A stretch of DNA of 64,000 bases from Candidatus Calescibacterium sp. (GTDB lineage: Bacteria > Calescibacteriota > Calescibacteriia > Calescibacteriales > Calescibacteriaceae), in NCBI GenBank assembly GCA_025060505.1, contig JANXBU010000002.1, positions 1 to 64,000 of the forward strand, in the 5' to 3' direction. A model generated the notes under the pieces. The model was not told the DNA's origin, made no database searches, and worked only from the letters and a program-made list of their open reading frames with translations. The position numbers and the translations under genes are program-made. Numbering within the stretch: the first letter of the stretch is position 1; every line of letters starts with the position of its first letter. Positions 1-64,000 of this stretch are shown piece by piece.

Positions 1-155
1 GCAGTTTGAACCAGAGCTCCAACATCCTCAGATGCCGAGTTGACCCTTTTACCTGTTTGGAGGCGCTTCATCACACCCCCAAGTTCTATTGTTGCCCTTC
101 TTAAGTCTTCCGCTGCTATTAGACCAAACTGATTGGTCTTTACTGGTATTGCCAT
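1..155 (-). CDS. fliC: Flagellin, N-terminal part (cut by window edge)
   Basis: The minus strand reads from an ATG at 155 off the window edge, giving about 51 residues beginning MAIPVKTNQFGL and including the LQTGKRVNSASEDVGAL stretch. That is the hallmark N-terminal D0/D1 motif of flagellins (family form: LSTGKRINSAADD). The product is the exported filament subunit. A complete AGGAGGTGA Shine-Dalgarno sits just upstream (about 160-168), among the strongest in the window and in keeping with very high expression. Only the N-terminus is visible, so a flagellin paralogue or the hook-associated protein FlgL cannot be excluded. Confidence 0.85.
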   Translation of the reverse strand, partial: MAIPVKTNQFGLIAAEDLRRATIELGGVMKRLQTGKRVNSASEDVGALVQT

Positions 156-202
156 TGAAGGTCACCTCCTTGCAAAGGTTTGGATTCCTACCTCGTGTTT
201 AT

Positions 203-231
203 ATCTTAATAATTTCGAACTAAAGAGTCAA
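203..231 (-). promoter_or_regulatory. Sigma-70-type promoter for flagellin
   Basis: The minus strand shows TTGACT (226-231), a 17-nt spacer and TAAGAT (203-208). This predicts transcription starting near 196 and a leader of about 41 nt that carries the AGGAGGTGA ribosome-binding site. No sigma-28 (TAAAG...GCCGATAA) or sigma-54 (GG...GC) element is visible, which is unusual for a flagellin gene. Confidence 0.6.
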
Positions 232-457
232 GTTTTTGAACAATTTTTTGTTTTTTTGAGTATCATGTTTTACCAGGATCAGGTGAAAATATCTTGTGGA
301 ATTTCCTATAGCTATATCATTCTACCGTAGAACTTTATATTTACAGCATAAAGTCATCTTTAGTGTAATATTTGCTATAAAGGTAACTCTGAAGTAATGG
401 GATTTAATTGAAGATAAGTTTTCCAAAATTTACAATCAAAATTTTTTCTATCTAATA
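232..457. other. Intergenic region, flagellin to trxA
   Basis: Together with the promoter and leader this forms a stretch of about 300 bases without a gene between the flagellin start and the end of trxA. Outside the promoter I see only AT-rich sequence. An A/T-only inverted repeat near 435-455 lacks a following T-run and is not a convincing terminator. Confidence 0.4.
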
Positions 458-787
458 TCAGGAGTTTTTTAATGAATCATCAATAAATTTTATTATTTTG
501 GTTTTTGGTGCCGCTCCTATCATACGACCGAGTTCCTTGCCATTTTTGAATATCACAAGTGTTGGGATTGAAAATATTTTATATCTTGAAGCAATATCTG
601 GATTTTCATCCACGTTAAGCTTTGCTACTTTTATTTTATCAACGAGTTCTTTATCTATATCCTCAAGTACAGGAGCGATTGCTCTGCACGGAGCACACCA
701 TTCTGCCCAGAAGTCAACTAAAACCGGTTTATCTGAGTTTATCTCTTTATCAAAGTTTTTTTCATCAAGATGTATAGCCATCTTCAT
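458..787 (-). CDS. trxA: Thioredoxin
   Basis: A 109-residue thioredoxin, the usual length, acting as a cytoplasmic disulfide reductase. The redox site is WCAPC (Cys31, Cys34); Ala replaces the usual Gly of WCGPC, which is seen in a minority of thioredoxins. The cis-Pro region (FSIPTLVIFKNG) and the buried Asp25 (VDFWAEW) are present. The start codon lies only 3 nt after the 3' end of tRNA-Pro on the same strand and has no Shine-Dalgarno, so it is probably co-transcribed with the tRNA. A second in-frame ATG two codons in (MKMAI) is an alternative start. Confidence 0.95.
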   Translation of the reverse strand: MKMAIHLDEKNFDKEINSDKPVLVDFWAEWCAPCRAIAPVLEDIDKELVDKIKVAKLNVDENPDIASRYKIFSIPTLVIFKNGKELGRMIGAAPKTKIIKFIDDSLKNS

Positions 788-790
788 CTA

Positions 791-862
791 TCGGGGTGAC
801 CGGATTTGAACCGGCGACCTTTGGCCCCCCATGCCAATGCGCTACCTCTGCGCCACACCCCG
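791..862 (-). tRNA. tRNA-Pro (GGG)
   Basis: The minus strand folds as a 72-nt cloverleaf. The acceptor pairs CGGGGTG with CACCCCG, the D stem is GCGC/GCGC, the anticodon stem is TTGGC/GCCAA around the loop ATGGGGG (anticodon GGG), and the T arm is GCCGG-TTCAAAT-CCGGT. The discriminator is A and CCA is not encoded. trxA starts 3 nt downstream. Confidence 0.93.
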
Positions 863-872
863 AATATTCTTA

Positions 873-900
873 AATCTAAAAAAACATGTCGGAAATTCAA
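873..900 (-). promoter_or_regulatory. Promoter for tRNA-Pro and trxA
   Basis: The minus strand has TTGAAT (895-900), a 16-nt spacer and TAGATT (873-878), ending 10 nt before the tRNA 5' end. It overlaps the longest possible 5' end of the divergent UbiA-family gene, which is one reason to suspect that gene starts later. Confidence 0.5.
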
Positions 901-1737
901 AATTTTCTGATTTGTTCAGTATGTAAAATTATAAAGGTGCAGAAAATCTTATACTTCATCATACTCGCAAGACCGTACCAATGGCATAAAAACATATTCA
1001 TACTCGCCCCCATTTTTTTCGCTGGAAAAATATTCTCCGATAAAATATATAACCTGCTCCTTCTGTTTCTGAATTTTGTTACAGTTTCTTCAGCTGTATA
1101 CTCCATAAATGATATAATTGATTACCAAAGAGATAAATCGCATCCAACAAAGCAAAATAGACCAATTGCTTCCGGAAAAATAAGCAAGAAGGAAGCATTA
1201 ACTTTTTCATTCGTATTTCTCACTATTTCATTTATCCTTGCATACTATATAAATTCAATAATCTTCGTAGTACTGTATGTTTTTATAAACATAATCTACT
1301 CAGCTTTCATAAAGGATAAAAAACCACTTGATATCTTCTTTGTATCTTCTGGTTTTGTTATAAGAGTTCTAGCTGGAGCGCATATTTCCCAAATCATTCC
1401 GTCTTCCTGGTTAATCATAACAACATTCTTTCTGGCTGTCTTCCTCTCTACAATGAAAAGGGAAGCAGAACTACATACCAAAATCTATGAAAGAATAGGT
1501 CTGATCTCCGCAACACTTACAACAGTATCATATTCTCTTTACACTGTTCTAGAAAGGAAAGGAATGCTCTCTGCACTATCTGTTTTCCCTGTTTTCTACG
1601 GCATCATAAGGTATTACATAATAGCAGAAGAATCTGACGTGAAAGATCCTTCTATACTTGTATTTGATAGAGAGATAGTAATATCCTTCTTAACATGGTT
1701 TGCGCTGATTTTCTCAGATCTATATTTGAGAAGCTAA
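886..1737 (+). CDS. UbiA-family prenyltransferase (DPPR synthase-like)
   Basis: An integral membrane prenyltransferase with about eight hydrophobic segments. The first Asp-rich motif NDIIDYQRDKSHP followed by NRPIASG is diagnostic of UbiA enzymes. The ARPYQWHKN N-terminal motif and the KREAEL stretch resemble decaprenyl-phosphate phosphoribosyltransferases, which load ribose-phosphate onto a polyprenyl lipid for cell-surface arabinose/ribose chemistry. Assignment to that subfamily is inference; a quinone- or heme-type UbiA is less likely. The first 17 residues look unlike the family and overlap the tRNA-Pro promoter, so a GTG at 937 (VQKILYFIILARPY) may be the true start. The gene is monocistronic and divergent from tRNA-Pro. 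Confidence 0.85.
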   Translation: MSEIQNFLICSVCKIIKVQKILYFIILARPYQWHKNIFILAPIFFAGKIFSDKIYNLLLLFLNFVTVSSAVYSINDIIDYQRDKSHPTKQNRPIASGKISKKEALTFSFVFLTISFILAYYINSIIFVVLYVFINIIYSAFIKDKKPLDIFFVSSGFVIRVLAGAHISQIIPSSWLIITTFFLAVFLSTMKREAELHTKIYERIGLISATLTTVSYSLYTVLERKGMLSALSVFPVFYGIIRYYIIAEESDVKDPSILVFDREIVISFLTWFALIFSDLYLRS

Positions 1738-1889
1738 AAAATATGGATAATCACTTGAAACCTTATCACTTATAATCTCTGTTAAGATAACAAAACACCC
1801 AGCGATCTCTAAACTCTACTGATACTACTACCATACTGTAAAATAGCTGAGATATAATTTTTGACAAAACGCTTAACTACAATGTAAAT

Positions 1890-2318
1890 ATGAATCCACC
1901 GAAAACTCCATATCTTACCGTTGACGCAGTTATAGAATACGGAGACCAGATTATTCTGATTGAAAGAGGAAAGGAACCATACGGATACGCACTTCCTGGT
2001 GGATTTGTTGAAATCGGGGAAGATGTGAAATCTGCTGTCATAAGAGAAATAAAAGAAGAAACAAACTTAGATATAGATATAAAAGGAGTTCTTGGAATAT
2101 ACTCCGATCCAAAAAGAGATCCGCGCGGACACACCGTGACCGTTGTTTTTGTGTGCTCCGCTTCTACAAATCAAAAACCAATTTCAGGAGACGATGCTAA
2201 AAAAGTTATGCTATTTGACCTTTCAAATATACCAACAGAAAAACTCGTGTTTGATCATTCACAAATCATAATTGATTATACTGAGTGGAAAAAAAATAAA
2301 AAATTCTTCATAAGATGA
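1890..2318 (+). CDS. Nudix hydrolase, ADP-ribose pyrophosphatase-like
   Basis: A 142-residue single-domain Nudix protein. The Nudix box is complete: GG at residues 35-36, then E-x7-REIKEE-T, which binds the catalytic Mg ions. The later PKRDPRGHTVTVVF segment is typical of the ADP-ribose pyrophosphatase group, which hydrolyses ADP-ribose to AMP and ribose-5-phosphate; the exact substrate cannot be fixed from sequence. There is no Shine-Dalgarno. TACAAT ends 6 nt before the ATG, and a TATAAT occurs further upstream at 853-858 of the preceding kilobase. Confidence 0.88.
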   Translation: MNPPKTPYLTVDAVIEYGDQIILIERGKEPYGYALPGGFVEIGEDVKSAVIREIKEETNLDIDIKGVLGIYSDPKRDPRGHTVTVVFVCSASTNQKPISGDDAKKVMLFDLSNIPTEKLVFDHSQIIIDYTEWKKNKKFFIR

Positions 2319-2464
2319 ATTAAATGAAGAATCAAATGGTTTGCCCATAAATTCAGAAAAATTACCAACAAACTTATTAGAGCTCCTTAAAATTTTTCCT
2401 TTTCTATATAGACATGAAACGAAATTTTTTAGCAGAGCAATTAAAACATAGAGTACGGGAGAAT

Positions 2465-4081
2465 CTATAAGAATTTAAACTCCCCAGAGTATACTCTGAG
2501 ATCATTTGAAAGAGATGCTATCCTTCTTGTTTCCTCAAATATCTCGTTTACAGAATTCTGCACTTTTTCCGAAACCCTCGAAACAGAACTCACTTGAGAT
2601 ATAACTTCCGAGACAATCTTACTTTGTTCCTTTATCATATTGTTTATATTCTCAATAAAACCCATCTGAAGGTCGTATGTTTCCTGAATCTTTCTTAGCT
2701 CACCGCTTGCCTTTTCTGAAATATTCAAGCTTGTGTTTATTATCTTCATGGCCCTTTCTTGAACTTGAATCAGATTTCGCATATCCTCCTGAGCTTTATC
2801 TGCGGTCTTCTCTATTTCTTTCGCAGCTGTTGAAGTTTTTGCTGAAAGTTTCCCTACCTCCTCTGCAACAACCTTAAAACCTTTACCCTGCTCTCCAGCT
2901 CTTGCAGCTTCTATAGAAGCATTTATAGAAAGTATGTTTATCTGCTCCGCTATACTCTTTATAGAAGATGCTATAGAAGATATTCTCTTTGCAGACTCGC
3001 TAAAGTTGATTGTCGTAGCTGTGAGCTCGGAAAAAATTTCAGAAATATCTTTTACCACTAAGACAACCTGATTTATCGCTGATATACTCTCTGATATTAT
3101 TGATTTCGATGCATTGACCCTTTTTCCTACATCCTCGGAAACACCCTTAACTCGCAAAAATACAGATTCAAGATTTTTTGTCGTCGCGGAAGCTCTGTCT
3201 ATAGTGCTCATTTGTTCATCTACCATTCCCATTATATTCTCTCCAATGTTTATCAAGGAATTTGAAAGCTTATCGAGTTGTTCGGATGTTCCCACTATTC
3301 TTAACATTATAGAAGAAATCTTCTGAACAAAATTATTCAAATTCTTCTCAAGAGTTCCTATCTCATCATTTCCCAAATCAAGTTTTAGCTTCCTTGAAAG
3401 ATCTATAACTTTACCCGAGAACATAGAGGAAATATAATTTGATATCCCGATAATCGGAGAAGAAACGAATCTCTGTATTATTAAGAATGAAAATAATATG
3501 CTCAATGAAGAAAAAATAGATAAAACTATAGAGATTATAATTGCATTACTATTAGTTCTTCTAACATTAGAAATTCCTTGCTGAATAATATCTGTTATAG
3601 AGCTTACAATCATGTCTGATTCCGATTTTATACTTTCCGCTTTTGTGTTCAGAAGGTTTATCTCCTCTAAGGGTTCCAGTTCATTAAAATCAGTCAATAT
3701 TTTCTCCGCGTGCTGACGATATTCACTCCATTTTTCTCTAAGGTTTGATATATCTATTTTGCCCTCGATCATATCTTCTATATACGATATTCTCATATCA
3801 ACCTTATCAATAAGAACTCTTATCGTATCTTCGTAAGGCAGTATATCATTAGCGATAACCGATGATTTGAGATAAGAAAAAGATTCAGAAATATCATTTT
3901 TCAACAAAATTATCTCTGTCAAAAGTTGAAAATCATTTAGGTATATGTAGTCAAACCTTTTGTTCATAGAATTCATCGCGATCACAGAAAATACAATATA
4001 AGAGGCAAATATAACGAGACTGAAGATAGATGGAAAAAGAATTTTTTGAGATATACTCAGATTTTTTAGAAGACCAAACAT
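2465..4081 (-). CDS. Methyl-accepting chemotaxis protein
   Basis: A membrane chemoreceptor of 538 residues from the preferred start. There is one N-terminal membrane helix, a periplasmic sensor of about 150 residues (mostly helical, four-helix-bundle-like), a second membrane helix near 180-205, a HAMP domain, and a long cytoplasmic coiled coil. The conserved hairpin tip EQINILSINASIEAARAGEQGKG is the CheA/CheW contact region. An ATG 36 nt further upstream would overlap the preceding gene; the ATG at 4081 has AGGGGGGTG 9 nt upstream and is preferred. It lies 14 nt behind a solute-binding protein gene, so the two are probably one transcript and may sense together. No CheR-tethering C-terminal pentapeptide is seen. 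Confidence 0.93.
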   Translation of the reverse strand: MFGLLKNLSISQKILFPSIFSLVIFASYIVFSVIAMNSMNKRFDYIYLNDFQLLTEIILLKNDISESFSYLKSSVIANDILPYEDTIRVLIDKVDMRISYIEDMIEGKIDISNLREKWSEYRQHAEKILTDFNELEPLEEINLLNTKAESIKSESDMIVSSITDIIQQGISNVRRTNSNAIIISIVLSIFSSLSILFSFLIIQRFVSSPIIGISNYISSMFSGKVIDLSRKLKLDLGNDEIGTLEKNLNNFVQKISSIMLRIVGTSEQLDKLSNSLINIGENIMGMVDEQMSTIDRASATTKNLESVFLRVKGVSEDVGKRVNASKSIISESISAINQVVLVVKDISEIFSELTATTINFSESAKRISSIASSIKSIAEQINILSINASIEAARAGEQGKGFKVVAEEVGKLSAKTSTAAKEIEKTADKAQEDMRNLIQVQERAMKIINTSLNISEKASGELRKIQETYDLQMGFIENINNMIKEQSKIVSEVISQVSSVSRVSEKVQNSVNEIFEETRRIASLSNDLRVYSGEFKFL

Positions 4082-4095
4082 ACAAAAGCACCCCC

Positions 4096-5655
4096 CTAAT
4101 CTATAGTTACGTTCCACAAGATGTTATCCATATGCCCATTTATAACTATACCGGGAAGATTTACATTTTTTCTCATACCAACAGATAGCATCCTTTGGTA
4201 GGTAGATATTATATAAGCTTTTTCGTAGATCATCTTATCAACCTCTTTTAGTCTTCTTTCGTGTTCCTTTTCATCTGCCACAGCGAGTGCCCAAAAGAGT
4301 TTTTCATCGTACTCTTTTTCGTTCAGAAGAGAAAATGGACCCTGCGAGTGTAGGAATATAAAGTAATGAAAAGCTGCATCCTTTATGGGGTTGTCAACCA
4401 TAGATATAGCCATTTCTCCGTCCCAATCTGGTTTCCCTTTTGTCATCTTTGCTATGGGTATCATTTTATTCCATTCCGATCTTCCCACTTCTTTTATATC
4501 AAGTCTTACTCCTACAGCAGCTAAGTTTTGCTTTATCACTCTTGCAACAGGTGCAGCCACATCTGCAACAAGGGCTCGTAAAACTAATGGTTTATCTTTT
4601 GTAATTCCTTTTGATTCGAGAATTTGTTTGGATTTAGCAGGATTATATTCATAAGGTTTCAACTCATCGGCAGCAGAGCCGAGCTCACCGAATTTGCCCA
4701 AAGATGGAATTATTTTTCCGAAGCCGGAATCTCCTGCCCTCAATAGGGCGTTCTTGTCGACCGCATAGTTCAAGGCACGCCTCACCTCAACATCTGCAAG
4801 CACACCCTGATTCCTCATAACAACCTGATATCCTATATGCACAAGCTTCTGCATAACTTTGATATTCGGATCTCTCTTCAAGTCTATAACATCCTTCCCA
4901 AGCAAGTTTATAACTATATCAACACTGCCCTTTTTTAGAGAGTCCGCCCATAGTTTTTCAGGAATCATTTCAAAAATTAGCCTTTCATACTTCGGCCACC
5001 CCTTCTGCCAGTACATATCGTTCTTTACAAGCACTATTCTTCTACCCACCTCCCATGATTCAAACTTGAACGGACCAGTTCCAACTGGCCTTTTAGCGAA
5101 CTCGTCCAGCCCAACTTTCCTTATATACTTCGAAGGCATAACATCTGAAAACATATGAAGCCTGTATATAAGCATTCCGTCTGGGAAGTGAGTTTTTATC
5201 CTAAATGTGTAATCATCTATAACCTGAACCTCTTTTATTGAAGAAAGAATACCAGATGTAGGAGATTTTACATTCGGATCAAGATGTGTTTCTATTGTAA
5301 ACTTCACATCCTCTGCTGTGAGGGGATCACCATTGTGAAACTTCACACCTTTCCTCAACTTAAATTCAACAGTAAGATCATCTAACCTTTTCCAAGATTC
5401 CGCAAGCCAAGGCTTTGGATTTCCATCATAATCAAAAGCAATAAGCTTATCAAAGATATAATTTATGACAGCATATGAGTCAGGATCAAAAGCCCTGTAT
5501 GGAACTATCGCAGGTGGATCAGTCGAAAAATATACAACCCTCAAATCCTTTGAGTAAGCTGGAAAAACAGAAAGAAAGAAAGAAAGAAAGAAAAGTGAAA
5601 AACACATGAGTTGCCATCTTTTAAAAACTTGTTTATTCAGGCGATTTAGTACCAT
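4096..5655 (-). CDS. ABC-type solute-binding protein, family 5 (peptide/nickel type)
   Basis: A periplasmic binding protein of 519 residues of the SBP_bac_5 family. An N-terminal signal peptide (hydrophobic FFLSFFLSVFP, cleavage near AYS-KD) has no lipobox. The family segments KPWLAESWK, GVKFHNGDPLTAEDVKFT and PVGTGPFKFESWEVG are clear. No permease or ATPase gene adjoins; instead a chemoreceptor follows 14 nt downstream. It has a strong AGGAGGT, though 12 nt from the ATG, which is long. Codons for the signal peptide contain six TTCT tetranucleotides. The ligand is unknown: peptides, nickel complexes or sugars are all bound by this family. Confidence 0.92.
   Translation of the reverse strand: MVLNRLNKQVFKRWQLMCFSLFFLSFFLSVFPAYSKDLRVVYFSTDPPAIVPYRAFDPDSYAVINYIFDKLIAFDYDGNPKPWLAESWKRLDDLTVEFKLRKGVKFHNGDPLTAEDVKFTIETHLDPNVKSPTSGILSSIKEVQVIDDYTFRIKTHFPDGMLIYRLHMFSDVMPSKYIRKVGLDEFAKRPVGTGPFKFESWEVGRRIVLVKNDMYWQKGWPKYERLIFEMIPEKLWADSLKKGSVDIVINLLGKDVIDLKRDPNIKVMQKLVHIGYQVVMRNQGVLADVEVRRALNYAVDKNALLRAGDSGFGKIIPSLGKFGELGSAADELKPYEYNPAKSKQILESKGITKDKPLVLRALVADVAAPVARVIKQNLAAVGVRLDIKEVGRSEWNKMIPIAKMTKGKPDWDGEMAISMVDNPIKDAAFHYFIFLHSQGPFSLLNEKEYDEKLFWALAVADEKEHERRLKEVDKMIYEKAYIISTYQRMLSVGMRKNVNLPGIVINGHMDNILWNVTID
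5569..5593 (-). repeat. Tetranucleotide repeat (AGAA)6 in signal-peptide coding region
   Basis: Six uninterrupted AGAA units (TTCT on the coding strand) encode the hydrophobic core of the signal peptide of the solute-binding protein. Gain or loss of one unit would shift the frame, the classic architecture of phase-variable surface genes. It could equally be chance in an A/T-rich Phe/Ser/Leu-coding stretch. Confidence 0.75.
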
Positions 5656-5689
5656 CGTCTATCTTTACCTCCTCAGCTTATATATTGAT

Positions 5690-5741
5690 TTATCTTGCTT
5701 ATCTTGTTTATAGTATAATCATTTTTATATGATTTTGTCTG
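5690..5741 (-). promoter_or_regulatory. Promoter and possible operator upstream of the binding protein-chemoreceptor pair
   Basis: The minus strand has CAGACA (5736-5741), an 18-nt spacer and TATACT (5712-5717). Immediately downstream of the predicted start lie two direct copies of an 8-mer (TTATCTTG on the plus strand, 5690-5697 and 5699-5706), about one helical turn apart. That position is where a repressor could bind. The operator role is inference. Confidence 0.4.
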
Positions 5742-5770
5742 AAAAAGAGGCTTAAAATCGGGGATTTTTT

Positions 5771-6853
5771 CTAGTTCTTAGATAGTGGTATATCCTCAAC
5801 TATTCTGATTTTAACTCCATCGTAAATCTTATCTGTGTATGGAGATATAATACGAGTTACACCTTCTGGAAGCTCTACTGAAACATAGTTCGAATACACA
5901 TCCAATATTTTCACAGGTGTTCTCTTTGCAACCCCATCTGAAACAGCAAAAACATATTCTCCTTCTCTTGTTATCACCAAAGCTTCATAAGGCAAAAGAA
6001 TTCCTGATTTTTTTTCAACAGTAACCCGAGCAATTCCATAAAGATTTGATTGAACAAAATCTCTAAGTAAAACTTTTATATCAAAGCTTCTTCTATCAAT
6101 AGAAGGTGTAATTGAGTCAACAATACCTTCAATCCTTTTGTTAATTGAAGAGAATTCCACAGCTATTTTCATTCCTTTCCTCAAAAAAATGATATCTTGT
6201 TCAGCTACTCTACCTAAAAAGTATGTTCTTCTGCTTTGAAGAACGAACATAGGTGTTTGAGGAAATACGAACGATCCAACATCAACAAGCTTATTTACAA
6301 TAGATCCATCAAACGGAGCTCTGACTTTCGTCTCAAGCAAATCGATGCGAGCTTTTTCAAGAAGTTCAAGAGAAGATTTATATCGTGCATCAAGTGAATC
6401 AAAATTAGATTTAGCTGAATCAAACTCAGCTTGTGATATTGCATTGTTCTTTATAAGATCTTGTGCTCTTGAGAAATTCGCCCTCGCAAGCTCAAGCTGA
6501 GATTTTATACTCTCCAACTCAGCTTTCAATCTGTTATATGTATTTAGATAATCTGTCTCATCTATTTCAGCAATTATCTGACCAGATTTTACATTGGAAC
6601 CAACATCAACATATATCTTTTTGATTCTTCCAGAAACCTTAGGCTGAATGTTTACCTCCTGCTCGGGTATGGTTGTACCAAAAATATCAATTTTTATTTC
6701 ACCGGATTTTCCATTCAGGTTCGTTATATCTATAACCCTAACTCCAACAGCATCTACTTTACCTGAGAAAATATTCTTGTTAGCCGGATTATTCTTAGAG
6801 TTCGAACAGGCTAATGTGAGTCCCAAAACCAGTATTGAAAAAATTCTAATCAT
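5771..6853 (-). CDS. HlyD/RND-type periplasmic adaptor lipoprotein
   Basis: A 360-residue membrane-fusion protein of tripartite efflux systems. It begins MIRIFSILVLGLTLACSNSK, a lipoprotein signal with lipobox LTLAC. The lipoyl half-motif VNIQPKVSGRIKKIYVDVGSNVKSGQ and the second half KVRAPFDGSIVNKLVDVGSFV flank a helical hairpin (about residues 95-165); beta-barrel segments follow. The reading frame stays open through the adjacent tRNA, but the ATG at 6853, 9 nt after the tRNA-Thr 3' end, is the only sensible start and lacks a Shine-Dalgarno. No inner-membrane pump gene adjoins, so its partner must be elsewhere. Confidence 0.9.
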   Translation of the reverse strand: MIRIFSILVLGLTLACSNSKNNPANKNIFSGKVDAVGVRVIDITNLNGKSGEIKIDIFGTTIPEQEVNIQPKVSGRIKKIYVDVGSNVKSGQIIAEIDETDYLNTYNRLKAELESIKSQLELARANFSRAQDLIKNNAISQAEFDSAKSNFDSLDARYKSSLELLEKARIDLLETKVRAPFDGSIVNKLVDVGSFVFPQTPMFVLQSRRTYFLGRVAEQDIIFLRKGMKIAVEFSSINKRIEGIVDSITPSIDRRSFDIKVLLRDFVQSNLYGIARVTVEKKSGILLPYEALVITREGEYVFAVSDGVAKRTPVKILDVYSNYVSVELPEGVTRIISPYTDKIYDGVKIRIVEDIPLSKN

Positions 6854-6862
6854 TCTAACAAG

Positions 6863-6935
6863 AGCCGATGGCGGGAGTTGAACCCGCGACCTGCACATTA
6901 CGAGTGTGCCGCTCTACCAGCTGAGCTACATCGGC
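6863..6935 (-). tRNA. tRNA-Thr (CGT)
   Basis: The minus strand gives a 73-nt cloverleaf. The acceptor pairs GCCGATG with CATCGGC, the D stem is GCTC/GAGC, the anticodon stem is GCACA/TGTGC around CTCGTAA (anticodon CGT), and the T arm is GCGGG-TTCAACT-CCCGC. The discriminator is U and CCA is not encoded. The adaptor-lipoprotein gene starts 9 nt downstream on the same strand. Confidence 0.95.
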
Positions 6936-6997
6936 TAATCCTAAAATTTTACATATAAAGAGCTATCAAATAAACAAAATCAAAAAGTTACTCAAGA

Positions 6998-7838
6998 CTA
7001 CTTTATCTTTTGTAGAACCATTATACCATTCCAAAATGTTATGTGCTCATTTTGGGCAGTCTTCCGCTGAAATATTATTTCGTATCTTCTTCCCGTTTTT
7101 CTTATAAAATCATAAGTCGCTTTGGAAACATCTTCAAGATTAGTATCATCTACCAAGATAATTCCACCTTCTTTCAAATATGGATCAGCAAGCTCAAGAG
7201 ATTTTAATTGATTCTCATAGCTGTGCTCTCCATCATAATAGTAAAAACCTATAAAATCTTTGTGAACTCTTCTGAAGTAATCAACATAATCCATCTCAAA
7301 AAAACTGTGATGATTCGTACCGTAAATTTGGAAAAATTTCGAAAAAATATCTCTTGGATGTCCAAAAAGCGTATCACTGAACTGTGAAAAATTATCTACT
7401 CCTATGCATATTTTATTTGGATTTCCTACCATTCCGGAAATAAGAGAAAAACCACACCAGACCCCTATGTTCAAGAAAACCTCATCTTTGTCAAGATCAG
7501 AAAACTATCCTATTTATTATTGCTCCTACAGAAAAAGAAGCCATTCGTGGCATAAGAGCTATTTTTTCTATTCTTTCTCTGTATATTTCGTAGTCTAAAA
7601 AGTACGTGTTCAAAAATTCAAGAGCTATTATTTTCTTTCTCTTTTCATCTGTAAGAATAGGAATATCCAAGGGAAAATAGTCGGAATCTATCGTAAGAGA
7701 TACGCCATGTCTTTCCAATTTCAAAACAATATCACTTACACTTTCATAGGTTATATAATCATTGGGTTGTATAAACCTAAAATTTATACTGTTGAGAAAA
7801 TCCCTGATCTCATCTACTCTGCTTGGCATAATATACAT
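6998..7838 (-). pseudogene. Class I SAM-dependent methyltransferase, frameshifted
   Basis: Two abutting minus-strand frames look like one gene. The first (7838 to 7497) encodes 113 residues ending GAIINRIVF and a stop. In the next frame, SDLDKDEVFLNIGVWCGFS continues directly into a glycine-rich SAM-binding region, then CIGVDNFSQF, YYDGEHSYENQ and GGIILVDDTN, all typical of methyltransferases that modify sugars or small molecules. The join needs one base skipped near a TTTTC run at about 7497-7503. No plausible separate start exists for the second part other than a TTG at 7474. It could be a true pseudogene, a sequencing or assembly error, or a +1 recoding site. Confidence 0.7.
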
Positions 7839-7903
7839 TTTAAGCAGAAATTAGAATTAAAAACTGACTATTACATAAACCTTTCAGTTCATTATTTTAT
7901 ACT

Positions 7904-8806
7904 TTACCTTTCCCGTGCTCTTGGATCAAACATAGCATAAAGGATCTCAGAAATTATATTCATTACCACCAAAACAACAGTAAAAATAACAGTCAAAGCC
8001 ATAACAACTGGATAATCTCTATCTATAACAGAAAGAACAAAGTATCTGCCCATTCCGGGTATAGCGAATATTGTTTCTATTATAAAAGAACCAGTTATAA
8101 GAAACGTGAAAATCATACCAGCAACACTGAAAACAGATGATAGCGAAGCCGAAACTATGTGTTTGAAAAATCTAAAACCATATACACCCTTTGATTTTGC
8201 AAACATCACAAACTGTTCTTTCAAAGTTCTTTCGACAGATGTCTTTGTGAGTTTTGCTATATATATTGTTGGACCGAAAGAAAGACATACAATTGGCAGA
8301 ACATAGTAGTTCCATCCTTCAAGCAAGGCGGGCGGAAGAAAATTAAAATGAAGAGAGAAAACTACTATAAGAACACTCGCGAAAACAAAAGATGGAAGAG
8401 ATATTCCCAAAGAAAAAATGCTCTCAAAAATCCGAGATCTTCTTAAACCCGCAACAAAGCCTATTATCACTCCCAAAAAAATAGATAATACAAAACTAAT
8501 AACACCCAACCTCAGAGATACTGGAAAAACATCCCCTATTATATCAGTTGCAGTCCTATTCAAGAACTTATAAGACGGACCAAAATCACCCCTCAAGATT
8601 CCAGATAAATACAATATATACTGTTGAATCAACGGCTTATCAAGATGATATTTTTTTTCTATATTTAGCTTTATCTCCTCCGGTAATTTTTTTTCCTTGT
8701 CAAAAGGACCACCCGGAAGAAGCCTAAGCATAAAGAATGTAGCAGTTATAACGAGGAAAACAACAACCAATCCCCCAAAAAATCTCTTCAAGAAGAAAGA
8801 AATCAT
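7904..8806 (-). CDS. ABC transporter permease, DppB/OppB type
   Basis: A 300-residue inner-membrane permease with six membrane helices. The N-terminal FLKRFFGGLVVVFLVITATFFMLRLLPGGPF is the DppB signature, and a cytoplasmic EAA-like loop (AKSKGVYGFRFFKHIVSASL) would contact the ATPase. The C-terminal FVLSVIDRDYPVVMALTV matches the family. The partner DppC and the ATPases are not in the window; the nearest binding-protein gene is 2.2 kb away with a tRNA and two genes between. A second DppB-like gene lies at 13.5 kb. Confidence 0.9.
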   Translation of the reverse strand: MISFFLKRFFGGLVVVFLVITATFFMLRLLPGGPFDKEKKLPEEIKLNIEKKYHLDKPLIQQYILYLSGILRGDFGPSYKFLNRTATDIIGDVFPVSLRLGVISFVLSIFLGVIIGFVAGLRRSRIFESIFSLGISLPSFVFASVLIVVFSLHFNFLPPALLEGWNYYVLPIVCLSFGPTIYIAKLTKTSVERTLKEQFVMFAKSKGVYGFRFFKHIVSASLSSVFSVAGMIFTFLITGSFIIETIFAIPGMGRYFVLSVIDRDYPVVMALTVIFTVVLVVMNIISEILYAMFDPRARER

Positions 8807-8920
8807 CAGAGTTTTATTTTAATCTCCAAATTTAAACGATTACAACACTGAAAATTCTCTTCTCTCACGAAACGAACTCTGATGGCAAAAACATCATATC
8901 AAAAAAATCATTGAACTATA

Positions 8921-9628
8921 TCAGAAAATTCTGATTTCATTTATGGTCCCAGATGAAAGCAATCTTATATAAAGATCAGCTACTATAACGGAAATAAGAC
9001 TCACCCAGAAGAAAAAACCGTGGTTTTTGTTAAGAGAACTTACAAATTTCCATATCTTGTATCTAGCATTATTTTGAGAATAGTTATCAATTCTTCCACC
9101 AGAAAGATGTCTGAAAGAGTGGCACGAGAGAACATAGAGAGTAAGAAAAACACTATCTGCCAAGATTAGAATTGATCCAAGCCCCATCCCAAAACTTCCT
9201 TCCCAAATAAAGCTCTTTATTGCGTGAAACCAGTGAATCGGAACAAATAAAATCGCAAAGAAAAGAAAATACCTGTGAAGATTTAGCAAAATATACGGAA
9301 AAGCAGATTCTCCTTTGTAGTTTCTTTTTGGCTCTCTTACCATACAAGCTGGTGGATCGGCAAAAACTGACCTGTAATAAACTCTTCTGCAAAAGTAGCA
9401 AGTTATTCTGAAACCAGCCGGAACCCACATCGTAAACATAGCAGGAGAAATCCAGGCAGTCTCAATCGGAAATGGATAAAGTGGCGAAAGATATGGTCCC
9501 CACTGAAAAAACTTACCTTCAAGAGCTCTCACTATCGAGTAAATTATTGCAAGAACAAAAACAGAAGCTGACACCAAAGTTTCCACCCACCAACTATCGG
9601 TACGAGACGTAGAAAATGTCCTTTCCAT
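8921..9628 (-). CDS. Membrane protein resembling the anchor of Sdh1-type succinate dehydrogenase
   Basis: A 235-residue polytopic protein with about five membrane helices. The segments YLSPLYPFP, WVPAGFRITCYFCRRVYYRS, DPPACMVREP, NLHRYFLF and LSCHSFRHLSGG match, from memory, a conserved membrane protein encoded in sdh operons of Actinobacteria and Acidobacteria (Rv0249c-like). Several conserved His (in NLHRY, HWFH, CHSFRH) could ligate heme. Here it stands alone, without flavoprotein or iron-sulfur subunits. The assignment is by remembered similarity, not a search. Confidence 0.6.
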   Translation of the reverse strand: MERTFSTSRTDSWWVETLVSASVFVLAIIYSIVRALEGKFFQWGPYLSPLYPFPIETAWISPAMFTMWVPAGFRITCYFCRRVYYRSVFADPPACMVREPKRNYKGESAFPYILLNLHRYFLFFAILFVPIHWFHAIKSFIWEGSFGMGLGSILILADSVFLTLYVLSCHSFRHLSGGRIDNYSQNNARYKIWKFVSSLNKNHGFFFWVSLISVIVADLYIRLLSSGTINEIRIF

Positions 9629-9793
9629 AATCCAGAATATTCATAACATTATATCCAATTATAATTAAATCAGCTTTTTTACCGGCCGTTATCATTCAAA
9701 ATCAGCAAGACCTTCTCAAAGAAAATACTACAACAGAACGGAAAATTTCTAAATAAAAATCTATTATTTTATCTTGTAGCTACAGATATAAAG

Positions 9794-10201
9794 ATGAGTC
9801 TTGAAGCAGAACTTGGTAAGATAGTATCTGATCTGATATTGAATCACAAGACAGAACTTGATAAAGATATAAGACCTTGGGGAGGATACATAACTCTGTG
9901 GGAAGACAAAAACTTTAAAGTAAAGATACTTTTTGTTCTACCCAAAAAGAGATTAAGTCTACAGAGGCATAAACATAGAAAAGAAAAATGGTTCATCGTA
10001 GAAGGCGAAGCCATAATAACAAAAGGCAAAGCCAAATTCTCTATGAAAGAAGGAAATTCTCTGATCATAGAAAAAGAAGAACTACACAGAATAGAAAATA
10101 AATCACAAGACAAAATACTAAAAATAGTTGAAATCTGGATGGGAGATATTCTTGATGAAAAAGACATAGAAAGATTTGAAGATGACTTTGGAAGGGTTTA
10201 A
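9794..10201 (+). CDS. Cupin of the mannose-6-phosphate isomerase type 2 family
   Basis: A 135-residue single cupin. The run RPWGGYITLWED, LSLQRHKHRKEKWFIVEGEA, and the ending DIERFEDDFGR are characteristic of the C-terminal isomerase domain of bifunctional ManC/AlgA enzymes. That domain interconverts fructose-6-phosphate and mannose-6-phosphate, feeding GDP-mannose synthesis. It is a free-standing version, so the guanylyltransferase must be separate. Metal-binding His are in QRHKHR. It would supply the substrate for gmd at 42.5 kb. The downstream GMC oxidoreductase starts 37 nt later. Confidence 0.85.
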   Translation: MSLEAELGKIVSDLILNHKTELDKDIRPWGGYITLWEDKNFKVKILFVLPKKRLSLQRHKHRKEKWFIVEGEAIITKGKAKFSMKEGNSLIIEKEELHRIENKSQDKILKIVEIWMGDILDEKDIERFEDDFGRV

Positions 10202-10238
10202 ATTTTTCCAAAAATCCTGAGCTGAAAGCAATGAAACA

Positions 10239-12101
10239 ATGACAAAAACCCAAAAAGAAGAAAAAGAAATAAAGGATCTAACTAGAAGAAATTTTTTCAA
10301 ATTGGCGTTACTCTCGCTTTCCCAAATACAGAACAACAAAGTTTCAGGCAATCCAAACTCAATTCATACAGATAAAACAATCAATTTTATTTCAGATATA
10401 TTAGGTAGCGAAATAGATACTGAACAGCTCAAAAGGATAAAAGAAATATTAGCGAAGTTAAGAAGAAATGCAACATCATTTCCGCTTGAAAAAATCGTAG
10501 ATTATCTTCAGCTGATACCAAACTGGCTATACAACAGGCTACCAAAAAAAATCAAAAAATCTGTTTTAATTGTTTCAAAATTTTCCATTCAGTTCCCATA
10601 CTACTGCGACGAAAAAAACTGGGAAAAAATAAACTACACTGGGAGATTTATAGGCAAAAAAGGATTGAAAAGATATGATGACCCAAAAATAGATGTTGTT
10701 TATCCAGATAGAGACGAAATCTCTTTTGATGTATGTATAATTGGTTCTGGAGCTGGTGGTAGTATAGCAGGAATAAGTTTAGCCGATAAAGGCTCAGTCT
10801 GCATACTAGAAAGAGGGAAGCTCATCAAACCATCTGAATTTACAGAAAAAGAGGAAGAAATGATACCTAAACTATATAGATTTAGCACAGACAAAAATCT
10901 TTCAATCATAACAGCTTACGGGAATTGCGTAGGCGGCTCTACAGTTCACAACACAGCACTATTTGTAAAGCTTCCAGAAAAAATATATGATTACTGGAGA
11001 TATAAAGGGCTACCAATAAGGAAAGATATATTCTATGAACTACAAGAAAAAGTTTTTGAAATTGTGAAAGCAGAAAAAATAGATTCGTTGAACACGAACA
11101 ATTTGAAGATAAAAGAAGGTATAGAAAAAGCTGGCCTTAACTCTTTCGTACCTCATCACAGCAGAAAAGATTGTTTGAAAGTCGGTTTCTGTGAACTCGG
11201 CTGTTTTTGGAATAGAAAATTCTCAACATTAACTCACATAATTCCGGAATTTCTGAAAAAAGGCGGTGTGATATTTCCAGAAACAAGAACCATTTACCTT
11301 GAAAGATCAGGTCAGAATGAAATAAAGTATGCTCTGTGCAAACACAAAGGAAGAAAAATAAAAATCAAGGCAAAACACTTTATTCTATCGGCAGGTGCTA
11401 TGTCTTCCCCGATCTTGCTGAAAAAATCCGGAATCCTGAACCCACAAGGAGTTTGTCTTCACCCTGCAACTTATGTTATGGGAGTTTTTGATGAGGATAT
11501 ATACAGCTGGCTTGGAATACCAATATCTGTGATATGCTCTGATTTTCTAAGAGAAGATGGAGGTTTTGTACTGATGCCATATACCATGCATCCAGGTATG
11601 TTTTCTGTTGCACTTGGAGGAAAAGGGAAGGAGCACTTCGAAACTATGAAAAAATATAAAAAAATTGCCCTGATTGCAGTTATGCTTCATGATAAACCAA
11701 AAGGTAAATTAGAAGAAGGAAAACTCATAAGCATTAACTACCAATTCACAAAGGAAGAAATAGAGGAAATGAAAAAAGGTATATATTTAAGCTCAAACAT
11801 ACTCTTTGAAGCAGGAGCGAAAGAAGTAATATTACCGTCAGTTTTCTACATACAAAAGGCGAAAAACTTAAGTGAAGTAAAAAATTATCTGGAAAATTTT
11901 GATATAGAAAATATACCATTTCTATCTGTCCATCCACAAGCAACAATAAGATGGAACAATTATCTTGAAGAAGATGGAAAAATAAAAGGAATAAAGAATC
12001 TTTATGTAGCTGACTCAAGCGTCTTTCCAGAATCATGCGGTGTCCCACCACAAACAACTGTTATGTCAATTGCCCTGCATATTGCACAAAACATCGGATA
12101 A
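10239..12101 (+). CDS. GMC-family oxidoreductase with Tat-type N-terminus
   Basis: A 620-residue FAD-dependent oxidoreductase. Residues 15-21 (TRRNFFK) followed by a hydrophobic stretch match the twin-arginine export motif, so the enzyme probably folds with FAD and is exported. The FAD-binding CIIGSGAGGSIAG lies near residue 165, the GMC GGSTVHN segment near 230, and the C-terminal catalytic region includes LSVHPQAT and CGVPPQTTVMSIA. The family oxidises alcohols, sugars or sterols; the substrate cannot be told. A helical region of about 130 residues precedes the FAD domain, as in long-chain alcohol oxidase-like members. Confidence 0.85.
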   Translation: MTKTQKEEKEIKDLTRRNFFKLALLSLSQIQNNKVSGNPNSIHTDKTINFISDILGSEIDTEQLKRIKEILAKLRRNATSFPLEKIVDYLQLIPNWLYNRLPKKIKKSVLIVSKFSIQFPYYCDEKNWEKINYTGRFIGKKGLKRYDDPKIDVVYPDRDEISFDVCIIGSGAGGSIAGISLADKGSVCILERGKLIKPSEFTEKEEEMIPKLYRFSTDKNLSIITAYGNCVGGSTVHNTALFVKLPEKIYDYWRYKGLPIRKDIFYELQEKVFEIVKAEKIDSLNTNNLKIKEGIEKAGLNSFVPHHSRKDCLKVGFCELGCFWNRKFSTLTHIIPEFLKKGGVIFPETRTIYLERSGQNEIKYALCKHKGRKIKIKAKHFILSAGAMSSPILLKKSGILNPQGVCLHPATYVMGVFDEDIYSWLGIPISVICSDFLREDGGFVLMPYTMHPGMFSVALGGKGKEHFETMKKYKKIALIAVMLHDKPKGKLEEGKLISINYQFTKEEIEEMKKGIYLSSNILFEAGAKEVILPSVFYIQKAKNLSEVKNYLENFDIENIPFLSVHPQATIRWNNYLEEDGKIKGIKNLYVADSSVFPESCGVPPQTTVMSIALHIAQNIG

Positions 12102-12259
12102 TTCTATGTATCATCTCGATGTTCCTTTTTGGTAATCTTTGTTCACTTCTTATAGACTGAATCAACTTTTGATAATCCGGCATGTATCAACGTTTGCGAA
12201 ATTTTAACAAATTTTTTGGCTAAAATCCTTAAAAATCAAACATCAAACAAAAAATCAGA

Positions 12260-12898
12260 TCATTCAAATCTTAAATCAGGAGGCAAAAAAGATCTTACAA
12301 AATCATTTATCATTTTCATCTGAATCTTCTGTTCTTCTGACTTCTTATTATCTGGTATCTTTCCTCCATACATAACATATTCATTTGAGTATTCAACCAA
12401 AACCATGATTTCAACACCTATTGTGTTTCTTAATTTTTCAGAAAACAAAATTATACTTCTCATTTCGTCTTCTATTTCGTACTGAGAGTACCCTAAGCTC
12501 ATAAGTTCTTTGATTATGTTCTCGTAATCTTTGCTATCTTGAATTTTTACAATAGAATCCCATCTTCCTTCCATAATAAGCTTTGCTGCTTCATCATGAA
12601 ACCCAATAAAATTTTCAAACTTTTTTCTCAAAACGGAAAGCAATGCAAACATCCTGACAGTTTTTTCTTCCTCACAATTTTTGATATCCGATAAACCCAA
12701 AATCCTATATGCTTTGCATTCAAATATACTATCAAGCACTGTTATAACAAAATCAGATGATACAAGTATGGGTCTTGTTTGCACAGAAAAAACACTAGGA
12801 GCTAAAACAATAGAAAACGGAGTAATAGAAAACAGAACAAAAAAGAAAAACAGAAATGACAAAAAATTAATCCTTATATAACGTAAAACTGAGGACAC
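12260..12898 (-). CDS. Exported protein of unknown function
   Basis: I do not recognise this 212-residue protein. It begins with a short basic stretch and a long hydrophobic segment (residues 12-40), a signal peptide or membrane anchor. The rest is predicted helical with an acidic, lysine-rich character and two Cys near residues 59 and 72 that could form a disulfide. It is encoded alone, divergent from ispF with 68 bp between, and convergent with the GMC gene. Confidence 0.6.
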   Translation of the reverse strand: MSSVLRYIRINFLSFLFFFFVLFSITPFSIVLAPSVFSVQTRPILVSSDFVITVLDSIFECKAYRILGLSDIKNCEEEKTVRMFALLSVLRKKFENFIGFHDEAAKLIMEGRWDSIVKIQDSKDYENIIKELMSLGYSQYEIEDEMRSIILFSEKLRNTIGVEIMVLVEYSNEYVMYGGKIPDNKKSEEQKIQMKMINDFVRSFLPPDLRFE

Positions 12899-12966
12899 AC
12901 CCTATATTTTACTTTTCAAAATCAGAAATACGCGAAAATTTAATAGAACCACAAATCATCAAAAGT

Positions 12967-13431
12967 ATGAGAATAGGTATTGGCTTTGATATGCACAGAT
13001 TCAGTAGGAAGAAAAAAGGATTAGTATTAGGACAGGTCAAATTTGAATACTGGGCTCTTGAAGGAGCTTCTGAAGATGTTGATGTACTTCTTCATGCTGT
13101 ATCTGACGCAATACTTGGAGCAGCCGGAAAAAGCGATATTGGAACTCTTTTTCCACCAGATAAATACAAAGGCATAAGCTCAAAAAAAATTCTTGAAGAT
13201 GTTCTATCTATTGTTAGAAAGGATGGATTTGAAGTAATATCAGTTGATTCCGTAATAATAGCTCAAAAACCCAAAATCGGAGACAAAATAGACCAAATAA
13301 GAACAAAGGTAAAAGAGATAATTCAGGCTGAGTTCAACGTCAAAGTAAAAAGTCCGGAGAAACTTGGAACATTTGGAAGAGCCGAAGGAATCGGTTCAAT
13401 AGCAGTTGCATTGCTTACTAAAAATAAGTAA
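12967..13431 (+). CDS. ispF: 2-C-methyl-D-erythritol 2,4-cyclodiphosphate synthase
   Basis: A 154-residue cytoplasmic enzyme of the MEP isoprenoid pathway, the usual length. The zinc ligands Asp8 and His10 (GFDMH) and His43 (LLHAVSDAILGAA) are kept, as are KSDIGTLFPP and the C-terminal GRAEGIGSIAVALL. An oddity is that the normally invariant His-Ser-Asp before the third ligand reads Ser-Glu-Asp (GASEDVD), so the His that contacts the substrate diphosphate in E. coli IspF is missing. ispH is at 19.8 kb. Confidence 0.9.
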   Translation: MRIGIGFDMHRFSRKKKGLVLGQVKFEYWALEGASEDVDVLLHAVSDAILGAAGKSDIGTLFPPDKYKGISSKKILEDVLSIVRKDGFEVISVDSVIIAQKPKIGDKIDQIRTKVKEIIQAEFNVKVKSPEKLGTFGRAEGIGSIAVALLTKNK

Positions 13432-13534
13432 ATAATGAAAGTTCAGATATACCTTCCGTATGAATCTATATAAAGAACAAACAAAACATATATAAGCAAA
13501 CAATTTTTTGAATCGTAGAATTCATAAAAATATA

Positions 13535-14440
13535 TCAACGTAACCTTGGATCTGAAAACTTCACCAGAATATCAACAATAAGATTTACAATAACCCATAT
13601 TGAGGAAACTATAAACACAGACGAAACCACAGCTGGCATATCTCTTGATAAAACCGATTCAACCATAAACGACCCTATACCGGGAAAAGAGAAAACATTT
13701 TCTGTAATAACTGTTCCAGAAAGCAGAACACCTATCTGTAATCCAAGAACAGTTATTATAGTCGGCAAAACAGCTTTAAATATATGCATGTAGAATCTCA
13801 AACCATACACTCCCTTTGCTTTGAGAAACCTTGCAAAATCTGAGTTGATAATCTGCTCCGCGGAATTCTTCATAAATCTTGAAAGTACAACAGATAAAGA
13901 CAAGCTCAATGTAACTGACGGAAGAATCAAACTTTTCAAACCTTCATATCCAGACATAGGGAGTATTTTGAGCTTCACGCTGAAAATTATTATCAGAATT
14001 ATACCAAGCCAAAAATTCGGTATAGAATATATAAAGGTAGCAACACCAGTTATGGAACTTTCAAATCTTCTGAATATAACATAAAGGTAAAAAAGAATCA
14101 GACTTTCGACCAATACCAGAAAAACAGTAAACAATGCAAGCTTGAAAGTATTTACCAATCTCTGCATCAGAACATCTTTTATCTCAACCTGCTTGTACAT
14201 AGATTTACCAAAATCAAGCTTCATAAGAGATAGTATCGTGTTTTTATATCTCTGATGTAAGGGCAAGTTCAAACCGAGCTCACTTCTTATTTTCTCTATT
14301 TGCTCTTCCGAAGCATTCTCTCCCGCTATTATTCGCGCTGGATCACCAGGTATAACCTGAAATATAAAAAAGATAGCATTTACTACCAGAAATATAGATA
14401 AAAAACCTTTCAGCAAACCAAAAATTATATGTCCTACCAT
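13535..14440 (-). CDS. ABC transporter permease, DppB/OppB type (second copy)
   Basis: A 301-residue permease with six membrane helices and the DppB signature FLVVNAIFFIFQVIPGDPARIIAG at the N-terminus. The EAA-type loop (FLKAKGVYGLRFYMHIFKAVL) and C-terminal VESVLSRDMPAVVSSVF match the family. It differs clearly from the copy at 7.9 kb, so it is not a recent duplicate. No partner permease, ATPase or binding protein adjoins. It is divergent from the mutase gene, 88 bp apart. Confidence 0.9.
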   Translation of the reverse strand: MVGHIIFGLLKGFLSIFLVVNAIFFIFQVIPGDPARIIAGENASEEQIEKIRSELGLNLPLHQRYKNTILSLMKLDFGKSMYKQVEIKDVLMQRLVNTFKLALFTVFLVLVESLILFYLYVIFRRFESSITGVATFIYSIPNFWLGIILIIIFSVKLKILPMSGYEGLKSLILPSVTLSLSLSVVLSRFMKNSAEQIINSDFARFLKAKGVYGLRFYMHIFKAVLPTIITVLGLQIGVLLSGTVITENVFSFPGIGSFMVESVLSRDMPAVVSSVFIVSSIWVIVNLIVDILVKFSDPRLR

Positions 14441-14528
14441 CCTATCTATCTCCGATCATACAAACTGCTTTCTAATGATTTAATTTTGCTCTTTTATTAG
14501 CGTGTGAATCAGAAATTATCTTAAAACT

Positions 14529-16196
14529 ATGGATAAAGATAAAATCAAAAAGAAACTTGCAGAGTGGGAGGAAAAAGTTCTAAAACCATCTGTTGAAAGG
14601 ATTCCGGAGAGAAAGAAAAAATTTGAAACTTTGTGTGGTATTGAGGTTCCTGTTTTCCTTCCATACTATGAACCAAAAGAAGATGATGGAACGATGAGTT
14701 TTCCAGGAGAGTATCCTTTCACAAGAGGTGTTCAACCAACCATGTACAGAGCGCGATTCTGGACGATGCGTCAGTACTCCGGTTTCGGAACCCCCGAGGA
14801 AACGAACCAGAGATTCAAGTTTCTTTTGGAACAAGGACAAACCGGTCTCTCCATGGCTTTTGACCTACCGACACAGATGGGATATGATTCAGATCATGAA
14901 GTTGCATATCCTGAGGTTGGAAAAGTTGGAGTAGCAATAGACACTGTTGAAGATATGAAAACTGCTTTCAAAGATATAAGACTTGATAAGGTTTCAACAT
15001 CATTCACAATAAATGCAACAGCTCCAATAATCTTAGGTATGTACTACCTTATTGGTAAAGAACAAGGAGTTCCAGCAGATAAAATAGCGGGAACAACACA
15101 AAATGATATACTGAAAGAGTACGCCGCACGTGGAACCTACATATATCCTCCGGAGTTCTCAATGAAGCTTGTAATAGACCTTATAGAATTCTGCGCGAAA
15201 AAAATGAAATCTTTTAATCCTATCTCTGTTTCAGGATACCACATGAAGGAAGCCGGAGCAAATTCCATTCAGGAGTCAGCTTTTGCAATATGTTCCGGAA
15301 TAGAGTATGTTTCTCGAGCGGTTGAAAGAGGACTTTCTGTTGATGACTTTGGGAAGAGAATAACGTTTTTCTTTTCTGTTCACAACAACTTCTTTGAAGA
15401 GATCGCAAAATTCAGAGCAGCACGAAGGGTTTGGGCAAAGATAATGAAAGAAAGATTTGGAGCTAAAAATCCAGAAGCAATGAAGTTAAAGTTTCACGCA
15501 CAAACATCTGGGGTGTCACTTGTCGCTCAGGAACCTATAAATAATGTTGTTAGGGTTGCCTACCAAGCTATGGCAGCCGCTCTTGGTGGAGCTCAAAGTA
15601 TACATACAAACTCCTATGACGAAGCCCTGGCTCTACCAACAGATGAATCCGTAAAAATCGCTCTCAGAACACAACAGATACTCGCATACGAAACTGGGAT
15701 AGCTGACATAGTTGATCCAGTTGGAGGTTCATACTATGTTGAATATCTCACAGATAAAATAGAAGAAGGTATTTGGGAATACATAAAAAAAGTTGATGAA
15801 CTTGGAGGGATGCTCAAAGCCATAGAAAATGGCTTTATACAAAGAGAAATAGCAAAAAGCTCATGGCAATATCAAAACGGGGTTGAAGAAAAACAAATAT
15901 TCGTTGTTGGAGTTAATATATTCCGCACAGAGGATATTCCCCAGAAAATAAAAATATTCAGATTAGACGAAAACAAAGTGAAACAAAAAATAGAAAGACT
16001 TATCAAATTCAAGAAAGAAAGAGATAACCAGAAAGTACAGAAACACCTGAGAATGCTTGAAGATTACTCAAAAGATAGTAAAACAAACCTTATGGAGCCA
16101 ATAATTGAAGCTCTGGAAAACAACTGTACTCTTGGAGAAATATCATTTGCTTTTGAAAAAGTATATGGAAGATTCAAAGGATTCTCGGTGTTCTGA
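14529..16196 (+). CDS. Methylmalonyl-CoA mutase, large (catalytic) subunit
   Basis: A 555-residue TIM-barrel subunit that interconverts methylmalonyl-CoA and succinyl-CoA. The substrate-channel and active-site segments YPFTRGVQPTMYRARFWTMRQY, SMAFDLPTQMGYDSDH, AGTTQNDILKEY and SGYHMKEAG are intact. It lacks the C-terminal B12-binding domain, as in archaeal and other two-part mutases, so a small cobalamin subunit must be encoded elsewhere. With two acyl-CoA dehydrogenases in the window it suggests propionate or odd-chain/branched acid metabolism. A hairpin terminator follows. Confidence 0.95.
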   Translation: MDKDKIKKKLAEWEEKVLKPSVERIPERKKKFETLCGIEVPVFLPYYEPKEDDGTMSFPGEYPFTRGVQPTMYRARFWTMRQYSGFGTPEETNQRFKFLLEQGQTGLSMAFDLPTQMGYDSDHEVAYPEVGKVGVAIDTVEDMKTAFKDIRLDKVSTSFTINATAPIILGMYYLIGKEQGVPADKIAGTTQNDILKEYAARGTYIYPPEFSMKLVIDLIEFCAKKMKSFNPISVSGYHMKEAGANSIQESAFAICSGIEYVSRAVERGLSVDDFGKRITFFFSVHNNFFEEIAKFRAARRVWAKIMKERFGAKNPEAMKLKFHAQTSGVSLVAQEPINNVVRVAYQAMAAALGGAQSIHTNSYDEALALPTDESVKIALRTQQILAYETGIADIVDPVGGSYYVEYLTDKIEEGIWEYIKKVDELGGMLKAIENGFIQREIAKSSWQYQNGVEEKQIFVVGVNIFRTEDIPQKIKIFRLDENKVKQKIERLIKFKKERDNQKVQKHLRMLEDYSKDSKTNLMEPIIEALENNCTLGEISFAFEKVYGRFKGFSVF

Positions 16197-16356
16197 TAGT
16201 CTGATACAACTTTTTGAAAATCATTTCAATTAGATAATCAAACAATAGAACAAACCAATTGAAAATCTATGATCCATAGCAATCATAAGATATTGTTTCA
16301 TACTCTAGATACAAACTAAGAGATTGACCGATGACCGAGTAAGAAAATTTCAAACC

Positions 16357-16389
16357 AACAAATAAAACACTCATTTATTTGTTTTTTTT
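16357..16389 (+). terminator. Rho-independent-type terminator after the mutase gene
   Basis: A perfect 10-bp stem (AACAAATAAA with TTTATTTGTT) closes a 7-nt loop (ACACTCA), and the 3' arm runs into eight consecutive T. It lies about 160 nt after the mutase stop and just before the nuoB promoter. The stem is A/T-rich but otherwise canonical. Confidence 0.65.
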
Positions 16390-16415
16390 GACTTATTATT
16401 GTTTTCAACTAAATT
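16388..16415 (+). promoter_or_regulatory. Promoter of nuoB, predicting a leaderless transcript
   Basis: TTGACT (16388-16393), a 16-nt spacer and TAAATT (16410-16415). The ATG of nuoB begins 7 nt after the -10 hexamer, so transcription would begin at or one base before the start codon. Confidence 0.55.
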
Positions 16416-16422
16416 TCAAAGG

Positions 16423-16959
16423 ATGGCAGAATACATTACAACAAAGTCTGGAGCATTTAAGGATTTCATAAAAGGTGTCGTAAGTTGGAGTAGAAAATGG
16501 TCTTTCTGGCCTATTCCTATTGGAACAGCATGCTGTGGGATTGAATATATGGCAATAGTCGCTTCTCATTTCGATATTTCAAGATGGGGAGCTGAAGTTG
16601 TTAGATTTTCTCCAAGACAAGCAGATTTGATGGTGGTAGCTGGAACAATAACGAGAAAGATGGCAGATGTCCTACGAAGAGTGTGGGAACAGATGGCAGA
16701 ACCTAAGTGGGTTATATCTTTCGGCTCCTGTGCATCAAGCGGGAACGGGATATATCAAACTTATTCTGTTCTCGATGGTATAGATAAAATTATACCAGTT
16801 GATGTCTACATTGCAGGTTGCCCACCTCGTCCAGAAGCATTTCTTGAAGCCCTTGAATACCTCCAAAGCAAACTTGAAGGTAAAAAAGAATACTTTGAAG
16901 AATTAAAACAAAAAGGCAAAATAATTCAAATGAAAGGAAAACCTGTTATCATTGGGTGA
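16423..16959 (+). CDS. nuoB: NADH-quinone oxidoreductase subunit B (or related [NiFe]-type small subunit)
   Basis: A 178-residue NuoB/PSST protein that holds the N2 [4Fe-4S] cluster of complex I and contacts quinone. The cluster ligands Cys37-Cys38 (TACCGIEY), Cys103 (GSCASSG) and Cys133 (AGCPPRPEA) are all present. An in-frame TTG 24 nt upstream is possible, but the ATG at 16423 fits the family and the promoter. No other nuo gene is near, which is unusual; glycosyltransferase genes follow. It could serve a split complex I or a related hydrogenase-type complex. Confidence 0.9.
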   Translation: MAEYITTKSGAFKDFIKGVVSWSRKWSFWPIPIGTACCGIEYMAIVASHFDISRWGAEVVRFSPRQADLMVVAGTITRKMADVLRRVWEQMAEPKWVISFGSCASSGNGIYQTYSVLDGIDKIIPVDVYIAGCPPRPEAFLEALEYLQSKLEGKKEYFEELKQKGKIIQMKGKPVIIG

Positions 16960-17032
16960 TATTTCCACTCCCTACTAAGCTCTAGAACCTAAAATTTCCT
17001 CACATCTTTTTATCAATAAGTATAGAGAAAAT

Positions 17033-17941
17033 ATGATCCTGTATGTATCAGAAGGAGGACTTGGGAACCAAATATTCCAATACATGTTCCTGAAAAAATT
17101 GCAAGCAAATGAACTGAATAATGAAAAAATTATCGCGTACGGTTTTGAAGAAATCAAAGAAGTTTTTGATGGAATAGATATAATAACAATACAAAATCCA
17201 TTCAAGTCTATAAAAAGAATTCACAAGCTAAGAAAGCTATATTACAACTACAACGACATTATATACTTTATAAGAAAATTACTAGTGTATCTCGGTGAAA
17301 GAAAAATCATATCATACATCTCCACAAAAAAAATCCATGTTGGTGGAATGAAAACCGAAACACCAGAGTATGAAATAAATTCCGGAATAATCAAAAGAAT
17401 AATTTTTTTAGAACCGGGTTTTTTCCAAGGGGAGAAGTTCTTTGATCGTTCCCACTTAAAAATAAAATTGAAAGAAAATCTTGTGAAGAAAGCTCAGAAA
17501 TTACTTTCTATATGCCCCAAGAATTCTTATAAAGTCTTCGTACATGTCAGACTCAAAGACTACGAGAATTATAGAGTATTCGGTAAAAGCGTAATATTAC
17601 CAACTTCATACTATGAGAATCTAATAAACTGGTTTAAGAACAACAGAGAAAATCCCTTCTTCATATTCATAAGCGACGATCCAGAAAAGGTAGAGAAAAC
17701 ATTCAGACACATAGATCAGAAATTGATTTCAAGAAACAACTATGCAATAGATTTTGCAATAATGACACTATGCAATGCAGGTATATTATCTCCAAGCACA
17801 TTTTCCTGGTGGGGAGCATTTCTTATGCAGAAAAGAGATATAGTTTTCGCACCGAGATACTGGCTTGGATGGAAAAGCAAAATAGAATATCCGCCCCACA
17901 TACTAGAATCAGAAATCTTCACAAAAGTAGATGTCACTTAA
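17033..17941 (+). CDS. Alpha-1,2-fucosyltransferase-like glycosyltransferase (GT11)
   Basis: A 302-residue GT11-family protein. The GDP-sugar-binding motif VHVRLKDYENY (family HxRxxDY), the N-terminal GGLGNQIFQYMFLKKL and the C-terminal LSPSTFSWWGAFL are all family hallmarks. The enzyme transfers fucose from GDP-fucose to a surface glycan at the inner membrane. GDP-fucose would come from gmd at 42.5 kb. A TATAGA hexamer ends 6 nt before the ATG and there is no Shine-Dalgarno. The GT9 gene follows 62 nt later and is probably in the same unit. Confidence 0.85.
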   Translation: MILYVSEGGLGNQIFQYMFLKKLQANELNNEKIIAYGFEEIKEVFDGIDIITIQNPFKSIKRIHKLRKLYYNYNDIIYFIRKLLVYLGERKIISYISTKKIHVGGMKTETPEYEINSGIIKRIIFLEPGFFQGEKFFDRSHLKIKLKENLVKKAQKLLSICPKNSYKVFVHVRLKDYENYRVFGKSVILPTSYYENLINWFKNNRENPFFIFISDDPEKVEKTFRHIDQKLISRNNYAIDFAIMTLCNAGILSPSTFSWWGAFLMQKRDIVFAPRYWLGWKSKIEYPPHILESEIFTKVDVT

Positions 17942-18003
17942 AGTCCCGAAAATTCAAGTATCGTTCATTATATATCAAAGATAAAATATAGATTATTCCA
18001 AAA

Positions 18004-19014
18004 ATGAAAACATATTTGAAGTGCGCAATTTCTGTTTCAGGAGGATTAGGAGACATGATATCTTTCATACCTATATTTACAAAATTTCCCGGCTTCCTTG
18101 TTCTCTCAGATTTATACAAAGAGCTTTTTTCTCTGTATGATCTTGATGTAATTTGGTGGGAGGAAAAAAAATCAGAAGTTGAAAACTTCTTGAAAATATC
18201 TTTTGAAATAAGAAAGAGAAAGCCAAATTTCGTATATGGAACATATCCGAACGGGAGAAGAATAAATGTTCTTCTAACACTCTCTTCTGGCATAAAAATA
18301 TTCTGTGATGATCAAAATTATTCATTCAAAAGATTAACCAGCATTGCAAAGATTTTCCCCAAAGCATACCCAATATACATACCATTTGGTAAAAAAGAAA
18401 GTTATGTCTCCATAAATTCAAAAATTCTTGGAGTCGTTCCAGATTATCCATTTGATCTTAAAGAGAAAGAAGAGTATAAAGAGGAAGCTGAATTATTTTC
18501 CAAAGAAAAATATATAGCAATCCATCCAACTTCAAGATATGAGTCAAGACAATGGGACTTAGAAAAATTTATAGGTATATCAAAGAGAATACTGAAAAAA
18601 GGGTTCAAAGTACTTTTCATTCTCGGCAAGGGTGAAGAACAAACACTGAAAGCTATAATAAATCAACTTATGAGCGAAATCGCGGTCAAAAAGATACACA
18701 TACTCTATGGAGAGCCGCTAACGAAAGTAATATCCTATGTAAAAAGAGCGCATATGTTCGTTGGGAATGATTCAGCTATTGCACACATTGCAGGCGTATC
18801 TGGCATAAAAACATTTGTTATATACGGATATACAAGATACTACCATACAGCACCTTATGGAGCAGAAGTTATCAGATTAGATCTACCCTGTTCACCTTGC
18901 TACAATTTTGCAAAAGGAGAATTGGCTGTACCCAAAGAATGTAAATACAACATCGCTTGCCTCAGAAATATAACAGAAGACATGGTATGGGGCAAGATAA
19001 GTAATTTTATATAA
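18004..19014 (+). CDS. Glycosyltransferase family 9 (heptosyltransferase-like)
   Basis: A 336-residue GT9 enzyme. The N-terminal GGLGDMISFIP, the donor-domain AIHPTSRYESRQWDLEKFIGI, and FVGNDSAIAHIAGVSGIKT are typical of ADP-heptose:LPS heptosyltransferases. It would act at the cytoplasmic face on LPS core or a related glycan. The specific sugar is not predictable. It follows the fucosyltransferase on the same strand. Confidence 0.88.
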   Translation: MKTYLKCAISVSGGLGDMISFIPIFTKFPGFLVLSDLYKELFSLYDLDVIWWEEKKSEVENFLKISFEIRKRKPNFVYGTYPNGRRINVLLTLSSGIKIFCDDQNYSFKRLTSIAKIFPKAYPIYIPFGKKESYVSINSKILGVVPDYPFDLKEKEEYKEEAELFSKEKYIAIHPTSRYESRQWDLEKFIGISKRILKKGFKVLFILGKGEEQTLKAIINQLMSEIAVKKIHILYGEPLTKVISYVKRAHMFVGNDSAIAHIAGVSGIKTFVIYGYTRYYHTAPYGAEVIRLDLPCSPCYNFAKGELAVPKECKYNIACLRNITEDMVWGKISNFI

Positions 19015-19059
19015 CAAGTAAACGTAATTCATAATGGATATCATAACCCATATTATCTT

Positions 19060-19626
19060 CTAATTTCTTGTATCATCTTTGATCTTTAATTTTATGCTTA
19101 CAGCTCCCCTGATTTCTCCAACTGAATATCCAGTAGCTTTATCATCTGGATACTTTTGCTTCAAGAAATTTCTCACATCATCTGGTATCTCATTTTTCCC
19201 ATGGCAGTAAAGGCAAACAGGCTGAATTGTTATTGTTTTGAAGTATCTCAAATATTTCCCATCCTTTTCTTGAACTATTTCATAATATTCAGCCGGGATA
19301 TCTTTCATGGAAGAGAGTTTTTTCAAAATATTAAGCTCATACTTATCTGGTGCATTCTCTTTGTTCCTGTATTTCTCTGAAATTCTTCTTATGTAAACGT
19401 TGTGTTTTTGCTGGTGTTTCTTTATTATTTCCTGAGACATCTCAGAACAAACCTGAACTGCGCCAATAACTCCACCCTTCTGTATTTCTTTGAGCAAAAC
19501 CTCTCTGACGGAATTTATGAGCTCATCAGAAATGGAACGAGCTAAATTAAGCTCTGCGTTTTCATTTGCAAAAACACCAAAGCCAAGGACAAAAAATAGT
19601 AAAGAAAGAAGAAAAGAATAGATCAT
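19060..19626 (-). CDS. Exported DUF3365 (Tll0287-like) c-type heme protein
   Basis: A 188-residue protein with an N-terminal signal peptide (cleavage near VFA-NE). The c-type heme motif CLYCH lies near residue 138. The preceding QVCSEMSQEI and YIRRISEKYRNKENAPD segments are typical of the DUF3365/Tll0287-like fold, a PAS-like single-heme sensor or redox domain. Heme would be attached in the periplasm. The role is unknown; the domain occurs both free and fused to sensor kinases. It converges on the GT9 gene. Confidence 0.82.
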   Translation of the reverse strand: MIYSFLLSLLFFVLGFGVFANENAELNLARSISDELINSVREVLLKEIQKGGVIGAVQVCSEMSQEIIKKHQQKHNVYIRRISEKYRNKENAPDKYELNILKKLSSMKDIPAEYYEIVQEKDGKYLRYFKTITIQPVCLYCHGKNEIPDDVRNFLKQKYPDDKATGYSVGEIRGAVSIKLKIKDDTRN

Positions 19627-19771
19627 AGCAATATAATATATAAATGAAATATGAGATGAGATAAAAAACGCTTTGATTCATAACCTGTTTCTTCACTTTG
19701 AAACCTGAAATAATTTTTGTTTCTGTTTTATAGATTAAAGCAAAAAAGAATATTTACATTATAAAGAATAA

Positions 19772-20689
19772 ATGACACTAGTATATATAGGAGAAAACTC
19801 TGGATTCTGCTTTGGAGTTAAAAGGGCTATAGATAAAACTCTGGAGTTAGCAGAAAAAGGTAAAGTAAAAACCTTAGGATATGTAATCCACAATGAACAA
19901 GCAGTCAGGAGACTAAAGGAAAAAGGTGTAGAAATAATAGAAAACCCAGAAGAACTAGATAATAACGGCGCATTTACAGTCATAAGAACACATGGAGTAA
20001 AAAAAGACTTATTAGAAAAATTAAAAAGCAGCAACATAAATTTCTTCGATGCAACCTGTCCATTTGTTATAAGATCACAGAGAATAGTTGAGAAGTTTTC
20101 AGATCAGGGTTATGGCATAATAATTTTCGGAGATCCCAAACATCCTGAAGTGGTCGGGGTTGTATCTTATGCAAAAACAGAAAATGTTTTTGTTGTTCAG
20201 AAACCAGAAGATGTTTCAAATATCCCGCCGATAAAAAAATTTTTGGTTGTATCACAGACAACACAGAAATTAGATGAATTCATTGAAATTGTCAAAAAAG
20301 TTATAGAAAGAGGTTTTGAGGTAAGAGTCTTCAACACTGTTTGTGAAGTAACAGTAGACGCTCAAAAAGAAGCTTATGAGATAGCCAAACTATCTGATGT
20401 AGTTATAGTGGTCGGAGGAAAAATGAGCTCAAACACAGATAAGCTTTACAAAGTATGCAAAGGTATAACAGAATCACACAAGGTAGAAACCGCAGAAGAA
20501 CTTGAGTCTGAGTGGATTACTAACAGAAATAAAATAGGTGTTGTTGCTGGGACATCTACTCCTGATTGGATAATAAAAGATGTCATAAACAAAATAAAAT
20601 CCATAAAATCTGACAAAGTAGAGATTGTTCGTGTAGGACAGAAAAACAGATACTCCGCGGAATCTATCTTGGAAGAATTTGGTTCATAA
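19772..20689 (+). CDS. ispH: 4-hydroxy-3-methylbut-2-enyl diphosphate reductase
   Basis: A 305-residue IspH/LytB, the last step of the MEP pathway, making IPP and DMAPP. Cluster Cys are in SGFCFGV (Cys13), DATCPFV and NTVCEVT. The substrate-binding THG, HPEVVG, SQTTQ and SSNTDKL motifs are present. TATAAA ends exactly 6 nt before the ATG and no Shine-Dalgarno is visible, so a leaderless start is likely. With ispF (13.0 kb) it shows that the cell uses the MEP route. Confidence 0.96.
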   Translation: MTLVYIGENSGFCFGVKRAIDKTLELAEKGKVKTLGYVIHNEQAVRRLKEKGVEIIENPEELDNNGAFTVIRTHGVKKDLLEKLKSSNINFFDATCPFVIRSQRIVEKFSDQGYGIIIFGDPKHPEVVGVVSYAKTENVFVVQKPEDVSNIPPIKKFLVVSQTTQKLDEFIEIVKKVIERGFEVRVFNTVCEVTVDAQKEAYEIAKLSDVVIVVGGKMSSNTDKLYKVCKGITESHKVETAEELESEWITNRNKIGVVAGTSTPDWIIKDVINKIKSIKSDKVEIVRVGQKNRYSAESILEEFGS

Positions 20690-20827
20690 AAGCAAATTAC
20701 TTAAATGCTTTTCCAAGAAATTCTACCCAAAGTTTATTCTGGATTCCGTAAGTAGAACCCCAAAAAACATTCTTGCTACCTTAATTTCCTAATTAGAAAG
20801 AATAAATAAGACAAAAAAGTCAAAATT

Positions 20828-20857
20828 TTGAACTATTATCTAAAATAAAATTATACT
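20828..20857 (+). promoter_or_regulatory. Promoter of the AgmX-like gene
   Basis: TTGAAC (20828-20833), an 18-nt spacer and TATACT (20852-20857); the ATG at 20866 is 8 nt further on. The predicted start of transcription falls within two bases of the start codon, again leaving no leader. Confidence 0.6.
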
Positions 20858-20865
20858 TTTATCGT

Positions 20866-21849
20866 ATGCAGGCCCAAAGAGTAGAAAATGTATATAAAAA
20901 GCTCGCGGATATATTCATTCCATACGATACAGATGAAAAAAAAGAGAAAAGGACACTATATCCACTATTTGCTTCATTCCTTATTTTCTGGATTGTAGTA
21001 ATATACCTTTCTTCAAAAGTTCATGTTACAATAGATGAAGACACAATAGAAATAGAGAAAATACCAGAGAGATTTGCCCAAATAATAGTTCCAGAATTTG
21101 TTGAGGAGAAAAAGCAGGAAGCTGCTAAAAAGGAAGAAAAGAAAGAAACAAAACAAGTAGCGGAAGAGACATCAAAAGTTGAGCAGAAACAAACCGGTGG
21201 AGAAGAACAACAACAGATGACAGCCCAGCAGAAGAAGGAAATTATAAGAGAAAAGGTTAGAACCACCGGTGTTCTCGCTTTACTTACAGCAAGAGGAGAG
21301 GGGGGGAGCCCAATTGCAGAGATACTTGGAGGAGGGGTAGCTCAAAATCTTGACGAAATACTTGGAGGGATAAGCGGAGTTAGAGCAGCGGGTTCTGGTG
21401 AGGAGTTAAAACCTCTTGAGCTTGGCGCCGGAGGAATTAAAAGACGAGAAACAGATATAGGAGAACTAGCTGCAAAGGGAGGAAAAGAAGTTGAGCTTGG
21501 TGAGAAAAAAGTAGCAGCAGTTCAATCCAAAATAGCCACAGAAGCTCCAGAAATCGAAGGACAAATGGATGAAGAAACTGTAAGAAAAATTGCACTGAAA
21601 AACCAATCATCACTCAAATACTGCTTCCAGAAGGCCCAAATGAGAAACCCAGAACTCAGCGGAAAAATAGTGGTTAGACTAACCATAGATGCGGACGGAA
21701 ATGTATCAGATATATCAGTAGAACAATCTACTATTAATGATCAGGAAATGGTTTCCTGTGTTATCAGAATGGTTAAAAGATGGAAATTTCCTGCAACCGG
21801 TGGAGAAGTTAATATAACATTCCCACTGGTATTTATGTCTGTCTCATAA
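20866..21849 (+). CDS. TonB/AgmX-type periplasm-spanning protein
   Basis: A 327-residue protein with a cytoplasmic N-terminus, one membrane helix (about residues 30-50), a long Lys/Glu/Gln-rich linker (75-125), a Gly-rich middle, and a C-terminal domain (about 225-327) with LKYCFQKAQMRNPELSGKIVV and ISVEQSTINDQEM...RWKFP. That domain matches the AgmX/PglI/GltJ C-terminal fold of myxobacteria and the related TonB domain, which transmit proton-motive energy to the envelope. A matching ExbD is at 46.5 kb. The TetR gene follows. Confidence 0.82.
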   Translation: MQAQRVENVYKKLADIFIPYDTDEKKEKRTLYPLFASFLIFWIVVIYLSSKVHVTIDEDTIEIEKIPERFAQIIVPEFVEEKKQEAAKKEEKKETKQVAEETSKVEQKQTGGEEQQQMTAQQKKEIIREKVRTTGVLALLTARGEGGSPIAEILGGGVAQNLDEILGGISGVRAAGSGEELKPLELGAGGIKRRETDIGELAAKGGKEVELGEKKVAAVQSKIATEAPEIEGQMDEETVRKIALKNQSSLKYCFQKAQMRNPELSGKIVVRLTIDADGNVSDISVEQSTINDQEMVSCVIRMVKRWKFPATGGEVNITFPLVFMSVS

Positions 21850-21918
21850 TTAAATCTTATTGAAATTCTTAAATTCTAATCTCATCTTGACAAATTTAAG
21901 AAAAAGGAGGCTCAAGAT

Positions 21919-22491
21919 ATGAGAGGGAGAAAAAGTATAAAAGATGAAAAAAGAAGAAAAATTCTCGAGCTTTCTAAAAAGGTATTCGCTAAATACGGAT
22001 TTGCCAAAACAACAATGGAAGATATCGGAAGCGAAATCGGATTTACCGCAGCTGCAATATACTACTACTTTGAGTCAAAAGATCATCTTTTCAAGGAATG
22101 TATAGTAGACGAGCTAACAAAAGTTATTGATAAAATTGAACAAGAAATAAAAGCAGTAAATCAACCAGTTGAGAAACTCAAAAAGTACATAGAAATTAAG
22201 GTTTCTATGACAAGAGATGTTGTAAAAAACTTAAATATGACAAAAGATGTACTGGAAGAGATGAAAGGAGAAGTTTCAAAACTTGGACTCAAAGATTTAG
22301 CTACAAGGGAATACAAAATAATCGAAGAGATAATGAAACAGGGAATGGAATCAAATATCTTCAGAACAGTAGAAATAAAAAAAGTTGCTTTTATAATAAA
22401 TGCAATTGTCAAAGAACTTATATCTACAGAGGATAGAAAAAAAGATATAGAAGACATATTTGATATAATACTCAGAGGAATTCAAAAATAA
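21919..22491 (+). CDS. TetR-family transcriptional regulator
   Basis: A 190-residue regulator. The N-terminal helix-turn-helix (ILELSKKVFAKYGFAKTTMEDIGSEIGFT then YYYFESKDHLF) is a typical TetR DNA-binding domain; the helical remainder is the ligand/dimer domain, whose ligand is unknown. It has a strong AAGGAGG ribosome-binding site, unlike most neighbours. It is translationally coupled to the next gene (GTG start 1 nt after its stop), which may be part of its regulon or a partner. Confidence 0.92.
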   Translation: MRGRKSIKDEKRRKILELSKKVFAKYGFAKTTMEDIGSEIGFTAAAIYYYFESKDHLFKECIVDELTKVIDKIEQEIKAVNQPVEKLKKYIEIKVSMTRDVVKNLNMTKDVLEEMKGEVSKLGLKDLATREYKIIEEIMKQGMESNIFRTVEIKKVAFIINAIVKELISTEDRKKDIEDIFDIILRGIQK

Positions 22492-22492
22492 A

Positions 22493-23149
22493 GTGTTAGA
22501 GGAAAACACCAAAATCGAAAAAATATTCTCAGATACATTATCAAAACTCATCAGAATTACCAACAAAACATCAAACAGAAAAAAACACAAATCAAGAAAA
22601 ATCGTGATAAAAATAAACGAAAAGAACGATTGTGTATTGAACGAAAAACTCTCCATACTCAAAGATTTTGTTACAGATCTACCCCCCTTTGAAAAACATG
22701 ATTTTGTATCAATTCTGATGGCTGAACTGAATCTGGAGAATATTAAGCAAATAAACAAAATAAAAGAAAATAGAAAAAGTGAATTTTTCTATATCAAGAC
22801 AGAAAACAGAATACACAAAATACTCTTTTCCTTATGGATAGAGCTACTTACAGGAATAGACATAAAAAAGGATTTTGGAATAAACCGAGACTTACTTTTC
22901 GAGTTAGAGACAAACTACCGATTCCCCATCTCATCCCTTGAATTCATATCTACAAAAAATATGATAAAAGCTTTATCTAAATCTGCAAAACTTATCTCGC
23001 AAGGTATGAAGCTCGTGACAGAAAATCTTGAATCAAAAGCCGTAGGAATTGTACTATCTGTAGCTGTTCCAAAGACAAAAGAATTAATCGTAATCAAAGG
23101 ATCAGAAAGATTTCTTGAAAGAATTTCTCCCATAACTCAAAGTTCTTGA
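22493..23149 (+). CDS. Unknown protein coupled to TetR
   Basis: I do not recognise this 218-residue protein, which starts with GTG one base after the TetR stop. It is Lys- and Glu-rich with no signal peptide or membrane helix, so it is probably cytoplasmic. Hydrophobic patterning in residues 100-200 (KILFSLWIELLTGI, GIVLSVAVPKTKELIVIKG) suggests a folded helical domain. Its last 48 bp overlap the convergent GT2 gene. The tight coupling suggests a function linked to the regulator, but the role is open. Confidence 0.65.
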   Translation: MLEENTKIEKIFSDTLSKLIRITNKTSNRKKHKSRKIVIKINEKNDCVLNEKLSILKDFVTDLPPFEKHDFVSILMAELNLENIKQINKIKENRKSEFFYIKTENRIHKILFSLWIELLTGIDIKKDFGINRDLLFELETNYRFPISSLEFISTKNMIKALSKSAKLISQGMKLVTENLESKAVGIVLSVAVPKTKELIVIKGSERFLERISPITQSS

Positions 23150-24100
23150 TATTCTCCCAAAATCAAAAGCAATATTCATAATCCAGAAAACAAAAGGTAG
23201 AAATAAAAAAGTCTTCAAATCAGAATGTTTCCTGTATTTTGAAAGCTTGATCAGATAAAAAATATAAAAAAATATCAAAAGAATCAAAAACGAAAAATAT
23301 GAGAAAACAAAAGATGAAGTAAGAGCAAAAAACAAAAACAGAATAAATTTATGCACAAAAAATCCAGACATTTTTAGACCATGCTTTCTATATATATCTA
23401 CTCTCCCCTTTCCGTATCTTACCATCCACCTCCATATTTCCGATACTTCATCTCTTGTATGATGAAAAGATATTGCCTTCGGATTAATGAAGAATTTTAC
23501 ATCTGGAAAAGTTTTCTTTATTCTTACTGATATATCCATATCTTCACAGCCATACTTCAAATCTTCGTCAAACATTATCTTGAATAGCTCTCTTTTTCCA
23601 AGACATATTCCAGTATGAAAGAACTGTGTTTCATAAGTGTGCTCCTTTAACAGACTATATCCTCCTCCAGGATGGTTCAAAATTCCTTGACACTTACCCC
23701 AAATTGACTTTGATTGATCTGGTAAAACAACTCCGCAGACAACTCCACAATTTTCGTAATTACGAAAAACATCAACAAGCTCTTTAAACCAACCTTTCTG
23801 AAATCTCATTCCATCATCTAAAAACAGTATCAAATCTCCTAAAGCATTATTTATACCTATATTCCTTTGATACGACCAGTTCGAAACCTCGGAATATATA
23901 AATCTCAGATTTTTTATACGAAGATCTTTCAATTCGCTCTGTAAATCCAAATCTGATCTACCAGCATATACAACTATATATTCTTTATAACCACCACTTA
24001 CTGTTTCAGAAAAACTTTTGAGTGTTTTTACAAGATTATATGATGATTGATCTATTTTTGTTATTGTTATTACAGAAATATTTTCAAGACTGAAAGACAT
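23102..24100 (-). CDS. Glycosyltransferase family 2 with C-terminal membrane segments
   Basis: A 332-residue GT2 enzyme. The GT-A fold includes the strand ISVITITKIDQSS-like N-terminus, SYQRNIGINNALGDLILFLDDGM with the DDG metal/nucleotide motif, and the later GCEDMDISVRIKK (ED base region). Two hydrophobic segments near residues 245-290 would anchor it to the membrane. It probably adds a sugar in surface glycan assembly; donor and acceptor are unknown. The 3' end overlaps the convergent unknown gene by 48 bp. Only 22 bp separate its start from the divergent mlaE-type gene. Confidence 0.88.
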   Translation of the reverse strand: MSFSLENISVITITKIDQSSYNLVKTLKSFSETVSGGYKEYIVVYAGRSDLDLQSELKDLRIKNLRFIYSEVSNWSYQRNIGINNALGDLILFLDDGMRFQKGWFKELVDVFRNYENCGVVCGVVLPDQSKSIWGKCQGILNHPGGGYSLLKEHTYETQFFHTGICLGKRELFKIMFDEDLKYGCEDMDISVRIKKTFPDVKFFINPKAISFHHTRDEVSEIWRWMVRYGKGRVDIYRKHGLKMSGFFVHKFILFLFFALTSSFVFSYFSFLILLIFFYIFYLIKLSKYRKHSDLKTFLFLPFVFWIMNIAFDFGRISRTLSYGRNSFKKSF

Positions 24101-24122
24101 AATTTATAATTATTTTATCTTT

Positions 24123-24833
24123 ATGAGAGAACTAATTTCTTTCATTTTTTCGGTTATAAGAAAAACTCCTTCAACAGATATTGTACAATTTATATACAGC
24201 TTCGGAAGAGTTCTCGGAGAAACATTTCTTCCTTTAATAATATTCGGAACGGCTCTCGGAGTTAGCATATCTATTGAATTCATTCTGGCACTCAAAGTAA
24301 TAGGAGGAGAAGCTATTTCATCTTATTTTATAACAATTACAGTTCTAAGAGAAATTGGACCTATGATTGCCGGCTCAATGGTAGTTATAAGATCTGGAAC
24401 AAGAATAACAGCAGAGATTTCTTCTATGAAAGATAGAGGTATACTGATTTCTCTTGAAGTTTTTCCTGTTGACTCATTCAGCTATATTGCTCTTCCAAGA
24501 TTTTGGGCTATAGTTTTTGCAACGGTTGTCTTTCTTCCATTATCCATACTCCTGTGTTTTGCTTCAGCTTATTTTCTTGTCACATATGCATATGGTGTAT
24601 CATCTGGTATGTTTTGGGATGGTGTAATTTCTGCCGGAAGTACCAGAGATATTTTTGTTGGATTTATCAAGTGCTTCATAATAGGTCTATCAAATGCTAC
24701 TTTCTCTGTCTTTTACGGATGGAATGCTAAGGAAGGAGCAGAAGGTCTTTCAGAAGCAGTCAAAAAATCTATAAACAAAGCTGTGGTTCTCGGAATAGTC
24801 ATAAACTATATACTATCGGTCATCTTCTTTTGA
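24123..24833 (+). CDS. MlaE/YrbE-family ABC transporter permease
   Basis: A 236-residue inner-membrane protein with five or six helices. LREIGPMIAGSMVVIRSGTRITAEISSMKDRG and the following ALEV-like VFPVDSFSYIALPRFWA match the MlaE domain, the permease of phospholipid transport between outer and inner membranes. It lacks a neighbouring ATPase (MlaF) or MCE protein (MlaD). TATAAT lies 12 nt before the ATG within the tiny 22-bp divergent spacer. The last 21 bp overlap trmB on the other strand. Confidence 0.88.
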   Translation: MRELISFIFSVIRKTPSTDIVQFIYSFGRVLGETFLPLIIFGTALGVSISIEFILALKVIGGEAISSYFITITVLREIGPMIAGSMVVIRSGTRITAEISSMKDRGILISLEVFPVDSFSYIALPRFWAIVFATVVFLPLSILLCFASAYFLVTYAYGVSSGMFWDGVISAGSTRDIFVGFIKCFIIGLSNATFSVFYGWNAKEGAEGLSEAVKKSINKAVVLGIVINYILSVIFF

Positions 24834-25745
24834 TAAAACATCTGATATATATCTTACAAATCTCAAAATCCCGTCAGTTCTCAATATCTCGCTAAATTCA
24901 GATACATCTATTAAATATTTTTCTTCTATATCCTCAATTAAAAGAAAAAATTTTTGAACAAATCCTTTTTCTGAAATAAGAGTCTCCACTACTATTTTTC
25001 TCTCATCAAAGTAAGAATCTAGAAATTTAGCCACTACCTGATCTTTTAATCTTATCTCTTCTTCTCTAATACTTCGGAGATAATTGAGAATTTGGTCTAA
25101 TGACATTTTCTTCGGTATCACCATAGCTGTGTCCCTATATGATATTTCTAAAAATTTTATCTCATTTGTTTGACTATCTGGATCTTTTGACTGTTTTTTT
25201 GTTAATACTATCTCATATATTTTTCTTCCTTCTTCTAACCATTTTTTTTCGTATTTCGTAATAGGTTGATCTACATGAATCTGTGAGCTTCTTACTTCAA
25301 ATATACCTTCTGCCTGCTGAGCAGTATATTCCACAAGATCATAGTAATCTGTTCTGATAATTATCTGGCCTTCGCTCTTGATCTTCTTTGCAAACAAAAG
25401 CAATACTTCCCTTCTCGTTATTCTTCTTCTGTGATGTCTTTTTTTGAACCAAGGACATGGATAGTTTATGTATAACTTCTCCACAGAATTATCTTCAACA
25501 AGCAGCTGAAACCCCCAAAAAGCATCTATTTTAACAAAAAATAGATTTGGGATATAATTATTCCTGAGCTTCCTTACAAGCTTTCTAATAGAAGCATCAG
25601 AAACTTCAAAGCCAAGAACGATTTTATCTGGATTCTGCTTTGCAATCTCTACAAGAAACTGAGCATTTCCAAAACCTACCTCAACCAAATCCGCTTTCAG
25701 CCTACCCGAAAATTTCCTGTAGTCAATGTATTGCTGATACGGCAA
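24813..25745 (-). CDS. trmB: tRNA (guanine-N7-)-methyltransferase
   Basis: A 310-residue TrmB that methylates G46 of tRNA. The SAM-binding VEVGFGNAQFLVEIAKQNP, GFEVSDASIRKL, and catalytic-loop INYPCPWFKKRHHRRRI segments are clear. About 100 C-terminal residues extend beyond the usual E. coli-size enzyme, similar to the long TrmB of some thermophiles such as Aquifex. The segment NYPCPWFKKRHHRRR corresponds to the family DPWPKKRHxKRR, with Asp-Pro-Trp reading Tyr-Pro-Cys-Pro-Trp. The gene converges on and overlaps the mlaE-type gene. Confidence 0.92.
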   Translation of the reverse strand: MPYQQYIDYRKFSGRLKADLVEVGFGNAQFLVEIAKQNPDKIVLGFEVSDASIRKLVRKLRNNYIPNLFFVKIDAFWGFQLLVEDNSVEKLYINYPCPWFKKRHHRRRITRREVLLLFAKKIKSEGQIIIRTDYYDLVEYTAQQAEGIFEVRSSQIHVDQPITKYEKKWLEEGRKIYEIVLTKKQSKDPDSQTNEIKFLEISYRDTAMVIPKKMSLDQILNYLRSIREEEIRLKDQVVAKFLDSYFDERKIVVETLISEKGFVQKFFLLIEDIEEKYLIDVSEFSEILRTDGILRFVRYISDVLSKEDDR

Positions 25746-25787
25746 TTTTTGAGAAATATATCACAAATATTACAAAGTTTATATAAA

Positions 25788-28493
25788 TCAGTAAATCTCC
25801 CAAGTCAATATATCAGATAGTTCAAACATAAATGAGACCTCACCTTTTTCTGACATCTCAAAAGAAACTTGTTTTCCATTAACTCTGACCTCTTTTGGAG
25901 TTTTGCTTGTTCTTACAGAAATCTTGATCTTTTCCCCAGTACCCTTTGCCTTATAGTATCCTTGTATTTTATCAGAAACATACTTTACCCCAAAATAAGG
26001 GAGTTTCAAATTAAAATCAGAAGGTATTTTGGGAGAAATTCTAATTCCTTCGCTATTTGCTTCAATCCCCGCAATTTTCACAAGCGCAAGTATTGGATTT
26101 GCGTGAGAATTGACATTCATAACAGGAAAATCTGCCAATGATGTTGCGTACTGTGCCGCCGCTTCCCCCGGTCTTGAACTATTTGGAGAATTGTATGAAT
26201 CCGGACCAGACCATATACCATACCATATATTCGGATAAAGCTCAGCATGATTTGCGAGAGTATTCTTCTTAAATGACTCCCAAGCCAAATTTTTATCATA
26301 AAGAGAATATGCCCACGTCAGAAGAGAATTTATAGCAGGCCATATACCACCATTCACATCTGTTCCGAGTAAAAGTCCGGTTCTCTTTTCAACTTCATCA
26401 CTCGGTGGATAAACTATCATTGCTCCAAGAGGTGTTTCAAGGTATGATCTTATAGAGCCTATTAATGTTCTCATCCTGTCTCCTTGTAAAGATGCAATCA
26501 GAGCCCAAACCTGTGGTTCAAGAAAAATTCTGTCATCTCCAAGTGGTTTTCCGTTTCCCTCCATTCCTCTCAAATACCATTTACCATTCCACGTGTTTTC
26601 AAAAGCAGACCTAAGCTCAGAAGTCTTCTTGAGTATTTCATCTGCAAAGGAATGATCAAACCTTCTAACCATATCAGCGACCTTCGGTAATATTGCGATA
26701 GCAAAAGCTGTATTAAAGCCAGATTCTCCGTTCTCCTCCAAAGATTCAATATTGTGAGCGAAGAATCTTATACCATCGCTCCAATCACCTGTTCTGAACT
26801 TTATAAGTCCATTCTCACCAACACCAACGACATCAAATAGGTGTCTGAAAGAAAGTTTTATATGATCCAATACCGTTGAATTTTCATCCGCATCTGAATC
26901 ATAAAACGGAACTTTTTCTTTCAGAAAATCAAAATCTCTTGAAGAAAAAACATACTCCACAATAGCCCAAAGGAAAAATATATCAAGATCGGAAGGTCTC
27001 ACAAGATCTATTCTTGCAGGTACAACATCTCCATAATTTGCGTACGGTATCTCACCATTTTTATATGTACTCATCATAATGAATTTCAGAATCTCTTTAG
27101 AGAGTTTTGGATCTATATAGTTGAGCGAAACAGAAAATATACAGTAATCTCTTGGAGCTCCGTCGTACCCGTGCATAAACAAATATGAACCTCCTTGACT
27201 GACTACATGAAGGTCAAAATATTTTCTGTAATAAGATGAGCTCAAAATATAGTATGAATGCCAAGCAATTTCTCTTTGAAGGTATGAATCAGATGGAGTG
27301 GCAAAATACGCTAATCTTTCCTTCCAAGAATCTATAACTTCCTCGAGTGCGTTGTTCTCTGCATACTTTTGAGGAATAAACAGATTATCTACATTATAGG
27401 TGTAGCCATAAGCATACCGCATATTTATAGCTTTGCGTGGCTCAACAACAATCTTCCTCTTATGTATAAGAGCTAATTTCTGCCCTAAACCCTCTACATT
27501 ACTCAGTTCTTCGTTAAGTTTTTCGTATGAAGTAGAAGGTATTTTTGGATCGCCGTTCTGAAAAAATTCCCTCTGATCAAATATATAACCATGATTCTCT
27601 ATATTATCGTTCCATTGATCAAGGTAGGTCAAAAACACATAAGGAGGATTTTTATCATATTCTACTGGGAAGCCATCTGTAATGGGTTTTTTGGAATAGG
27701 TTCTTACAACAGCTAAATTCTCAACAACATAAGCTTCCTGCAAGAAATTCTCATTGTATTTCTTTCTCTTTTCCTCATTTTGTTTCGGGATAGATTTATC
27801 GAGCAGCCCAGATGTAATCAGAAAAGGTATAATGTGATGAAAATTTACATCCCAGTATTCATAATACGATATCTCTACCGGAGTTTTGCCAATATTTTCT
27901 ATCTTTATATCGGTTAATATTATGGGAATATCTTCATCCGGAGTATAAACGTATCTTGATACTATAATGTTGTCATACTCTATTTCCGAGAAGAAATAAT
28001 TTATGCCAAATATCCTTGTAGTTTTTGAATTCTTTGGCCTGTATTTGTAAGCTGTTGACCAGATTTTTTCTCCATTTTCTATAAAAGAGAAACCTCCTCC
28101 AAGATTGAGTTCATCTTCATCGTAATAATTTATCCATTTGAATCCACCTTCCTGTGTGAACAGCTGAACATATCCATAGTTGTATGCAGTTGCGGATATT
28201 CTTAAATTACCTATCTGGTGCCAGTGTTCCCTTCTTTCTTTCTGTTCTGAATTCCACCAAAGGGCTATATCTTCTTTTTCCTGAGAAAGAGTATATTCAT
28301 AAGCAGGAAGACCGAATTCATCAACAATCCATCTACCAAACTTACCGCTTCCATAAGAACAATCATGAAATCTCTCCGGAACATTTAAATCTCCATTCTT
28401 ACATATTCCCGAATACTTTTCGTAAGCTGAGCAGGATAGAAAAAATACAAAAAACAGTAATACTATTTCGTCTGATGATTTCATTTTTATCAT
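25788..28493 (-). CDS. Exported GH94/GH36-like glycoside hydrolase or phosphorylase, lipoprotein
   Basis: A 901-residue protein with a lipoprotein signal (lipobox FLSC, Cys21). The N-terminal half has the beta-sandwich of GH94-type enzymes (ALWWNSEQ, FSEIEYDNIIVSRYVYTP, EISYYEYWDV). The second half is an (alpha/alpha)6 barrel with GDWSDG near residue 570, aligning with the catalytic Asp segment GDWND of GH94 phosphorylases, and WYLRG, GTDVNGGIWPA, SRPGEAA. Known relatives (cellobiose, chitobiose and cyclic glucan phosphorylases) are usually cytoplasmic, so an outer-membrane or periplasmic lipoprotein is unusual. The substrate is unknown. Confidence 0.8.
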   Translation of the reverse strand: MIKMKSSDEIVLLFFVFFLSCSAYEKYSGICKNGDLNVPERFHDCSYGSGKFGRWIVDEFGLPAYEYTLSQEKEDIALWWNSEQKERREHWHQIGNLRISATAYNYGYVQLFTQEGGFKWINYYDEDELNLGGGFSFIENGEKIWSTAYKYRPKNSKTTRIFGINYFFSEIEYDNIIVSRYVYTPDEDIPIILTDIKIENIGKTPVEISYYEYWDVNFHHIIPFLITSGLLDKSIPKQNEEKRKKYNENFLQEAYVVENLAVVRTYSKKPITDGFPVEYDKNPPYVFLTYLDQWNDNIENHGYIFDQREFFQNGDPKIPSTSYEKLNEELSNVEGLGQKLALIHKRKIVVEPRKAINMRYAYGYTYNVDNLFIPQKYAENNALEEVIDSWKERLAYFATPSDSYLQREIAWHSYYILSSSYYRKYFDLHVVSQGGSYLFMHGYDGAPRDYCIFSVSLNYIDPKLSKEILKFIMMSTYKNGEIPYANYGDVVPARIDLVRPSDLDIFFLWAIVEYVFSSRDFDFLKEKVPFYDSDADENSTVLDHIKLSFRHLFDVVGVGENGLIKFRTGDWSDGIRFFAHNIESLEENGESGFNTAFAIAILPKVADMVRRFDHSFADEILKKTSELRSAFENTWNGKWYLRGMEGNGKPLGDDRIFLEPQVWALIASLQGDRMRTLIGSIRSYLETPLGAMIVYPPSDEVEKRTGLLLGTDVNGGIWPAINSLLTWAYSLYDKNLAWESFKKNTLANHAELYPNIWYGIWSGPDSYNSPNSSRPGEAAAQYATSLADFPVMNVNSHANPILALVKIAGIEANSEGIRISPKIPSDFNLKLPYFGVKYVSDKIQGYYKAKGTGEKIKISVRTSKTPKEVRVNGKQVSFEMSEKGEVSFMFELSDILTWEIY

Positions 28494-28584
28494 AGTAAAT
28501 CAATTTTAATTTATCAGATCAATTTTTTATTTTCCAAACTCAAGCATCTATATTTCACAAATTGGATCTTTGAAAAAAGAGTCT

Positions 28585-28622
28585 CAACAAAACAAATTAC
28601 GAAGTTCAACAAAATAAATTAC
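28585..28622. repeat. Direct repeat upstream of the glycoside hydrolase gene
   Basis: Two 16-nt copies, CAACAAAACAAATTAC (28585-28600) and CAACAAAATAAATTAC (28607-28622), differ at one base and are two helical turns apart (22-nt period). They sit 92-130 bp upstream of the hydrolase start. This suggests a regulator-binding pair, but no regulator gene adjoins. Confidence 0.45.
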
Positions 28623-28691
28623 AATAAACTCAAGACTATAAATATATCCTTCGTACAGATATATAGCTTAAAATCGAACCTTTACAAAAAA

Positions 28692-29351
28692 CTATGCATC
28701 AACAATCAGAATCATAAATGTATTGCTCATTGCATGAAATATAACAGCAGGTAATATACTCCCATATCTTTCTCTAATAAATCCGAAAACCAATCCGGGA
28801 AAGAAAGTAAGAAACCTTATTATTGTTATATCTTGTGGCAGATGTATAAGCATAAAAAGTATTGAAGAGATTAAAAGTCCCCAACCAAATCTTGTTCCAA
28901 GTAATACAAAACTTTTACCAAAAAATAAATTCATTCGTCCTTGAATAAATCCTCTGAAGAAAATTTCTTCTGGTATAGCGACACCGAAGAGAAAAATCAA
29001 AAACCACTTGATTGCATCTAAATCTGGGAACTTTGGAGATATATTCACTACATATGGAATTTTTATATCTCCTAAAATAAAAAAGAGAAGATAAATTGCC
29101 AAAAAAACAATAAATGAGACAATAAAAACAAAAATATTATCCTTCAATTTGAATTTCAGCCCAAGAACATCATTTGATCTTTCAATTATAGATGGAATGA
29201 GCAAAAAAAACACAAGAGCCACCGCACCAGAAAGATCCCACCTCCCGAAAATCCTCAATAAAAAAAGTGATATAATAGAAATCAACCATATAATCAGCGG
29301 TATTATAACGCAAGAGAAAAAGTTTCCAGCTCTACTCTGATTTTGGTTCAT
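28692..29351 (-). CDS. CPBP-family intramembrane (CAAX-type) protease
   Basis: A 219-residue polytopic protein with about six helices. All three ABI/CPBP motifs are visible: PEEIFFRG (Glu-Glu...Arg), FMLIH, and IFHAMSN (His...Asn), forming a metal-dependent intramembrane active site. The family processes prenylated or hydrophobic peptides, or modulates envelope signalling; the target is unknown. It lies upstream of the glycoside hydrolase on the same strand but 198 bp away. Confidence 0.88.
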   Translation of the reverse strand: MNQNQSRAGNFFSCVIIPLIIWLISIISLFLLRIFGRWDLSGAVALVFFLLIPSIIERSNDVLGLKFKLKDNIFVFIVSFIVFLAIYLLFFILGDIKIPYVVNISPKFPDLDAIKWFLIFLFGVAIPEEIFFRGFIQGRMNLFFGKSFVLLGTRFGWGLLISSILFMLIHLPQDITIIRFLTFFPGLVFGFIRERYGSILPAVIFHAMSNTFMILIVDA

Positions 29352-29402
29352 CTTTAAGAATTATCTGTATGAGTATTACTTGTTCTATGTTTGCAGATCT
29401 GA

Positions 29403-29852
29403 TTACTTTGCGATTTTTTCGAGAACCTCTAGTATCTGTTTGTGATGATTATTTACATCCACTTTCTCAAATACATAAGCTATTTTTCCTTCCGGAGACA
29501 CAATAAATGTTTTTCTTTGAGCGTTTCCAAAAATACCCTTCACACCAAATTTATTTATTATTTCTCCCTTTTCATCTGCAACAAGTTCATATTCAAGTTT
29601 GTATTTTTCCTTAAATTTTTTTTGCTTTTCTAGTGTATCTTTGCTCACTCCTATTATCTGAACATTGAACTTATTTTTTATTTCTGAGTAACCATCACGA
29701 ACACTGCATACCTCCTTTGTACATCCTGGTGTAAAGGCTTTCGGGTAGAAGAATATAACAGACCATCTTCCCTTCAGAGATTCTGAGCTTATTGTCTGAT
29801 CATTTGTTGCTTTGCCGCTGAACTCCGGAACATTATCTCCAACTTTTGCCAT
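29403..29852 (-). CDS. Thioredoxin-dependent peroxiredoxin, Bcp/PrxQ type
   Basis: A 149-residue peroxiredoxin reducing hydroperoxides in the cytoplasm. The peroxidatic Cys44 (FTPGCTKE) and resolving Cys49 five residues on are the intramolecular pair of the PrxQ class; the thioredoxin at 0.5 kb is a plausible reductant. The open frame extends 46 codons further upstream, but that stretch is unlike the family and would cross into the divergent gene, so the ATG at 29852 (MAKVGDNVPEF) is chosen. Only 55 bp separate it from the divergent NrdJ-like gene. Confidence 0.93.
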   Translation of the reverse strand: MAKVGDNVPEFSGKATNDQTISSESLKGRWSVIFFYPKAFTPGCTKEVCSVRDGYSEIKNKFNVQIIGVSKDTLEKQKKFKEKYKLEYELVADEKGEIINKFGVKGIFGNAQRKTFIVSPEGKIAYVFEKVDVNNHHKQILEVLEKIAK

Positions 29853-29907
29853 AATACAAAATTTGTTAAAATATACAAAATGAAAATATTTTTTAAAATT
29901 TTTTCGT

Positions 29908-30516
29908 ATGGGAATGAAAGATTTTGAAAGACCGTTTTCAATGAGAGGTATAACGACAAAGATAAAAACACCGCATGGTTCAATGTTCATAACAATAAAC
30001 TTTTACGAAGGACAGATGAAAGAAGTTTTTGTTGTTGTTTCAAAGCCGGGTTCCGAGCTCAGAGCTTGTGCTGAAGCTTTAGGAAGAGTTATTTCACTTG
30101 CGCTGCAAAAAGGTCTACCACCCGAAGATATACTCGAAACTCTTGAAAACATAAAAACAGAAGAAGTTGCATGGAACAATTTCAATGGACATAGCTTCTC
30201 CGTATCGTCTATTCCAGATGGAATTTCAAAAGCCATAAAATTCGCAACATCTCTCAAATTTACTCCGGATTCGCTTCAAATAGGAAACGAAAAAACAAGC
30301 AAAAATGAAAACGAAATTCAAGAAAAAAAAAACTTAGCAAAAAAAAATGAAACAAATAACAAAAAAAATATCGAAGCAAAATCCAAGAATTCAGATAATA
30401 ATTTAAACCAAAAAGATAAAAAGATGGAGATATGTCCAAACTGTCATAGTTCATCACTTGTTTTTCAGGAAGGTTGTTTTATATGCATGAACTGTGGATA
30501 CACTAAGTGTACCTGA
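29908..30516 (+). CDS. Free-standing C-terminal module of B12-dependent ribonucleotide reductase (TSCPD plus zinc ribbon)
   Basis: A 202-residue protein. Residues 8-110 match the TSCPD domain (RPFSMRGITTKIKTPHGSMF, VVVSKPGSELRACAEALGRVISLALQKGL). A Lys/Asn-rich linker (130-170) leads to CPNC...CxxC and the tail CMNCGYTKCT. In class II ribonucleotide reductase NrdJ this order forms the C-terminus, and the final CxxxxC/CxxC pair shuttles electrons to the active site. Here it stands alone, so the enzyme is probably split, with the catalytic barrel elsewhere; a stand-alone regulatory role is the alternative. Confidence 0.8.
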   Translation: MGMKDFERPFSMRGITTKIKTPHGSMFITINFYEGQMKEVFVVVSKPGSELRACAEALGRVISLALQKGLPPEDILETLENIKTEEVAWNNFNGHSFSVSSIPDGISKAIKFATSLKFTPDSLQIGNEKTSKNENEIQEKKNLAKKNETNNKKNIEAKSKNSDNNLNQKDKKMEICPNCHSSSLVFQEGCFICMNCGYTKCT

Positions 30517-30522
30517 TAAGCA

Positions 30523-31032
30523 ATGATTGAAGCCAAAAGATTTTCTTTATCATTTCTATTTTTTTGTATAGTTATATGCTTCAGCTTCCCTTTCCTTGAT
30601 GTCAAATGTGCCGGTACAAAAACCACAAGCTTTTCAGGATTTGAACTTGCAAAGGGGCTTGAAATAAATAAAACATTCTTGGATTTTTACAACAAAACAA
30701 AAATAAAAAATCCCACAAAGCCAGAAAGAGAAATAAAGGAAAGTGATAAGATAAAACTCAGAGTTGTTATGTGGTCAGCGATTTCTTTTGCTATTTTAGG
30801 AGGTATAATTTCATTCTTCAGTAGATTTTTTCTGAGCTCTTTATTTGGATTTCTATGTACTCTTGGATTGCTAATATTTTGGTATAATATAAGACAAATT
30901 ACGAATTACGGAGAGGAAGCACTTTTGGAGGTACGCTTTGCTCCTGCATTCTGGATAGCCCTGATTCTAAGTATTACTGCTTCTTTGCTGAGCTTATATT
31001 TTTCCCTTAAGCGTAGCCGAGTTCTTTCATAA
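30523..31032 (+). CDS. Membrane protein of unknown function
   Basis: I do not recognise this 169-residue protein. It has an N-terminal signal peptide or anchor (residues 8-30), a hydrophilic segment, then three hydrophobic helices (about 80-160) and a short basic tail. It starts 6 nt after the NrdJ-like gene on the same strand, so they are probably co-transcribed. Its 3' end overlaps the convergent acyl-CoA dehydrogenase by 26 bp. Confidence 0.6.
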   Translation: MIEAKRFSLSFLFFCIVICFSFPFLDVKCAGTKTTSFSGFELAKGLEINKTFLDFYNKTKIKNPTKPEREIKESDKIKLRVVMWSAISFAILGGIISFFSRFFLSSLFGFLCTLGLLIFWYNIRQITNYGEEALLEVRFAPAFWIALILSITASLLSLYFSLKRSRVLS

Positions 31033-32182
31033 GTCTTTTGAATATAACTCTTCTTTGTATTTCATTTGTTCCTTCGCCAATTTCGCCAAGTTTAACATCT
31101 CTGTAAAGCCTTTCTACTTTCGTACCTTTTATATATCCAAGACCTCCAAATATCTGCAGAGCATCTGATGCGTTTTTAGTAGCCCGCTCTGCTATAAAAA
31201 GCTTTGCACAAGATGCCATAGTCCCTGCGTCCTCCATACCTCTGTCATGCATCCAAGCTGACTTCAGTACAATCGCTCTTCCCATATCAACAGTAATCTG
31301 CATATCAACTATTTTGAAGTTCACATCTTCATAAGCTGCAATTGGTTTGCCAAAAGCAATCCGTTCCTTTGAGTATCTTTTACTTTCTTCAAGACAAGCC
31401 GAGGCTATCCCCAGAGAAAAAACAGCAAGTCCAACTCTACCTATATCGAAAACTTTCATAACCTGTTTGAACCCGCTTCCCTCAGCTCCACCTACAACAT
31501 TTTCTGCAGGAACCTTAGCTCTTTCAAGATAAATATCTGAAGTAGGAGAACCCCTCACTCCGAGCTTATCGTATGGATTTCCAATCTGCATACCTTCCGT
31601 ATCTCTTTCCACAATAAACGCTGTGATTCCCTCATGCTTTTTGCTCTGACCGTTTTTCTGAACCCTTGCAAGAACAATAAAAACATCTGCAATAGGTCCA
31701 TTTGTAGCATACATCTTTGTTCCTGTAAGGTAATAATATTTACCCTCTCTTTCTGCCCTTGTTTTGAGTGCTCCAAGGTCTGATCCACAACTTGGTTCTG
31801 TTGCACATAGACATCCTATTTTCTCACCTGAACACAAAGATGGGAGATATTTACTTTTCTGCTCCTCTGTTCCAAACATGTTTATGAAGTTCGCGCACAA
31901 AAGAGTATGAGCTAACGCCGAAAGATAAGTAGATGCACAAGCCTCTGCGAGTTTCTCAGATAGAATAAAATAGTTCACCCAGCTCATACCTCCTCCACCA
32001 TATTTCTGAGGAATCGGAGCACCTAAAAAACCATACTCTCCAAGCATTTTTAGATTTTCTATTATGTCCTCCTTAGTTGGATTTCTATCAAGTTTCTCAG
32101 CTCTCGGCTCTATCTTTTCCTTGCAAAATCTCTCAAACTCCTTTACAAGTATTTTTTCTTCTTCAGATAAGCTAAAATCCAT
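31007..32182 (-). CDS. Acyl-CoA dehydrogenase
   Basis: A 391-residue flavoenzyme that forms the 2,3-enoyl-CoA. The segments CATEPSCGSDLGALKT and YATNGPIADVFIVLARV (FAD/acyl binding), ERIAFGKPIAAYEDVNFKI and FGGLGYIKGTKVERLYRDVK are classical. The catalytic Glu is in GEGTNEIQRRV near the C-terminus, as in short/medium-chain enzymes. With methylmalonyl-CoA mutase it supports acyl-CoA oxidation; the chain length is not predictable. A more divergent paralogue is at 49.7 kb. Confidence 0.95.
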   Translation of the reverse strand: MDFSLSEEEKILVKEFERFCKEKIEPRAEKLDRNPTKEDIIENLKMLGEYGFLGAPIPQKYGGGGMSWVNYFILSEKLAEACASTYLSALAHTLLCANFINMFGTEEQKSKYLPSLCSGEKIGCLCATEPSCGSDLGALKTRAEREGKYYYLTGTKMYATNGPIADVFIVLARVQKNGQSKKHEGITAFIVERDTEGMQIGNPYDKLGVRGSPTSDIYLERAKVPAENVVGGAEGSGFKQVMKVFDIGRVGLAVFSLGIASACLEESKRYSKERIAFGKPIAAYEDVNFKIVDMQITVDMGRAIVLKSAWMHDRGMEDAGTMASCAKLFIAERATKNASDALQIFGGLGYIKGTKVERLYRDVKLGEIGEGTNEIQRRVIFKRLMKELGYA

Positions 32183-32236
32183 ATCTAAAAATTTTTCTTT
32201 CCTGCTTGAAATTCATTATTTTTTTCAGAAATATTT

Positions 32237-32809
32237 TCACTCTTTATTTTTCAGAAGTTTATTCCCCTCCTCTATAACATACCTGTAAAAAACACAACCT
32301 AAAAATACACCAAACACGTTCATCCCTATATCCTTCCACTCAAAATACCTTCTGGGCAAATCAAAAAATTTCTGATACTGAAAAAATAGCTGAATAAGCT
32401 CATCTACAAAACCTATTATTGAACCCAATACAAAAGCGAAAATATATTTTGATATACTCTCCCTCTTGCTTGCAACTATAAGTAGATACGCTAAAAATCC
32501 ATATTGCATAAAGTGTACTCTTTCGGCAGGTATCTCAAGAGTGATCAAAATAAAAACGCCAGAAAAAGACAGAAACAAAAGCCAAAATGCAGTCCTTGGA
32601 TTCTTCAAATATTTTACGGAATTGACAGCTATAAAAGCTATCAAGGTGATAATTAACGTTGATACAAATACACCATAGTATTGCTTAAATATTTTTCTCA
32701 GAAAATCAACTACATAAGGTGCAAAAGGTATTGTAGAGTATACAACAATAACATAAAGAACAACCAATATTGGAGATATTGTTTTGTTTTTTTTCTCAAC
32801 AAGATTCAT
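32237..32809 (-). CDS. VanZ-like membrane protein
   Basis: A 190-residue protein with five hydrophobic segments. The segment GFVDELIQLFF...DLPRRYFEWKDIGMNVFGVFLG matches the VanZ-like pattern (DE-x-Q then D...N-x-G near the C-terminus). VanZ confers low teicoplanin resistance in enterococci, but most relatives have no known role. A TTG 30 nt upstream could also start it; the ATG at 32809 is preferred. Neither has a Shine-Dalgarno. It is divergent from rpmH. Confidence 0.8.
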   Translation of the reverse strand: MNLVEKKNKTISPILVVLYVIVVYSTIPFAPYVVDFLRKIFKQYYGVFVSTLIITLIAFIAVNSVKYLKNPRTAFWLLFLSFSGVFILITLEIPAERVHFMQYGFLAYLLIVASKRESISKYIFAFVLGSIIGFVDELIQLFFQYQKFFDLPRRYFEWKDIGMNVFGVFLGCVFYRYVIEEGNKLLKNKE

Positions 32810-32887
32810 AATCAAAATTTTCGTATTTTCTAAAATCAAAAAGTTTAAAACTTTAATTTTTTGTTTAATTTAGGAGGTTTTTTTGCT

Positions 32888-33055
32888 ATGAAAAGAACAT
32901 ACCAACCACATAAGAAAAGAAGAGCAAGAAACTATGGATTTCTGAGCAGAATGTCTACAAAATCTGGAAGAAAAATCATAAACAGGAGAAGAAGAAAGGG
33001 AAGAAAAAGACTAGCTCCAGGAATATACAATAAATTAAGATTTGTTCCAACATAA
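32888..33055 (+). CDS. rpmH: Ribosomal protein L34
   Basis: A 55-residue L34 of the 50S subunit: [22 protein letters not shown] and the Arg/Lys-rich core are unmistakable. It is about ten residues longer than usual (44-46) because of the tail [12 protein letters not shown] strong TTAGGAGG lies upstream. An in-frame start 27 nt earlier would include the Shine-Dalgarno and is rejected. Usually rnpA follows rpmH; here a gap of 179 bp and rsmA follow instead. Confidence 0.96.
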
Positions 33056-33234
33056 AAGGATAATCATCGATATAATACATTCATTCCTACAAAAATCACT
33101 TTATTGAAGTTATAGAACTTTGTCTTGCTTCCAGATGTGATGTTTTTATCCATTACTCCATATTTTCAATAGAACAACAAAAAATACTTCTATTTCAGAG
33201 AAATAGAGCTTAAAACATTTACAAATTTTAATGT

Positions 33235-34050
33235 ATGAAAAAAGATCTGGTACTGAAAAATTTTTTGATAGAAAACAAAGAAACAACTGTAAGAAAATCT
33301 CTTGGACAAATAAAGCTTGTAAAAAAAGAATCACTTGAAAAAATAGCATCGTTTGCTGAGAGATCAGATAATGTTGTAGAAGTCGGATCCGGAGAAGGGA
33401 ACTTAACAGAACTTTTGAGCGATAAATCAAATATGGTAATATGTTTCGAAATTGACAGAAGATTAAAAGAAAAAATTTTAAACAAAATAAGCTTTGGCAT
33501 ACTTTTGATAAGGGATTTTCTCAACTTTCCTCTAAATAAATTGAAAGAAGAAACAGAAAACTTTAATTCGGAAATATTTGTAAAAGGAGATATTGAGAGA
33601 ATAAAAAAAGTACTGGCTGAGACAGATAAATTCAAAATAGTCGCGAACATACCATACTACATCTCCTCAAGGTTTATACACAAAATCATAATTGAAGATT
33701 TTCCTCTACTCAAAAGTATTCACATACTTGTACAGAAGGAGTTTGCTCATAAGCTCTGTGCCAAACCCGGATCATATAACTACAGCGCAATATCGGCCAT
33801 AGCAAACCTTTTCTTTGAAACAAAAATAGAGTTTGATGTACCAAGATTTTATTTTAGACCAGTTCCCAAAGTTCATTCCTCATTTATATCACTTAAACCA
33901 AAACAAGTGAAACCAGATATATTAAATAGAAGAAACGAACTCATAGATTTCACTTACAAGTTATTCAAAAGGAGAAAAAAGGTATTTGGAAACAAAAGAG
34001 TATTTCAATTATCACCAGAAGAAATAGCAGATTTTTTCTTTTCCGATTAA
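33235..34050 (+). CDS. rsmA: 16S rRNA dimethyladenosine transferase
   Basis: A 271-residue KsgA/RsmA methylating the two adjacent adenosines near the 3' end of 16S rRNA. The SAM motif VVEVGSGEGNLTELL and catalytic motif IV NIPYYISS are intact. The N-terminal KSLGQNFL signature reads KSLGQIKL, a slight divergence. The C-terminal small domain is short. No Shine-Dalgarno is visible. It follows rpmH and precedes cheY on the same strand. Confidence 0.92.
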   Translation: MKKDLVLKNFLIENKETTVRKSLGQIKLVKKESLEKIASFAERSDNVVEVGSGEGNLTELLSDKSNMVICFEIDRRLKEKILNKISFGILLIRDFLNFPLNKLKEETENFNSEIFVKGDIERIKKVLAETDKFKIVANIPYYISSRFIHKIIIEDFPLLKSIHILVQKEFAHKLCAKPGSYNYSAISAIANLFFETKIEFDVPRFYFRPVPKVHSSFISLKPKQVKPDILNRRNELIDFTYKLFKRRKKVFGNKRVFQLSPEEIADFFFSD

Positions 34051-34078
34051 AATAATTTATTGTATTAACTTCTTAGTG

Positions 34079-34447
34079 ATGAGAATTCTGATAGTAGATG
34101 ATCACGAGCCTATGAGAAAGATAATCAAGAATATATTGAGACAGATTGGACTTGAAGATATGGATGAAGCAATTGATGGACGAGATGCCGTGAAAAAAAT
34201 GAAAGAGAAAAACTTTGACATCGTTTTGCTTGACTGGAACATGCCAGGTATGACTGGTCTTGATGTGCTGAAAATAATTAAAAGTGACCAAAATTTAAAA
34301 AATATTCCTGTTATAATGGTAACAGCAGAATCTTCGAAAGAAAAAATAATTGAGGCAGTAAATTTTGGGGTAACAGATTATATAGTGAAACCATTCACAG
34401 CAGAAGTTCTTAAAAAGAAAATAGAAGAGGTGTCAAAGAAAAAATAG
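34079..34447 (+). CDS. cheY: Chemotaxis response regulator, CheY-like receiver
   Basis: A 122-residue single receiver domain. The acidic pair in IVDDHEP, the phosphoacceptor in LLDWNMPGMTG (Asp56-57 region), VTAES (Thr switch) and the invariant Lys in VKPFTAE are all present, in CheY order and without an output domain. It would bind the flagellar switch after phosphorylation by CheA. A GTG one codon earlier is an alternative start. It fits the flagellin and chemoreceptor in this window. Confidence 0.9.
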   Translation: MRILIVDDHEPMRKIIKNILRQIGLEDMDEAIDGRDAVKKMKEKNFDIVLLDWNMPGMTGLDVLKIIKSDQNLKNIPVIMVTAESSKEKIIEAVNFGVTDYIVKPFTAEVLKKKIEEVSKKK

Positions 34448-34502
34448 AACTAAGAACAGAAAGCAAAACAGACTCATAATTCCGTAATTCCATTTTTGAA
34501 TT

Positions 34503-34532
34503 TTGAGAAGCGAAGAAGTGGAGTCTTATAAT
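34503..34532 (+). promoter_or_regulatory. Promoter for tRNA-Leu and bamD
   Basis: TTGAGA (34503-34508), an 18-nt spacer and a perfect TATAAT (34527-34532) end 10 nt before the tRNA 5' end. No second promoter can fit between the tRNA and bamD, so this one should serve both. Confidence 0.7.
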
Positions 34533-34542
34533 ATAGTCTATA

Positions 34543-34626
34543 GCCGAGGTGGCGGAACTGGCAGACGCGTCGGACTTAGGATCCGATGGGGATTACCCCG
34601 TGCGGGTTCAACTCCCGCCCTCGGCA
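34543..34626 (+). tRNA. tRNA-Leu (TAG)
   Basis: An 84-nt tRNA with a long variable arm, typical of Leu. The acceptor pairs GCCGAGG with CCTCGGC, the anticodon stem is TCGGA/TCCGA around CTTAGGA (anticodon TAG), and the T arm is GCGGG-TTCAACT-CCCGC. The discriminator is A and CCA is not encoded. bamD begins 9 nt later. Confidence 0.95.
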
Positions 34627-34635
34627 CGAAGCAAA

Positions 34636-35307
34636 TTGAAAAAAACTACAATAGCAATTATTTCATCTCTACTTCTGATAAAACTTACACACTGCTCCCA
34701 TTCCGAACCACCAAACACTCCAGAGGAACTCTATGCAGAAGCAATGAAAAAAACAGAAGGTGGAATATTCACAGCAGACCTTGAAACCGCGGAAGAGTAT
34801 TTCAGGAAAATAATTGAACTATTTCCGACATCAAAGTATGTTCCAAAAGCAAATTTCGGTATAGCCTATGTAAAAATGAAAAAAGGAAACTACGCAGAGG
34901 CCGGTCCTCTTTTTGAAGTCTTCTTCCAAAGATATAGATCACACCCACAAGCACCAGATGCACTCTATCTGGCCATAAAATGCTATCTTGAATTCGTTGA
35001 TACACCAGACAGAGACATAACATATGCTGTAAAGGTAAGGGAACTCTCCTCTATCTTTATCAAAAATTTCCCCGAAAACGACAAAATAAAAGAAGTCCAG
35101 AACATAAAACAAAGAATGCTTGAAATAATTGCACAACACAACCTCGAAATAGCAGAATTCTATGCAAGGAGGAAACTCTTTGAACCATCGATAGAAAGAA
35201 TAAACGAAATACTAAAAGACGAAGAACTGAGCCAAACAAAATTCAGAAGATTAGCAGAAGAGCTCAAAATAAGAATACAAAAGCAGAGACAAGAGATGAA
35301 TATGTAG
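34636..35307 (+). CDS. bamD: Outer-membrane assembly lipoprotein BamD-like
   Basis: A 223-residue TPR lipoprotein of the BAM outer-membrane protein assembly complex. The TPR repeats AEEYFRKIIELFPTSKYVPKA and FFQRYRSHPQAPDALYLAIKCYL and the motif DTPDRDITY are BamD hallmarks. The frame is open back through the tRNA, but the only sensible start is the TTG at 34636, which gives a lipoprotein signal (LKKTTIAIISSLLL, Cys near residue 20, lipobox LTHC). It is 9 nt after the tRNA 3' end and has no Shine-Dalgarno. Confidence 0.9.
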   Translation: MKKTTIAIISSLLLIKLTHCSHSEPPNTPEELYAEAMKKTEGGIFTADLETAEEYFRKIIELFPTSKYVPKANFGIAYVKMKKGNYAEAGPLFEVFFQRYRSHPQAPDALYLAIKCYLEFVDTPDRDITYAVKVRELSSIFIKNFPENDKIKEVQNIKQRMLEIIAQHNLEIAEFYARRKLFEPSIERINEILKDEELSQTKFRRLAEELKIRIQKQRQEMNM

Positions 35308-35353
35308 TAAATTTCAAGATGGTTGCATCAATACTTTGAGTCAGAAAAAATAA

Positions 35354-35824
35354 TCAAATTCTTTCAAGCCCAAAGAATATAACAGGAACATTCACCGCAA
35401 AGAATTCAAGAAACATAACCCCTATCAACTTCTGATCTTCCACACCCTTTACCATTCTAACTTCATCTCTTATGAGACCAAGAGGAAATAAGTTTCCAGA
35501 GTAGTCAAATTCAATAGCTTCTCCTGAATCAACTCTTGATTTTATTTTCTTTACGTTGAAACCTAGTGTTCTGAAACCTGAAACAATATTTATTCCTTTT
35601 ATCTTCGAAGTTTTCTGATCTAAGAATATTTCTTTTCCTTTCCATATAGCACCCCACGTTTTCGAAACTACACTAGTAGAGATATCCTTCAGAGGAACTG
35701 GAGCTTTCTCGTGAAACGGCAGAAATATACCTCTCCAACTCCCAATCAGATGCTGAGGCTCTGGAACAATTCCTTCCAAAAATAGCTTCTCCAAATCACT
35801 TGGTTTTAAACTTTGTAGATTCAT
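35354..35824 (-). CDS. Uncharacterised protein, possibly GXWXG/DUF4334-like
   Basis: A 156-residue soluble protein with no signal peptide. The segments LIGSWRGIFLP and AIWKGKEIF resemble the GXWXG and DUF4334 lipocalin-like domains, in which a short Gly-x-Trp-x-Gly start precedes a Trp-Gly-Lys strand. This is a remembered pattern only. The function of that family is unknown. It converges with bamD. Confidence 0.55.
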   Translation of the reverse strand: MNLQSLKPSDLEKLFLEGIVPEPQHLIGSWRGIFLPFHEKAPVPLKDISTSVVSKTWGAIWKGKEIFLDQKTSKIKGINIVSGFRTLGFNVKKIKSRVDSGEAIEFDYSGNLFPLGLIRDEVRMVKGVEDQKLIGVMFLEFFAVNVPVIFFGLERI

Positions 35825-36093
35825 ACCTTAAACTTAACCAACAAGTTTGAATTACAACATTTTTCAATTATTTGATGTTTCAATCCGTTACAAATACAGA
35901 AACTCGTGTTGTATCTTCAAAACATTTCGTGATGTATCTTTAAAGCATTTTTATTCAAATATTTTTTCTATCACTGAACAGAACACCTCATCATCCCTGA
36001 TCTGTGAACCAAACAAAAATGTTCAATATTTCTAATTCTTCAAATTTTCAAATTGATATAAATATGATATGAAGATTTATAAAAGTTTGAAAT

Positions 36094-37389
36094 ATGGCAA
36101 ATAATAATCTCATAAATATCTTCTGTGATTTTGATGGAACCATCACCAAAAACGATATATCTGTCGCAGTTCTCAAAAACTTCGCTCAATGGGAAAAACA
36201 AACAACAAGAACAATACTGAAAGGCAACATAGGTTCCAAGCATGCTTACTCAGCAGTAGCTCCATACATAAAGGCATCCTTAGATCAAATGATAGATTTT
36301 GCAAAACAAATAGCGCAAATAGAAGATGGATTTATAAACTTCTTCAACTTTGTGAAGTCAAAAAATTTCAATTTTTCAATACTATCCGATGGATTTGAAT
36401 TCTATATAAACGCAATTTTAAATAAAAACAACATTGAAACCAAATTTTTTGCTTCAAGATTGGTTGAAGATGAAAATGGACTTCGTTTTGAGTTCCCGAA
36501 CGAAAGTAAATTCTGTGATCTTTGCGCGACATGTAAGCTCAAAATAATAAGACAAGAAGGAAACGGATATTTCAAAATATTCATAGGCAATGGAATATCA
36601 GATAGATGCGTAGTTGAGGAGGCAGACATAGTGTTTGCAAAGTCAAGACTACAAGATATATGCTACATCAAAGGAGTAAGCTTCTTTCCATTCAACAATT
36701 TCAATGATATACTTTATGCATTTAGAATAAAACCGAAATGCTTTGTTATAGATTTTGATGGAACTATTGGCTGGTCATATGAAGGAATACTTGATGCCTT
36801 CACATACACATTCAGAAAACTGAAAAAAAATATGCCAGCTAAATCTGAACTTGTAAAACTTATAGGCTTGCCACTTGAAGAATGCTTCAAAAATACCGTA
36901 GGAGAAGATTATAAAAATGCTGTGGAACTTTTCAGGCAAAGATACAAAAAAATATTTCTGAAAAAAACCTACATTGCACCGGGAACAAAAGAAACATTCG
37001 AAGAACTTAAAAAATTAGGATACAAAATAGCCATACTCTCAAACAAGAACTCATTTTTCCTAAAAAAGTTGATTGAACACTTTGAACTTGATGTTGACTT
37101 AGTTGTAGGTGAAGGGGATATATTGGAAAACGGGAAAGTTATAAGAAAACCTGACACAAGAACAATAGATTTTATTTCAGAAAAACTAAATGTAAATAAG
37201 AAAGAAATTGTTGTTGTAGGAGATACAGAAGTTGACCTTCTAACAGCAAGGGACTGTAATTTTGTAGCTTTATGCTCCTTGTACCATCCTCCAGATTACT
37301 TTAAAGAAAAGGGAAGAACCCTGGCTTTCATAACTTCTATTTCAGATCTACTAAAGTTTGGAAGATTCTACAAGATTTTGAGCCAATGA
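36094..37389 (+). CDS. Tandem HAD phosphatase: MtnX-like domain fused to Gph-like domain
   Basis: A 431-residue fusion of two HAD domains. Residues 1-215 resemble MtnX/SerB-type phosphatases: CDFDGTIT (Asp12, Asp14), SDGF, a CDLCATCK segment, and GNGISD, where the usual motif IV Asp is Asn. Residues 220-431 form a phosphoglycolate phosphatase-like domain: VIDFDGTIGWS, LSNKNS, RKPDTRTI and GDTEVD, with all catalytic residues. The pair suggests either two successive steps or one catalytic and one regulatory domain. MtnX acts in methionine salvage; Gph cleans up 2-phosphoglycolate. The substrates are not established. Confidence 0.8.
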   Translation: MANNNLINIFCDFDGTITKNDISVAVLKNFAQWEKQTTRTILKGNIGSKHAYSAVAPYIKASLDQMIDFAKQIAQIEDGFINFFNFVKSKNFNFSILSDGFEFYINAILNKNNIETKFFASRLVEDENGLRFEFPNESKFCDLCATCKLKIIRQEGNGYFKIFIGNGISDRCVVEEADIVFAKSRLQDICYIKGVSFFPFNNFNDILYAFRIKPKCFVIDFDGTIGWSYEGILDAFTYTFRKLKKNMPAKSELVKLIGLPLEECFKNTVGEDYKNAVELFRQRYKKIFLKKTYIAPGTKETFEELKKLGYKIAILSNKNSFFLKKLIEHFELDVDLVVGEGDILENGKVIRKPDTRTIDFISEKLNVNKKEIVVVGDTEVDLLTARDCNFVALCSLYHPPDYFKEKGRTLAFITSISDLLKFGRFYKILSQ

Positions 37390-37456
37390 AGAAAAAATCT
37401 CAACAAAAAAAATAGAAAAACACTGAATAAAAGTTACAACAATTAAAGGTTTATAT

Positions 37457-38782
37457 ATGCTTCCCAAATTCTGGAAACTTACAATACTGTTTTTCGTATT
37501 ATTGTCTTGCAGTAGCAACAGCGAAGAAGAACAAAACACAAGCAACTCAAGCGAAATAGATTGTCAGGAAACCACACCAACGATAGAAAAACAAGTAACT
37601 TTAACACCTGACAGGATCTGGGTTGATACCGGAATAAAGCTGAAAAGAGGAGATGATGTTATAATAGAAGCAAACTCTGAAAGAGCCTATGGAAAAACAG
37701 ATGTTGATTTTTCAAATCCAGTATTATTTTCTGGTTCTGAAGCAATAATATACAAAATTGGAGAGGATGGTATAGCTCAGCCCGTCGGCAAGCAGGCTAA
37801 ATTTACAGCTGGTAAAGACGTGGAGAATGAAAATTTGTATATTGGATGGAACTCATCAAAACCACTTGTAAAAATTCTTAAAGATGAAGAAGGAAGAGAG
37901 AAATTAGAAAAACCGGAACCAATAACCGTAGTGGTAAAAGTTTTTCCCTCCAAGTCTAATTTGGCTGTAAGGAGAGTTCCACTCTATGCACCAGTTCAGA
38001 ATTTCTGGACAGATGAAACGAATCCGAGATTCTATTGGGAACCATTTGACAACGCTGTAAGATACATTTTCCAAATCTCCGATTATCCAGATTTCAGAAG
38101 AGTGATTCAAAATATAGAAATACAAGCATCCGGAGGTCAGGCGAACCCAGTGTCTGTAATTGGAGGCGGAGATTCCCAGAATGTTCAGTTCAACCTACAA
38201 GAAGGAATATACTGGTGGAGAGTAAGAGCACAGGTCAATCTCGGAAGACCACTGAATCCAGTTCTAACATGGACCTGCTGGTCTCATCCGTACAGACTTG
38301 GTGTTGAGCTTGGAACTCCCCCTGCTCCCCCAGAATTCTTATCTCCAACAACCCTTGACGTATTCAAACCTGGTGATACAGTAAAATTTGAATTCACTGT
38401 CGAAGATGATCCATCGTTCGTTTTCTGGAGAATCAGACATGTTTTTTCAGAATGTGACCAGCAACCTTCCATAAATCCAAATGATCCGAACTCCGGGAAT
38501 CCAACACCATGGAACATCTTCAGGCAAAAACTTGGAGAAGGAAATATAGTACAAATTCCGGAACTCATAGCTTCTTATACTTACAAGAACATTGAAACAG
38601 GAAATCATCTTTTCAGAGTTGAGGTTAGAGACGGAGCATCTGAACTTGAAATAAACATCAGAAGCTCTGATATAAGATTTTCTGTAGGATGCGAGAAACC
38701 CCAAGAAACACAACAAGGTAATCAAAATAACAATCAAGGTAATGTCCAAGGCGGATTTCAAGGTGGAACAGGAAATCAGTGA
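37457..38782 (+). CDS. Surface lipoprotein with lectin-like and Fn3-like domains
   Basis: A 441-residue lipoprotein (lipobox LLSC, about Cys18). Residues 45-150 (DRIWVDTGIKLKRGDDVII...YIGWNSS) resemble the LecA/PA-IL-like beta-sandwich found in carbohydrate-binding proteins. Residues 195-300 and 310-415 look like fibronectin-III-type strands (FYWEPFDNAVRYIFQIS; FEFTVEDDPSFVFWRIR). The tail is rich in Gln, Asn and Gly. It has an AAAGG site 7 nt before the ATG. A role in surface carbohydrate binding is inferred from fold resemblance only. Confidence 0.65.
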   Translation: MLPKFWKLTILFFVLLSCSSNSEEEQNTSNSSEIDCQETTPTIEKQVTLTPDRIWVDTGIKLKRGDDVIIEANSERAYGKTDVDFSNPVLFSGSEAIIYKIGEDGIAQPVGKQAKFTAGKDVENENLYIGWNSSKPLVKILKDEEGREKLEKPEPITVVVKVFPSKSNLAVRRVPLYAPVQNFWTDETNPRFYWEPFDNAVRYIFQISDYPDFRRVIQNIEIQASGGQANPVSVIGGGDSQNVQFNLQEGIYWWRVRAQVNLGRPLNPVLTWTCWSHPYRLGVELGTPPAPPEFLSPTTLDVFKPGDTVKFEFTVEDDPSFVFWRIRHVFSECDQQPSINPNDPNSGNPTPWNIFRQKLGEGNIVQIPELIASYTYKNIETGNHLFRVEVRDGASELEINIRSSDIRFSVGCEKPQETQQGNQNNNQGNVQGGFQGGTGNQ

Positions 38783-38826
38783 TGAAAATCAGCGATGAGA
38801 AAACACACTTCGGTGTAGGCTATAGT

Positions 38827-39981
38827 TTAGCCCATAATTTTTATGAAAAGTTCAGCATAATCTTTTGATATTTTATCCCATGAATAAAATTCCTGAGCCC
38901 TTTGTTTTGCCTTCTTCTTCATATTTTCTATTTCATTTCCCGGTAGGTGAGCAAGAATACCTGCAAGCTCGTCCTCTGTCCTAAAGAAAATTCCACAATC
39001 TCCAAGAACTTCTCTGTTTGATGGATTATCATAACTCAGAATAAAGTTGCCCAAACTCATCTGCTCAACCAAAACAGGGTGCGTTCCTCCGACCTGAGCA
39101 CACAACACAAAGCAGAAAGCATTCATAGATAATTTGATATAACCAGATGAAAAAACATAACCAGTAAATATCACTGAGTTATCTTGACCAGCAACCTCTT
39201 TGAGAAACTTTTTATATTTTTCAGAATATGGAGCATCGCCAACAATAGCAACCTGAAAATCTTCAAGTTTCTGGTTCACAGATTTTGCTTTTCTGAAAGC
39301 AGAGATAAGTGTGTGAGGAGAATTTTCCGGAACAAGACGTCCAACAAAAAGAAAATATTTGTTCTTTCTCAAACCAAACTTCTTCAGAAAGTTCCGGTCA
39401 TCCCCAAAAATATCTGAAATGATTATATCATCTTCTGTTATTCCTCCATAAGGTATATATACTACTCTACTTTCTTCAACTTTGTAATTTTGCATGTAGT
39501 ATCTTTTGACATCAAGTGAATCAGCAACAATTACATCAGCAAACAAAGAAGCCATCTTCTCACTCAATCTGAGATATAAAGAAGCAAACTTCTCCCATTT
39601 TTCTCTTCTCCAGTCCTGTCCATCAACATTCAGAACGGTTTTCATACCAAGCAATCTGAAAAGAGGGAGAAGGGAAGAATTCCCAACGTTACATATAAGA
39701 GCAATATCTAATTCAAGCCCCTTCGAAAAAGAATAAATAAGAGAAAAAAAAGTGTGAGATATAGTATCAAGATGCTTCTGTGGTATAGTAGGTAGATTTA
39801 TTATTCTTGCATTTCTGTAATAATTGAAAGGATACTGAATGTAATTCATTCTGTTGAATACATACACTTCAAATTGATCGCTTGGTAACTTTTTAAGAAG
39901 TTTGTCGTAAAATGTTTCGAAACCCGAGTAGCTAGCTGGGACTCCACGTGTTCCAAAAAATCCAACTCTGATCTTTCTCAT
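38827..39981 (-). CDS. Glycosyltransferase family 4 (DUF1972 N-terminus)
   Basis: A 384-residue GT-B glycosyltransferase. The N-terminal FFGTRGVPASYSGFETFYDKLL is the DUF1972 signature seen in rhamnosyl- and other surface-sugar transferases, and the C-terminal GT1/4 donor domain has KYFLFVGRLVPENSPHTLISAF and GTHPVLVEQMSLG (E-x7-E-like). It probably acts in surface polysaccharide assembly; the sugar is unknown. Its ATG overlaps the stop of apgM by 4 nt (ATGA), so the two are co-translated. Confidence 0.9.
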   Translation of the reverse strand: MRKIRVGFFGTRGVPASYSGFETFYDKLLKKLPSDQFEVYVFNRMNYIQYPFNYYRNARIINLPTIPQKHLDTISHTFFSLIYSFSKGLELDIALICNVGNSSLLPLFRLLGMKTVLNVDGQDWRREKWEKFASLYLRLSEKMASLFADVIVADSLDVKRYYMQNYKVEESRVVYIPYGGITEDDIIISDIFGDDRNFLKKFGLRKNKYFLFVGRLVPENSPHTLISAFRKAKSVNQKLEDFQVAIVGDAPYSEKYKKFLKEVAGQDNSVIFTGYVFSSGYIKLSMNAFCFVLCAQVGGTHPVLVEQMSLGNFILSYDNPSNREVLGDCGIFFRTEDELAGILAHLPGNEIENMKKKAKQRAQEFYSWDKISKDYAELFIKIMG

Positions 39982-41159
39982 GAAAGGAAAAATTTCATTA
40001 TCAGTTTTGCGTCAAAGAAAACAGGAGAAGAAATTGCTTCTATTTCCGTAAATCTTTTTCTTCCACAAAACGAACAACCTTTGCCCTTACAAAACAGACA
40101 AGGGTAAATCATAAATGGAACTGGGTCGCCAACATGAGTTCTCAATTCACATGGAGTTGGATGATCTGGCATAACAAGTAATTTGAAATCTTCTCCGTCG
40201 ACTCTGCGAAGCAAATTACCTATTACTCTACTATCTACTATTTCAACAGCGAGTTTCTTCTTTTCTCTATCTCCTTGATGACCGGTTTCGTCTGTTGCTT
40301 CTATATGTATAAAACCAACTTCATTTTCCCTGACACTATTCACTATATAATCAACTTTTCCCTCAAAATTAGAGTCAAGGTACCCCGTGATACCTGGAAC
40401 TTCAAGAACCTCAATTCCGCTCAAAACGGCTATTCCCTTGATTATATCAACAGCAGACACAAGCCAGCCTTTTTTTCCATAGATTTTCTCGAAAGAAGGA
40501 AGATATGCCCTTTTTCCTTGTCCCCAGAACCAGAGCATATTAGCACTTGTGCCATCAAGTATAGATTTTGAATTTTGCATCAAATCAAAGAGCTCAGGAG
40601 TGACTTTTTTGTATATATCAAGGTAATTCTCAATCTTTTGTCCCAGTATATCGTGCGGTGGTATGAACTCGGTATTCAAAATTATATCCTCCCTTTTTTT
40701 ATCACCTATTCGCCAAACAATATAGTTTCTGTAAGATTTTCCAAAGTAAATCTCCATGTTGTACCGTTTGAGGAAATCAGATAGTTCTTTTTTCATCTTC
40801 TCTATTATTGCTTGGGCCTCCGCATCTTTGATGTGTCCGGCAGAATGGTCATTCATAACTCCGTCTTTAACAGAAACAAGGTTCATCCTGAAAACCAAAG
40901 AGTCTTCCGGAGGTATAATCTTTTTTGCAGCTATTTCAAGAGGAGATCTCCCCTTTGCATACAAAGCAGGATCAAAACCAAAAATAGACAATGTCCCAAC
41001 ATCTGATCCAGGTGGAAGTCCATAAGGTATAGTTCTTGCAAGTCCCATAAAACTTTTCGGAGCAATTGAATCAAGAACAGGAGTATTCGCCAAGTTTAAT
41101 GCTGTGTTTTTATCAAATCTTTCTGAAGCTCCGTCAGGTATCACCACAAAGAACTTCAT
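39978..41159 (-). CDS. apgM: Cofactor-independent phosphoglycerate mutase, archaeal type
   Basis: A 393-residue ApgM that interconverts 3- and 2-phosphoglycerate. VVIPDGASER (metal Asp), PPGSDVGTLSIFGFDP (nucleophile Ser in SD), ATDETGHQGD and VMPDHPTPCELRTH are alkaline phosphatase-superfamily metal and phosphate sites. A Cys-rich insert (FCKGKGCSFCG) near the C-terminus could bind zinc and is not usual. The ATG at 41159 is preferred over one seven codons upstream. Archaeal-type ApgM also occurs in some thermophilic bacteria. The stop overlaps the GT4 start. Confidence 0.93.
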   Translation of the reverse strand: MKFFVVIPDGASERFDKNTALNLANTPVLDSIAPKSFMGLARTIPYGLPPGSDVGTLSIFGFDPALYAKGRSPLEIAAKKIIPPEDSLVFRMNLVSVKDGVMNDHSAGHIKDAEAQAIIEKMKKELSDFLKRYNMEIYFGKSYRNYIVWRIGDKKREDIILNTEFIPPHDILGQKIENYLDIYKKVTPELFDLMQNSKSILDGTSANMLWFWGQGKRAYLPSFEKIYGKKGWLVSAVDIIKGIAVLSGIEVLEVPGITGYLDSNFEGKVDYIVNSVRENEVGFIHIEATDETGHQGDREKKKLAVEIVDSRVIGNLLRRVDGEDFKLLVMPDHPTPCELRTHVGDPVPFMIYPCLFCKGKGCSFCGRKRFTEIEAISSPVFFDAKLIMKFFLS

Positions 41160-41239
41160 AACCTGTAATAAGTTAATCAACTGAAATAAAAAAACAAAAA
41201 ATGATATTTTTGTTTTATATAGCTATATATTTAAGATCT

Positions 41240-41614
41240 ATGCTGATCTTTCTATGGGTATTGGAAATCATAGTTGGAATATTGCTTGTTTTAGCTGTTC
41301 TTATGCAGGTTGGTAGAGGTGAAACTATTACATCTATGTTCGGTGGAGGAGCTCAATCAATATTCGGCCCAAAAGGCCCAGCAACAATACTTGAGAAAAT
41401 AACCTTTGGCCTTATAGCTGCGTTTTTTGTAATAACTCTTGGAATAGCAAAAATTTCTTCAACAAGAACATTCGCTCCACCTGCCCCACAGTTGCCACCA
41501 GAAATTCCGGCTTCGCCAGAAGAACTTCTCCCAATCAATCCAAAGGAACAGCAAAACTTACCAAATCAACCTCAGCAGCAACAGATAGAAATTCCACAAC
41601 CACTAACACAATGA
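41240..41614 (+). CDS. secG: Preprotein translocase subunit SecG
   Basis: A SecG of 124 residues from the preferred start at 41240 (MLIFLWVLEIIVG). Two membrane helices, the loop motif MQVGRGETITSMFGGGAQSIFG, and PATILEKITFG are the SecG core; it aids SecYE-mediated export. A Pro/Gln-rich tail of about 45 residues follows, longer than in E. coli. An in-frame ATG at 41201 adds 13 residues unlike SecG. smpB follows 6 nt later, a common SecG neighbour. Confidence 0.9.
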   Translation: MLIFLWVLEIIVGILLVLAVLMQVGRGETITSMFGGGAQSIFGPKGPATILEKITFGLIAAFFVITLGIAKISSTRTFAPPAPQLPPEIPASPEELLPINPKEQQNLPNQPQQQQIEIPQPLTQ

Positions 41615-41620
41615 GAATAG

Positions 41621-42058
41621 ATGAAAACCATCGTTAGAAACAAATATGCGAGAGAATACGAAATTGAAGAGAAATATATATGCGGTATCGCTCTGGCTGG
41701 TTCTGAGGTAAAGTCAATAAGACAAGGTAAAGTATCTATTGATGAAGCTGTTGTTAATTTCGTAAGCGGAAGACCATTTATACTTAACATGCATATCTCA
41801 CCATATCAGAACTCTCCATTCAATCCAGAGCCGACAAGACCCAGAGCTCTGCTTATGACAAAAAGAGAAATAGAAAGGATATACGGACTTACAACAAGAA
41901 GAGGATACAAAATAATACCGCTTTCTGTTATGATAAAAGATAACAAACTTGTGAAAATAGAAATAGGAGTTGGTAAAAGAAAGAAAATAGAAGACAGAAG
42001 AAGAGATATAATCGAAAAAGAAGAAAGAAGAAAACTTAGAGAAATAAAGAAGTTTTAG
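41621..42058 (+). CDS. smpB: SsrA-binding protein
   Basis: A 145-residue SmpB that binds tmRNA and rescues stalled ribosomes. The N-terminal YEIEEKYICGIALAGSEVKSIRQGKVSI, PTRPRALLMTKREIERI and a Lys/Arg-rich tail (about residues 122-145) match the family. The gene follows secG by 6 nt and probably shares its transcript. tmRNA itself (ssrA) is not found in the 147 bp downstream. Confidence 0.96.
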   Translation: MKTIVRNKYAREYEIEEKYICGIALAGSEVKSIRQGKVSIDEAVVNFVSGRPFILNMHISPYQNSPFNPEPTRPRALLMTKREIERIYGLTTRRGYKIIPLSVMIKDNKLVKIEIGVGKRKKIEDRRRDIIEKEERRKLREIKKF

Positions 42059-42205
42059 AATATTGTAGAAACCATGAAAAATAACTTACGGGAATCTTTT
42101 TGTGCTATTAAATCTGAAAGACAATATTCTGTATTCTATAACAAGATAATTTTTTAATTCACGGATCCATACTCAAAATCTTGAAACAGAAAAATAGAAT
42201 TAAAA

Positions 42206-42451
42206 TTACTTAAAAATTCTCAAAACAAGGTTCAAAACCACAGTAAGTATAACAGAAATAATTATTGAAGTTGCAAGCGGAAAGTAGAAAGTGAAATTAT
42301 CTTTTTTGTAGACTATATCACCCGGAAGATTACCTATTTTCGTTTTTGATAGTACTTCTGTTATCTTTGAAATATCAAGGCTCATAATAATACCGAGCAA
42401 TATAAGAATAGCGCCCAAAATCACAAGAAAAAAACCGGGTTTGAATTCCAT
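42206..42451 (-). CDS. DUF2905 family small membrane protein
   Basis: An 81-residue protein with two membrane helices. The central KIGNLPGDIVYKKDNFTFYFPLATSI is the DUF2905 signature. The family is widespread and uncharacterised, often encoded near ruvB or queA. Here it is alone between smpB and gmd. Confidence 0.88.
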   Translation of the reverse strand: MEFKPGFFLVILGAILILLGIIMSLDISKITEVLSKTKIGNLPGDIVYKKDNFTFYFPLATSIIISVILTVVLNLVLRIFK

Positions 42452-42512
42452 AGAAAAATATTATTATACAATGAAGTATTTTTGAAAAATTTTCATTTTT
42501 CGTTTTATAAAC

Positions 42513-43661
42513 TCATGTTTCTTTCGCAAAGAGAGAAAGACTATGATCTGTATACATAAACTGCTTTTTTCTGTTGATTTCAATACCTTTACCCGGAGGT
42601 TCAAGACCGAATAATTTCATATCGTAGTCAACCATAATCATTATAAGCTCCTCAAAAGTTGTTCTGGGTTGCCATCCCAAAATTTTTTTCGCTTTTGAAC
42701 AATCTGCAAGCAGGAATTCAACTTCCGTTGGACGGAAATACTTTGGGTCAACTTCCACAAGAACTTTTCCGGTTTTCAGATGATCCCATTTTTTTGAAAC
42801 ACTTTTTACAATCCCCTTCTCATCTTTTCCTTCACCTTTCCATTCCAATTCAATTCCAGCATATTCAAATGCTTTTTGTATAAACTCTCTTACAGAATGG
42901 CTTTCCCCGGTTCCAATAACAAAATCATCTGGTTTATCATGTTGTAGAATCAACCACATAGCTTCAACATATTCTGGGGCAAAACCCCAGTCCCTTTTTG
43001 CGTTAAGGTTTCCGATGTAAAGCTTATCTTGTTTTCCAGACAAAATAGAAGCCAGAGCACGTGTGACCTTTCTTGTAACGAATGTCTCTCCTCTGCGAGG
43101 AGATTCATGATTAAAAAGAATACCGTTGCTTGCGAAAATTCCATAACCTTCCCTGTAATTTACAGTCACCCAAAATGAATACACTTTTGCAGCTGCATAA
43201 GGACTTCTCGGTCTGAAAGGAGTATTTTCATTCTGCGGCGGAGGAGAAGAACCAAACATCTCAGACGATGAAGCCTGATAAAATCTTGTTTTGATACCAC
43301 TTCTTCTTATTGCTTCAAGAATTCTTATGGTACCCAACCCGGTTATGTCTCCCGTGTATTCAGGAATCTCAAAGCTTACCTTCACATGGCTCTGAGCAGC
43401 GAGATGATATATCTCATCTGGTTTTATATTGTATATCTGATTTGTAAGCTGACCAGAATCAGAAAGATCTCCGTAGTGTAGAAAAAGTCTTGCTCCTGGC
43501 GTATGTGGATCCACATATATATGATCTATTCTCTGCGTGTTGAAAGTGCTTGCTCTTCTTATAAGACCGTGAACCTCATAACCCTTTGAAAGTAAAAGTT
43601 CAGCCAAGTATGAGCCATCTTGGCCAGTTATACCAGTTATTAGAGCAACCCTTTTACTCAC
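42513..43661 (-). CDS. gmd: GDP-mannose 4,6-dehydratase
   Basis: A 382-residue SDR enzyme making GDP-4-keto-6-deoxymannose, the first committed step to GDP-fucose. The NAD-binding [17 protein letters not shown], the [10 protein letters not shown] active-site Tyr-Lys (with Ser/Thr and Glu in SSSEMFG), and [16 protein letters not shown] are all conserved. The GDP-fucose synthase (fcl) is not in the window. It overlaps the upstream M6 protease gene by 8 nt, so the two are likely co-translated. The fucosyltransferase at 17 kb is a plausible user of the product. Confidence 0.96.
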
Positions 43662-45699
43662 GGCAGAGTTTTATTTTTCTAACTCTCAAATACAAGATTA
43701 AAAATACAAAAACAAATATAGAACTTAATACACCAGCTCCCCCAGAAGATTTACAAGCACAACCAAAAGGTTGTGCACTTCCGTCTGGATTTGTAGGATT
43801 TGAGTCCAATGTGGTTTTTGGATCTTGAACTTTTACAGACCACTGCTCAATAACTCTTTCAACACAGTTTTCCGCAAGAACAGTTACACCCTGACTCATC
43901 TCATTCAAAGGAGCTTTCCAAATGAACTCTAGCTCTTGATCCACATAACCCTTTTCAGAAGATATATAGATCTCTTTTCCAACGATATCTCCAAACTTTA
44001 GGAAAGAATCCGGAGGAAAAATAGATCTTATCAAAAGTGGCGCGGTTCCTTCAATTCTCACTCTTGCAATATAATCTTGCCCAAGCGCAACCCAATCATA
44101 TCTTTCTCCTTCTCTCAAAGAAGGACCTTTTAGAACCATTTTGGATGATTCCGTCGTGGCTGCGATATTTATCTGGTTTAACTCATCTGCGTAAATAATA
44201 ACAAGAACATTGTGCTCAACCCCCTTGTATCCAAAAGCGGATGTATATGAATCTGGGAACTTCTTACCTTTCACCCAAAAATCCTGAGAATCCGGAATAA
44301 GGCAAGGCAATGAGTCCTCATTTATATTGGTTTTTTGGAGAATCCAAGGATCAGATTTAGCTGACGTTGGAATTATCGCAATACCATAATGCTTATCACA
44401 TGTAAGAAATCTGCCCTCACGATCCTTTACTTCCCCGCAGATATTGCCGCATCCAGGATAGCATTCATCTGTATTTATACTATTTGAGCCAAGACGCTGA
44501 CGAACTATCTGCTCATCAATATGCCATATCAGAACACCGTCTACTGGGAAGTCAGAATCGAAATTCTCTCTCTTTCTGAAATCGATAAGAAAATATTCTT
44601 TCGAGTTTGGATCTGAGTATGCTGGAATCTTGAGAAAAAAAGGAGAATAAGATGTAGATGAAACTTTATCACAGTACTGTCCTATGACCAGCGTAGATGT
44701 CGCCCAACCAAGATAGATTTTTTCCCATGGAGAAAGATTTGAAGGTAAGGTACCAAGCGCACCTCTTGGTCCCTTGTAAAGACCATACGCCATAAGAGAG
44801 TAAGGACCAACGCCACAGGAAACAAGCCCAGATGATCCCGTATCGTATAAATCTGGTAATCCCAAGATGTGTCCGAATTCATGAGCAATCAAACCCATAT
44901 TTCCATATGGAAAAATCTCCGATATTCCAGCTGCTATTACACCACCTCTTATATTTACTCCATCAGATGTTGATATATATGTTGAAAAAGCATGAGACCA
45001 AATATCGCAACAGTTAGGTGAAGAAAGCGAATATTCTTGAACCTCTCCTCCTTTACCAGAATGTATAACCATGAAGCAGTCAACCGAGCCGTCTTTATCA
45101 CTATCAAACTGAGAAAAATCTACCTCGCCATCAGCGAGTCTTACAAGCTCGCCAACAAGTTCATCCGTACCCCTACCAAGACCACAATATCTTCCTGACC
45201 CGTTCTTAGAACCGCATGAATAATCTGAAAGCGTAGATGAGAGAGTGTATGGACCATAAATATTTCCGCTAACTATCAGTTTTCCACCAGAGTTTATTTC
45301 CCAGTAATCCTTGAAAGAAGGAAACTTATAATATTTGTTCGTTTCCAAAGATCCGAATATTAGCTCTCCAAAATAGTCTTTTGGATTGTACTGATTTGAT
45401 TCTATCTTCACATTAAACTTTTTATCCTGATATTCCGCAAGTAGAACAATACATTTGAGCTGACCTTCTGATTTCAACTTTATTGAAGGTCTTTGAACAA
45501 ATGATTCAGGTGAAACATACATAAAATCTTTTTCTGATTTAAATCCCATTCTTGTTTTCTTCCAAACACCCGGAAAAGGCGGAGCAGGAAAAACAGCATC
45601 AGCAGGAAAAAAAACAGAAATTATAAATAAAACAACAGAAATAGAAGATAAAAAAGCGTATCTAGATACAAAAACAGAGTATAATGATCTGATGATCAT
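43654..45699 (-). CDS. M6-family metalloprotease with sorting-type C-terminus
   Basis: A 681-residue secreted protease. A signal anchor covers residues 10-38. The zinc motif [14 protein letters not shown] near residue 270 is typical of the M6 (immune inhibitor A-like) family, which degrades extracellular proteins. A beta-sandwich region follows. The C-terminus has a Pro/Asp/Asn linker, [11 protein letters not shown], one membrane helix, then KIKLCRE. This is the layout of MYXO-CTERM-like tails that are cleaved and anchored at the outer surface. The 3' end overlaps gmd by 8 nt, an odd pairing for a protease. Confidence 0.88.
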
Positions 45700-45889
45700 T
45701 CTTCTAAATTAAATCAAACATGTGAAGTTTGAATTTTTCCGACAATAATCTGAACGAAACATAGCTTCGCAACAATGCAAAAATACCCAAGAACTTATAA
45801 TACAAAGTTACAGAGGAGAAATAAAGGAACATAAACAACAAAATACAACACAGATGAAAAAAGAAACAGCAGCTTTATTGTCAAGTTCA

Positions 45890-46456
45890 CTATGAAACAT
45901 TCAGAAGTTTTTGCAGATCTTCATCTGATATTTTTTCTCCCCTTTCAACAGCAACTCCACAGTCAAAGGAAAAACCCTTTTCTCTCAAAATAACCTCCAG
46001 AAGTTCGTTTTCAGAAAGCTTTATGTGAAAAGAGAAAAAATCTGGATGAATAGGTATCTCCCTACCTACCCTATTGACGAGTGAAAAAAATTTAACATAA
46101 GTTGGTCTCCCGTAGTCGAATATTTCACAAAGAGCAGCCCGTGTTGTTCTACCGGTATAAATAACATCGTCCACAAGAAATAATGGAATATCATCTATTG
46201 AAAAGTTTATCTCAGTTCCCCTGACAATAGGGTAAGGATTTCTTGAAATATCGTCTCTCCAAAAAGTTATATCAAGAGCTCCAATAAGTATATCCTTTCC
46301 TTTTCCTTCAAGAAAAGAGTGTATCCTTTTCGCTAAGAAGAATCCTCCAGACTTTACGCCAACTATAGCAACTTTTTCCTCTGCTACATCCTGTATAAGC
46401 TCCGCACATCTTTGAACAAAACTCTCTATCAGATCCTTCTTAAATAGAAGTCTCAT
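45890..46456 (-). CDS. pyrR: Bifunctional pyrimidine regulator / uracil phosphoribosyltransferase-like
   Basis: A 188-residue type I phosphoribosyltransferase. The PRPP motif FLVDDVIYTGRTTRAAL and the RGTEINF and NRVGREIPIHPDFF segments match PyrR, which binds pyr mRNA or converts uracil to UMP. No pyr operon or anti-terminator is adjacent. The C-terminus is slightly longer than in Bacillus. It is divergent from exbD, 90 bp apart. Confidence 0.88.
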   Translation of the reverse strand: MRLLFKKDLIESFVQRCAELIQDVAEEKVAIVGVKSGGFFLAKRIHSFLEGKGKDILIGALDITFWRDDISRNPYPIVRGTEINFSIDDIPLFLVDDVIYTGRTTRAALCEIFDYGRPTYVKFFSLVNRVGREIPIHPDFFSFHIKLSENELLEVILREKGFSFDCGVAVERGEKISDEDLQKLLNVS

Positions 46457-46476
46457 AGATTATATTTTTCAAATTT

Positions 46477-46506
46477 TTCACTCAAATCAAAAACAAAGAT
46501 TATAAT
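46477..46506 (+). promoter_or_regulatory. Promoter of exbD
   Basis: TTCACT (46477-46482), an 18-nt spacer and a perfect TATAAT (46501-46506). Transcription would start near 46513, leaving a leader of about 34 nt with TTGGAGGG as the ribosome-binding site. Confidence 0.6.
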
Positions 46507-46546
46507 TTAGTTTAGTTAAGATCAGAAATTAAATTGGAGGGAAGCT

Positions 46547-47059
46547 ATGTTAAAAAGAAGATCAGGTGGAGAGTTTAATCCAGAGGAAATGGGGGAAGGT
46601 GGAGGTCTTAATGTCGTAAACCTTATAGACATGTTCGTGATTATTATCATATTTCTCCTTAAAAGTTACTCAGCATCAACTGAAGCAAACATTGCAGTTT
46701 CACCAGACTTACAATTACCAGTCTCATCAACAGATAAAGATATAAAAGAGTACATAAACATAACAATAAAGAAGGACGCTATACTCGTAGATAAAAAACC
46801 AGTTGCCAAAATAACAAACTGGCAAATAGATGGACTAAAACCTGATGATCTTTTCATACCATCGCTTTATGAAGAGATAGAAAAGAAGAAGGAGAAGATC
46901 TTGCTCATTCAACAATACAATCCAGCAGTTCAATTCAAAGGAGAAGTAAATGTAATTGCTCACAAAGAAACTCCATTCTTCTTAATAAAAAAGATACTAT
47001 TTACAATTGGAAGAGCTGAATTCGGAGAGCTAAAACTCATAACACAAAAGGAAACATAG
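46547..47059 (+). CDS. exbD: ExbD/TolR-family proton-channel subunit
   Basis: A 170-residue protein with a short cytoplasmic N-terminus, one membrane helix carrying the essential Asp (NVVNLIDMFVIIIIFLL), and a periplasmic domain. ExbD/TolR with ExbB/TolQ energises TonB or Tol systems. No ExbB gene adjoins; the AgmX-like TonB protein at 20.9 kb is the likely mechanical partner. In the myxobacterial Glt/Agl gliding system related ExbD-like subunits drive AgmX/GltJ proteins. It has a strong GGAGGG ribosome-binding site. Confidence 0.85.
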   Translation: MLKRRSGGEFNPEEMGEGGGLNVVNLIDMFVIIIIFLLKSYSASTEANIAVSPDLQLPVSSTDKDIKEYINITIKKDAILVDKKPVAKITNWQIDGLKPDDLFIPSLYEEIEKKKEKILLIQQYNPAVQFKGEVNVIAHKETPFFLIKKILFTIGRAEFGELKLITQKET

Positions 47060-47220
47060 AATTAAACCGAAAGTCTTTCTTCATATAAGATTTACAAGAC
47101 TATAATATCAGTTCTTACTGAACATGACAATTGACCCCTGATGATACTATACCTCTTTGAAAAACCATCTGTTTCTGAACTTTCCAAAGAAAACAAATTT
47201 TTTACCTATATTTATTCTCT

Positions 47221-48597
47221 TTGCAAACCATGAACTCGGAAAAACAAAGATCTGTAAATTTATATATGAGAAACTTCGGATGCAAGACAAACTTCTCAGA
47301 CCTGTTCTCCATATTAGGAAGAATTAGGAAATCAAACGAAATCAAGATAACAGATATGAAAGAATCAGATATTGTAATACTTAACTCCTGCTCAGTGACC
47401 AAAGACGCAGAAAAAGAGCTTAACAAATGGATAAGAAAAGCAAAAAGAGAAGGCAAAAAAGTTATCGTAACCGGTTGTTTGCCCAATCTAAAAAAAATCG
47501 CCGATGCAGATCTATCGATTGGCTCTGGAAACTACAATAAAATATCTCCCGAAATCTTACAAAAAGTCATCAATGAAAAAACAGAAAACAAGACAGAAAT
47601 AAGACTAAATGGCTTGATACTTGATAACTCCATCGTTGAAGATGATGTTGATTTTTATGACTATGAATCATTTCCAAGGAGCCGCGCCTATCTTAAAATC
47701 CAAGAAGGATGTGATAAATTTTGCACTTTCTGCTCTATCCCTCTTACAAGAGGCCTACCTAGATTTGTATCCGAAGAAAAAGTAATATCAAAAATAAAAG
47801 AGTTTATAGAAAGGAACTTCAAAGAAATAGTTTTGGTAGGAACGCATCTTGCACTTTATGGTAAAAATGGTAAAAATACCGGTGAGTTAAATCTTGGGAG
47901 ACTTGTCAAGAAAATTGCCAAGGAGTTTCAGGGAGAGAAAATAAAGTTAAGATTTTCGTCTCTTTCCCCAAAAGAAATAGATGAGCAAATGCTCGAAGGA
48001 CTGGAGCTCGGGAAAAATATATTCTGTCCTCACTTTCACATATCTGTTCAATCTGGATCAAATAGAATCCTGAAGCTGATGAGAAGGTGGCATACTTTTG
48101 AAGACTTCATAAATGATTCCGAAAAACTTTTGAAGCTCTTCCCCGACGCCTGCATAGGAACAGATATAATTATCGGATTTCCAGGCGAAACTGATAAAGA
48201 TTTTGAAGAAACTTTGAGAAATATTCAATCATCAGAAGTTGGACATATCCACGTTTTCCCATTCTCTCCCAGACCAAAAACTCCTGCATCCTTTATGAGA
48301 AAAGTTCCGGAAAAAGAAATAAATGAGAGAGTCAAAACAATGCTCAAAATTGCGAATGAAAAAAGAGAAAAATTTTTCAGAAGATTTGTAGGAAAAACTC
48401 TGGAAACACTCGTTGAAGATGTCAATGGAAAAATAGAGGGAACAACTCCAAATTACATAAATGTTCTGATAGAAAATCCATCACATAATAACAAAACAAA
48501 AATAGAAAAGGGACAGATTTTATTCTGTAACATAAAAGATGTCAAGAAGAACGAATCAAAAATTTATGCTACAGCTGAAATCGCTCAGACTGAATAG
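47221..48597 (+). CDS. mtaB: MiaB/MtaB-family tRNA methylthiotransferase
   Basis: A 458-residue radical SAM methylthiotransferase. The N-terminal auxiliary cluster Cys lie in NFGCKTN, LNSCSVT and TGCLPN. The radical SAM CxxxCxxC is QEGCDKFCTFCSIP, followed by RGLPRF and LVGTHLALYG. A C-terminal TRAM-type domain begins near residue 390. The GCKTN form fits MtaB (t6A to ms2t6A) better than MiaB. miaA is present at 55 kb. No Shine-Dalgarno is visible. Confidence 0.9.
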   Translation: MQTMNSEKQRSVNLYMRNFGCKTNFSDLFSILGRIRKSNEIKITDMKESDIVILNSCSVTKDAEKELNKWIRKAKREGKKVIVTGCLPNLKKIADADLSIGSGNYNKISPEILQKVINEKTENKTEIRLNGLILDNSIVEDDVDFYDYESFPRSRAYLKIQEGCDKFCTFCSIPLTRGLPRFVSEEKVISKIKEFIERNFKEIVLVGTHLALYGKNGKNTGELNLGRLVKKIAKEFQGEKIKLRFSSLSPKEIDEQMLEGLELGKNIFCPHFHISVQSGSNRILKLMRRWHTFEDFINDSEKLLKLFPDACIGTDIIIGFPGETDKDFEETLRNIQSSEVGHIHVFPFSPRPKTPASFMRKVPEKEINERVKTMLKIANEKREKFFRRFVGKTLETLVEDVNGKIEGTTPNYINVLIENPSHNNKTKIEKGQILFCNIKDVKKNESKIYATAEIAQTE

Positions 48598-48626
48598 AAG
48601 CATTATTTCTTTTTAAAATTTATAAA

Positions 48627-49568
48627 ATGAGATTTGATACAACTTTGAAGAACATTGTTTCTTCATCTGTTGAGGAGCTTCTTGAAGCTTTTGGTATAAA
48701 AGCAAAAATAAAACAAGAGATAAACATTGAGTTCACAAGTGTCAGAAAAAAGATCGTTGATACAGCATTTATATGTGAGATTGATGGACAACTTTACATA
48801 CTCCACATTGAAATTCAAAGAGGATTTTCACAAGATATAGTCCTGAGAATGGTATCATATTGGGTAGATATAAGAATGAAGCATAAGATTCCAGTTATTC
48901 AGATCTTGATCGTTTTTGACTTTTACGAAGATGTTGAAGGAAGATTTTTTGAGCAAACAAAATACGGAGGGATAGATTTCAGATTTCAGATTATAAATCT
49001 TTCAAAAGCGCAGAACCTCAAAGAATCACGGTTTGCAGAAATAAGGATTTTATCTGTTCTGAATCCAGATACAGATATAGGAGATATTGTAGATTTTCTG
49101 AAGCAAAGTAATTTGCCAGAGGAGAAATTTTGGGAGTTGATAACTAAAATGTATATATTGAGTTCGGTAGTTGGTAAAGAGAAGGAGGTGGAGAGATTTA
49201 TGGAAGATATAACAATAGATCTTACGAAGCTGAGGCTGTTTAGGGAGGCATTTGAGAAGACACGAAAACAGGCTATTGAGGAGGGAATTGAACAGGGCAG
49301 AAAAGAAGGTATTGAAAAAGGTAGAAAAGAAGGTATTGAAAAAGGTAGAAAAGAAGGATTGAGGGAAGGCTTGAAGGAGGGATTTCATAAAGCCATAGAA
49401 TCGCTTCTCGTAGCAAAGTACGGGAAGAGAGGAAGAAAACTAATGAGCAAAATAAGAGAAATAGAAAAGATAGATCATTTGAAGAAGATAAACATTGAAA
49501 TAATGAAAGCAAAAGAGTTTGACAATTTAGTCAAAAAAATCGACTCTATAACAAAAAATTCAAAGTAG
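48627..49568 (+). CDS. Rpn/YhgA-like PD-(D/E)XK nuclease-family protein
   Basis: A 313-residue protein. Residues 30-75 (KKIVDTAFICEIDGQLYILHIEIQRG) hold the D...ExQ pattern of PD-(D/E)XK nucleases of the Rpn family, which promote recombination or are linked to mobile DNA. The C-terminal third is charged and carries an 8-residue tandem repeat (GRKEGIEK), a Gly/Lys/Glu coiled segment common to this family. There is no adjoining transposase. The biological role is unproven for most members. Confidence 0.82.
   Translation: MRFDTTLKNIVSSSVEELLEAFGIKAKIKQEINIEFTSVRKKIVDTAFICEIDGQLYILHIEIQRGFSQDIVLRMVSYWVDIRMKHKIPVIQILIVFDFYEDVEGRFFEQTKYGGIDFRFQIINLSKAQNLKESRFAEIRILSVLNPDTDIGDIVDFLKQSNLPEEKFWELITKMYILSSVVGKEKEVERFMEDITIDLTKLRLFREAFEKTRKQAIEEGIEQGRKEGIEKGRKEGIEKGRKEGLREGLKEGFHKAIESLLVAKYGKRGRKLMSKIREIEKIDHLKKINIEIMKAKEFDNLVKKIDSITKNSK
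49296..49391 (+). repeat. In-frame 24-bp tandem repeat inside the Rpn-type gene
   Basis: Four consecutive 24-bp units encode GRKEGIEK, GRKEGIEK, GRKEGLRE and GLKEGFHK. The first two differ at one base, while the third and fourth diverge progressively. Unit-number change would lengthen or shorten the protein without breaking frame. Confidence 0.85.
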
Positions 49569-49715
49569 CTCATCACTCTAATAAAATTTTGATTCTACCC
49601 GAATAATTGTGAAGTAAAAATCGGTTTCATACTCGGTGATTTTGAAAATATTGAGCTAATCAAAAAAACTGAAAAATTGAACAATCGTTCAGATCAGCAA
49701 ATACTATCCAGTATT

Positions 49716-50780
49716 ATGAACCTAGAATTAAACGAACAACAGGAATTACTTAAAAAGACGTGTGAGGATTTCGGTTCAAAGGAGATCAGGCCGAACATAA
49801 GAGATATAGAATCAAAAGGTGTAAAAGAACTAAGAGAAAAGATATATGAACTTGGACTCTTTGGAGTTGAGTTTCCGGAGAATATTGGCGGGGCTGGAAT
49901 GGGAATGATTGAGCGATCTATTGTGCTCAAAACTTTATCTGAGAGAGGTGATGGAGGAACGGTTTTTTCCATATTCTATCCTTTATTTTCAATATATGCT
50001 CTAGCTGAACTTACCAACTCAGATGATCTTCTGAAAGATTGTATTGCTGGCAACAAAAAGGTTGCTCTGGCAAAATGTGGTCTTGCACCATCTTATATAA
50101 AAACAAGAGCTAAAATTGACTCAAAAGACATAAAAGTCGTCGCAGAAGATAAAGATATAAAAGGTATACTTTTCTTTGCAGAAGGAGATAAATCAAAGTA
50201 TTCTCTGTGCTACTCCAATGATTTCGAGTTCGAAAAAGAAATTTTTAGGTCCGGTGTTCTTTCCTCCCCGGCATTTGAAGTGAAAATAAAAAGCTATGAA
50301 AAATTGTCAGACAATGTCATAGAAAATCCAAACTGGGAAAAGTTTCTTTCAAGGATAAAAATTGCTCTATCTGCGATATGCGTTGGTATTTGCAAGTCCG
50401 CATCAGATTATGCTCTTGATTATGCACTGGAAAGAATAGCTTTTGGTCGGCCAATTGCATATCATCAAGCAATATCTTTTATGCTCTCCGATATGGACAT
50501 GCTTTCTGAATCACTTGAAATACTGCTTTTCAAATCATCTTACGATTTTGATGCTAAAAAAGATTTCTTTGCAGATTCCGCAACTGAACTTATTATAGAA
50601 ACCTTGGAAACAGGACGCAAAATAGTTTCCGATGCAGTTCAGGTACTAGGTGGACACGGGTACATAAAAGATCATCCAGTCGAAAAATGGATGAGAGACT
50701 TTGAAGACATAATTTATGCCTATGGGTCTCCCGTTCTCCACGAAGGAAGCATAAGAAATCTCCAAAGCGAAATAAGATAA
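49716..50780 (+). CDS. Acyl-CoA dehydrogenase-family protein (divergent)
   Basis: A 354-residue member from the ATG at 49716 (an in-frame TTG lies 39 nt upstream). Family segments ERIAFGRPIAYHQAISFML, QVLGGHGYIKDHPVEKWMRDFEDI and the C-terminal catalytic Glu (LHEGSIRNLQ) are present. The middle domain (residues about 105-220) is unusually short and lacks the expected CATEPxxGSD-type FAD/acyl binding stretch. It may be a partial or specialised enzyme rather than a standard dehydrogenase. No Shine-Dalgarno is visible. Confidence 0.85.
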   Translation: MNLELNEQQELLKKTCEDFGSKEIRPNIRDIESKGVKELREKIYELGLFGVEFPENIGGAGMGMIERSIVLKTLSERGDGGTVFSIFYPLFSIYALAELTNSDDLLKDCIAGNKKVALAKCGLAPSYIKTRAKIDSKDIKVVAEDKDIKGILFFAEGDKSKYSLCYSNDFEFEKEIFRSGVLSSPAFEVKIKSYEKLSDNVIENPNWEKFLSRIKIALSAICVGICKSASDYALDYALERIAFGRPIAYHQAISFMLSDMDMLSESLEILLFKSSYDFDAKKDFFADSATELIIETLETGRKIVSDAVQVLGGHGYIKDHPVEKWMRDFEDIIYAYGSPVLHEGSIRNLQSEIR

Positions 50781-50845
50781 AATACTCGGCTCTAATAAAA
50801 TCAGTAAACCCAGATCTTACAAAGAAAATATAACCTGATCAGCTA

Positions 50846-51793
50846 TCAATTTTGTTTTCTTATCTTTGCAAGCTCGCCTTCTATGAGCGTATGAAACTCT
50901 TTGACCCTTGGATTTTCATCAAGGATCCTCCTTTTAACTCTGTGTAAAGCTGCTTTTAGCTTTTGCATGTTTTCATCTGGTCCAGAAACCCTTTTGATTC
51001 TGCTACCAAAATTCTGTTGAGCATTCAGATTTAGCTTCACCACCTCCCTTTCAGCTTCTAAACTATACTTGAGAGCAAGTTGTTGCATCTCTTTTCTCAA
51101 ATTATCTGAAAAATTATCCCATACATCCTTTCTCATTATCATTCCAGCTGTATAAAGGAACTGTGGCATATCTATGTATGATCTTATATGGTTTGCTAGC
51201 TGCAAAGCTTGAAGAGTATACCAACCATTTGATACAGAGTCTATCATACCCGTTGTCAGTGCTTGCAGAACATCTGAAAGTTGCAGTGGGACAATCTTGA
51301 AAAGCTCCCTCATCTCCTTTCCGCGAGCCTCTGATAAAGCATCTCCGGCCCAAACCCAAAGATTTGAGTTCCAAGGATTCTCCTTGCGCGAGAAAATATA
51401 TATAAATCCTATTGCAAAATGTGAAAGCAATTTGTATCCTCTTTCCTCAAATCTCTTCTGCAATTCTGGGAAAAGCGTATCCCTTACAGAAAAAAATTCT
51501 TCATAAGACTCAAAAACAAAAGGTATATCATATGCTCTTATTTCTGGAGCTATCATCTCAAGTCCGTGACTTGTTAAACCAGCAGCTTGAAGTTGGCCTA
51601 TTCTGATTTTCCTGACTATATCTGCTTCATCTCCCATTGAGTTCCCCCAATATAGAATCACCCTTATCTGATGATCCCTTGACAAAGCTCTCTCCATGTT
51701 CTTTACCAAGTTGTACCAGTAAGAACCCTCTGGAGCCATTGATGCAATCTTTACGGTTAAAGTAGACAAAAACAAAAAGCTCAAAAGGTACAT
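50846..51793 (-). CDS. TRAP transporter periplasmic binding protein, DctP type
   Basis: A 315-residue periplasmic binding protein of the DctP family. The signal peptide is short (about 18 residues). GNSMGDEADIVRKIRIGQLQAAGLTSHGLEMI, VLQALTTGMIDSVSNGWYTLQALQL and the following YIDMPQFLYTAGMIMRKDVWDNF match TRAP receptors for organic acids. The DctQ and DctM membrane subunits are not in the window. The ligand is unknown. Confidence 0.88.
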   Translation of the reverse strand: MYLLSFLFLSTLTVKIASMAPEGSYWYNLVKNMERALSRDHQIRVILYWGNSMGDEADIVRKIRIGQLQAAGLTSHGLEMIAPEIRAYDIPFVFESYEEFFSVRDTLFPELQKRFEERGYKLLSHFAIGFIYIFSRKENPWNSNLWVWAGDALSEARGKEMRELFKIVPLQLSDVLQALTTGMIDSVSNGWYTLQALQLANHIRSYIDMPQFLYTAGMIMRKDVWDNFSDNLRKEMQQLALKYSLEAEREVVKLNLNAQQNFGSRIKRVSGPDENMQKLKAALHRVKRRILDENPRVKEFHTLIEGELAKIRKQN

Positions 51794-51910
51794 ATAGAAA
51801 AATTAACAACTTTTAAAAATCTTTCCCAAAAACTATCGGACATAAGTATTGAGCCAATTCTGAAATATCAAACACATTTGAGAATTCTTAAATAAAATAA
51901 AATTGCTCCT

Positions 51911-52525
51911 ATGCTTGCTCTACTGAACATAGCTTTTTCATCTATTGTAGTGTTCTCAATTCTATTCTATTCAACCATGCTTTTCAGAAAGGTGCGAGAT
52001 AGAATTATAGAAGCAAACAATGCTCAGGAAATTCTCATTGTGTTCAACATGATAAAGGAAGACATAATGAGATCTTTTTACTTAGAAGCAGAAAACAACA
52101 GAATAGTAATAAAAGGATTCCTTCTTTCATTTTCAGACGAAGAAAACGACAAAAACTGGGGAATAATCATTGATTGCCAAAATAGCAGAGCAACAGTTTA
52201 CAACATCATACCTCAGAACTTTGTATTTGTCTGGAATGAAAATAACATATCTGTATATCCCGTGTACTCAAAGAGAAGATTGGATTCAAAAAGGCATGAA
52301 ATAAGATTACCAAGTTGTCCACCTTCAAATTCATTTACCTTTTCAAACTTCTATGAAGTATACTGGTCATCATCCGAAAACAAAATATACAGAGAGTCCA
52401 TAAGAAACGATGGATCTCAAACATACAAGTCAAAATTCTTTGTGGCAAAAGGAGAAATACTTATATCAAACAGAAAAGTACAAATCAAAAATAAAAACTA
52501 CGAAATAGGTTTCAATATAGATTGA
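51911..52525 (+). CDS. Unknown protein with N-terminal hydrophobic helix
   Basis: I do not recognise this 204-residue protein. A hydrophobic N-terminal helix (residues 3-26) is followed by an amphipathic helix and then beta-rich sequence (IIIDCQNSRATVYNIIPQNFVFVW), a layout like minor pilins or type II secretion pseudopilins (GspJ/PilW). It lacks the Gly/Glu prepilin peptidase site, so this is only a resemblance. It precedes the pan operon by 187 bp. Confidence 0.55.
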   Translation: MLALLNIAFSSIVVFSILFYSTMLFRKVRDRIIEANNAQEILIVFNMIKEDIMRSFYLEAENNRIVIKGFLLSFSDEENDKNWGIIIDCQNSRATVYNIIPQNFVFVWNENNISVYPVYSKRRLDSKRHEIRLPSCPPSNSFTFSNFYEVYWSSSENKIYRESIRNDGSQTYKSKFFVAKGEILISNRKVQIKNKNYEIGFNID

Positions 52526-52682
52526 TAAACTTCGTTCCGTATAAACTCAGAATAACAAAATAAAGAAGTTGCTCCAGATATACAAACAAAAAATATCATA
52601 TTAGCGAAAAGAATACAAATATAAATATAACTTCCTGAAAATACATCTGAATCTGCGCCATCTTTATAAATTAGAATCAAGG

Positions 52683-52703
52683 CTGAGACCCGCCGAGGCT
52701 CAG
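52683..52703 (+). promoter_or_regulatory. panB: Hairpin before panB, candidate pan-type RNA element
   Basis: A GC-rich 21-nt element folds as CTGAG, a bulged A, CC, a CGCCGA loop, GG and CTCAG, and ends 9 nt before the panB ATG with no Shine-Dalgarno between. A bulged-A hairpin upstream of panB recalls the pan RNA motif described by comparative genomics upstream of pantothenate genes. The match is from memory and needs a covariance check. Confidence 0.5.
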
Positions 52704-52712
52704 ACCAACAAT

Positions 52713-53468
52713 ATGAGAACAACAGAGAATATAGTATCTTACAAAGGTAAAAAGAAGATAATTTGCCTTACGGCGTACAACTATCTATTTGCTAAACTTA
52801 TTGACCAGACCGAACTCGTAGATGTAATACTTGTTGGAGATTCAATGAATGAAGTTCTTTTTGGAGAAAGAAACACAACGACTATATCTCTTGACGTTAT
52901 GATCTGGTGTGCAAGGAGTGTAAGAAAAGCCGTGAAAAATTCGATGGTTGTTTTTGATATGCCATTTGGAACATTCCACACAAAAGATGCAGCTTTACAA
53001 AACGTCGTCAGAATAATAAAAGAAACAGATGTTGACGCTGTGAAAATAGAAGGAGGCAAAGACAAGACAGAAATAATAGATGCAATAGTAAAAATCGGCA
53101 TACCTGTTATGGGACATATTGGACTTCTTCCACAAAGAGTCAGAATCACCGGATACAGAAAGCAAGGTAAAACAGAGGAATCAGCGAAATCTATAATAGA
53201 TGATGCAAAAGCAGTTGAAGAAGCAGGCGCATTCTCGGTAGTTCTCGAAGCAGTTGACGAAAAACTCGCAGAAAAAATAACCCAAAGTATAAAGATACCA
53301 ACAATAGGTATAGCATCAGGTGAAAAATGCGATGGAAAAATCGCTGTTCTTGAAGATATACTCGGAATTACACAACCTCCCCCAAAGCATATAAAACCAT
53401 ACGATAACCTTGCTGAAAGAATTATTGAAGCAGTAAAGAAGTACGCAACTGAAAACGGGAACAAATAA
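52713..53468 (+). CDS. panB: 3-methyl-2-oxobutanoate hydroxymethyltransferase
   Basis: A 251-residue PanB that adds a hydroxymethyl group to alpha-ketoisovalerate, making ketopantoate. LTAYNYLFAKLID, LVGDSMNEVLFG, KIEGG and MGHIGLLPQRVRITGYRKQGKT are family motifs. It is slightly short at the C-terminus. It is the first gene of panBCD and starts 9 nt after the GC-rich hairpin; panC starts 1 nt after its stop. Confidence 0.96.
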   Translation: MRTTENIVSYKGKKKIICLTAYNYLFAKLIDQTELVDVILVGDSMNEVLFGERNTTTISLDVMIWCARSVRKAVKNSMVVFDMPFGTFHTKDAALQNVVRIIKETDVDAVKIEGGKDKTEIIDAIVKIGIPVMGHIGLLPQRVRITGYRKQGKTEESAKSIIDDAKAVEEAGAFSVVLEAVDEKLAEKITQSIKIPTIGIASGEKCDGKIAVLEDILGITQPPPKHIKPYDNLAERIIEAVKKYATENGNK

Positions 53469-53469
53469 A

Positions 53470-54354
53470 ATGCAGGTTATAAGAAAAATAGATAAGATGA
53501 AACAGGAGATAGAAAAAATAAGGGGCAAGAAGAAAACCATAGGATTTGTTCCGACTATGGGATACCTCCACGATGGACATGTGAAACTCATAAGAGAAGC
53601 TAGAAATTCATCCGATAAAGTCGTTGTAAGCATATTTGTGAATCCGACCCAGTTTGGTCCACAAGAAGACTATGAAAGATACCCAAGAGATGAAAAAAGA
53701 GATCTTAGAATATGCAAAAATGAAAAAGTGGATTACGTATTTATACCAACAGCAAAAGATATGTATCCAGACGACTTTGAGACATATGTTGAACTTTCAA
53801 AAACTCCGAATCACCTGTGCGGACTATCAAGACCCGGACACTTTAAGGGAGTTGCAACAGTTCTCGTAAAACTTTTCAACATAGTGAACCCTCATATTTC
53901 CTTCTTTGGACTTAAAGACTTTCAGCAAACAGTTGTTGTTCAAAAACTTGTAAAGGATCTGAACATAGGCACAAAAATAAAAACAGTAGAAACCGTGCGA
54001 GACAAAGACGGGCTTGCATTATCTTCTAGAAACTCATATCTTTCAGATGAAGAAAGAATAAAAGCACTTTCTATACCTCGCTCACTGATTATTGCAAAAA
54101 AAGAGATAGAGAATGGAGAAACCGACGCCGAAAAAATAAAAAACAAAATGAAAAAATCTCTTGAAGAAAATGGAGTCAAAGTAGATTATGTTGAAATAGT
54201 TGACCGAAACACTCTTGATGAACTCAAAGAAGTGAGGATTCCTTGTGCTGTTGCTGTCGCCGGATTTGTTGGAAAAACAAGGCTTATCGACAACATAATA
54301 TTTGAGAAGAAAGGAAAAATTTTAAACTTACCGAAAATAAAAATGGAGGTTTGA
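53470..54354 (+). CDS. panC: Pantothenate synthetase
   Basis: A 294-residue ATP-dependent ligase joining pantoate and beta-alanine. The ATP site FVPTMGYLHDGHVKLI, FVNPTQFGPQEDYERYPR, FGLKDFQQTVVV and DKDGLALSSRNSYLS are conserved. The stop/start junction with panB is 1 nt and the panD ribosome-binding site (GGAGGT) is embedded at its 3' end. It is the second gene of panBCD. Confidence 0.97.
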   Translation: MQVIRKIDKMKQEIEKIRGKKKTIGFVPTMGYLHDGHVKLIREARNSSDKVVVSIFVNPTQFGPQEDYERYPRDEKRDLRICKNEKVDYVFIPTAKDMYPDDFETYVELSKTPNHLCGLSRPGHFKGVATVLVKLFNIVNPHISFFGLKDFQQTVVVQKLVKDLNIGTKIKTVETVRDKDGLALSSRNSYLSDEERIKALSIPRSLIIAKKEIENGETDAEKIKNKMKKSLEENGVKVDYVEIVDRNTLDELKEVRIPCAVAVAGFVGKTRLIDNIIFEKKGKILNLPKIKMEV

Positions 54355-54357
54355 AAA

Positions 54358-54732
54358 ATGAGAATACTTCTGAGATCAAAAATACATAACGCAGTCGTAA
54401 CACAGGCAATAGTGAACTACGAAGGTTCTATATCTTTACCCAGAAGGTTACTTGAAGAAGCAGACATTATGGAAGGAGAGCAGGTTCACATATGGAACGT
54501 CACAAACGGAAACAGACTTATAACCTACGCAATATTGAGCGAGGACGATAGAACAATAGCTGTAAACGGAGCCGCTGCAAAACTCTGCTTTCCAGGAGAT
54601 ACAATCATAATAGCAGCATACGGCATATACACAGAAGAAGAAGCAAGAAATCACAAAGCAAAAATAATCATACTGAACAACAAAAACGAAATCATAAAGA
54701 AATACCTATTCCCAGAACAAAACTCGAAATGA
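54358..54732 (+). CDS. panD: Aspartate 1-decarboxylase
   Basis: A 124-residue pyruvoyl enzyme supplying beta-alanine to PanC. Self-cleavage between Gly23 and Ser24 (NYEGSIS) gives the pyruvoyl group; typical PanD cuts at 24/25. The TQAIVNYEGS and VNGAAAKLCFPGDTIIIAAYG segments are conserved. A GGAGGT ribosome-binding site is 9 nt upstream. The last 41 bp overlap miaA on the other strand. Confidence 0.97.
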   Translation: MRILLRSKIHNAVVTQAIVNYEGSISLPRRLLEEADIMEGEQVHIWNVTNGNRLITYAILSEDDRTIAVNGAAAKLCFPGDTIIIAAYGIYTEEEARNHKAKIIILNNKNEIIKKYLFPEQNSK

Positions 54733-55612
54733 AATCGATCATTTTTTCCTCTGATGAAAACCATATAGTTCCATCCCGAGAAAAAACCTTTATTTGATAC
54801 TTTGCATATCTGAAATTATGGCTCACCATAAGAGAAACCATCTGATCAAAGTCTATTTTTCCTGTAATGTAGAGATATGGCTCATAGCAGGCAATAGATT
54901 TCAAGAGAGGAACAACTTCCCCATATAAATTCAGAGCATTTTTTATCTCACCGATTAACCCTTCTTGTATCTGTTTCATAACTCTTCTGTAAATCCTTTC
55001 CTTCAAAACAGTGTGAGACCTATATATACCAAATTTCGCTACTGGAAATGATTCAGTAAAACCGATTTCCGTTATAGATTTTCCAGACTTCATCTTGATC
55101 TCAATAGCTCTTATAATTCTGTATGTATCGTTTATGTGTATTTTATTGAGAGCTTTTGGATCTATATCTTTGAGAATACCTATAAGCTTTTCCTTTCCTT
55201 CTTTTTTGAGTATCTCTTCAAGTTTCTTTCTCAGATCTTGATCCTGATGTTCCGGGAACAGACCTCTTTCAAGAGCTCTCAAGTAAAGCCAAGTTCCTCC
55301 TACAATTATCGGTATTTTACCTCTACTTAAAATCTGATTTATCAGTTCTTTTGCTTTTATTTCAAATTCTTTCGCTGAAAACCTCTCATGCGGTTCGATT
55401 ATGCTAACAAGATGCCATCTGAACTCATCCATATACTTTGTAGGTTTTGCAGTTCCTATGTCAAAGTCTTTATATACTTTCCTTGAATCACAAGATATGA
55501 ATTCTGCAACAACTCCATATTCTCTTAGTTTCCTTCCTATTCTAACAGCTATCTCCGACTTTCCAGAAGCAGTTGCTCCAACAATAGCTACAGCACGATA
55601 AAAACCAATCAT
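54692..55612 (-). CDS. miaA: tRNA dimethylallyltransferase
   Basis: A 306-residue MiaA that adds the dimethylallyl group to A37 of tRNA. The P-loop IVGATASGKSEIAV, ISCDSRKVYKDFDIGTAKPT and IVGGTWLYLRAL are characteristic. The frame is open 16 codons further upstream, but the ATG at 55612 (MIGFYRAVAIVG) fits the family. Its last 41 bp overlap panD, a convergent overlap with no room for separate terminators. It uses DMAPP from ispH. Confidence 0.95.
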   Translation of the reverse strand: MIGFYRAVAIVGATASGKSEIAVRIGRKLREYGVVAEFISCDSRKVYKDFDIGTAKPTKYMDEFRWHLVSIIEPHERFSAKEFEIKAKELINQILSRGKIPIIVGGTWLYLRALERGLFPEHQDQDLRKKLEEILKKEGKEKLIGILKDIDPKALNKIHINDTYRIIRAIEIKMKSGKSITEIGFTESFPVAKFGIYRSHTVLKERIYRRVMKQIQEGLIGEIKNALNLYGEVVPLLKSIACYEPYLYITGKIDFDQMVSLMVSHNFRYAKYQIKVFSRDGTIWFSSEEKMIDFISSFVLGIGISL

Positions 55613-55784
55613 CTGTAAATCAAATGATAAATCAAAAACGAATTTAAAAATCAAAGGCAAATTCTATAAAACTGAAATATAATATCACAAATAACCACAT
55701 TTTATCTATACATAACAGACTAAACACAAAAATCTTCCAAAATATAACACAATTGACAAAGGAGTTATTAATAATACATGATTT

Positions 55785-56735
55785 ATGTTGAAGTATATAA
55801 TCATAATTTCTCTCGCGTTAGTTCCATTATTTTCTTGTGTGGCAAGGATTTACCGAATAATTGAGAAAAAAGAATACAAAGCTATAGAAGTAGAATATGT
55901 TAACGGAGAACTCCCTGAAGATGACCTCGTGCTGTGGCTCGGACATTCATCCTTTCTCATAAGATTGAAAGGAGTAACATTTTACACAGACCCTGTTCTG
56001 TTTGACAAAGTAGTCATTATAAATAGGCTGATACCTTTTCCCATTGAAAGAGAAAAACTACCGGCCCCGGATTTCATACTAATTAGCCATAACCATTATG
56101 ACCATATGGATATACCATCTTTAAGGTTCTTGGAAGAAAAAGCACGAAAAGAGAAGAAGAAACTCTATGTTTTTGTTCCGGAAAGAGCGTCATACTACAC
56201 CAAAGATGAAAATTTCATAACCATAGAGATGCCTTGGGAATCAGAATACGAAATAAAAGGTTTGAATATAAAATCAATAAAAGTGAAACACTTTTCTGGG
56301 AGAGGTCTTTTTGATTGGAACTTTTCTCTATGGAACGCCTACTTAATTTCATCTGACGATTTCAAAATCCTTTTCATGGGGGATACGGCTTACATAAAGC
56401 TACCTGAATTAAACCCGGACCTAGTTCTTGCTCCAATTGGAGCATGGCAACCAAGATGGTTCATGAAAAGAAATCATGTATCTCCATGTGAAGCAGTTCA
56501 GATGACAAAAGAGACAGGTGGAAAAATCATGTTTCCAATGCACTACGGAACCTTCAGACAGGGAGCAGATACACCACAGGAATCCATAGAATACATGATA
56601 GAGTGTGCTGAAAAATTTGGAGTGAATTATTATATACCTAAAGCTGGGCAAGCTCTTACTACAAGCTACATCGCATCCCTCATAAGAGATAAACTTGCCC
56701 AAAAGCAAAACGAACAAACATATAAAACAGAATAA
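55785..56735 (+). CDS. MBL-fold metallo-hydrolase lipoprotein (NAPE-PLD/UlaG-like)
   Basis: A 316-residue metallo-beta-lactamase-fold protein. It has a signal peptide with lipobox LFSC. The metal-binding SHNHYDHMD, later MGDTAY (Asp) and MFPMHYGTF (His) sites are complete. The overall pattern (WLGHSSFLIRLKG then FYTDP) resembles the NAPE-PLD and YfiC/UlaG-like branch, which cleaves lipid or sugar phosphodiesters. As a periplasmic or outer-membrane lipoprotein a phospholipid substrate is plausible but unproven. Confidence 0.88.
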   Translation: MLKYIIIISLALVPLFSCVARIYRIIEKKEYKAIEVEYVNGELPEDDLVLWLGHSSFLIRLKGVTFYTDPVLFDKVVIINRLIPFPIEREKLPAPDFILISHNHYDHMDIPSLRFLEEKARKEKKKLYVFVPERASYYTKDENFITIEMPWESEYEIKGLNIKSIKVKHFSGRGLFDWNFSLWNAYLISSDDFKILFMGDTAYIKLPELNPDLVLAPIGAWQPRWFMKRNHVSPCEAVQMTKETGGKIMFPMHYGTFRQGADTPQESIEYMIECAEKFGVNYYIPKAGQALTTSYIASLIRDKLAQKQNEQTYKTE

Positions 56736-56786
56736 AATTTCTGAAATTCATTCAAAAGAGCTTAATCAAACTAACTATTTGAAGCT

Positions 56787-57254
56787 GTGAAAAGGTGGGT
56801 GCTTTTCTTCACCATAGCCCTTTTTTTCTTTTCTCTTGATATTCTAACCAAGGAGATAATAGAAAATAAAGTTCCATATCTTTCTGAGATAAAGGTTACA
56901 AATTTTCTCAACATAGTACATATTAGAAACAGAGGAAGTATATTTGGAATCTTTTCGGATATACAGAATGAATATTTCAGGCTTTTTATGAACATTCTAT
57001 CCATGGTTGTTCTCGTGATTCTTTTTTTCTTTGCACGTTCGTTCAGCGGTTTGCCATTCTACACAATAGGAGCCATGATAGGTGGAGCACTTGGGAATGT
57101 ATATGAAAGAATAGCCAAAGGTTACGTTGTTGACTTTATTGATTTCCACATAGGAAAGTACCACTGGCCTGCTTTCAATGTAGCGGATTCAATAATAACC
57201 ATAGGTATAATAACAGTACTGATTCATTCTTCATCAAGGAGCAAAAAAAGGTGA
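56787..57254 (+). CDS. lspA: Lipoprotein signal peptidase
   Basis: A 155-residue SPase II with four membrane helices that cleaves lipoprotein signals at the lipobox Cys. The catalytic Asp pair sits in VVDFIDFH and FNVADSIITIG; IRNRGSIFGIF and GGALGNVYERI are conserved. It starts with GTG. It overlaps the next gene by 4 nt (GTGA). The many lipoproteins in this window are its likely substrates. Confidence 0.94.
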   Translation: MKRWVLFFTIALFFFSLDILTKEIIENKVPYLSEIKVTNFLNIVHIRNRGSIFGIFSDIQNEYFRLFMNILSMVVLVILFFFARSFSGLPFYTIGAMIGGALGNVYERIAKGYVVDFIDFHIGKYHWPAFNVADSIITIGIITVLIHSSSRSKKR

Positions 57255-58003
57255 ACCCACTTTGGAACATCATCTTTTTCATAACCGCTCTGCTCTACTC
57301 ATCTGGTGGGCTCGGTGGAGCATCAGCTTATCTCGCATATCTTTCCGTCGCAGGAATAGAATATAAATATATACCGGCCTACGCTCTGATTCTAAGCATA
57401 ATATCAACGTTCACTTCATCATTCAACTGGATAAAACACTCAAAAAAAATGATAATACCCATAATCCTCTTCTCAATTCCAACGTCATTTCTAGGGGGAA
57501 CCATTAAAATACAGAAGGAGGTATTTACAGTTCTTAGTGCCTCTGTTTTGCTTACAATTGGTATAATAATGCTCATACCTATAGAGAAAATACGGAAAAA
57601 GAACGATCACAGCTCAGGAACAAGTCCACTAAAATACATATACATACTACCGCTTTCGGCTTTATTTGGTCTTATTGGTGGTATAATCGGAATAGGATGT
57701 GGAGTCTTTCTGTTTCCTCTTCTGTATCTCACAGGAACTGCTAATGAAAAAGAATCTGCATCAGCTGGAACCATATTCATACTTGCAAACTCTGTGTTCG
57801 GACTCGCAGGACATCTCACAAAACTTAAAGAATTACCAATTGGAATAATAGTCCCACCTGCAATATCTGTTATACTCGGAGCTTTCGTAGGTTCGTACTT
57901 CGCTGCAAACAAACTACCTCCAAGATTGGTAAAAATAATCTTTGCAGTGGTAGTAATAATCATCGCCATAATAATGCTTTCAGAGCAACTCCTACACTAC
58001 TAA
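57251..58003 (+). CDS. TauE/SafE-family transporter
   Basis: A 250-residue membrane protein with seven or eight helices. The two repeats GGLGGASAYLAYLSVAGI and GLIGGIIGIGCGVFLFPLLYLTG carry the family Gly-rich motifs. TauE/SafE members export sulfite, sulfoacetate or other small anions; the substrate cannot be told. It starts with GTG overlapping lspA by 4 nt and is probably translated from the same message. Confidence 0.85.
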   Translation: MNPLWNIIFFITALLYSSGGLGGASAYLAYLSVAGIEYKYIPAYALILSIISTFTSSFNWIKHSKKMIIPIILFSIPTSFLGGTIKIQKEVFTVLSASVLLTIGIIMLIPIEKIRKKNDHSSGTSPLKYIYILPLSALFGLIGGIIGIGCGVFLFPLLYLTGTANEKESASAGTIFILANSVFGLAGHLTKLKELPIGIIVPPAISVILGAFVGSYFAANKLPPRLVKIIFAVVVIIIAIIMLSEQLLHY

Positions 58004-58060
58004 CCCACAATATTCCTGTATTATTCATTAGCAAACAATATTTGTAAAATCTATAATAAA

Positions 58061-59587
58061 ATGGGGGATAGTTCCTCTCATACACTTGGTAAAGTCAACG
58101 GTAAGGCAGAAGAAAGAAAGCTTGGGGAAAGGAAAACCGAAGGTTTCACTATTCCGGAAAAAGAAATATTATCAAAAGAGTTAAATATCCTAAAAATACT
58201 TGAGAGTGCTCCTTCTGAAATATATCATAAGCATGGACAGAACATACTTGTAAAAAACATCATTTCAAGCTTCTCCCTGGCCTTGGCAGACTCTTTAAGC
58301 ACATTCATTATAGCTAAAATTCTTAACTTGAATCTTCTGATAATGCCCGTATTTCTCATAATCTCGCTCATATACAAACTCTACTCAAGAAGATTTCCTT
58401 TTTGGGATGAGGTAGGTAAGATAACAGGAGTTTCTTTCTTTTCATCTCTGATTTATGTTCTTTACACAACAGAAATCTATGGTTTTATATTCCTGATAGT
58501 TGCACCCCCAACAATATCGGTCTCAAAAGCTATAGTAAAAGAACTTCTGTGGATACTCGGTGTACGCGAAAGAGTTCTGATAGTTGGAGGAGGATTAGCA
58601 GGATCAAAAGTTTTAAAAGCAATAGATTCTGAAAAATTCTTAGGATACGATGTTATAGGAGTCCTTGATGATGATAGATCGAAACTATGGAAACCGGTTT
58701 GGAGATTCAGAGGAAGAGACATACTTGTAATAGGACAAACAAAAGATATATGGAACATACTGAAAGAAAATCAGATAGATGAGATAATTCTCGCAATACC
58801 ATCTGTTGGAGATAAAGCATTAACAGCTGTCGCAAGCCACCTGCAAAAATTTGTGCCGAAAGTCTCAATCGTTCCAGATATGTTTGGACTCCCTGTTTTG
58901 GCAGAACTCAAACATTCATTTGGACAGCAGGTGCTTTTTCTTACCGTTCAAAACAAACTAGCCAATCCCCTGAACAGGTTTGTAAAAGAACTTATGGATA
59001 GGATACTTGCACTGATTATATTTATATTGATAAGCCCCCTACTTCTTCTAATATCAATAATAATAAAGCTGGACTCACCCGGACCCGTGATATTTGCACA
59101 TGAAAGAGTAGGAAAAGGTGGTAAAAAATTCAAGTGTCTAAAATTCAGAACAATGTATGTCAACAACGAAGAAATACTCAAAAAATACTTTGAACAAAAC
59201 CCAGAAGCTTATGAATTTTATATAAAGACTGCCAAAATACCGCATTACGATCCCAGAATAACACGAGTTGGTAGAATTCTACGCAAGCTTTCCCTAGATG
59301 AACTCCCACAGATAATAAATGTTCTGAAAGGTGATATGAGCTTAGTAGGTCCAAGAGCTCAACCCCAAAGCGAAGTAGACCGCTGTGCAGAATATTATAT
59401 GGAATGGGCAAGGTATATAAAACCTGGGATAACAGGACTTGCTCAAATCATGGGGAGAGCAAACATATCTCACGAAGATAAAAACATCATATCTCTGTGG
59501 TATATGAAAAATTGGTCAATATGGCTTGATATAGTGATAATACTCAAAACAATAGTTGTTGTTCTTAAAACAGAAGGAGCTTACTGA
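58061..59587 (+). CDS. Undecaprenyl-phosphate sugar phosphotransferase, WbaP type
   Basis: A 508-residue initiating glycosyltransferase for surface polysaccharide. A variable N-terminal half has membrane helices (about 70-170) and a nucleotide-binding-like middle ([18 protein letters not shown]). The C-terminal bacterial sugar transferase domain is complete: [61 protein letters not shown] and [13 protein letters not shown]. It transfers a sugar-1-phosphate to the lipid carrier; galactose or glucose is usual but not provable. A TATAAT lies only 3 nt before the annotated ATG, so the true start may be further in. Confidence 0.9.
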
Positions 59588-59829
59588 ATAATAAACCTGG
59601 GGCTAAACAATAAATTCCCAATATGCTTCAAGAGAATAAATTAATTCATTTCAAGAGCAAAGGAACCAAAAAAAGACATAAAGAAAAAGATAAAACAAAC
59701 TGACGATGAGCCCTCAAAAACCTTTTCATATTTTTGGTATCACAATAGCTATCAGAAATATAAATGGAAAATCACGAAAGCATTCTGTTTTTATGTTGTT
59801 AGGTTCCGCAAGTATAAAATGAATTCCTT

Positions 59830-61338
59830 ATGCTCAAAGTTAAAAATGCGCTAATATCTGTATTTGATAAAGATGGTATAAACGAATTTGGAAAAAATCT
59901 TGAATCTCTTGGTATAACCCTTTTTGCAACAAGAGGAACAGCAGAAACTCTGAGAAAGAACAATGTAAAAGTAAAACTTATCGAAGAACTGACAGGCTTT
60001 CCGGAGATACTTGGAGGAAAAGTAAAAACATTGCACCCGGATATATTTGCAAGAATTCTTTCTAATGAAGAAGAAGCAGAAAATCTAAGAATATCAAGAT
60101 TCGAGTTACTCATCACGAACCTATACTCACCTGATATGGAACCAGACATAGGAGGAGTTGCTCTAATAAGAGCAGGAATAAAAGCAGGAGAAAAAACAGC
60201 TGTTATAACAGACAAAAAGGATTACAACCTTGTCTATCTTACACTGAAAAATACTGGGGGAATACCTGATGATCTTGTAGAAGAACTTAACAGAAAAGCA
60301 GCAAGATATGTTGTAAAATATCAGCTTGAAAACTATGTAAAATATTTCGGTTGGGAGTTCATACCAGAAATTTTTGAAGTATATAGAGACCTTAAATATG
60401 GAACAAATCCTAACAGAAAGGGCTTTCTGATCACGAGCAACGCTGCTCCAGATTTTGAAGTTCTGAAAGGAGAGCTATCACTGAATAACATATATGATAC
60501 AGATTCCGCTGTAAGGTGTGCATTAGCATTGGAAAGAATATTGGGTAAGCCATCTGCCTGCATAGTGAAACATGGTTCTCCATGTGGTGCTGCTTCATCT
60601 GATAATCCGATTGAATGCATAAATCTTGCGTGGGATTCAGATTCAAAATCTGCTTACGGTGGAATTCTGGCTGTATCTTTTCCTATCATAGGAAAAATAG
60701 CTTCTGAATTGAAAGGAAAGTTCTTTGAAGTTATAACATCCCCAAATTTTGATGACATAGCGTCTGAAATACTAGCTAGCAAAAAAGCAAGGTTGGTCAG
60801 AACAGGTAGAAATTTTATAGATAAAAAAATTATTGAGATAAAAAGCTCGCTCGGTGCCTTTACATATGAAGAATACAAAGACACAGATGAAGATATTAGA
60901 AAAGAAGATCTCAAACCAGCTTATGAATTTCAATTTTCTCATCAAGATATTGAAGAGCTTATGTTTTCATATACAATATCTAGATTCGGCAAATCAAACT
61001 GCATTGCTATAACATCTAACTTTCAAACTCTGGGAATAGGAAATGGATTTACTTCAAGAGTCGATTCAACAGAGTTCGCTCTGAAAAAACTATCGGAATT
61101 TCTATCCAACAAGAAAAAGAAATCTTTACCAAAAAAATTCTATGTTTCATCCGATGGATTTTTTCCTTTCCCAGACTCCATTGAGCTAATCCACAGTTCA
61201 ATAAAAAAGATTTCACCAGATGCGGAGATCTTTGTTGCACATCCCGGTGGTTCAATAAGAGACAAAGAAATAACTGAAACAGCAAAGAAACTCGGAATCA
61301 AAATGTTTATAACAAACAAAAGATGTTTCAGACACTGA
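59830..61338 (+). CDS. purH: Bifunctional AICAR formyltransferase / IMP cyclohydrolase
   Basis: A 502-residue PurH performing the last two steps of purine synthesis. Residues 1-200 are the cyclohydrolase domain (FDKDGINEFGKNL, GGKVKTLHPDIFA, DIGGVALIRAGIKA). The formyltransferase domain has the catalytic Lys-His in VKHGSPCGAA, DSDSKSAYGGILAVSF, SSDGFFPFPDSIE and HPGGSIRDKE. The usual Asn of KHxNPCG is Ser here, the one notable substitution. The gene is monocistronic. The 243-bp gap upstream holds a 38-codon open frame (59706-59822) that I do not support as a gene. Confidence 0.95.
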   Translation: MLKVKNALISVFDKDGINEFGKNLESLGITLFATRGTAETLRKNNVKVKLIEELTGFPEILGGKVKTLHPDIFARILSNEEEAENLRISRFELLITNLYSPDMEPDIGGVALIRAGIKAGEKTAVITDKKDYNLVYLTLKNTGGIPDDLVEELNRKAARYVVKYQLENYVKYFGWEFIPEIFEVYRDLKYGTNPNRKGFLITSNAAPDFEVLKGELSLNNIYDTDSAVRCALALERILGKPSACIVKHGSPCGAASSDNPIECINLAWDSDSKSAYGGILAVSFPIIGKIASELKGKFFEVITSPNFDDIASEILASKKARLVRTGRNFIDKKIIEIKSSLGAFTYEEYKDTDEDIRKEDLKPAYEFQFSHQDIEELMFSYTISRFGKSNCIAITSNFQTLGIGNGFTSRVDSTEFALKKLSEFLSNKKKKSLPKKFYVSSDGFFPFPDSIELIHSSIKKISPDAEIFVAHPGGSIRDKEITETAKKLGIKMFITNKRCFRH

Positions 61339-61409
61339 ACTCACACATTTCCGAACATAATAGCTATAAGCTTGTAAAACATGAAGAAACATAAGTCAGA
61401 ACTCAGAGA

Positions 61410-62819
61410 TCAATCAAGAATATAATTTATAAAAGTCAAACTCCCTCCAGGTACAAACTTTGCTTTCCTAAATTTATCTTTTTGTATTCTGTCAGTTCTG
61501 TATGCAATTATATCTTTGATCTGATATATCGGGATATAAGGGCATTCCTCCATAAGAATTTCCTGAGCCTTTGTATAGTGTCTTTTTGCTGTTTGAAAAT
61601 CCTCACTTCTTTCAGCCTGCTCTACAACTTGATCAAAATAAGGATTAGAGAAAAAAGTTCTGTTTGCACCCTTTGGAGGGAAAGAATCAGAATGAGCCAT
61701 AAAGCGAAAAATATCTGGACTTTTAACTCCAACTATGTTTAGTGAGAATATATCATAGTTTCCTGCAACTATATCAGAAAAAAACTTCTGGAACTCCTGA
61801 GGAAGTATTTCAATCTTTATGCCAACCTTTTCAAGATAGCTCGATATTGCTTTCACATTCCTTATAGCATATTTGACCGTTGATGTTTTCCATACAAGCT
61901 TGAAGAAGTATCCGTTCTTTTTCTGAAAACCTGCGCTTTCAATCAACTCAACAGATTTCTTCGGATCATACTTATATCTGGCACAATCACAGTAAAATGG
62001 AGATACAGATGGAATAAGCGAATTGACAATATCACCCTGCCCACCAATAACTTCATTTATTATCTTTTCTCTATCAATTGCATAGAATATTGCTTGCCTC
62101 ACCTCTTTTTTAGAGAGAAAAGGATTTCTCGTATTCAGAGCAATGTAATTTATGTTTATACTTCGTTGAGTGAAAACGTCAATATTTTTCAGAGAAGAAA
62201 CATAATGAAAAAGATGAGGAGGAACTGCATTGACGAGTATATCTATATCTCCCTTTTCGAATTCAAGAACCCTTGTGATATCGTTTTTGACTCCTTTAAT
62301 CAGAACAGTTCTACCATTTACTCTTGATCTGAGAAGAACATAGTATCCGGGAGAAAAATCAACGACTTCAAAATCACCTGTGCAGTCTGTCCAATTCTCC
62401 GGGAAAACAGGAAGCATCAACTCATAGATGATTGAAGAATTCTTTTCCGCATCAATTAGAATTTCATAATTTCCTTTATTGCGGAAAGACCTTATCATTT
62501 TTATTCTCCCATAATCCTTATACTTTTGGATTGCTCCCAAAACCATTTGCGAATCTATGTTTCTTCCGGAACAAGTTTTAAGTCCCTGCTTTATTCTGAC
62601 AAATATAGTTATTCCGTCTGAATAAGGCACTATTGAGTATTTTTCAACAAGGTCTGGCTCAGGTTCAAGATTCTGATTTACCCTGAAAAGAGACCTATGA
62701 ATAAGCTCAACTACTCTGAAAGAGTAAGCAGAAACAGCGAGAGGAGGATAAAGGTTAGTCGGAGCATCCTCCATTGCTATAACAAGATTTACAATAAGAA
62801 ATGTAAAATAGAAAAACAT
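61410..62819 (-). CDS. ABC-type solute-binding protein, family 5 (second copy)
   Basis: A 469-residue periplasmic binding protein of the SBP_bac_5 family with a short signal peptide. Family segments are YSIVPYSDGITIFVRIKQGLKTCSG, VRQAIFYAIDREKIINEV and a C-terminal AQEILMEECPYIPIYQ. It is shorter and quite different from the copy at 4 kb. No transporter gene adjoins. The ligand is unknown. It is divergent from a lipoprotein gene, 174 bp apart. Confidence 0.88.
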   Translation of the reverse strand: MFFYFTFLIVNLVIAMEDAPTNLYPPLAVSAYSFRVVELIHRSLFRVNQNLEPEPDLVEKYSIVPYSDGITIFVRIKQGLKTCSGRNIDSQMVLGAIQKYKDYGRIKMIRSFRNKGNYEILIDAEKNSSIIYELMLPVFPENWTDCTGDFEVVDFSPGYYVLLRSRVNGRTVLIKGVKNDITRVLEFEKGDIDILVNAVPPHLFHYVSSLKNIDVFTQRSININYIALNTRNPFLSKKEVRQAIFYAIDREKIINEVIGGQGDIVNSLIPSVSPFYCDCARYKYDPKKSVELIESAGFQKKNGYFFKLVWKTSTVKYAIRNVKAISSYLEKVGIKIEILPQEFQKFFSDIVAGNYDIFSLNIVGVKSPDIFRFMAHSDSFPPKGANRTFFSNPYFDQVVEQAERSEDFQTAKRHYTKAQEILMEECPYIPIYQIKDIIAYRTDRIQKDKFRKAKFVPGGSLTFINYILD

Positions 62820-62993
62820 CTGATAAAAACATCAACAAACAAATAAAAAATTTGAATTCAATAAATCTACAATACACAAACAGCTAAATATTCTCAAACC
62901 TTAACTTTCAAATTTTACAAAGGTTCAATTCCTTGATTACGCAACAACATGACATAAAAATCTAACATTTAAATTTTTAAAAATAAAAACACC

Positions 62994-63746
62994 ATGATAT
63001 ACTTGAAAAATATTAACAATTCTTCAAGTATGCGCAACAGAGCGAAACTTCTTTTAAATCTAAAAACTACTTTCATACTGCTTTTACTATATAGCTGTAC
63101 AAAACCAAACTATCTCCCACCACCGGCTCAGAACTACTACACAGATAAAATTAGAATAAATCCGGGTATTAGTCTCTCTGGATTATATCTTAACTCATCA
63201 ATAGACATATATGAAGGAATCCTTATAATACCAAATATTAATCTTCTTGGTTTTGACATGATAAGAGTTGGTTCTGGTCTTGGGAAAAAATTTTCCTTAA
63301 TAGAAGAGAAAATACTTTCATTTAACATTATCCCATCAATTTTTGCAAGCTTAATAAATTATGAAGGAGAAGAGAACATTGACTCACCTCATCTGAGAGG
63401 GATTGAATTATTTCCCGATATACAACTTTCATTTCATACAATATTTCTTGAAATACTTTTGGGATTCAGAGGTATTCTGATTCCATATGCTAAAATAAAT
63501 TGGATTGATACAAACACAAATCAAAGTACTGAAGAAACATACTCAAATCCATTTCAGATTTTTATACCATCGGTGTACGGAGGCTTATCTCTTGGTTTCA
63601 AGAGAGTTTACCTGAACGGAGGAATTGCTCTATTATTATTAGGAGAAGACATATTGAATCGTAAACAGAACCAAAATGTAGAACTAATAGATCGAATAGA
63701 TATCCCCAGAGGGACAATAAATCTTGGATTAAGTATATTTTTCTGA
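62994..63746 (+). CDS. Lipoprotein of unknown function, possibly beta-barrel
   Basis: A 250-residue protein not otherwise recognised. A signal with lipobox LYSC is best read from the ATG twelve codons in (MRNRAKLLL). The mature part has alternating hydrophobic strands and a final IDIPRGTINLGLSIFF ending in Phe, typical of outer-membrane beta-barrels, though a lipidated barrel is unusual. The role is unknown. Confidence 0.55.
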   Translation: MIYLKNINNSSSMRNRAKLLLNLKTTFILLLLYSCTKPNYLPPPAQNYYTDKIRINPGISLSGLYLNSSIDIYEGILIIPNINLLGFDMIRVGSGLGKKFSLIEEKILSFNIIPSIFASLINYEGEENIDSPHLRGIELFPDIQLSFHTIFLEILLGFRGILIPYAKINWIDTNTNQSTEETYSNPFQIFIPSVYGGLSLGFKRVYLNGGIALLLLGEDILNRKQNQNVELIDRIDIPRGTINLGLSIFF

Positions 63747-63771
63747 AATATCCGTGGTCAAAAATACCGGA

Positions 63772-64000
63772 TTATCTTTTTTTCTCCGCTGTTATCTCTT
63801 TTCTTGATTCAAGGGCTTTTTTCAGTGTTGCCGTATCAATGTACTCCACCTCAGCTCCGAATGGAATACCGTAAGCTGGTCTGGTGACCTTTACATTAAA
63901 TTTTTCAAGTAGTTTTTTGATATACATGGCAGTTGCTTCACCCTCAACTGTTGTGTCTGTAAGTATGAGAACCTCCGAGATATTTTCAAGAGCAACCCTT
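63772..64000 (-). CDS. recR: Recombination protein RecR, C-terminal part
   Basis: The minus strand reads RVALENISEVLILTDTTVEGE, ATAMYIKKLLEKFNVKVTR, then AYGIPFGAEVEYIDTATL and a stop at 63772. TVEGEATAMYI and IPFGAEVEYID are the TOPRIM/C-terminal motifs of RecR, which with RecO loads RecA at gaps. The N-terminal zinc finger and helix-hairpin-helix lie beyond the window. Confidence 0.9.
   Translation of the reverse strand, partial: RVALENISEVLILTDTTVEGEATAMYIKKLLEKFNVKVTRPAYGIPFGAEVEYIDTATLKKALESRKEITAEKKR

Follow-up and report, generated by a model that had tools for sequence, protein, structure and literature searches.

Among bacteria, tRNA-mRNA operons like tRNA-Trp-secE-nusG or the E. 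coli thrU-tyrU-glyT-thrT-tufB unit occur sporadically, and their protein genes are led by Shine-Dalgarno (SD) sequences. In the tRNA punctuation of mitochondria and apicoplasts, mRNAs are released when the tRNAs are excised; a tRNA flanking an ORF marks the end of a message, and the messages are near-leaderless. Leaderless transcriptomes are documented for Deinococcus-Thermus, Actinobacteria and Aquificae (PMC3160421, PMC12340547), one mark of a leaderless gene being a -10 box beside the start codon (PMC3160421). Finally, a study of Propionibacterium acnes (PMC3848588) describes a bacterium without an obvious tRNase Z, in which RNA-seq mapped the tRNA 3′ cut either to the C74-C75 bond or a few nucleotides downstream.

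Here we describe an arrangement, in a family of uncultured bacteria that includes inhabitants of hot springs, of which mitochondrial punctuation, the sporadic tRNA-mRNA operons and leaderless genes each cover a part. It is like the organellar device in that a tRNA flanking an ORF would mark the end of a near-leaderless message, but the genome is bacterial, each tRNA would stand at the head of a promoter-driven unit of its own, the spacing has a mode of 9-10 nt, and no canonical RNase Z was found. Like the bacterial operons, it would join a tRNA and a downstream protein gene in one transcript, and tRNA-Trp-secE is itself among the units; unlike them, it takes in some 60% of tRNA genes and favors a particular short spacing. 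The -10 box beside the start codon is shared with the leaderless transcriptomes (PMC3160421, PMC12340547), except that the messages there are primary transcripts, whereas here some would come from tRNA processing. With P. acnes the likeness extends to the lack of an obvious tRNase Z, the encoding of CCA by about half of tRNAs, the many apparently leaderless mRNAs and the proposed site of the cut; the tRNA genes there are reported to be mostly transcribed individually, and the section consulted describes no ORF abutment (PMC3848588). Our literature search, with most subscription journals outside its reach, returned no report of this combination at such scale and spacing.

Three tRNA-ORF junctions in the window

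The window, the whole 64,000-nt stretch of Candidatus Calescibacterium sp. DNA that was analyzed, holds exactly three tRNAs by ARAGORN and Rfam. As the initial annotation had it, and as the tRNA calls and ORF positions agree, each is directly upstream of a same-strand ORF, encoding thioredoxin (trxA) in the first case and a lipoprotein in the other two, HlyD-type behind tRNA-Thr and BamD/YfiO behind tRNA-Leu. The features are:

458..781, minus strand: trxA (thioredoxin), the second ATG taken as start (kept in relatives)
782..790, minus strand: spacer TAGATGAAG, 9 nt, tRNA-Pro to the conserved trxA start (sequence and relatives' starts)
791..862, minus strand: tRNA-Pro(ggg), CCA not encoded, next bases TAG (ARAGORN, Rfam)
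873..878, minus strand: candidate -10 box TAGATT, weak, 4/6 matches, its end 10 nt upstream of tRNA-Pro (sequence; below the consensus scan)
5771..6853, minus strand: HlyD/CusB-type lipoprotein gene
6854..6862, minus strand: spacer CTTGTTAGA, 9 nt, tRNA-Thr to the HlyD-type gene (sequence)
6863..6935, minus strand: tRNA-Thr(cgt), CCA not encoded, next bases CTT (ARAGORN, Rfam)
6946..6951, minus strand: candidate -10 box TAAAAT, its end 10 nt upstream of tRNA-Thr (sequence; below the two-hexamer scan)
34503..34532, plus strand: predicted promoter TTGAGA-18-TATAAT, the end of its -10 box 10 nt upstream of tRNA-Leu (consensus scan, 11/12 matches)
34543..34626, plus strand: tRNA-Leu(tag), CCA not encoded, next bases CGA (ARAGORN, Rfam)
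34627..34635, plus strand: spacer CGAAGCAAA, 9 nt, tRNA-Leu to bamD (sequence)
34636..35307, plus strand: BamD/YfiO-type lipoprotein gene, TTG start

Counted from the discriminator, the spacers are thus 9 nt each, once the trxA start is corrected. The initial annotation had placed trxA 3 nt past tRNA-Pro, at a first ATG (spacer TAG, then ATGAAG) that is missing in 4/4 relatives; because the conserved start is the ATG at 781-779, the gap is 9 nt. The 9-nt distances it gave for the HlyD-type gene and for bamD hold. So does its claim that the gaps leave no room for an SD or a promoter: they contain no SD-like sequence or terminator, and neither of these, nor a second promoter, would fit. This is the architecture of tRNA-punctuated transcripts, with the ORF adjoining the tRNA on the same strand.

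Of the promoters proposed for the three window tRNAs, that of tRNA-Leu alone passes the two-hexamer consensus scan. By positional enrichment of TANNNT, -10-like boxes peak 9-12 nt upstream of tRNAs; a de novo motif search of the upstream regions settled on T-rich tracts and was replaced by fixed TANNNT/TATAAT counts. It was judged unlikely that the ORF has a promoter of its own within the tRNA or the spacer, since the 9-nt spacer is too short and the tRNA has no -10 box at leaderless distance. The position of the promoter upstream of the tRNA supports a single primary transcript that would carry both tRNA and ORF.

Spacing across the genome and its relatives

The window belongs to a 2.28-Mb metagenome-assembled genome (MAG), G000, with 115 contigs and 46 tRNAs. 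Together with its relatives G001 to G004 it makes up a set of five MAGs of estimated completeness 82-86%, of which G002 and G003, each from another genus, entered the spacing survey alongside G000; for G003 the survey comprises 38/45 tRNAs, those among the matches listed, and these enter all 128-tRNA totals. A tRNA was scored as abutting if a same-strand ORF of at least 60 codons started no more than 20 nt after it. On this rule 26/46 tRNAs abut an ORF in G000, 28/44 in G002 and 24/38 in G003 (among the matches listed), so that about 60% of tRNA genes abut a protein gene and about 40% do not. The gap to the ORF start runs from 6 to 20 nt in the three genomes, and its mode is 9-10 nt. Summed over the three, 78/128 tRNAs are abutting, against 2/128 on the tRNAs' 5′ side (p=3e-28, among the matches listed); among 16 other families, used as an outgroup control, the count is 3/30. 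In protein-gene controls drawn from 593 kb of G000, 61/432 stops are followed by an ORF start within 20 nt, and at gaps of 7-12 nt the comparison is 22/46 tRNAs to 10/432 stops (p=6e-18), which is more than chance and bears out the earlier remark that three out of three was striking. The tRNA-ORF architecture is genuine, extends across the family and is far from random. The co-transcription of tRNA and mRNA that the initial annotation predicted is supported on sequence grounds, and its reading survives a survey of all tRNA-CDS gaps in the genome and these relatives, where most tRNAs turn out to have such a neighbor.

Two of its other statements need qualifying. The lack of an encoded CCA is correct for the three window tRNAs, but CCA is fully encoded in 53/128 family tRNAs (among the matches listed); spacing is independent of encoded CCA. 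To name envelope and redox genes as those coupled to tRNA levels was too narrow, for the ORFs abutting G000 tRNAs also encode a PfkB-type kinase, a proteasome-family (HslV-like) protein, SecE, GAPDH, Band-7, MreB, LapA-type and CoA-binding proteins, an M50 peptidase, a class-I release factor, a branched-chain polyamine synthase-like protein, Prs, FIST, ferritin, a DEAD helicase and DnaX. After tRNA-Arg(tct) (L015, G000:C19:42740) and tRNA-Val(gac) (L024, G000:C37:2961), an open frame 8-10 nt on begins with ATA or ATT, possibly a non-canonical start codon at the usual spacing.

Most tRNA-ORF pairs recur in all three genera, their homology beginning close to the predicted start, and spacer length is better conserved than spacer sequence: lengths are often equal, as for the tRNA-Val (9/9/9), tRNA-Cys (9/9/9) and tRNA-Asp (12/12/12) spacers, and the sequences differ. 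Behind tRNA-Lys(ctt), G000 has GAPDH at 10 nt, and G002 and G003 have an 84-85-aa ORF at 9-10 nt, which in G003 is followed by GAPDH; the first gene has been switched and the spacing kept. In the window, adjacency of tRNA-Pro and trxA is kept in 5/5 genomes, with a gap of 14 nt in G003; a tRNA-Leu precedes bamD in 5/5 genomes, 9 nt away in G000 only, the relatives having gaps of about 31 to 60 nt; and the tRNA-Thr-HlyD adjacency, compared in G001 to G003, is kept in G002 and absent in G001 and G003. The bamD isoacceptor itself is swapped, being tRNA-Leu(cag) in three relatives (L243, L244, L246) and tRNA-Leu(tag) in G000 and G002. After tRNA-Thr(tgt), a 56-codon ORF (L008:1585-1752) starts 11 nt on, before the gene that abuts the tRNA in G002 and G003; it is possible that this is a new small protein in the tRNA-proximal place.

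How ordinary genes start

The initial annotation had also stressed the missing SD. At the genes in question this is correct, an SD preceding 0/26 tRNA-abutting starts in G000, 1/28 in G002 and 0/24 in G003 (among the matches listed), but as a distinguishing mark it fails, since absence is the rule in the lineage. GGAG, GAGG or AGGA stands upstream of 19% of same-strand first starts and 12% of unit-first starts, compared with 15% for internal start codons; an SD-like motif is found in 26% of tight same-strand pairs. Motif frequency so near the internal-start background means that the SD is little used, while the 16S rRNA end still reads CACCTCCTTT. Moreover, TANNNT peaks 6-7 nt before the ATG of G000 unit-first genes (0.12-0.13 vs 0.04 background; the peak is weaker in relatives), so that, at population level, ordinary start codons have a -10 hexamer at the spacing of leaderless genes. 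T occupies position -1 in 63% of 126 unit-first genes (G000). Since ordinary genes are likewise near SD background and show the leaderless-spaced -10 box, the missing SD is a lineage trait, not special to tRNA-linked genes, and the lineage appears, from these sequence signals, to have a leaderless-type transcriptome.

Maturation of the tRNA 3′ end and the competing readings

The initial annotation had RNase Z cutting right after the discriminator, and this part of its proposal is not supported. No match above the curated cut-off was obtained in the five genomes (MAGs, 82-86% complete), and C74 is conserved. The best match, a metallo-beta-lactamase (MBL)-fold protein of about 260 aa present in 5/5 genomes, reaches 36-50 bits where the cut-off is 293, and also resembles cAMP phosphodiesterase class II and PhnP; this diverged protein could still be an RNase Z. 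RNase E/G, RNase PH and PNPase are present in 5/5 genomes, as are two PolyA_pol/CCA-type proteins per genome (L232, L237 and homologues), possibly separate CC- and A-adding nucleotidyltransferases. Loss of RNase P, considered because the tRNA leaders are very short, is ruled out by a class A RNase P RNA in 5/5 genomes. As for the 3′ end itself, C74 is found in 123/128 family tRNAs (G000, G002 and G003; among the matches listed), the window tRNA-Pro being one of the five exceptions. Where a tRNA without encoded CCA is processed by RNase Z after the discriminator, the nucleotides that follow the discriminator are expected to be free; the first of them is C in 70/75 such tRNAs (among the matches listed), compared with 4/10 in the outgroups, which suggests that C74 is retained during 3′ maturation. 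Together with the want of an RNase Z above cut-off and with the cut mapped in P. acnes (PMC3848588), this leads us to favor cleavage that falls either behind C74 or within the AU-rich spacer, rather than RNase Z cleavage at the discriminator.

The best fit, which we hold with moderate confidence on the strength of genome sequence, is that tRNA-headed transcription units are cut to near-leaderless mRNAs by a route other than canonical RNase Z. The tRNA genes would serve as 5′ leaders of protein operons: RNA polymerase would start a few nucleotides upstream of the tRNA and read through into the ORF, whose start codon most often lies 9-10 nt past the discriminator. RNase P would trim the 5′ side of the tRNA; an endonuclease other than canonical RNase Z, either RNase E/G in the AU-rich spacer or another enzyme after C74, would separate tRNA from mRNA; and the nucleotidyltransferases would complete the CCA. 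The freed message, with a leader of about nine nucleotides or less, would be translated without an SD, along the (near-)leaderless route that is apparently common in the lineage. Against this stand the roughly 40% of tRNAs that are non-abutting and the spacing shifts at trxA (14 nt in G003) and bamD (31 to about 60 nt). Moreover, the 9-10-nt mode counts against a strictly leaderless message, for which gaps near 0-3 nt would be expected.

Three other readings have to be set against this one. An RNase Z cut directly after the discriminator, leaving the whole 9-nt spacer as leader, agrees with the geometry, and the MBL-fold protein of weak RNase Z similarity occurs in every genome; with scores so far below cut-off, the matches of that protein to other families, and C74 conserved although it would then be part of the mRNA, we consider this reading unlikely. 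It is also quite improbable, judging from sequence, that the tRNA-mRNA is translated uncut, with the tRNA fold some 10 nt upstream in the place of the SD duplex and tRNA release competing with translation. The preferred 9-10-nt spacing regardless of encoded CCA, and the better conservation of spacer length than of sequence, speak for it, but one transcript must then yield both products, and near-leaderless messages seem normal in the lineage. Plain compaction, in which tRNA-first operons are tight and the spacing is the minimum separating tRNA folding from the start codon, would account for the floor of ~6-7 nt, as steric limits predict, and for the range of 6 to 20 nt. Protein neighbors are packed otherwise, however, with few stops at 7-12 nt (10/432) and same-strand gaps of at least 60 nt in 153/273 cases, and the 9-10 mode is kept across genera and after the first-gene change; we give compaction very little credence.

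Returning to tRNA-headed units cut by a non-canonical route: because about 60% of tRNA genes precede a protein gene at 6-20 nt, the proteins behind them are probably made from messages cut off a tRNA, as in mitochondria. The fuller claim of genome-wide tRNA punctuation, in which most tRNAs would be operon leaders, a length-selected 9-10-nt spacer would set the mRNA start, the cut would fall at or after C74 without RNase Z, and essential messages would be near-leaderless, we put forward tentatively, as slightly more doubtful than not. If true, an organellar tRNA-excision device would operate genome-wide in free-living bacteria, combined with leaderless translation. These bacteria would offer a system where tRNA maturation sets mRNA 5′ ends and would point to a way of maturing tRNA 3′ ends that keeps C74 and does without canonical RNase Z, and the expression of secE, mreB, dnaX, prs and others would be tied to tRNA supply.
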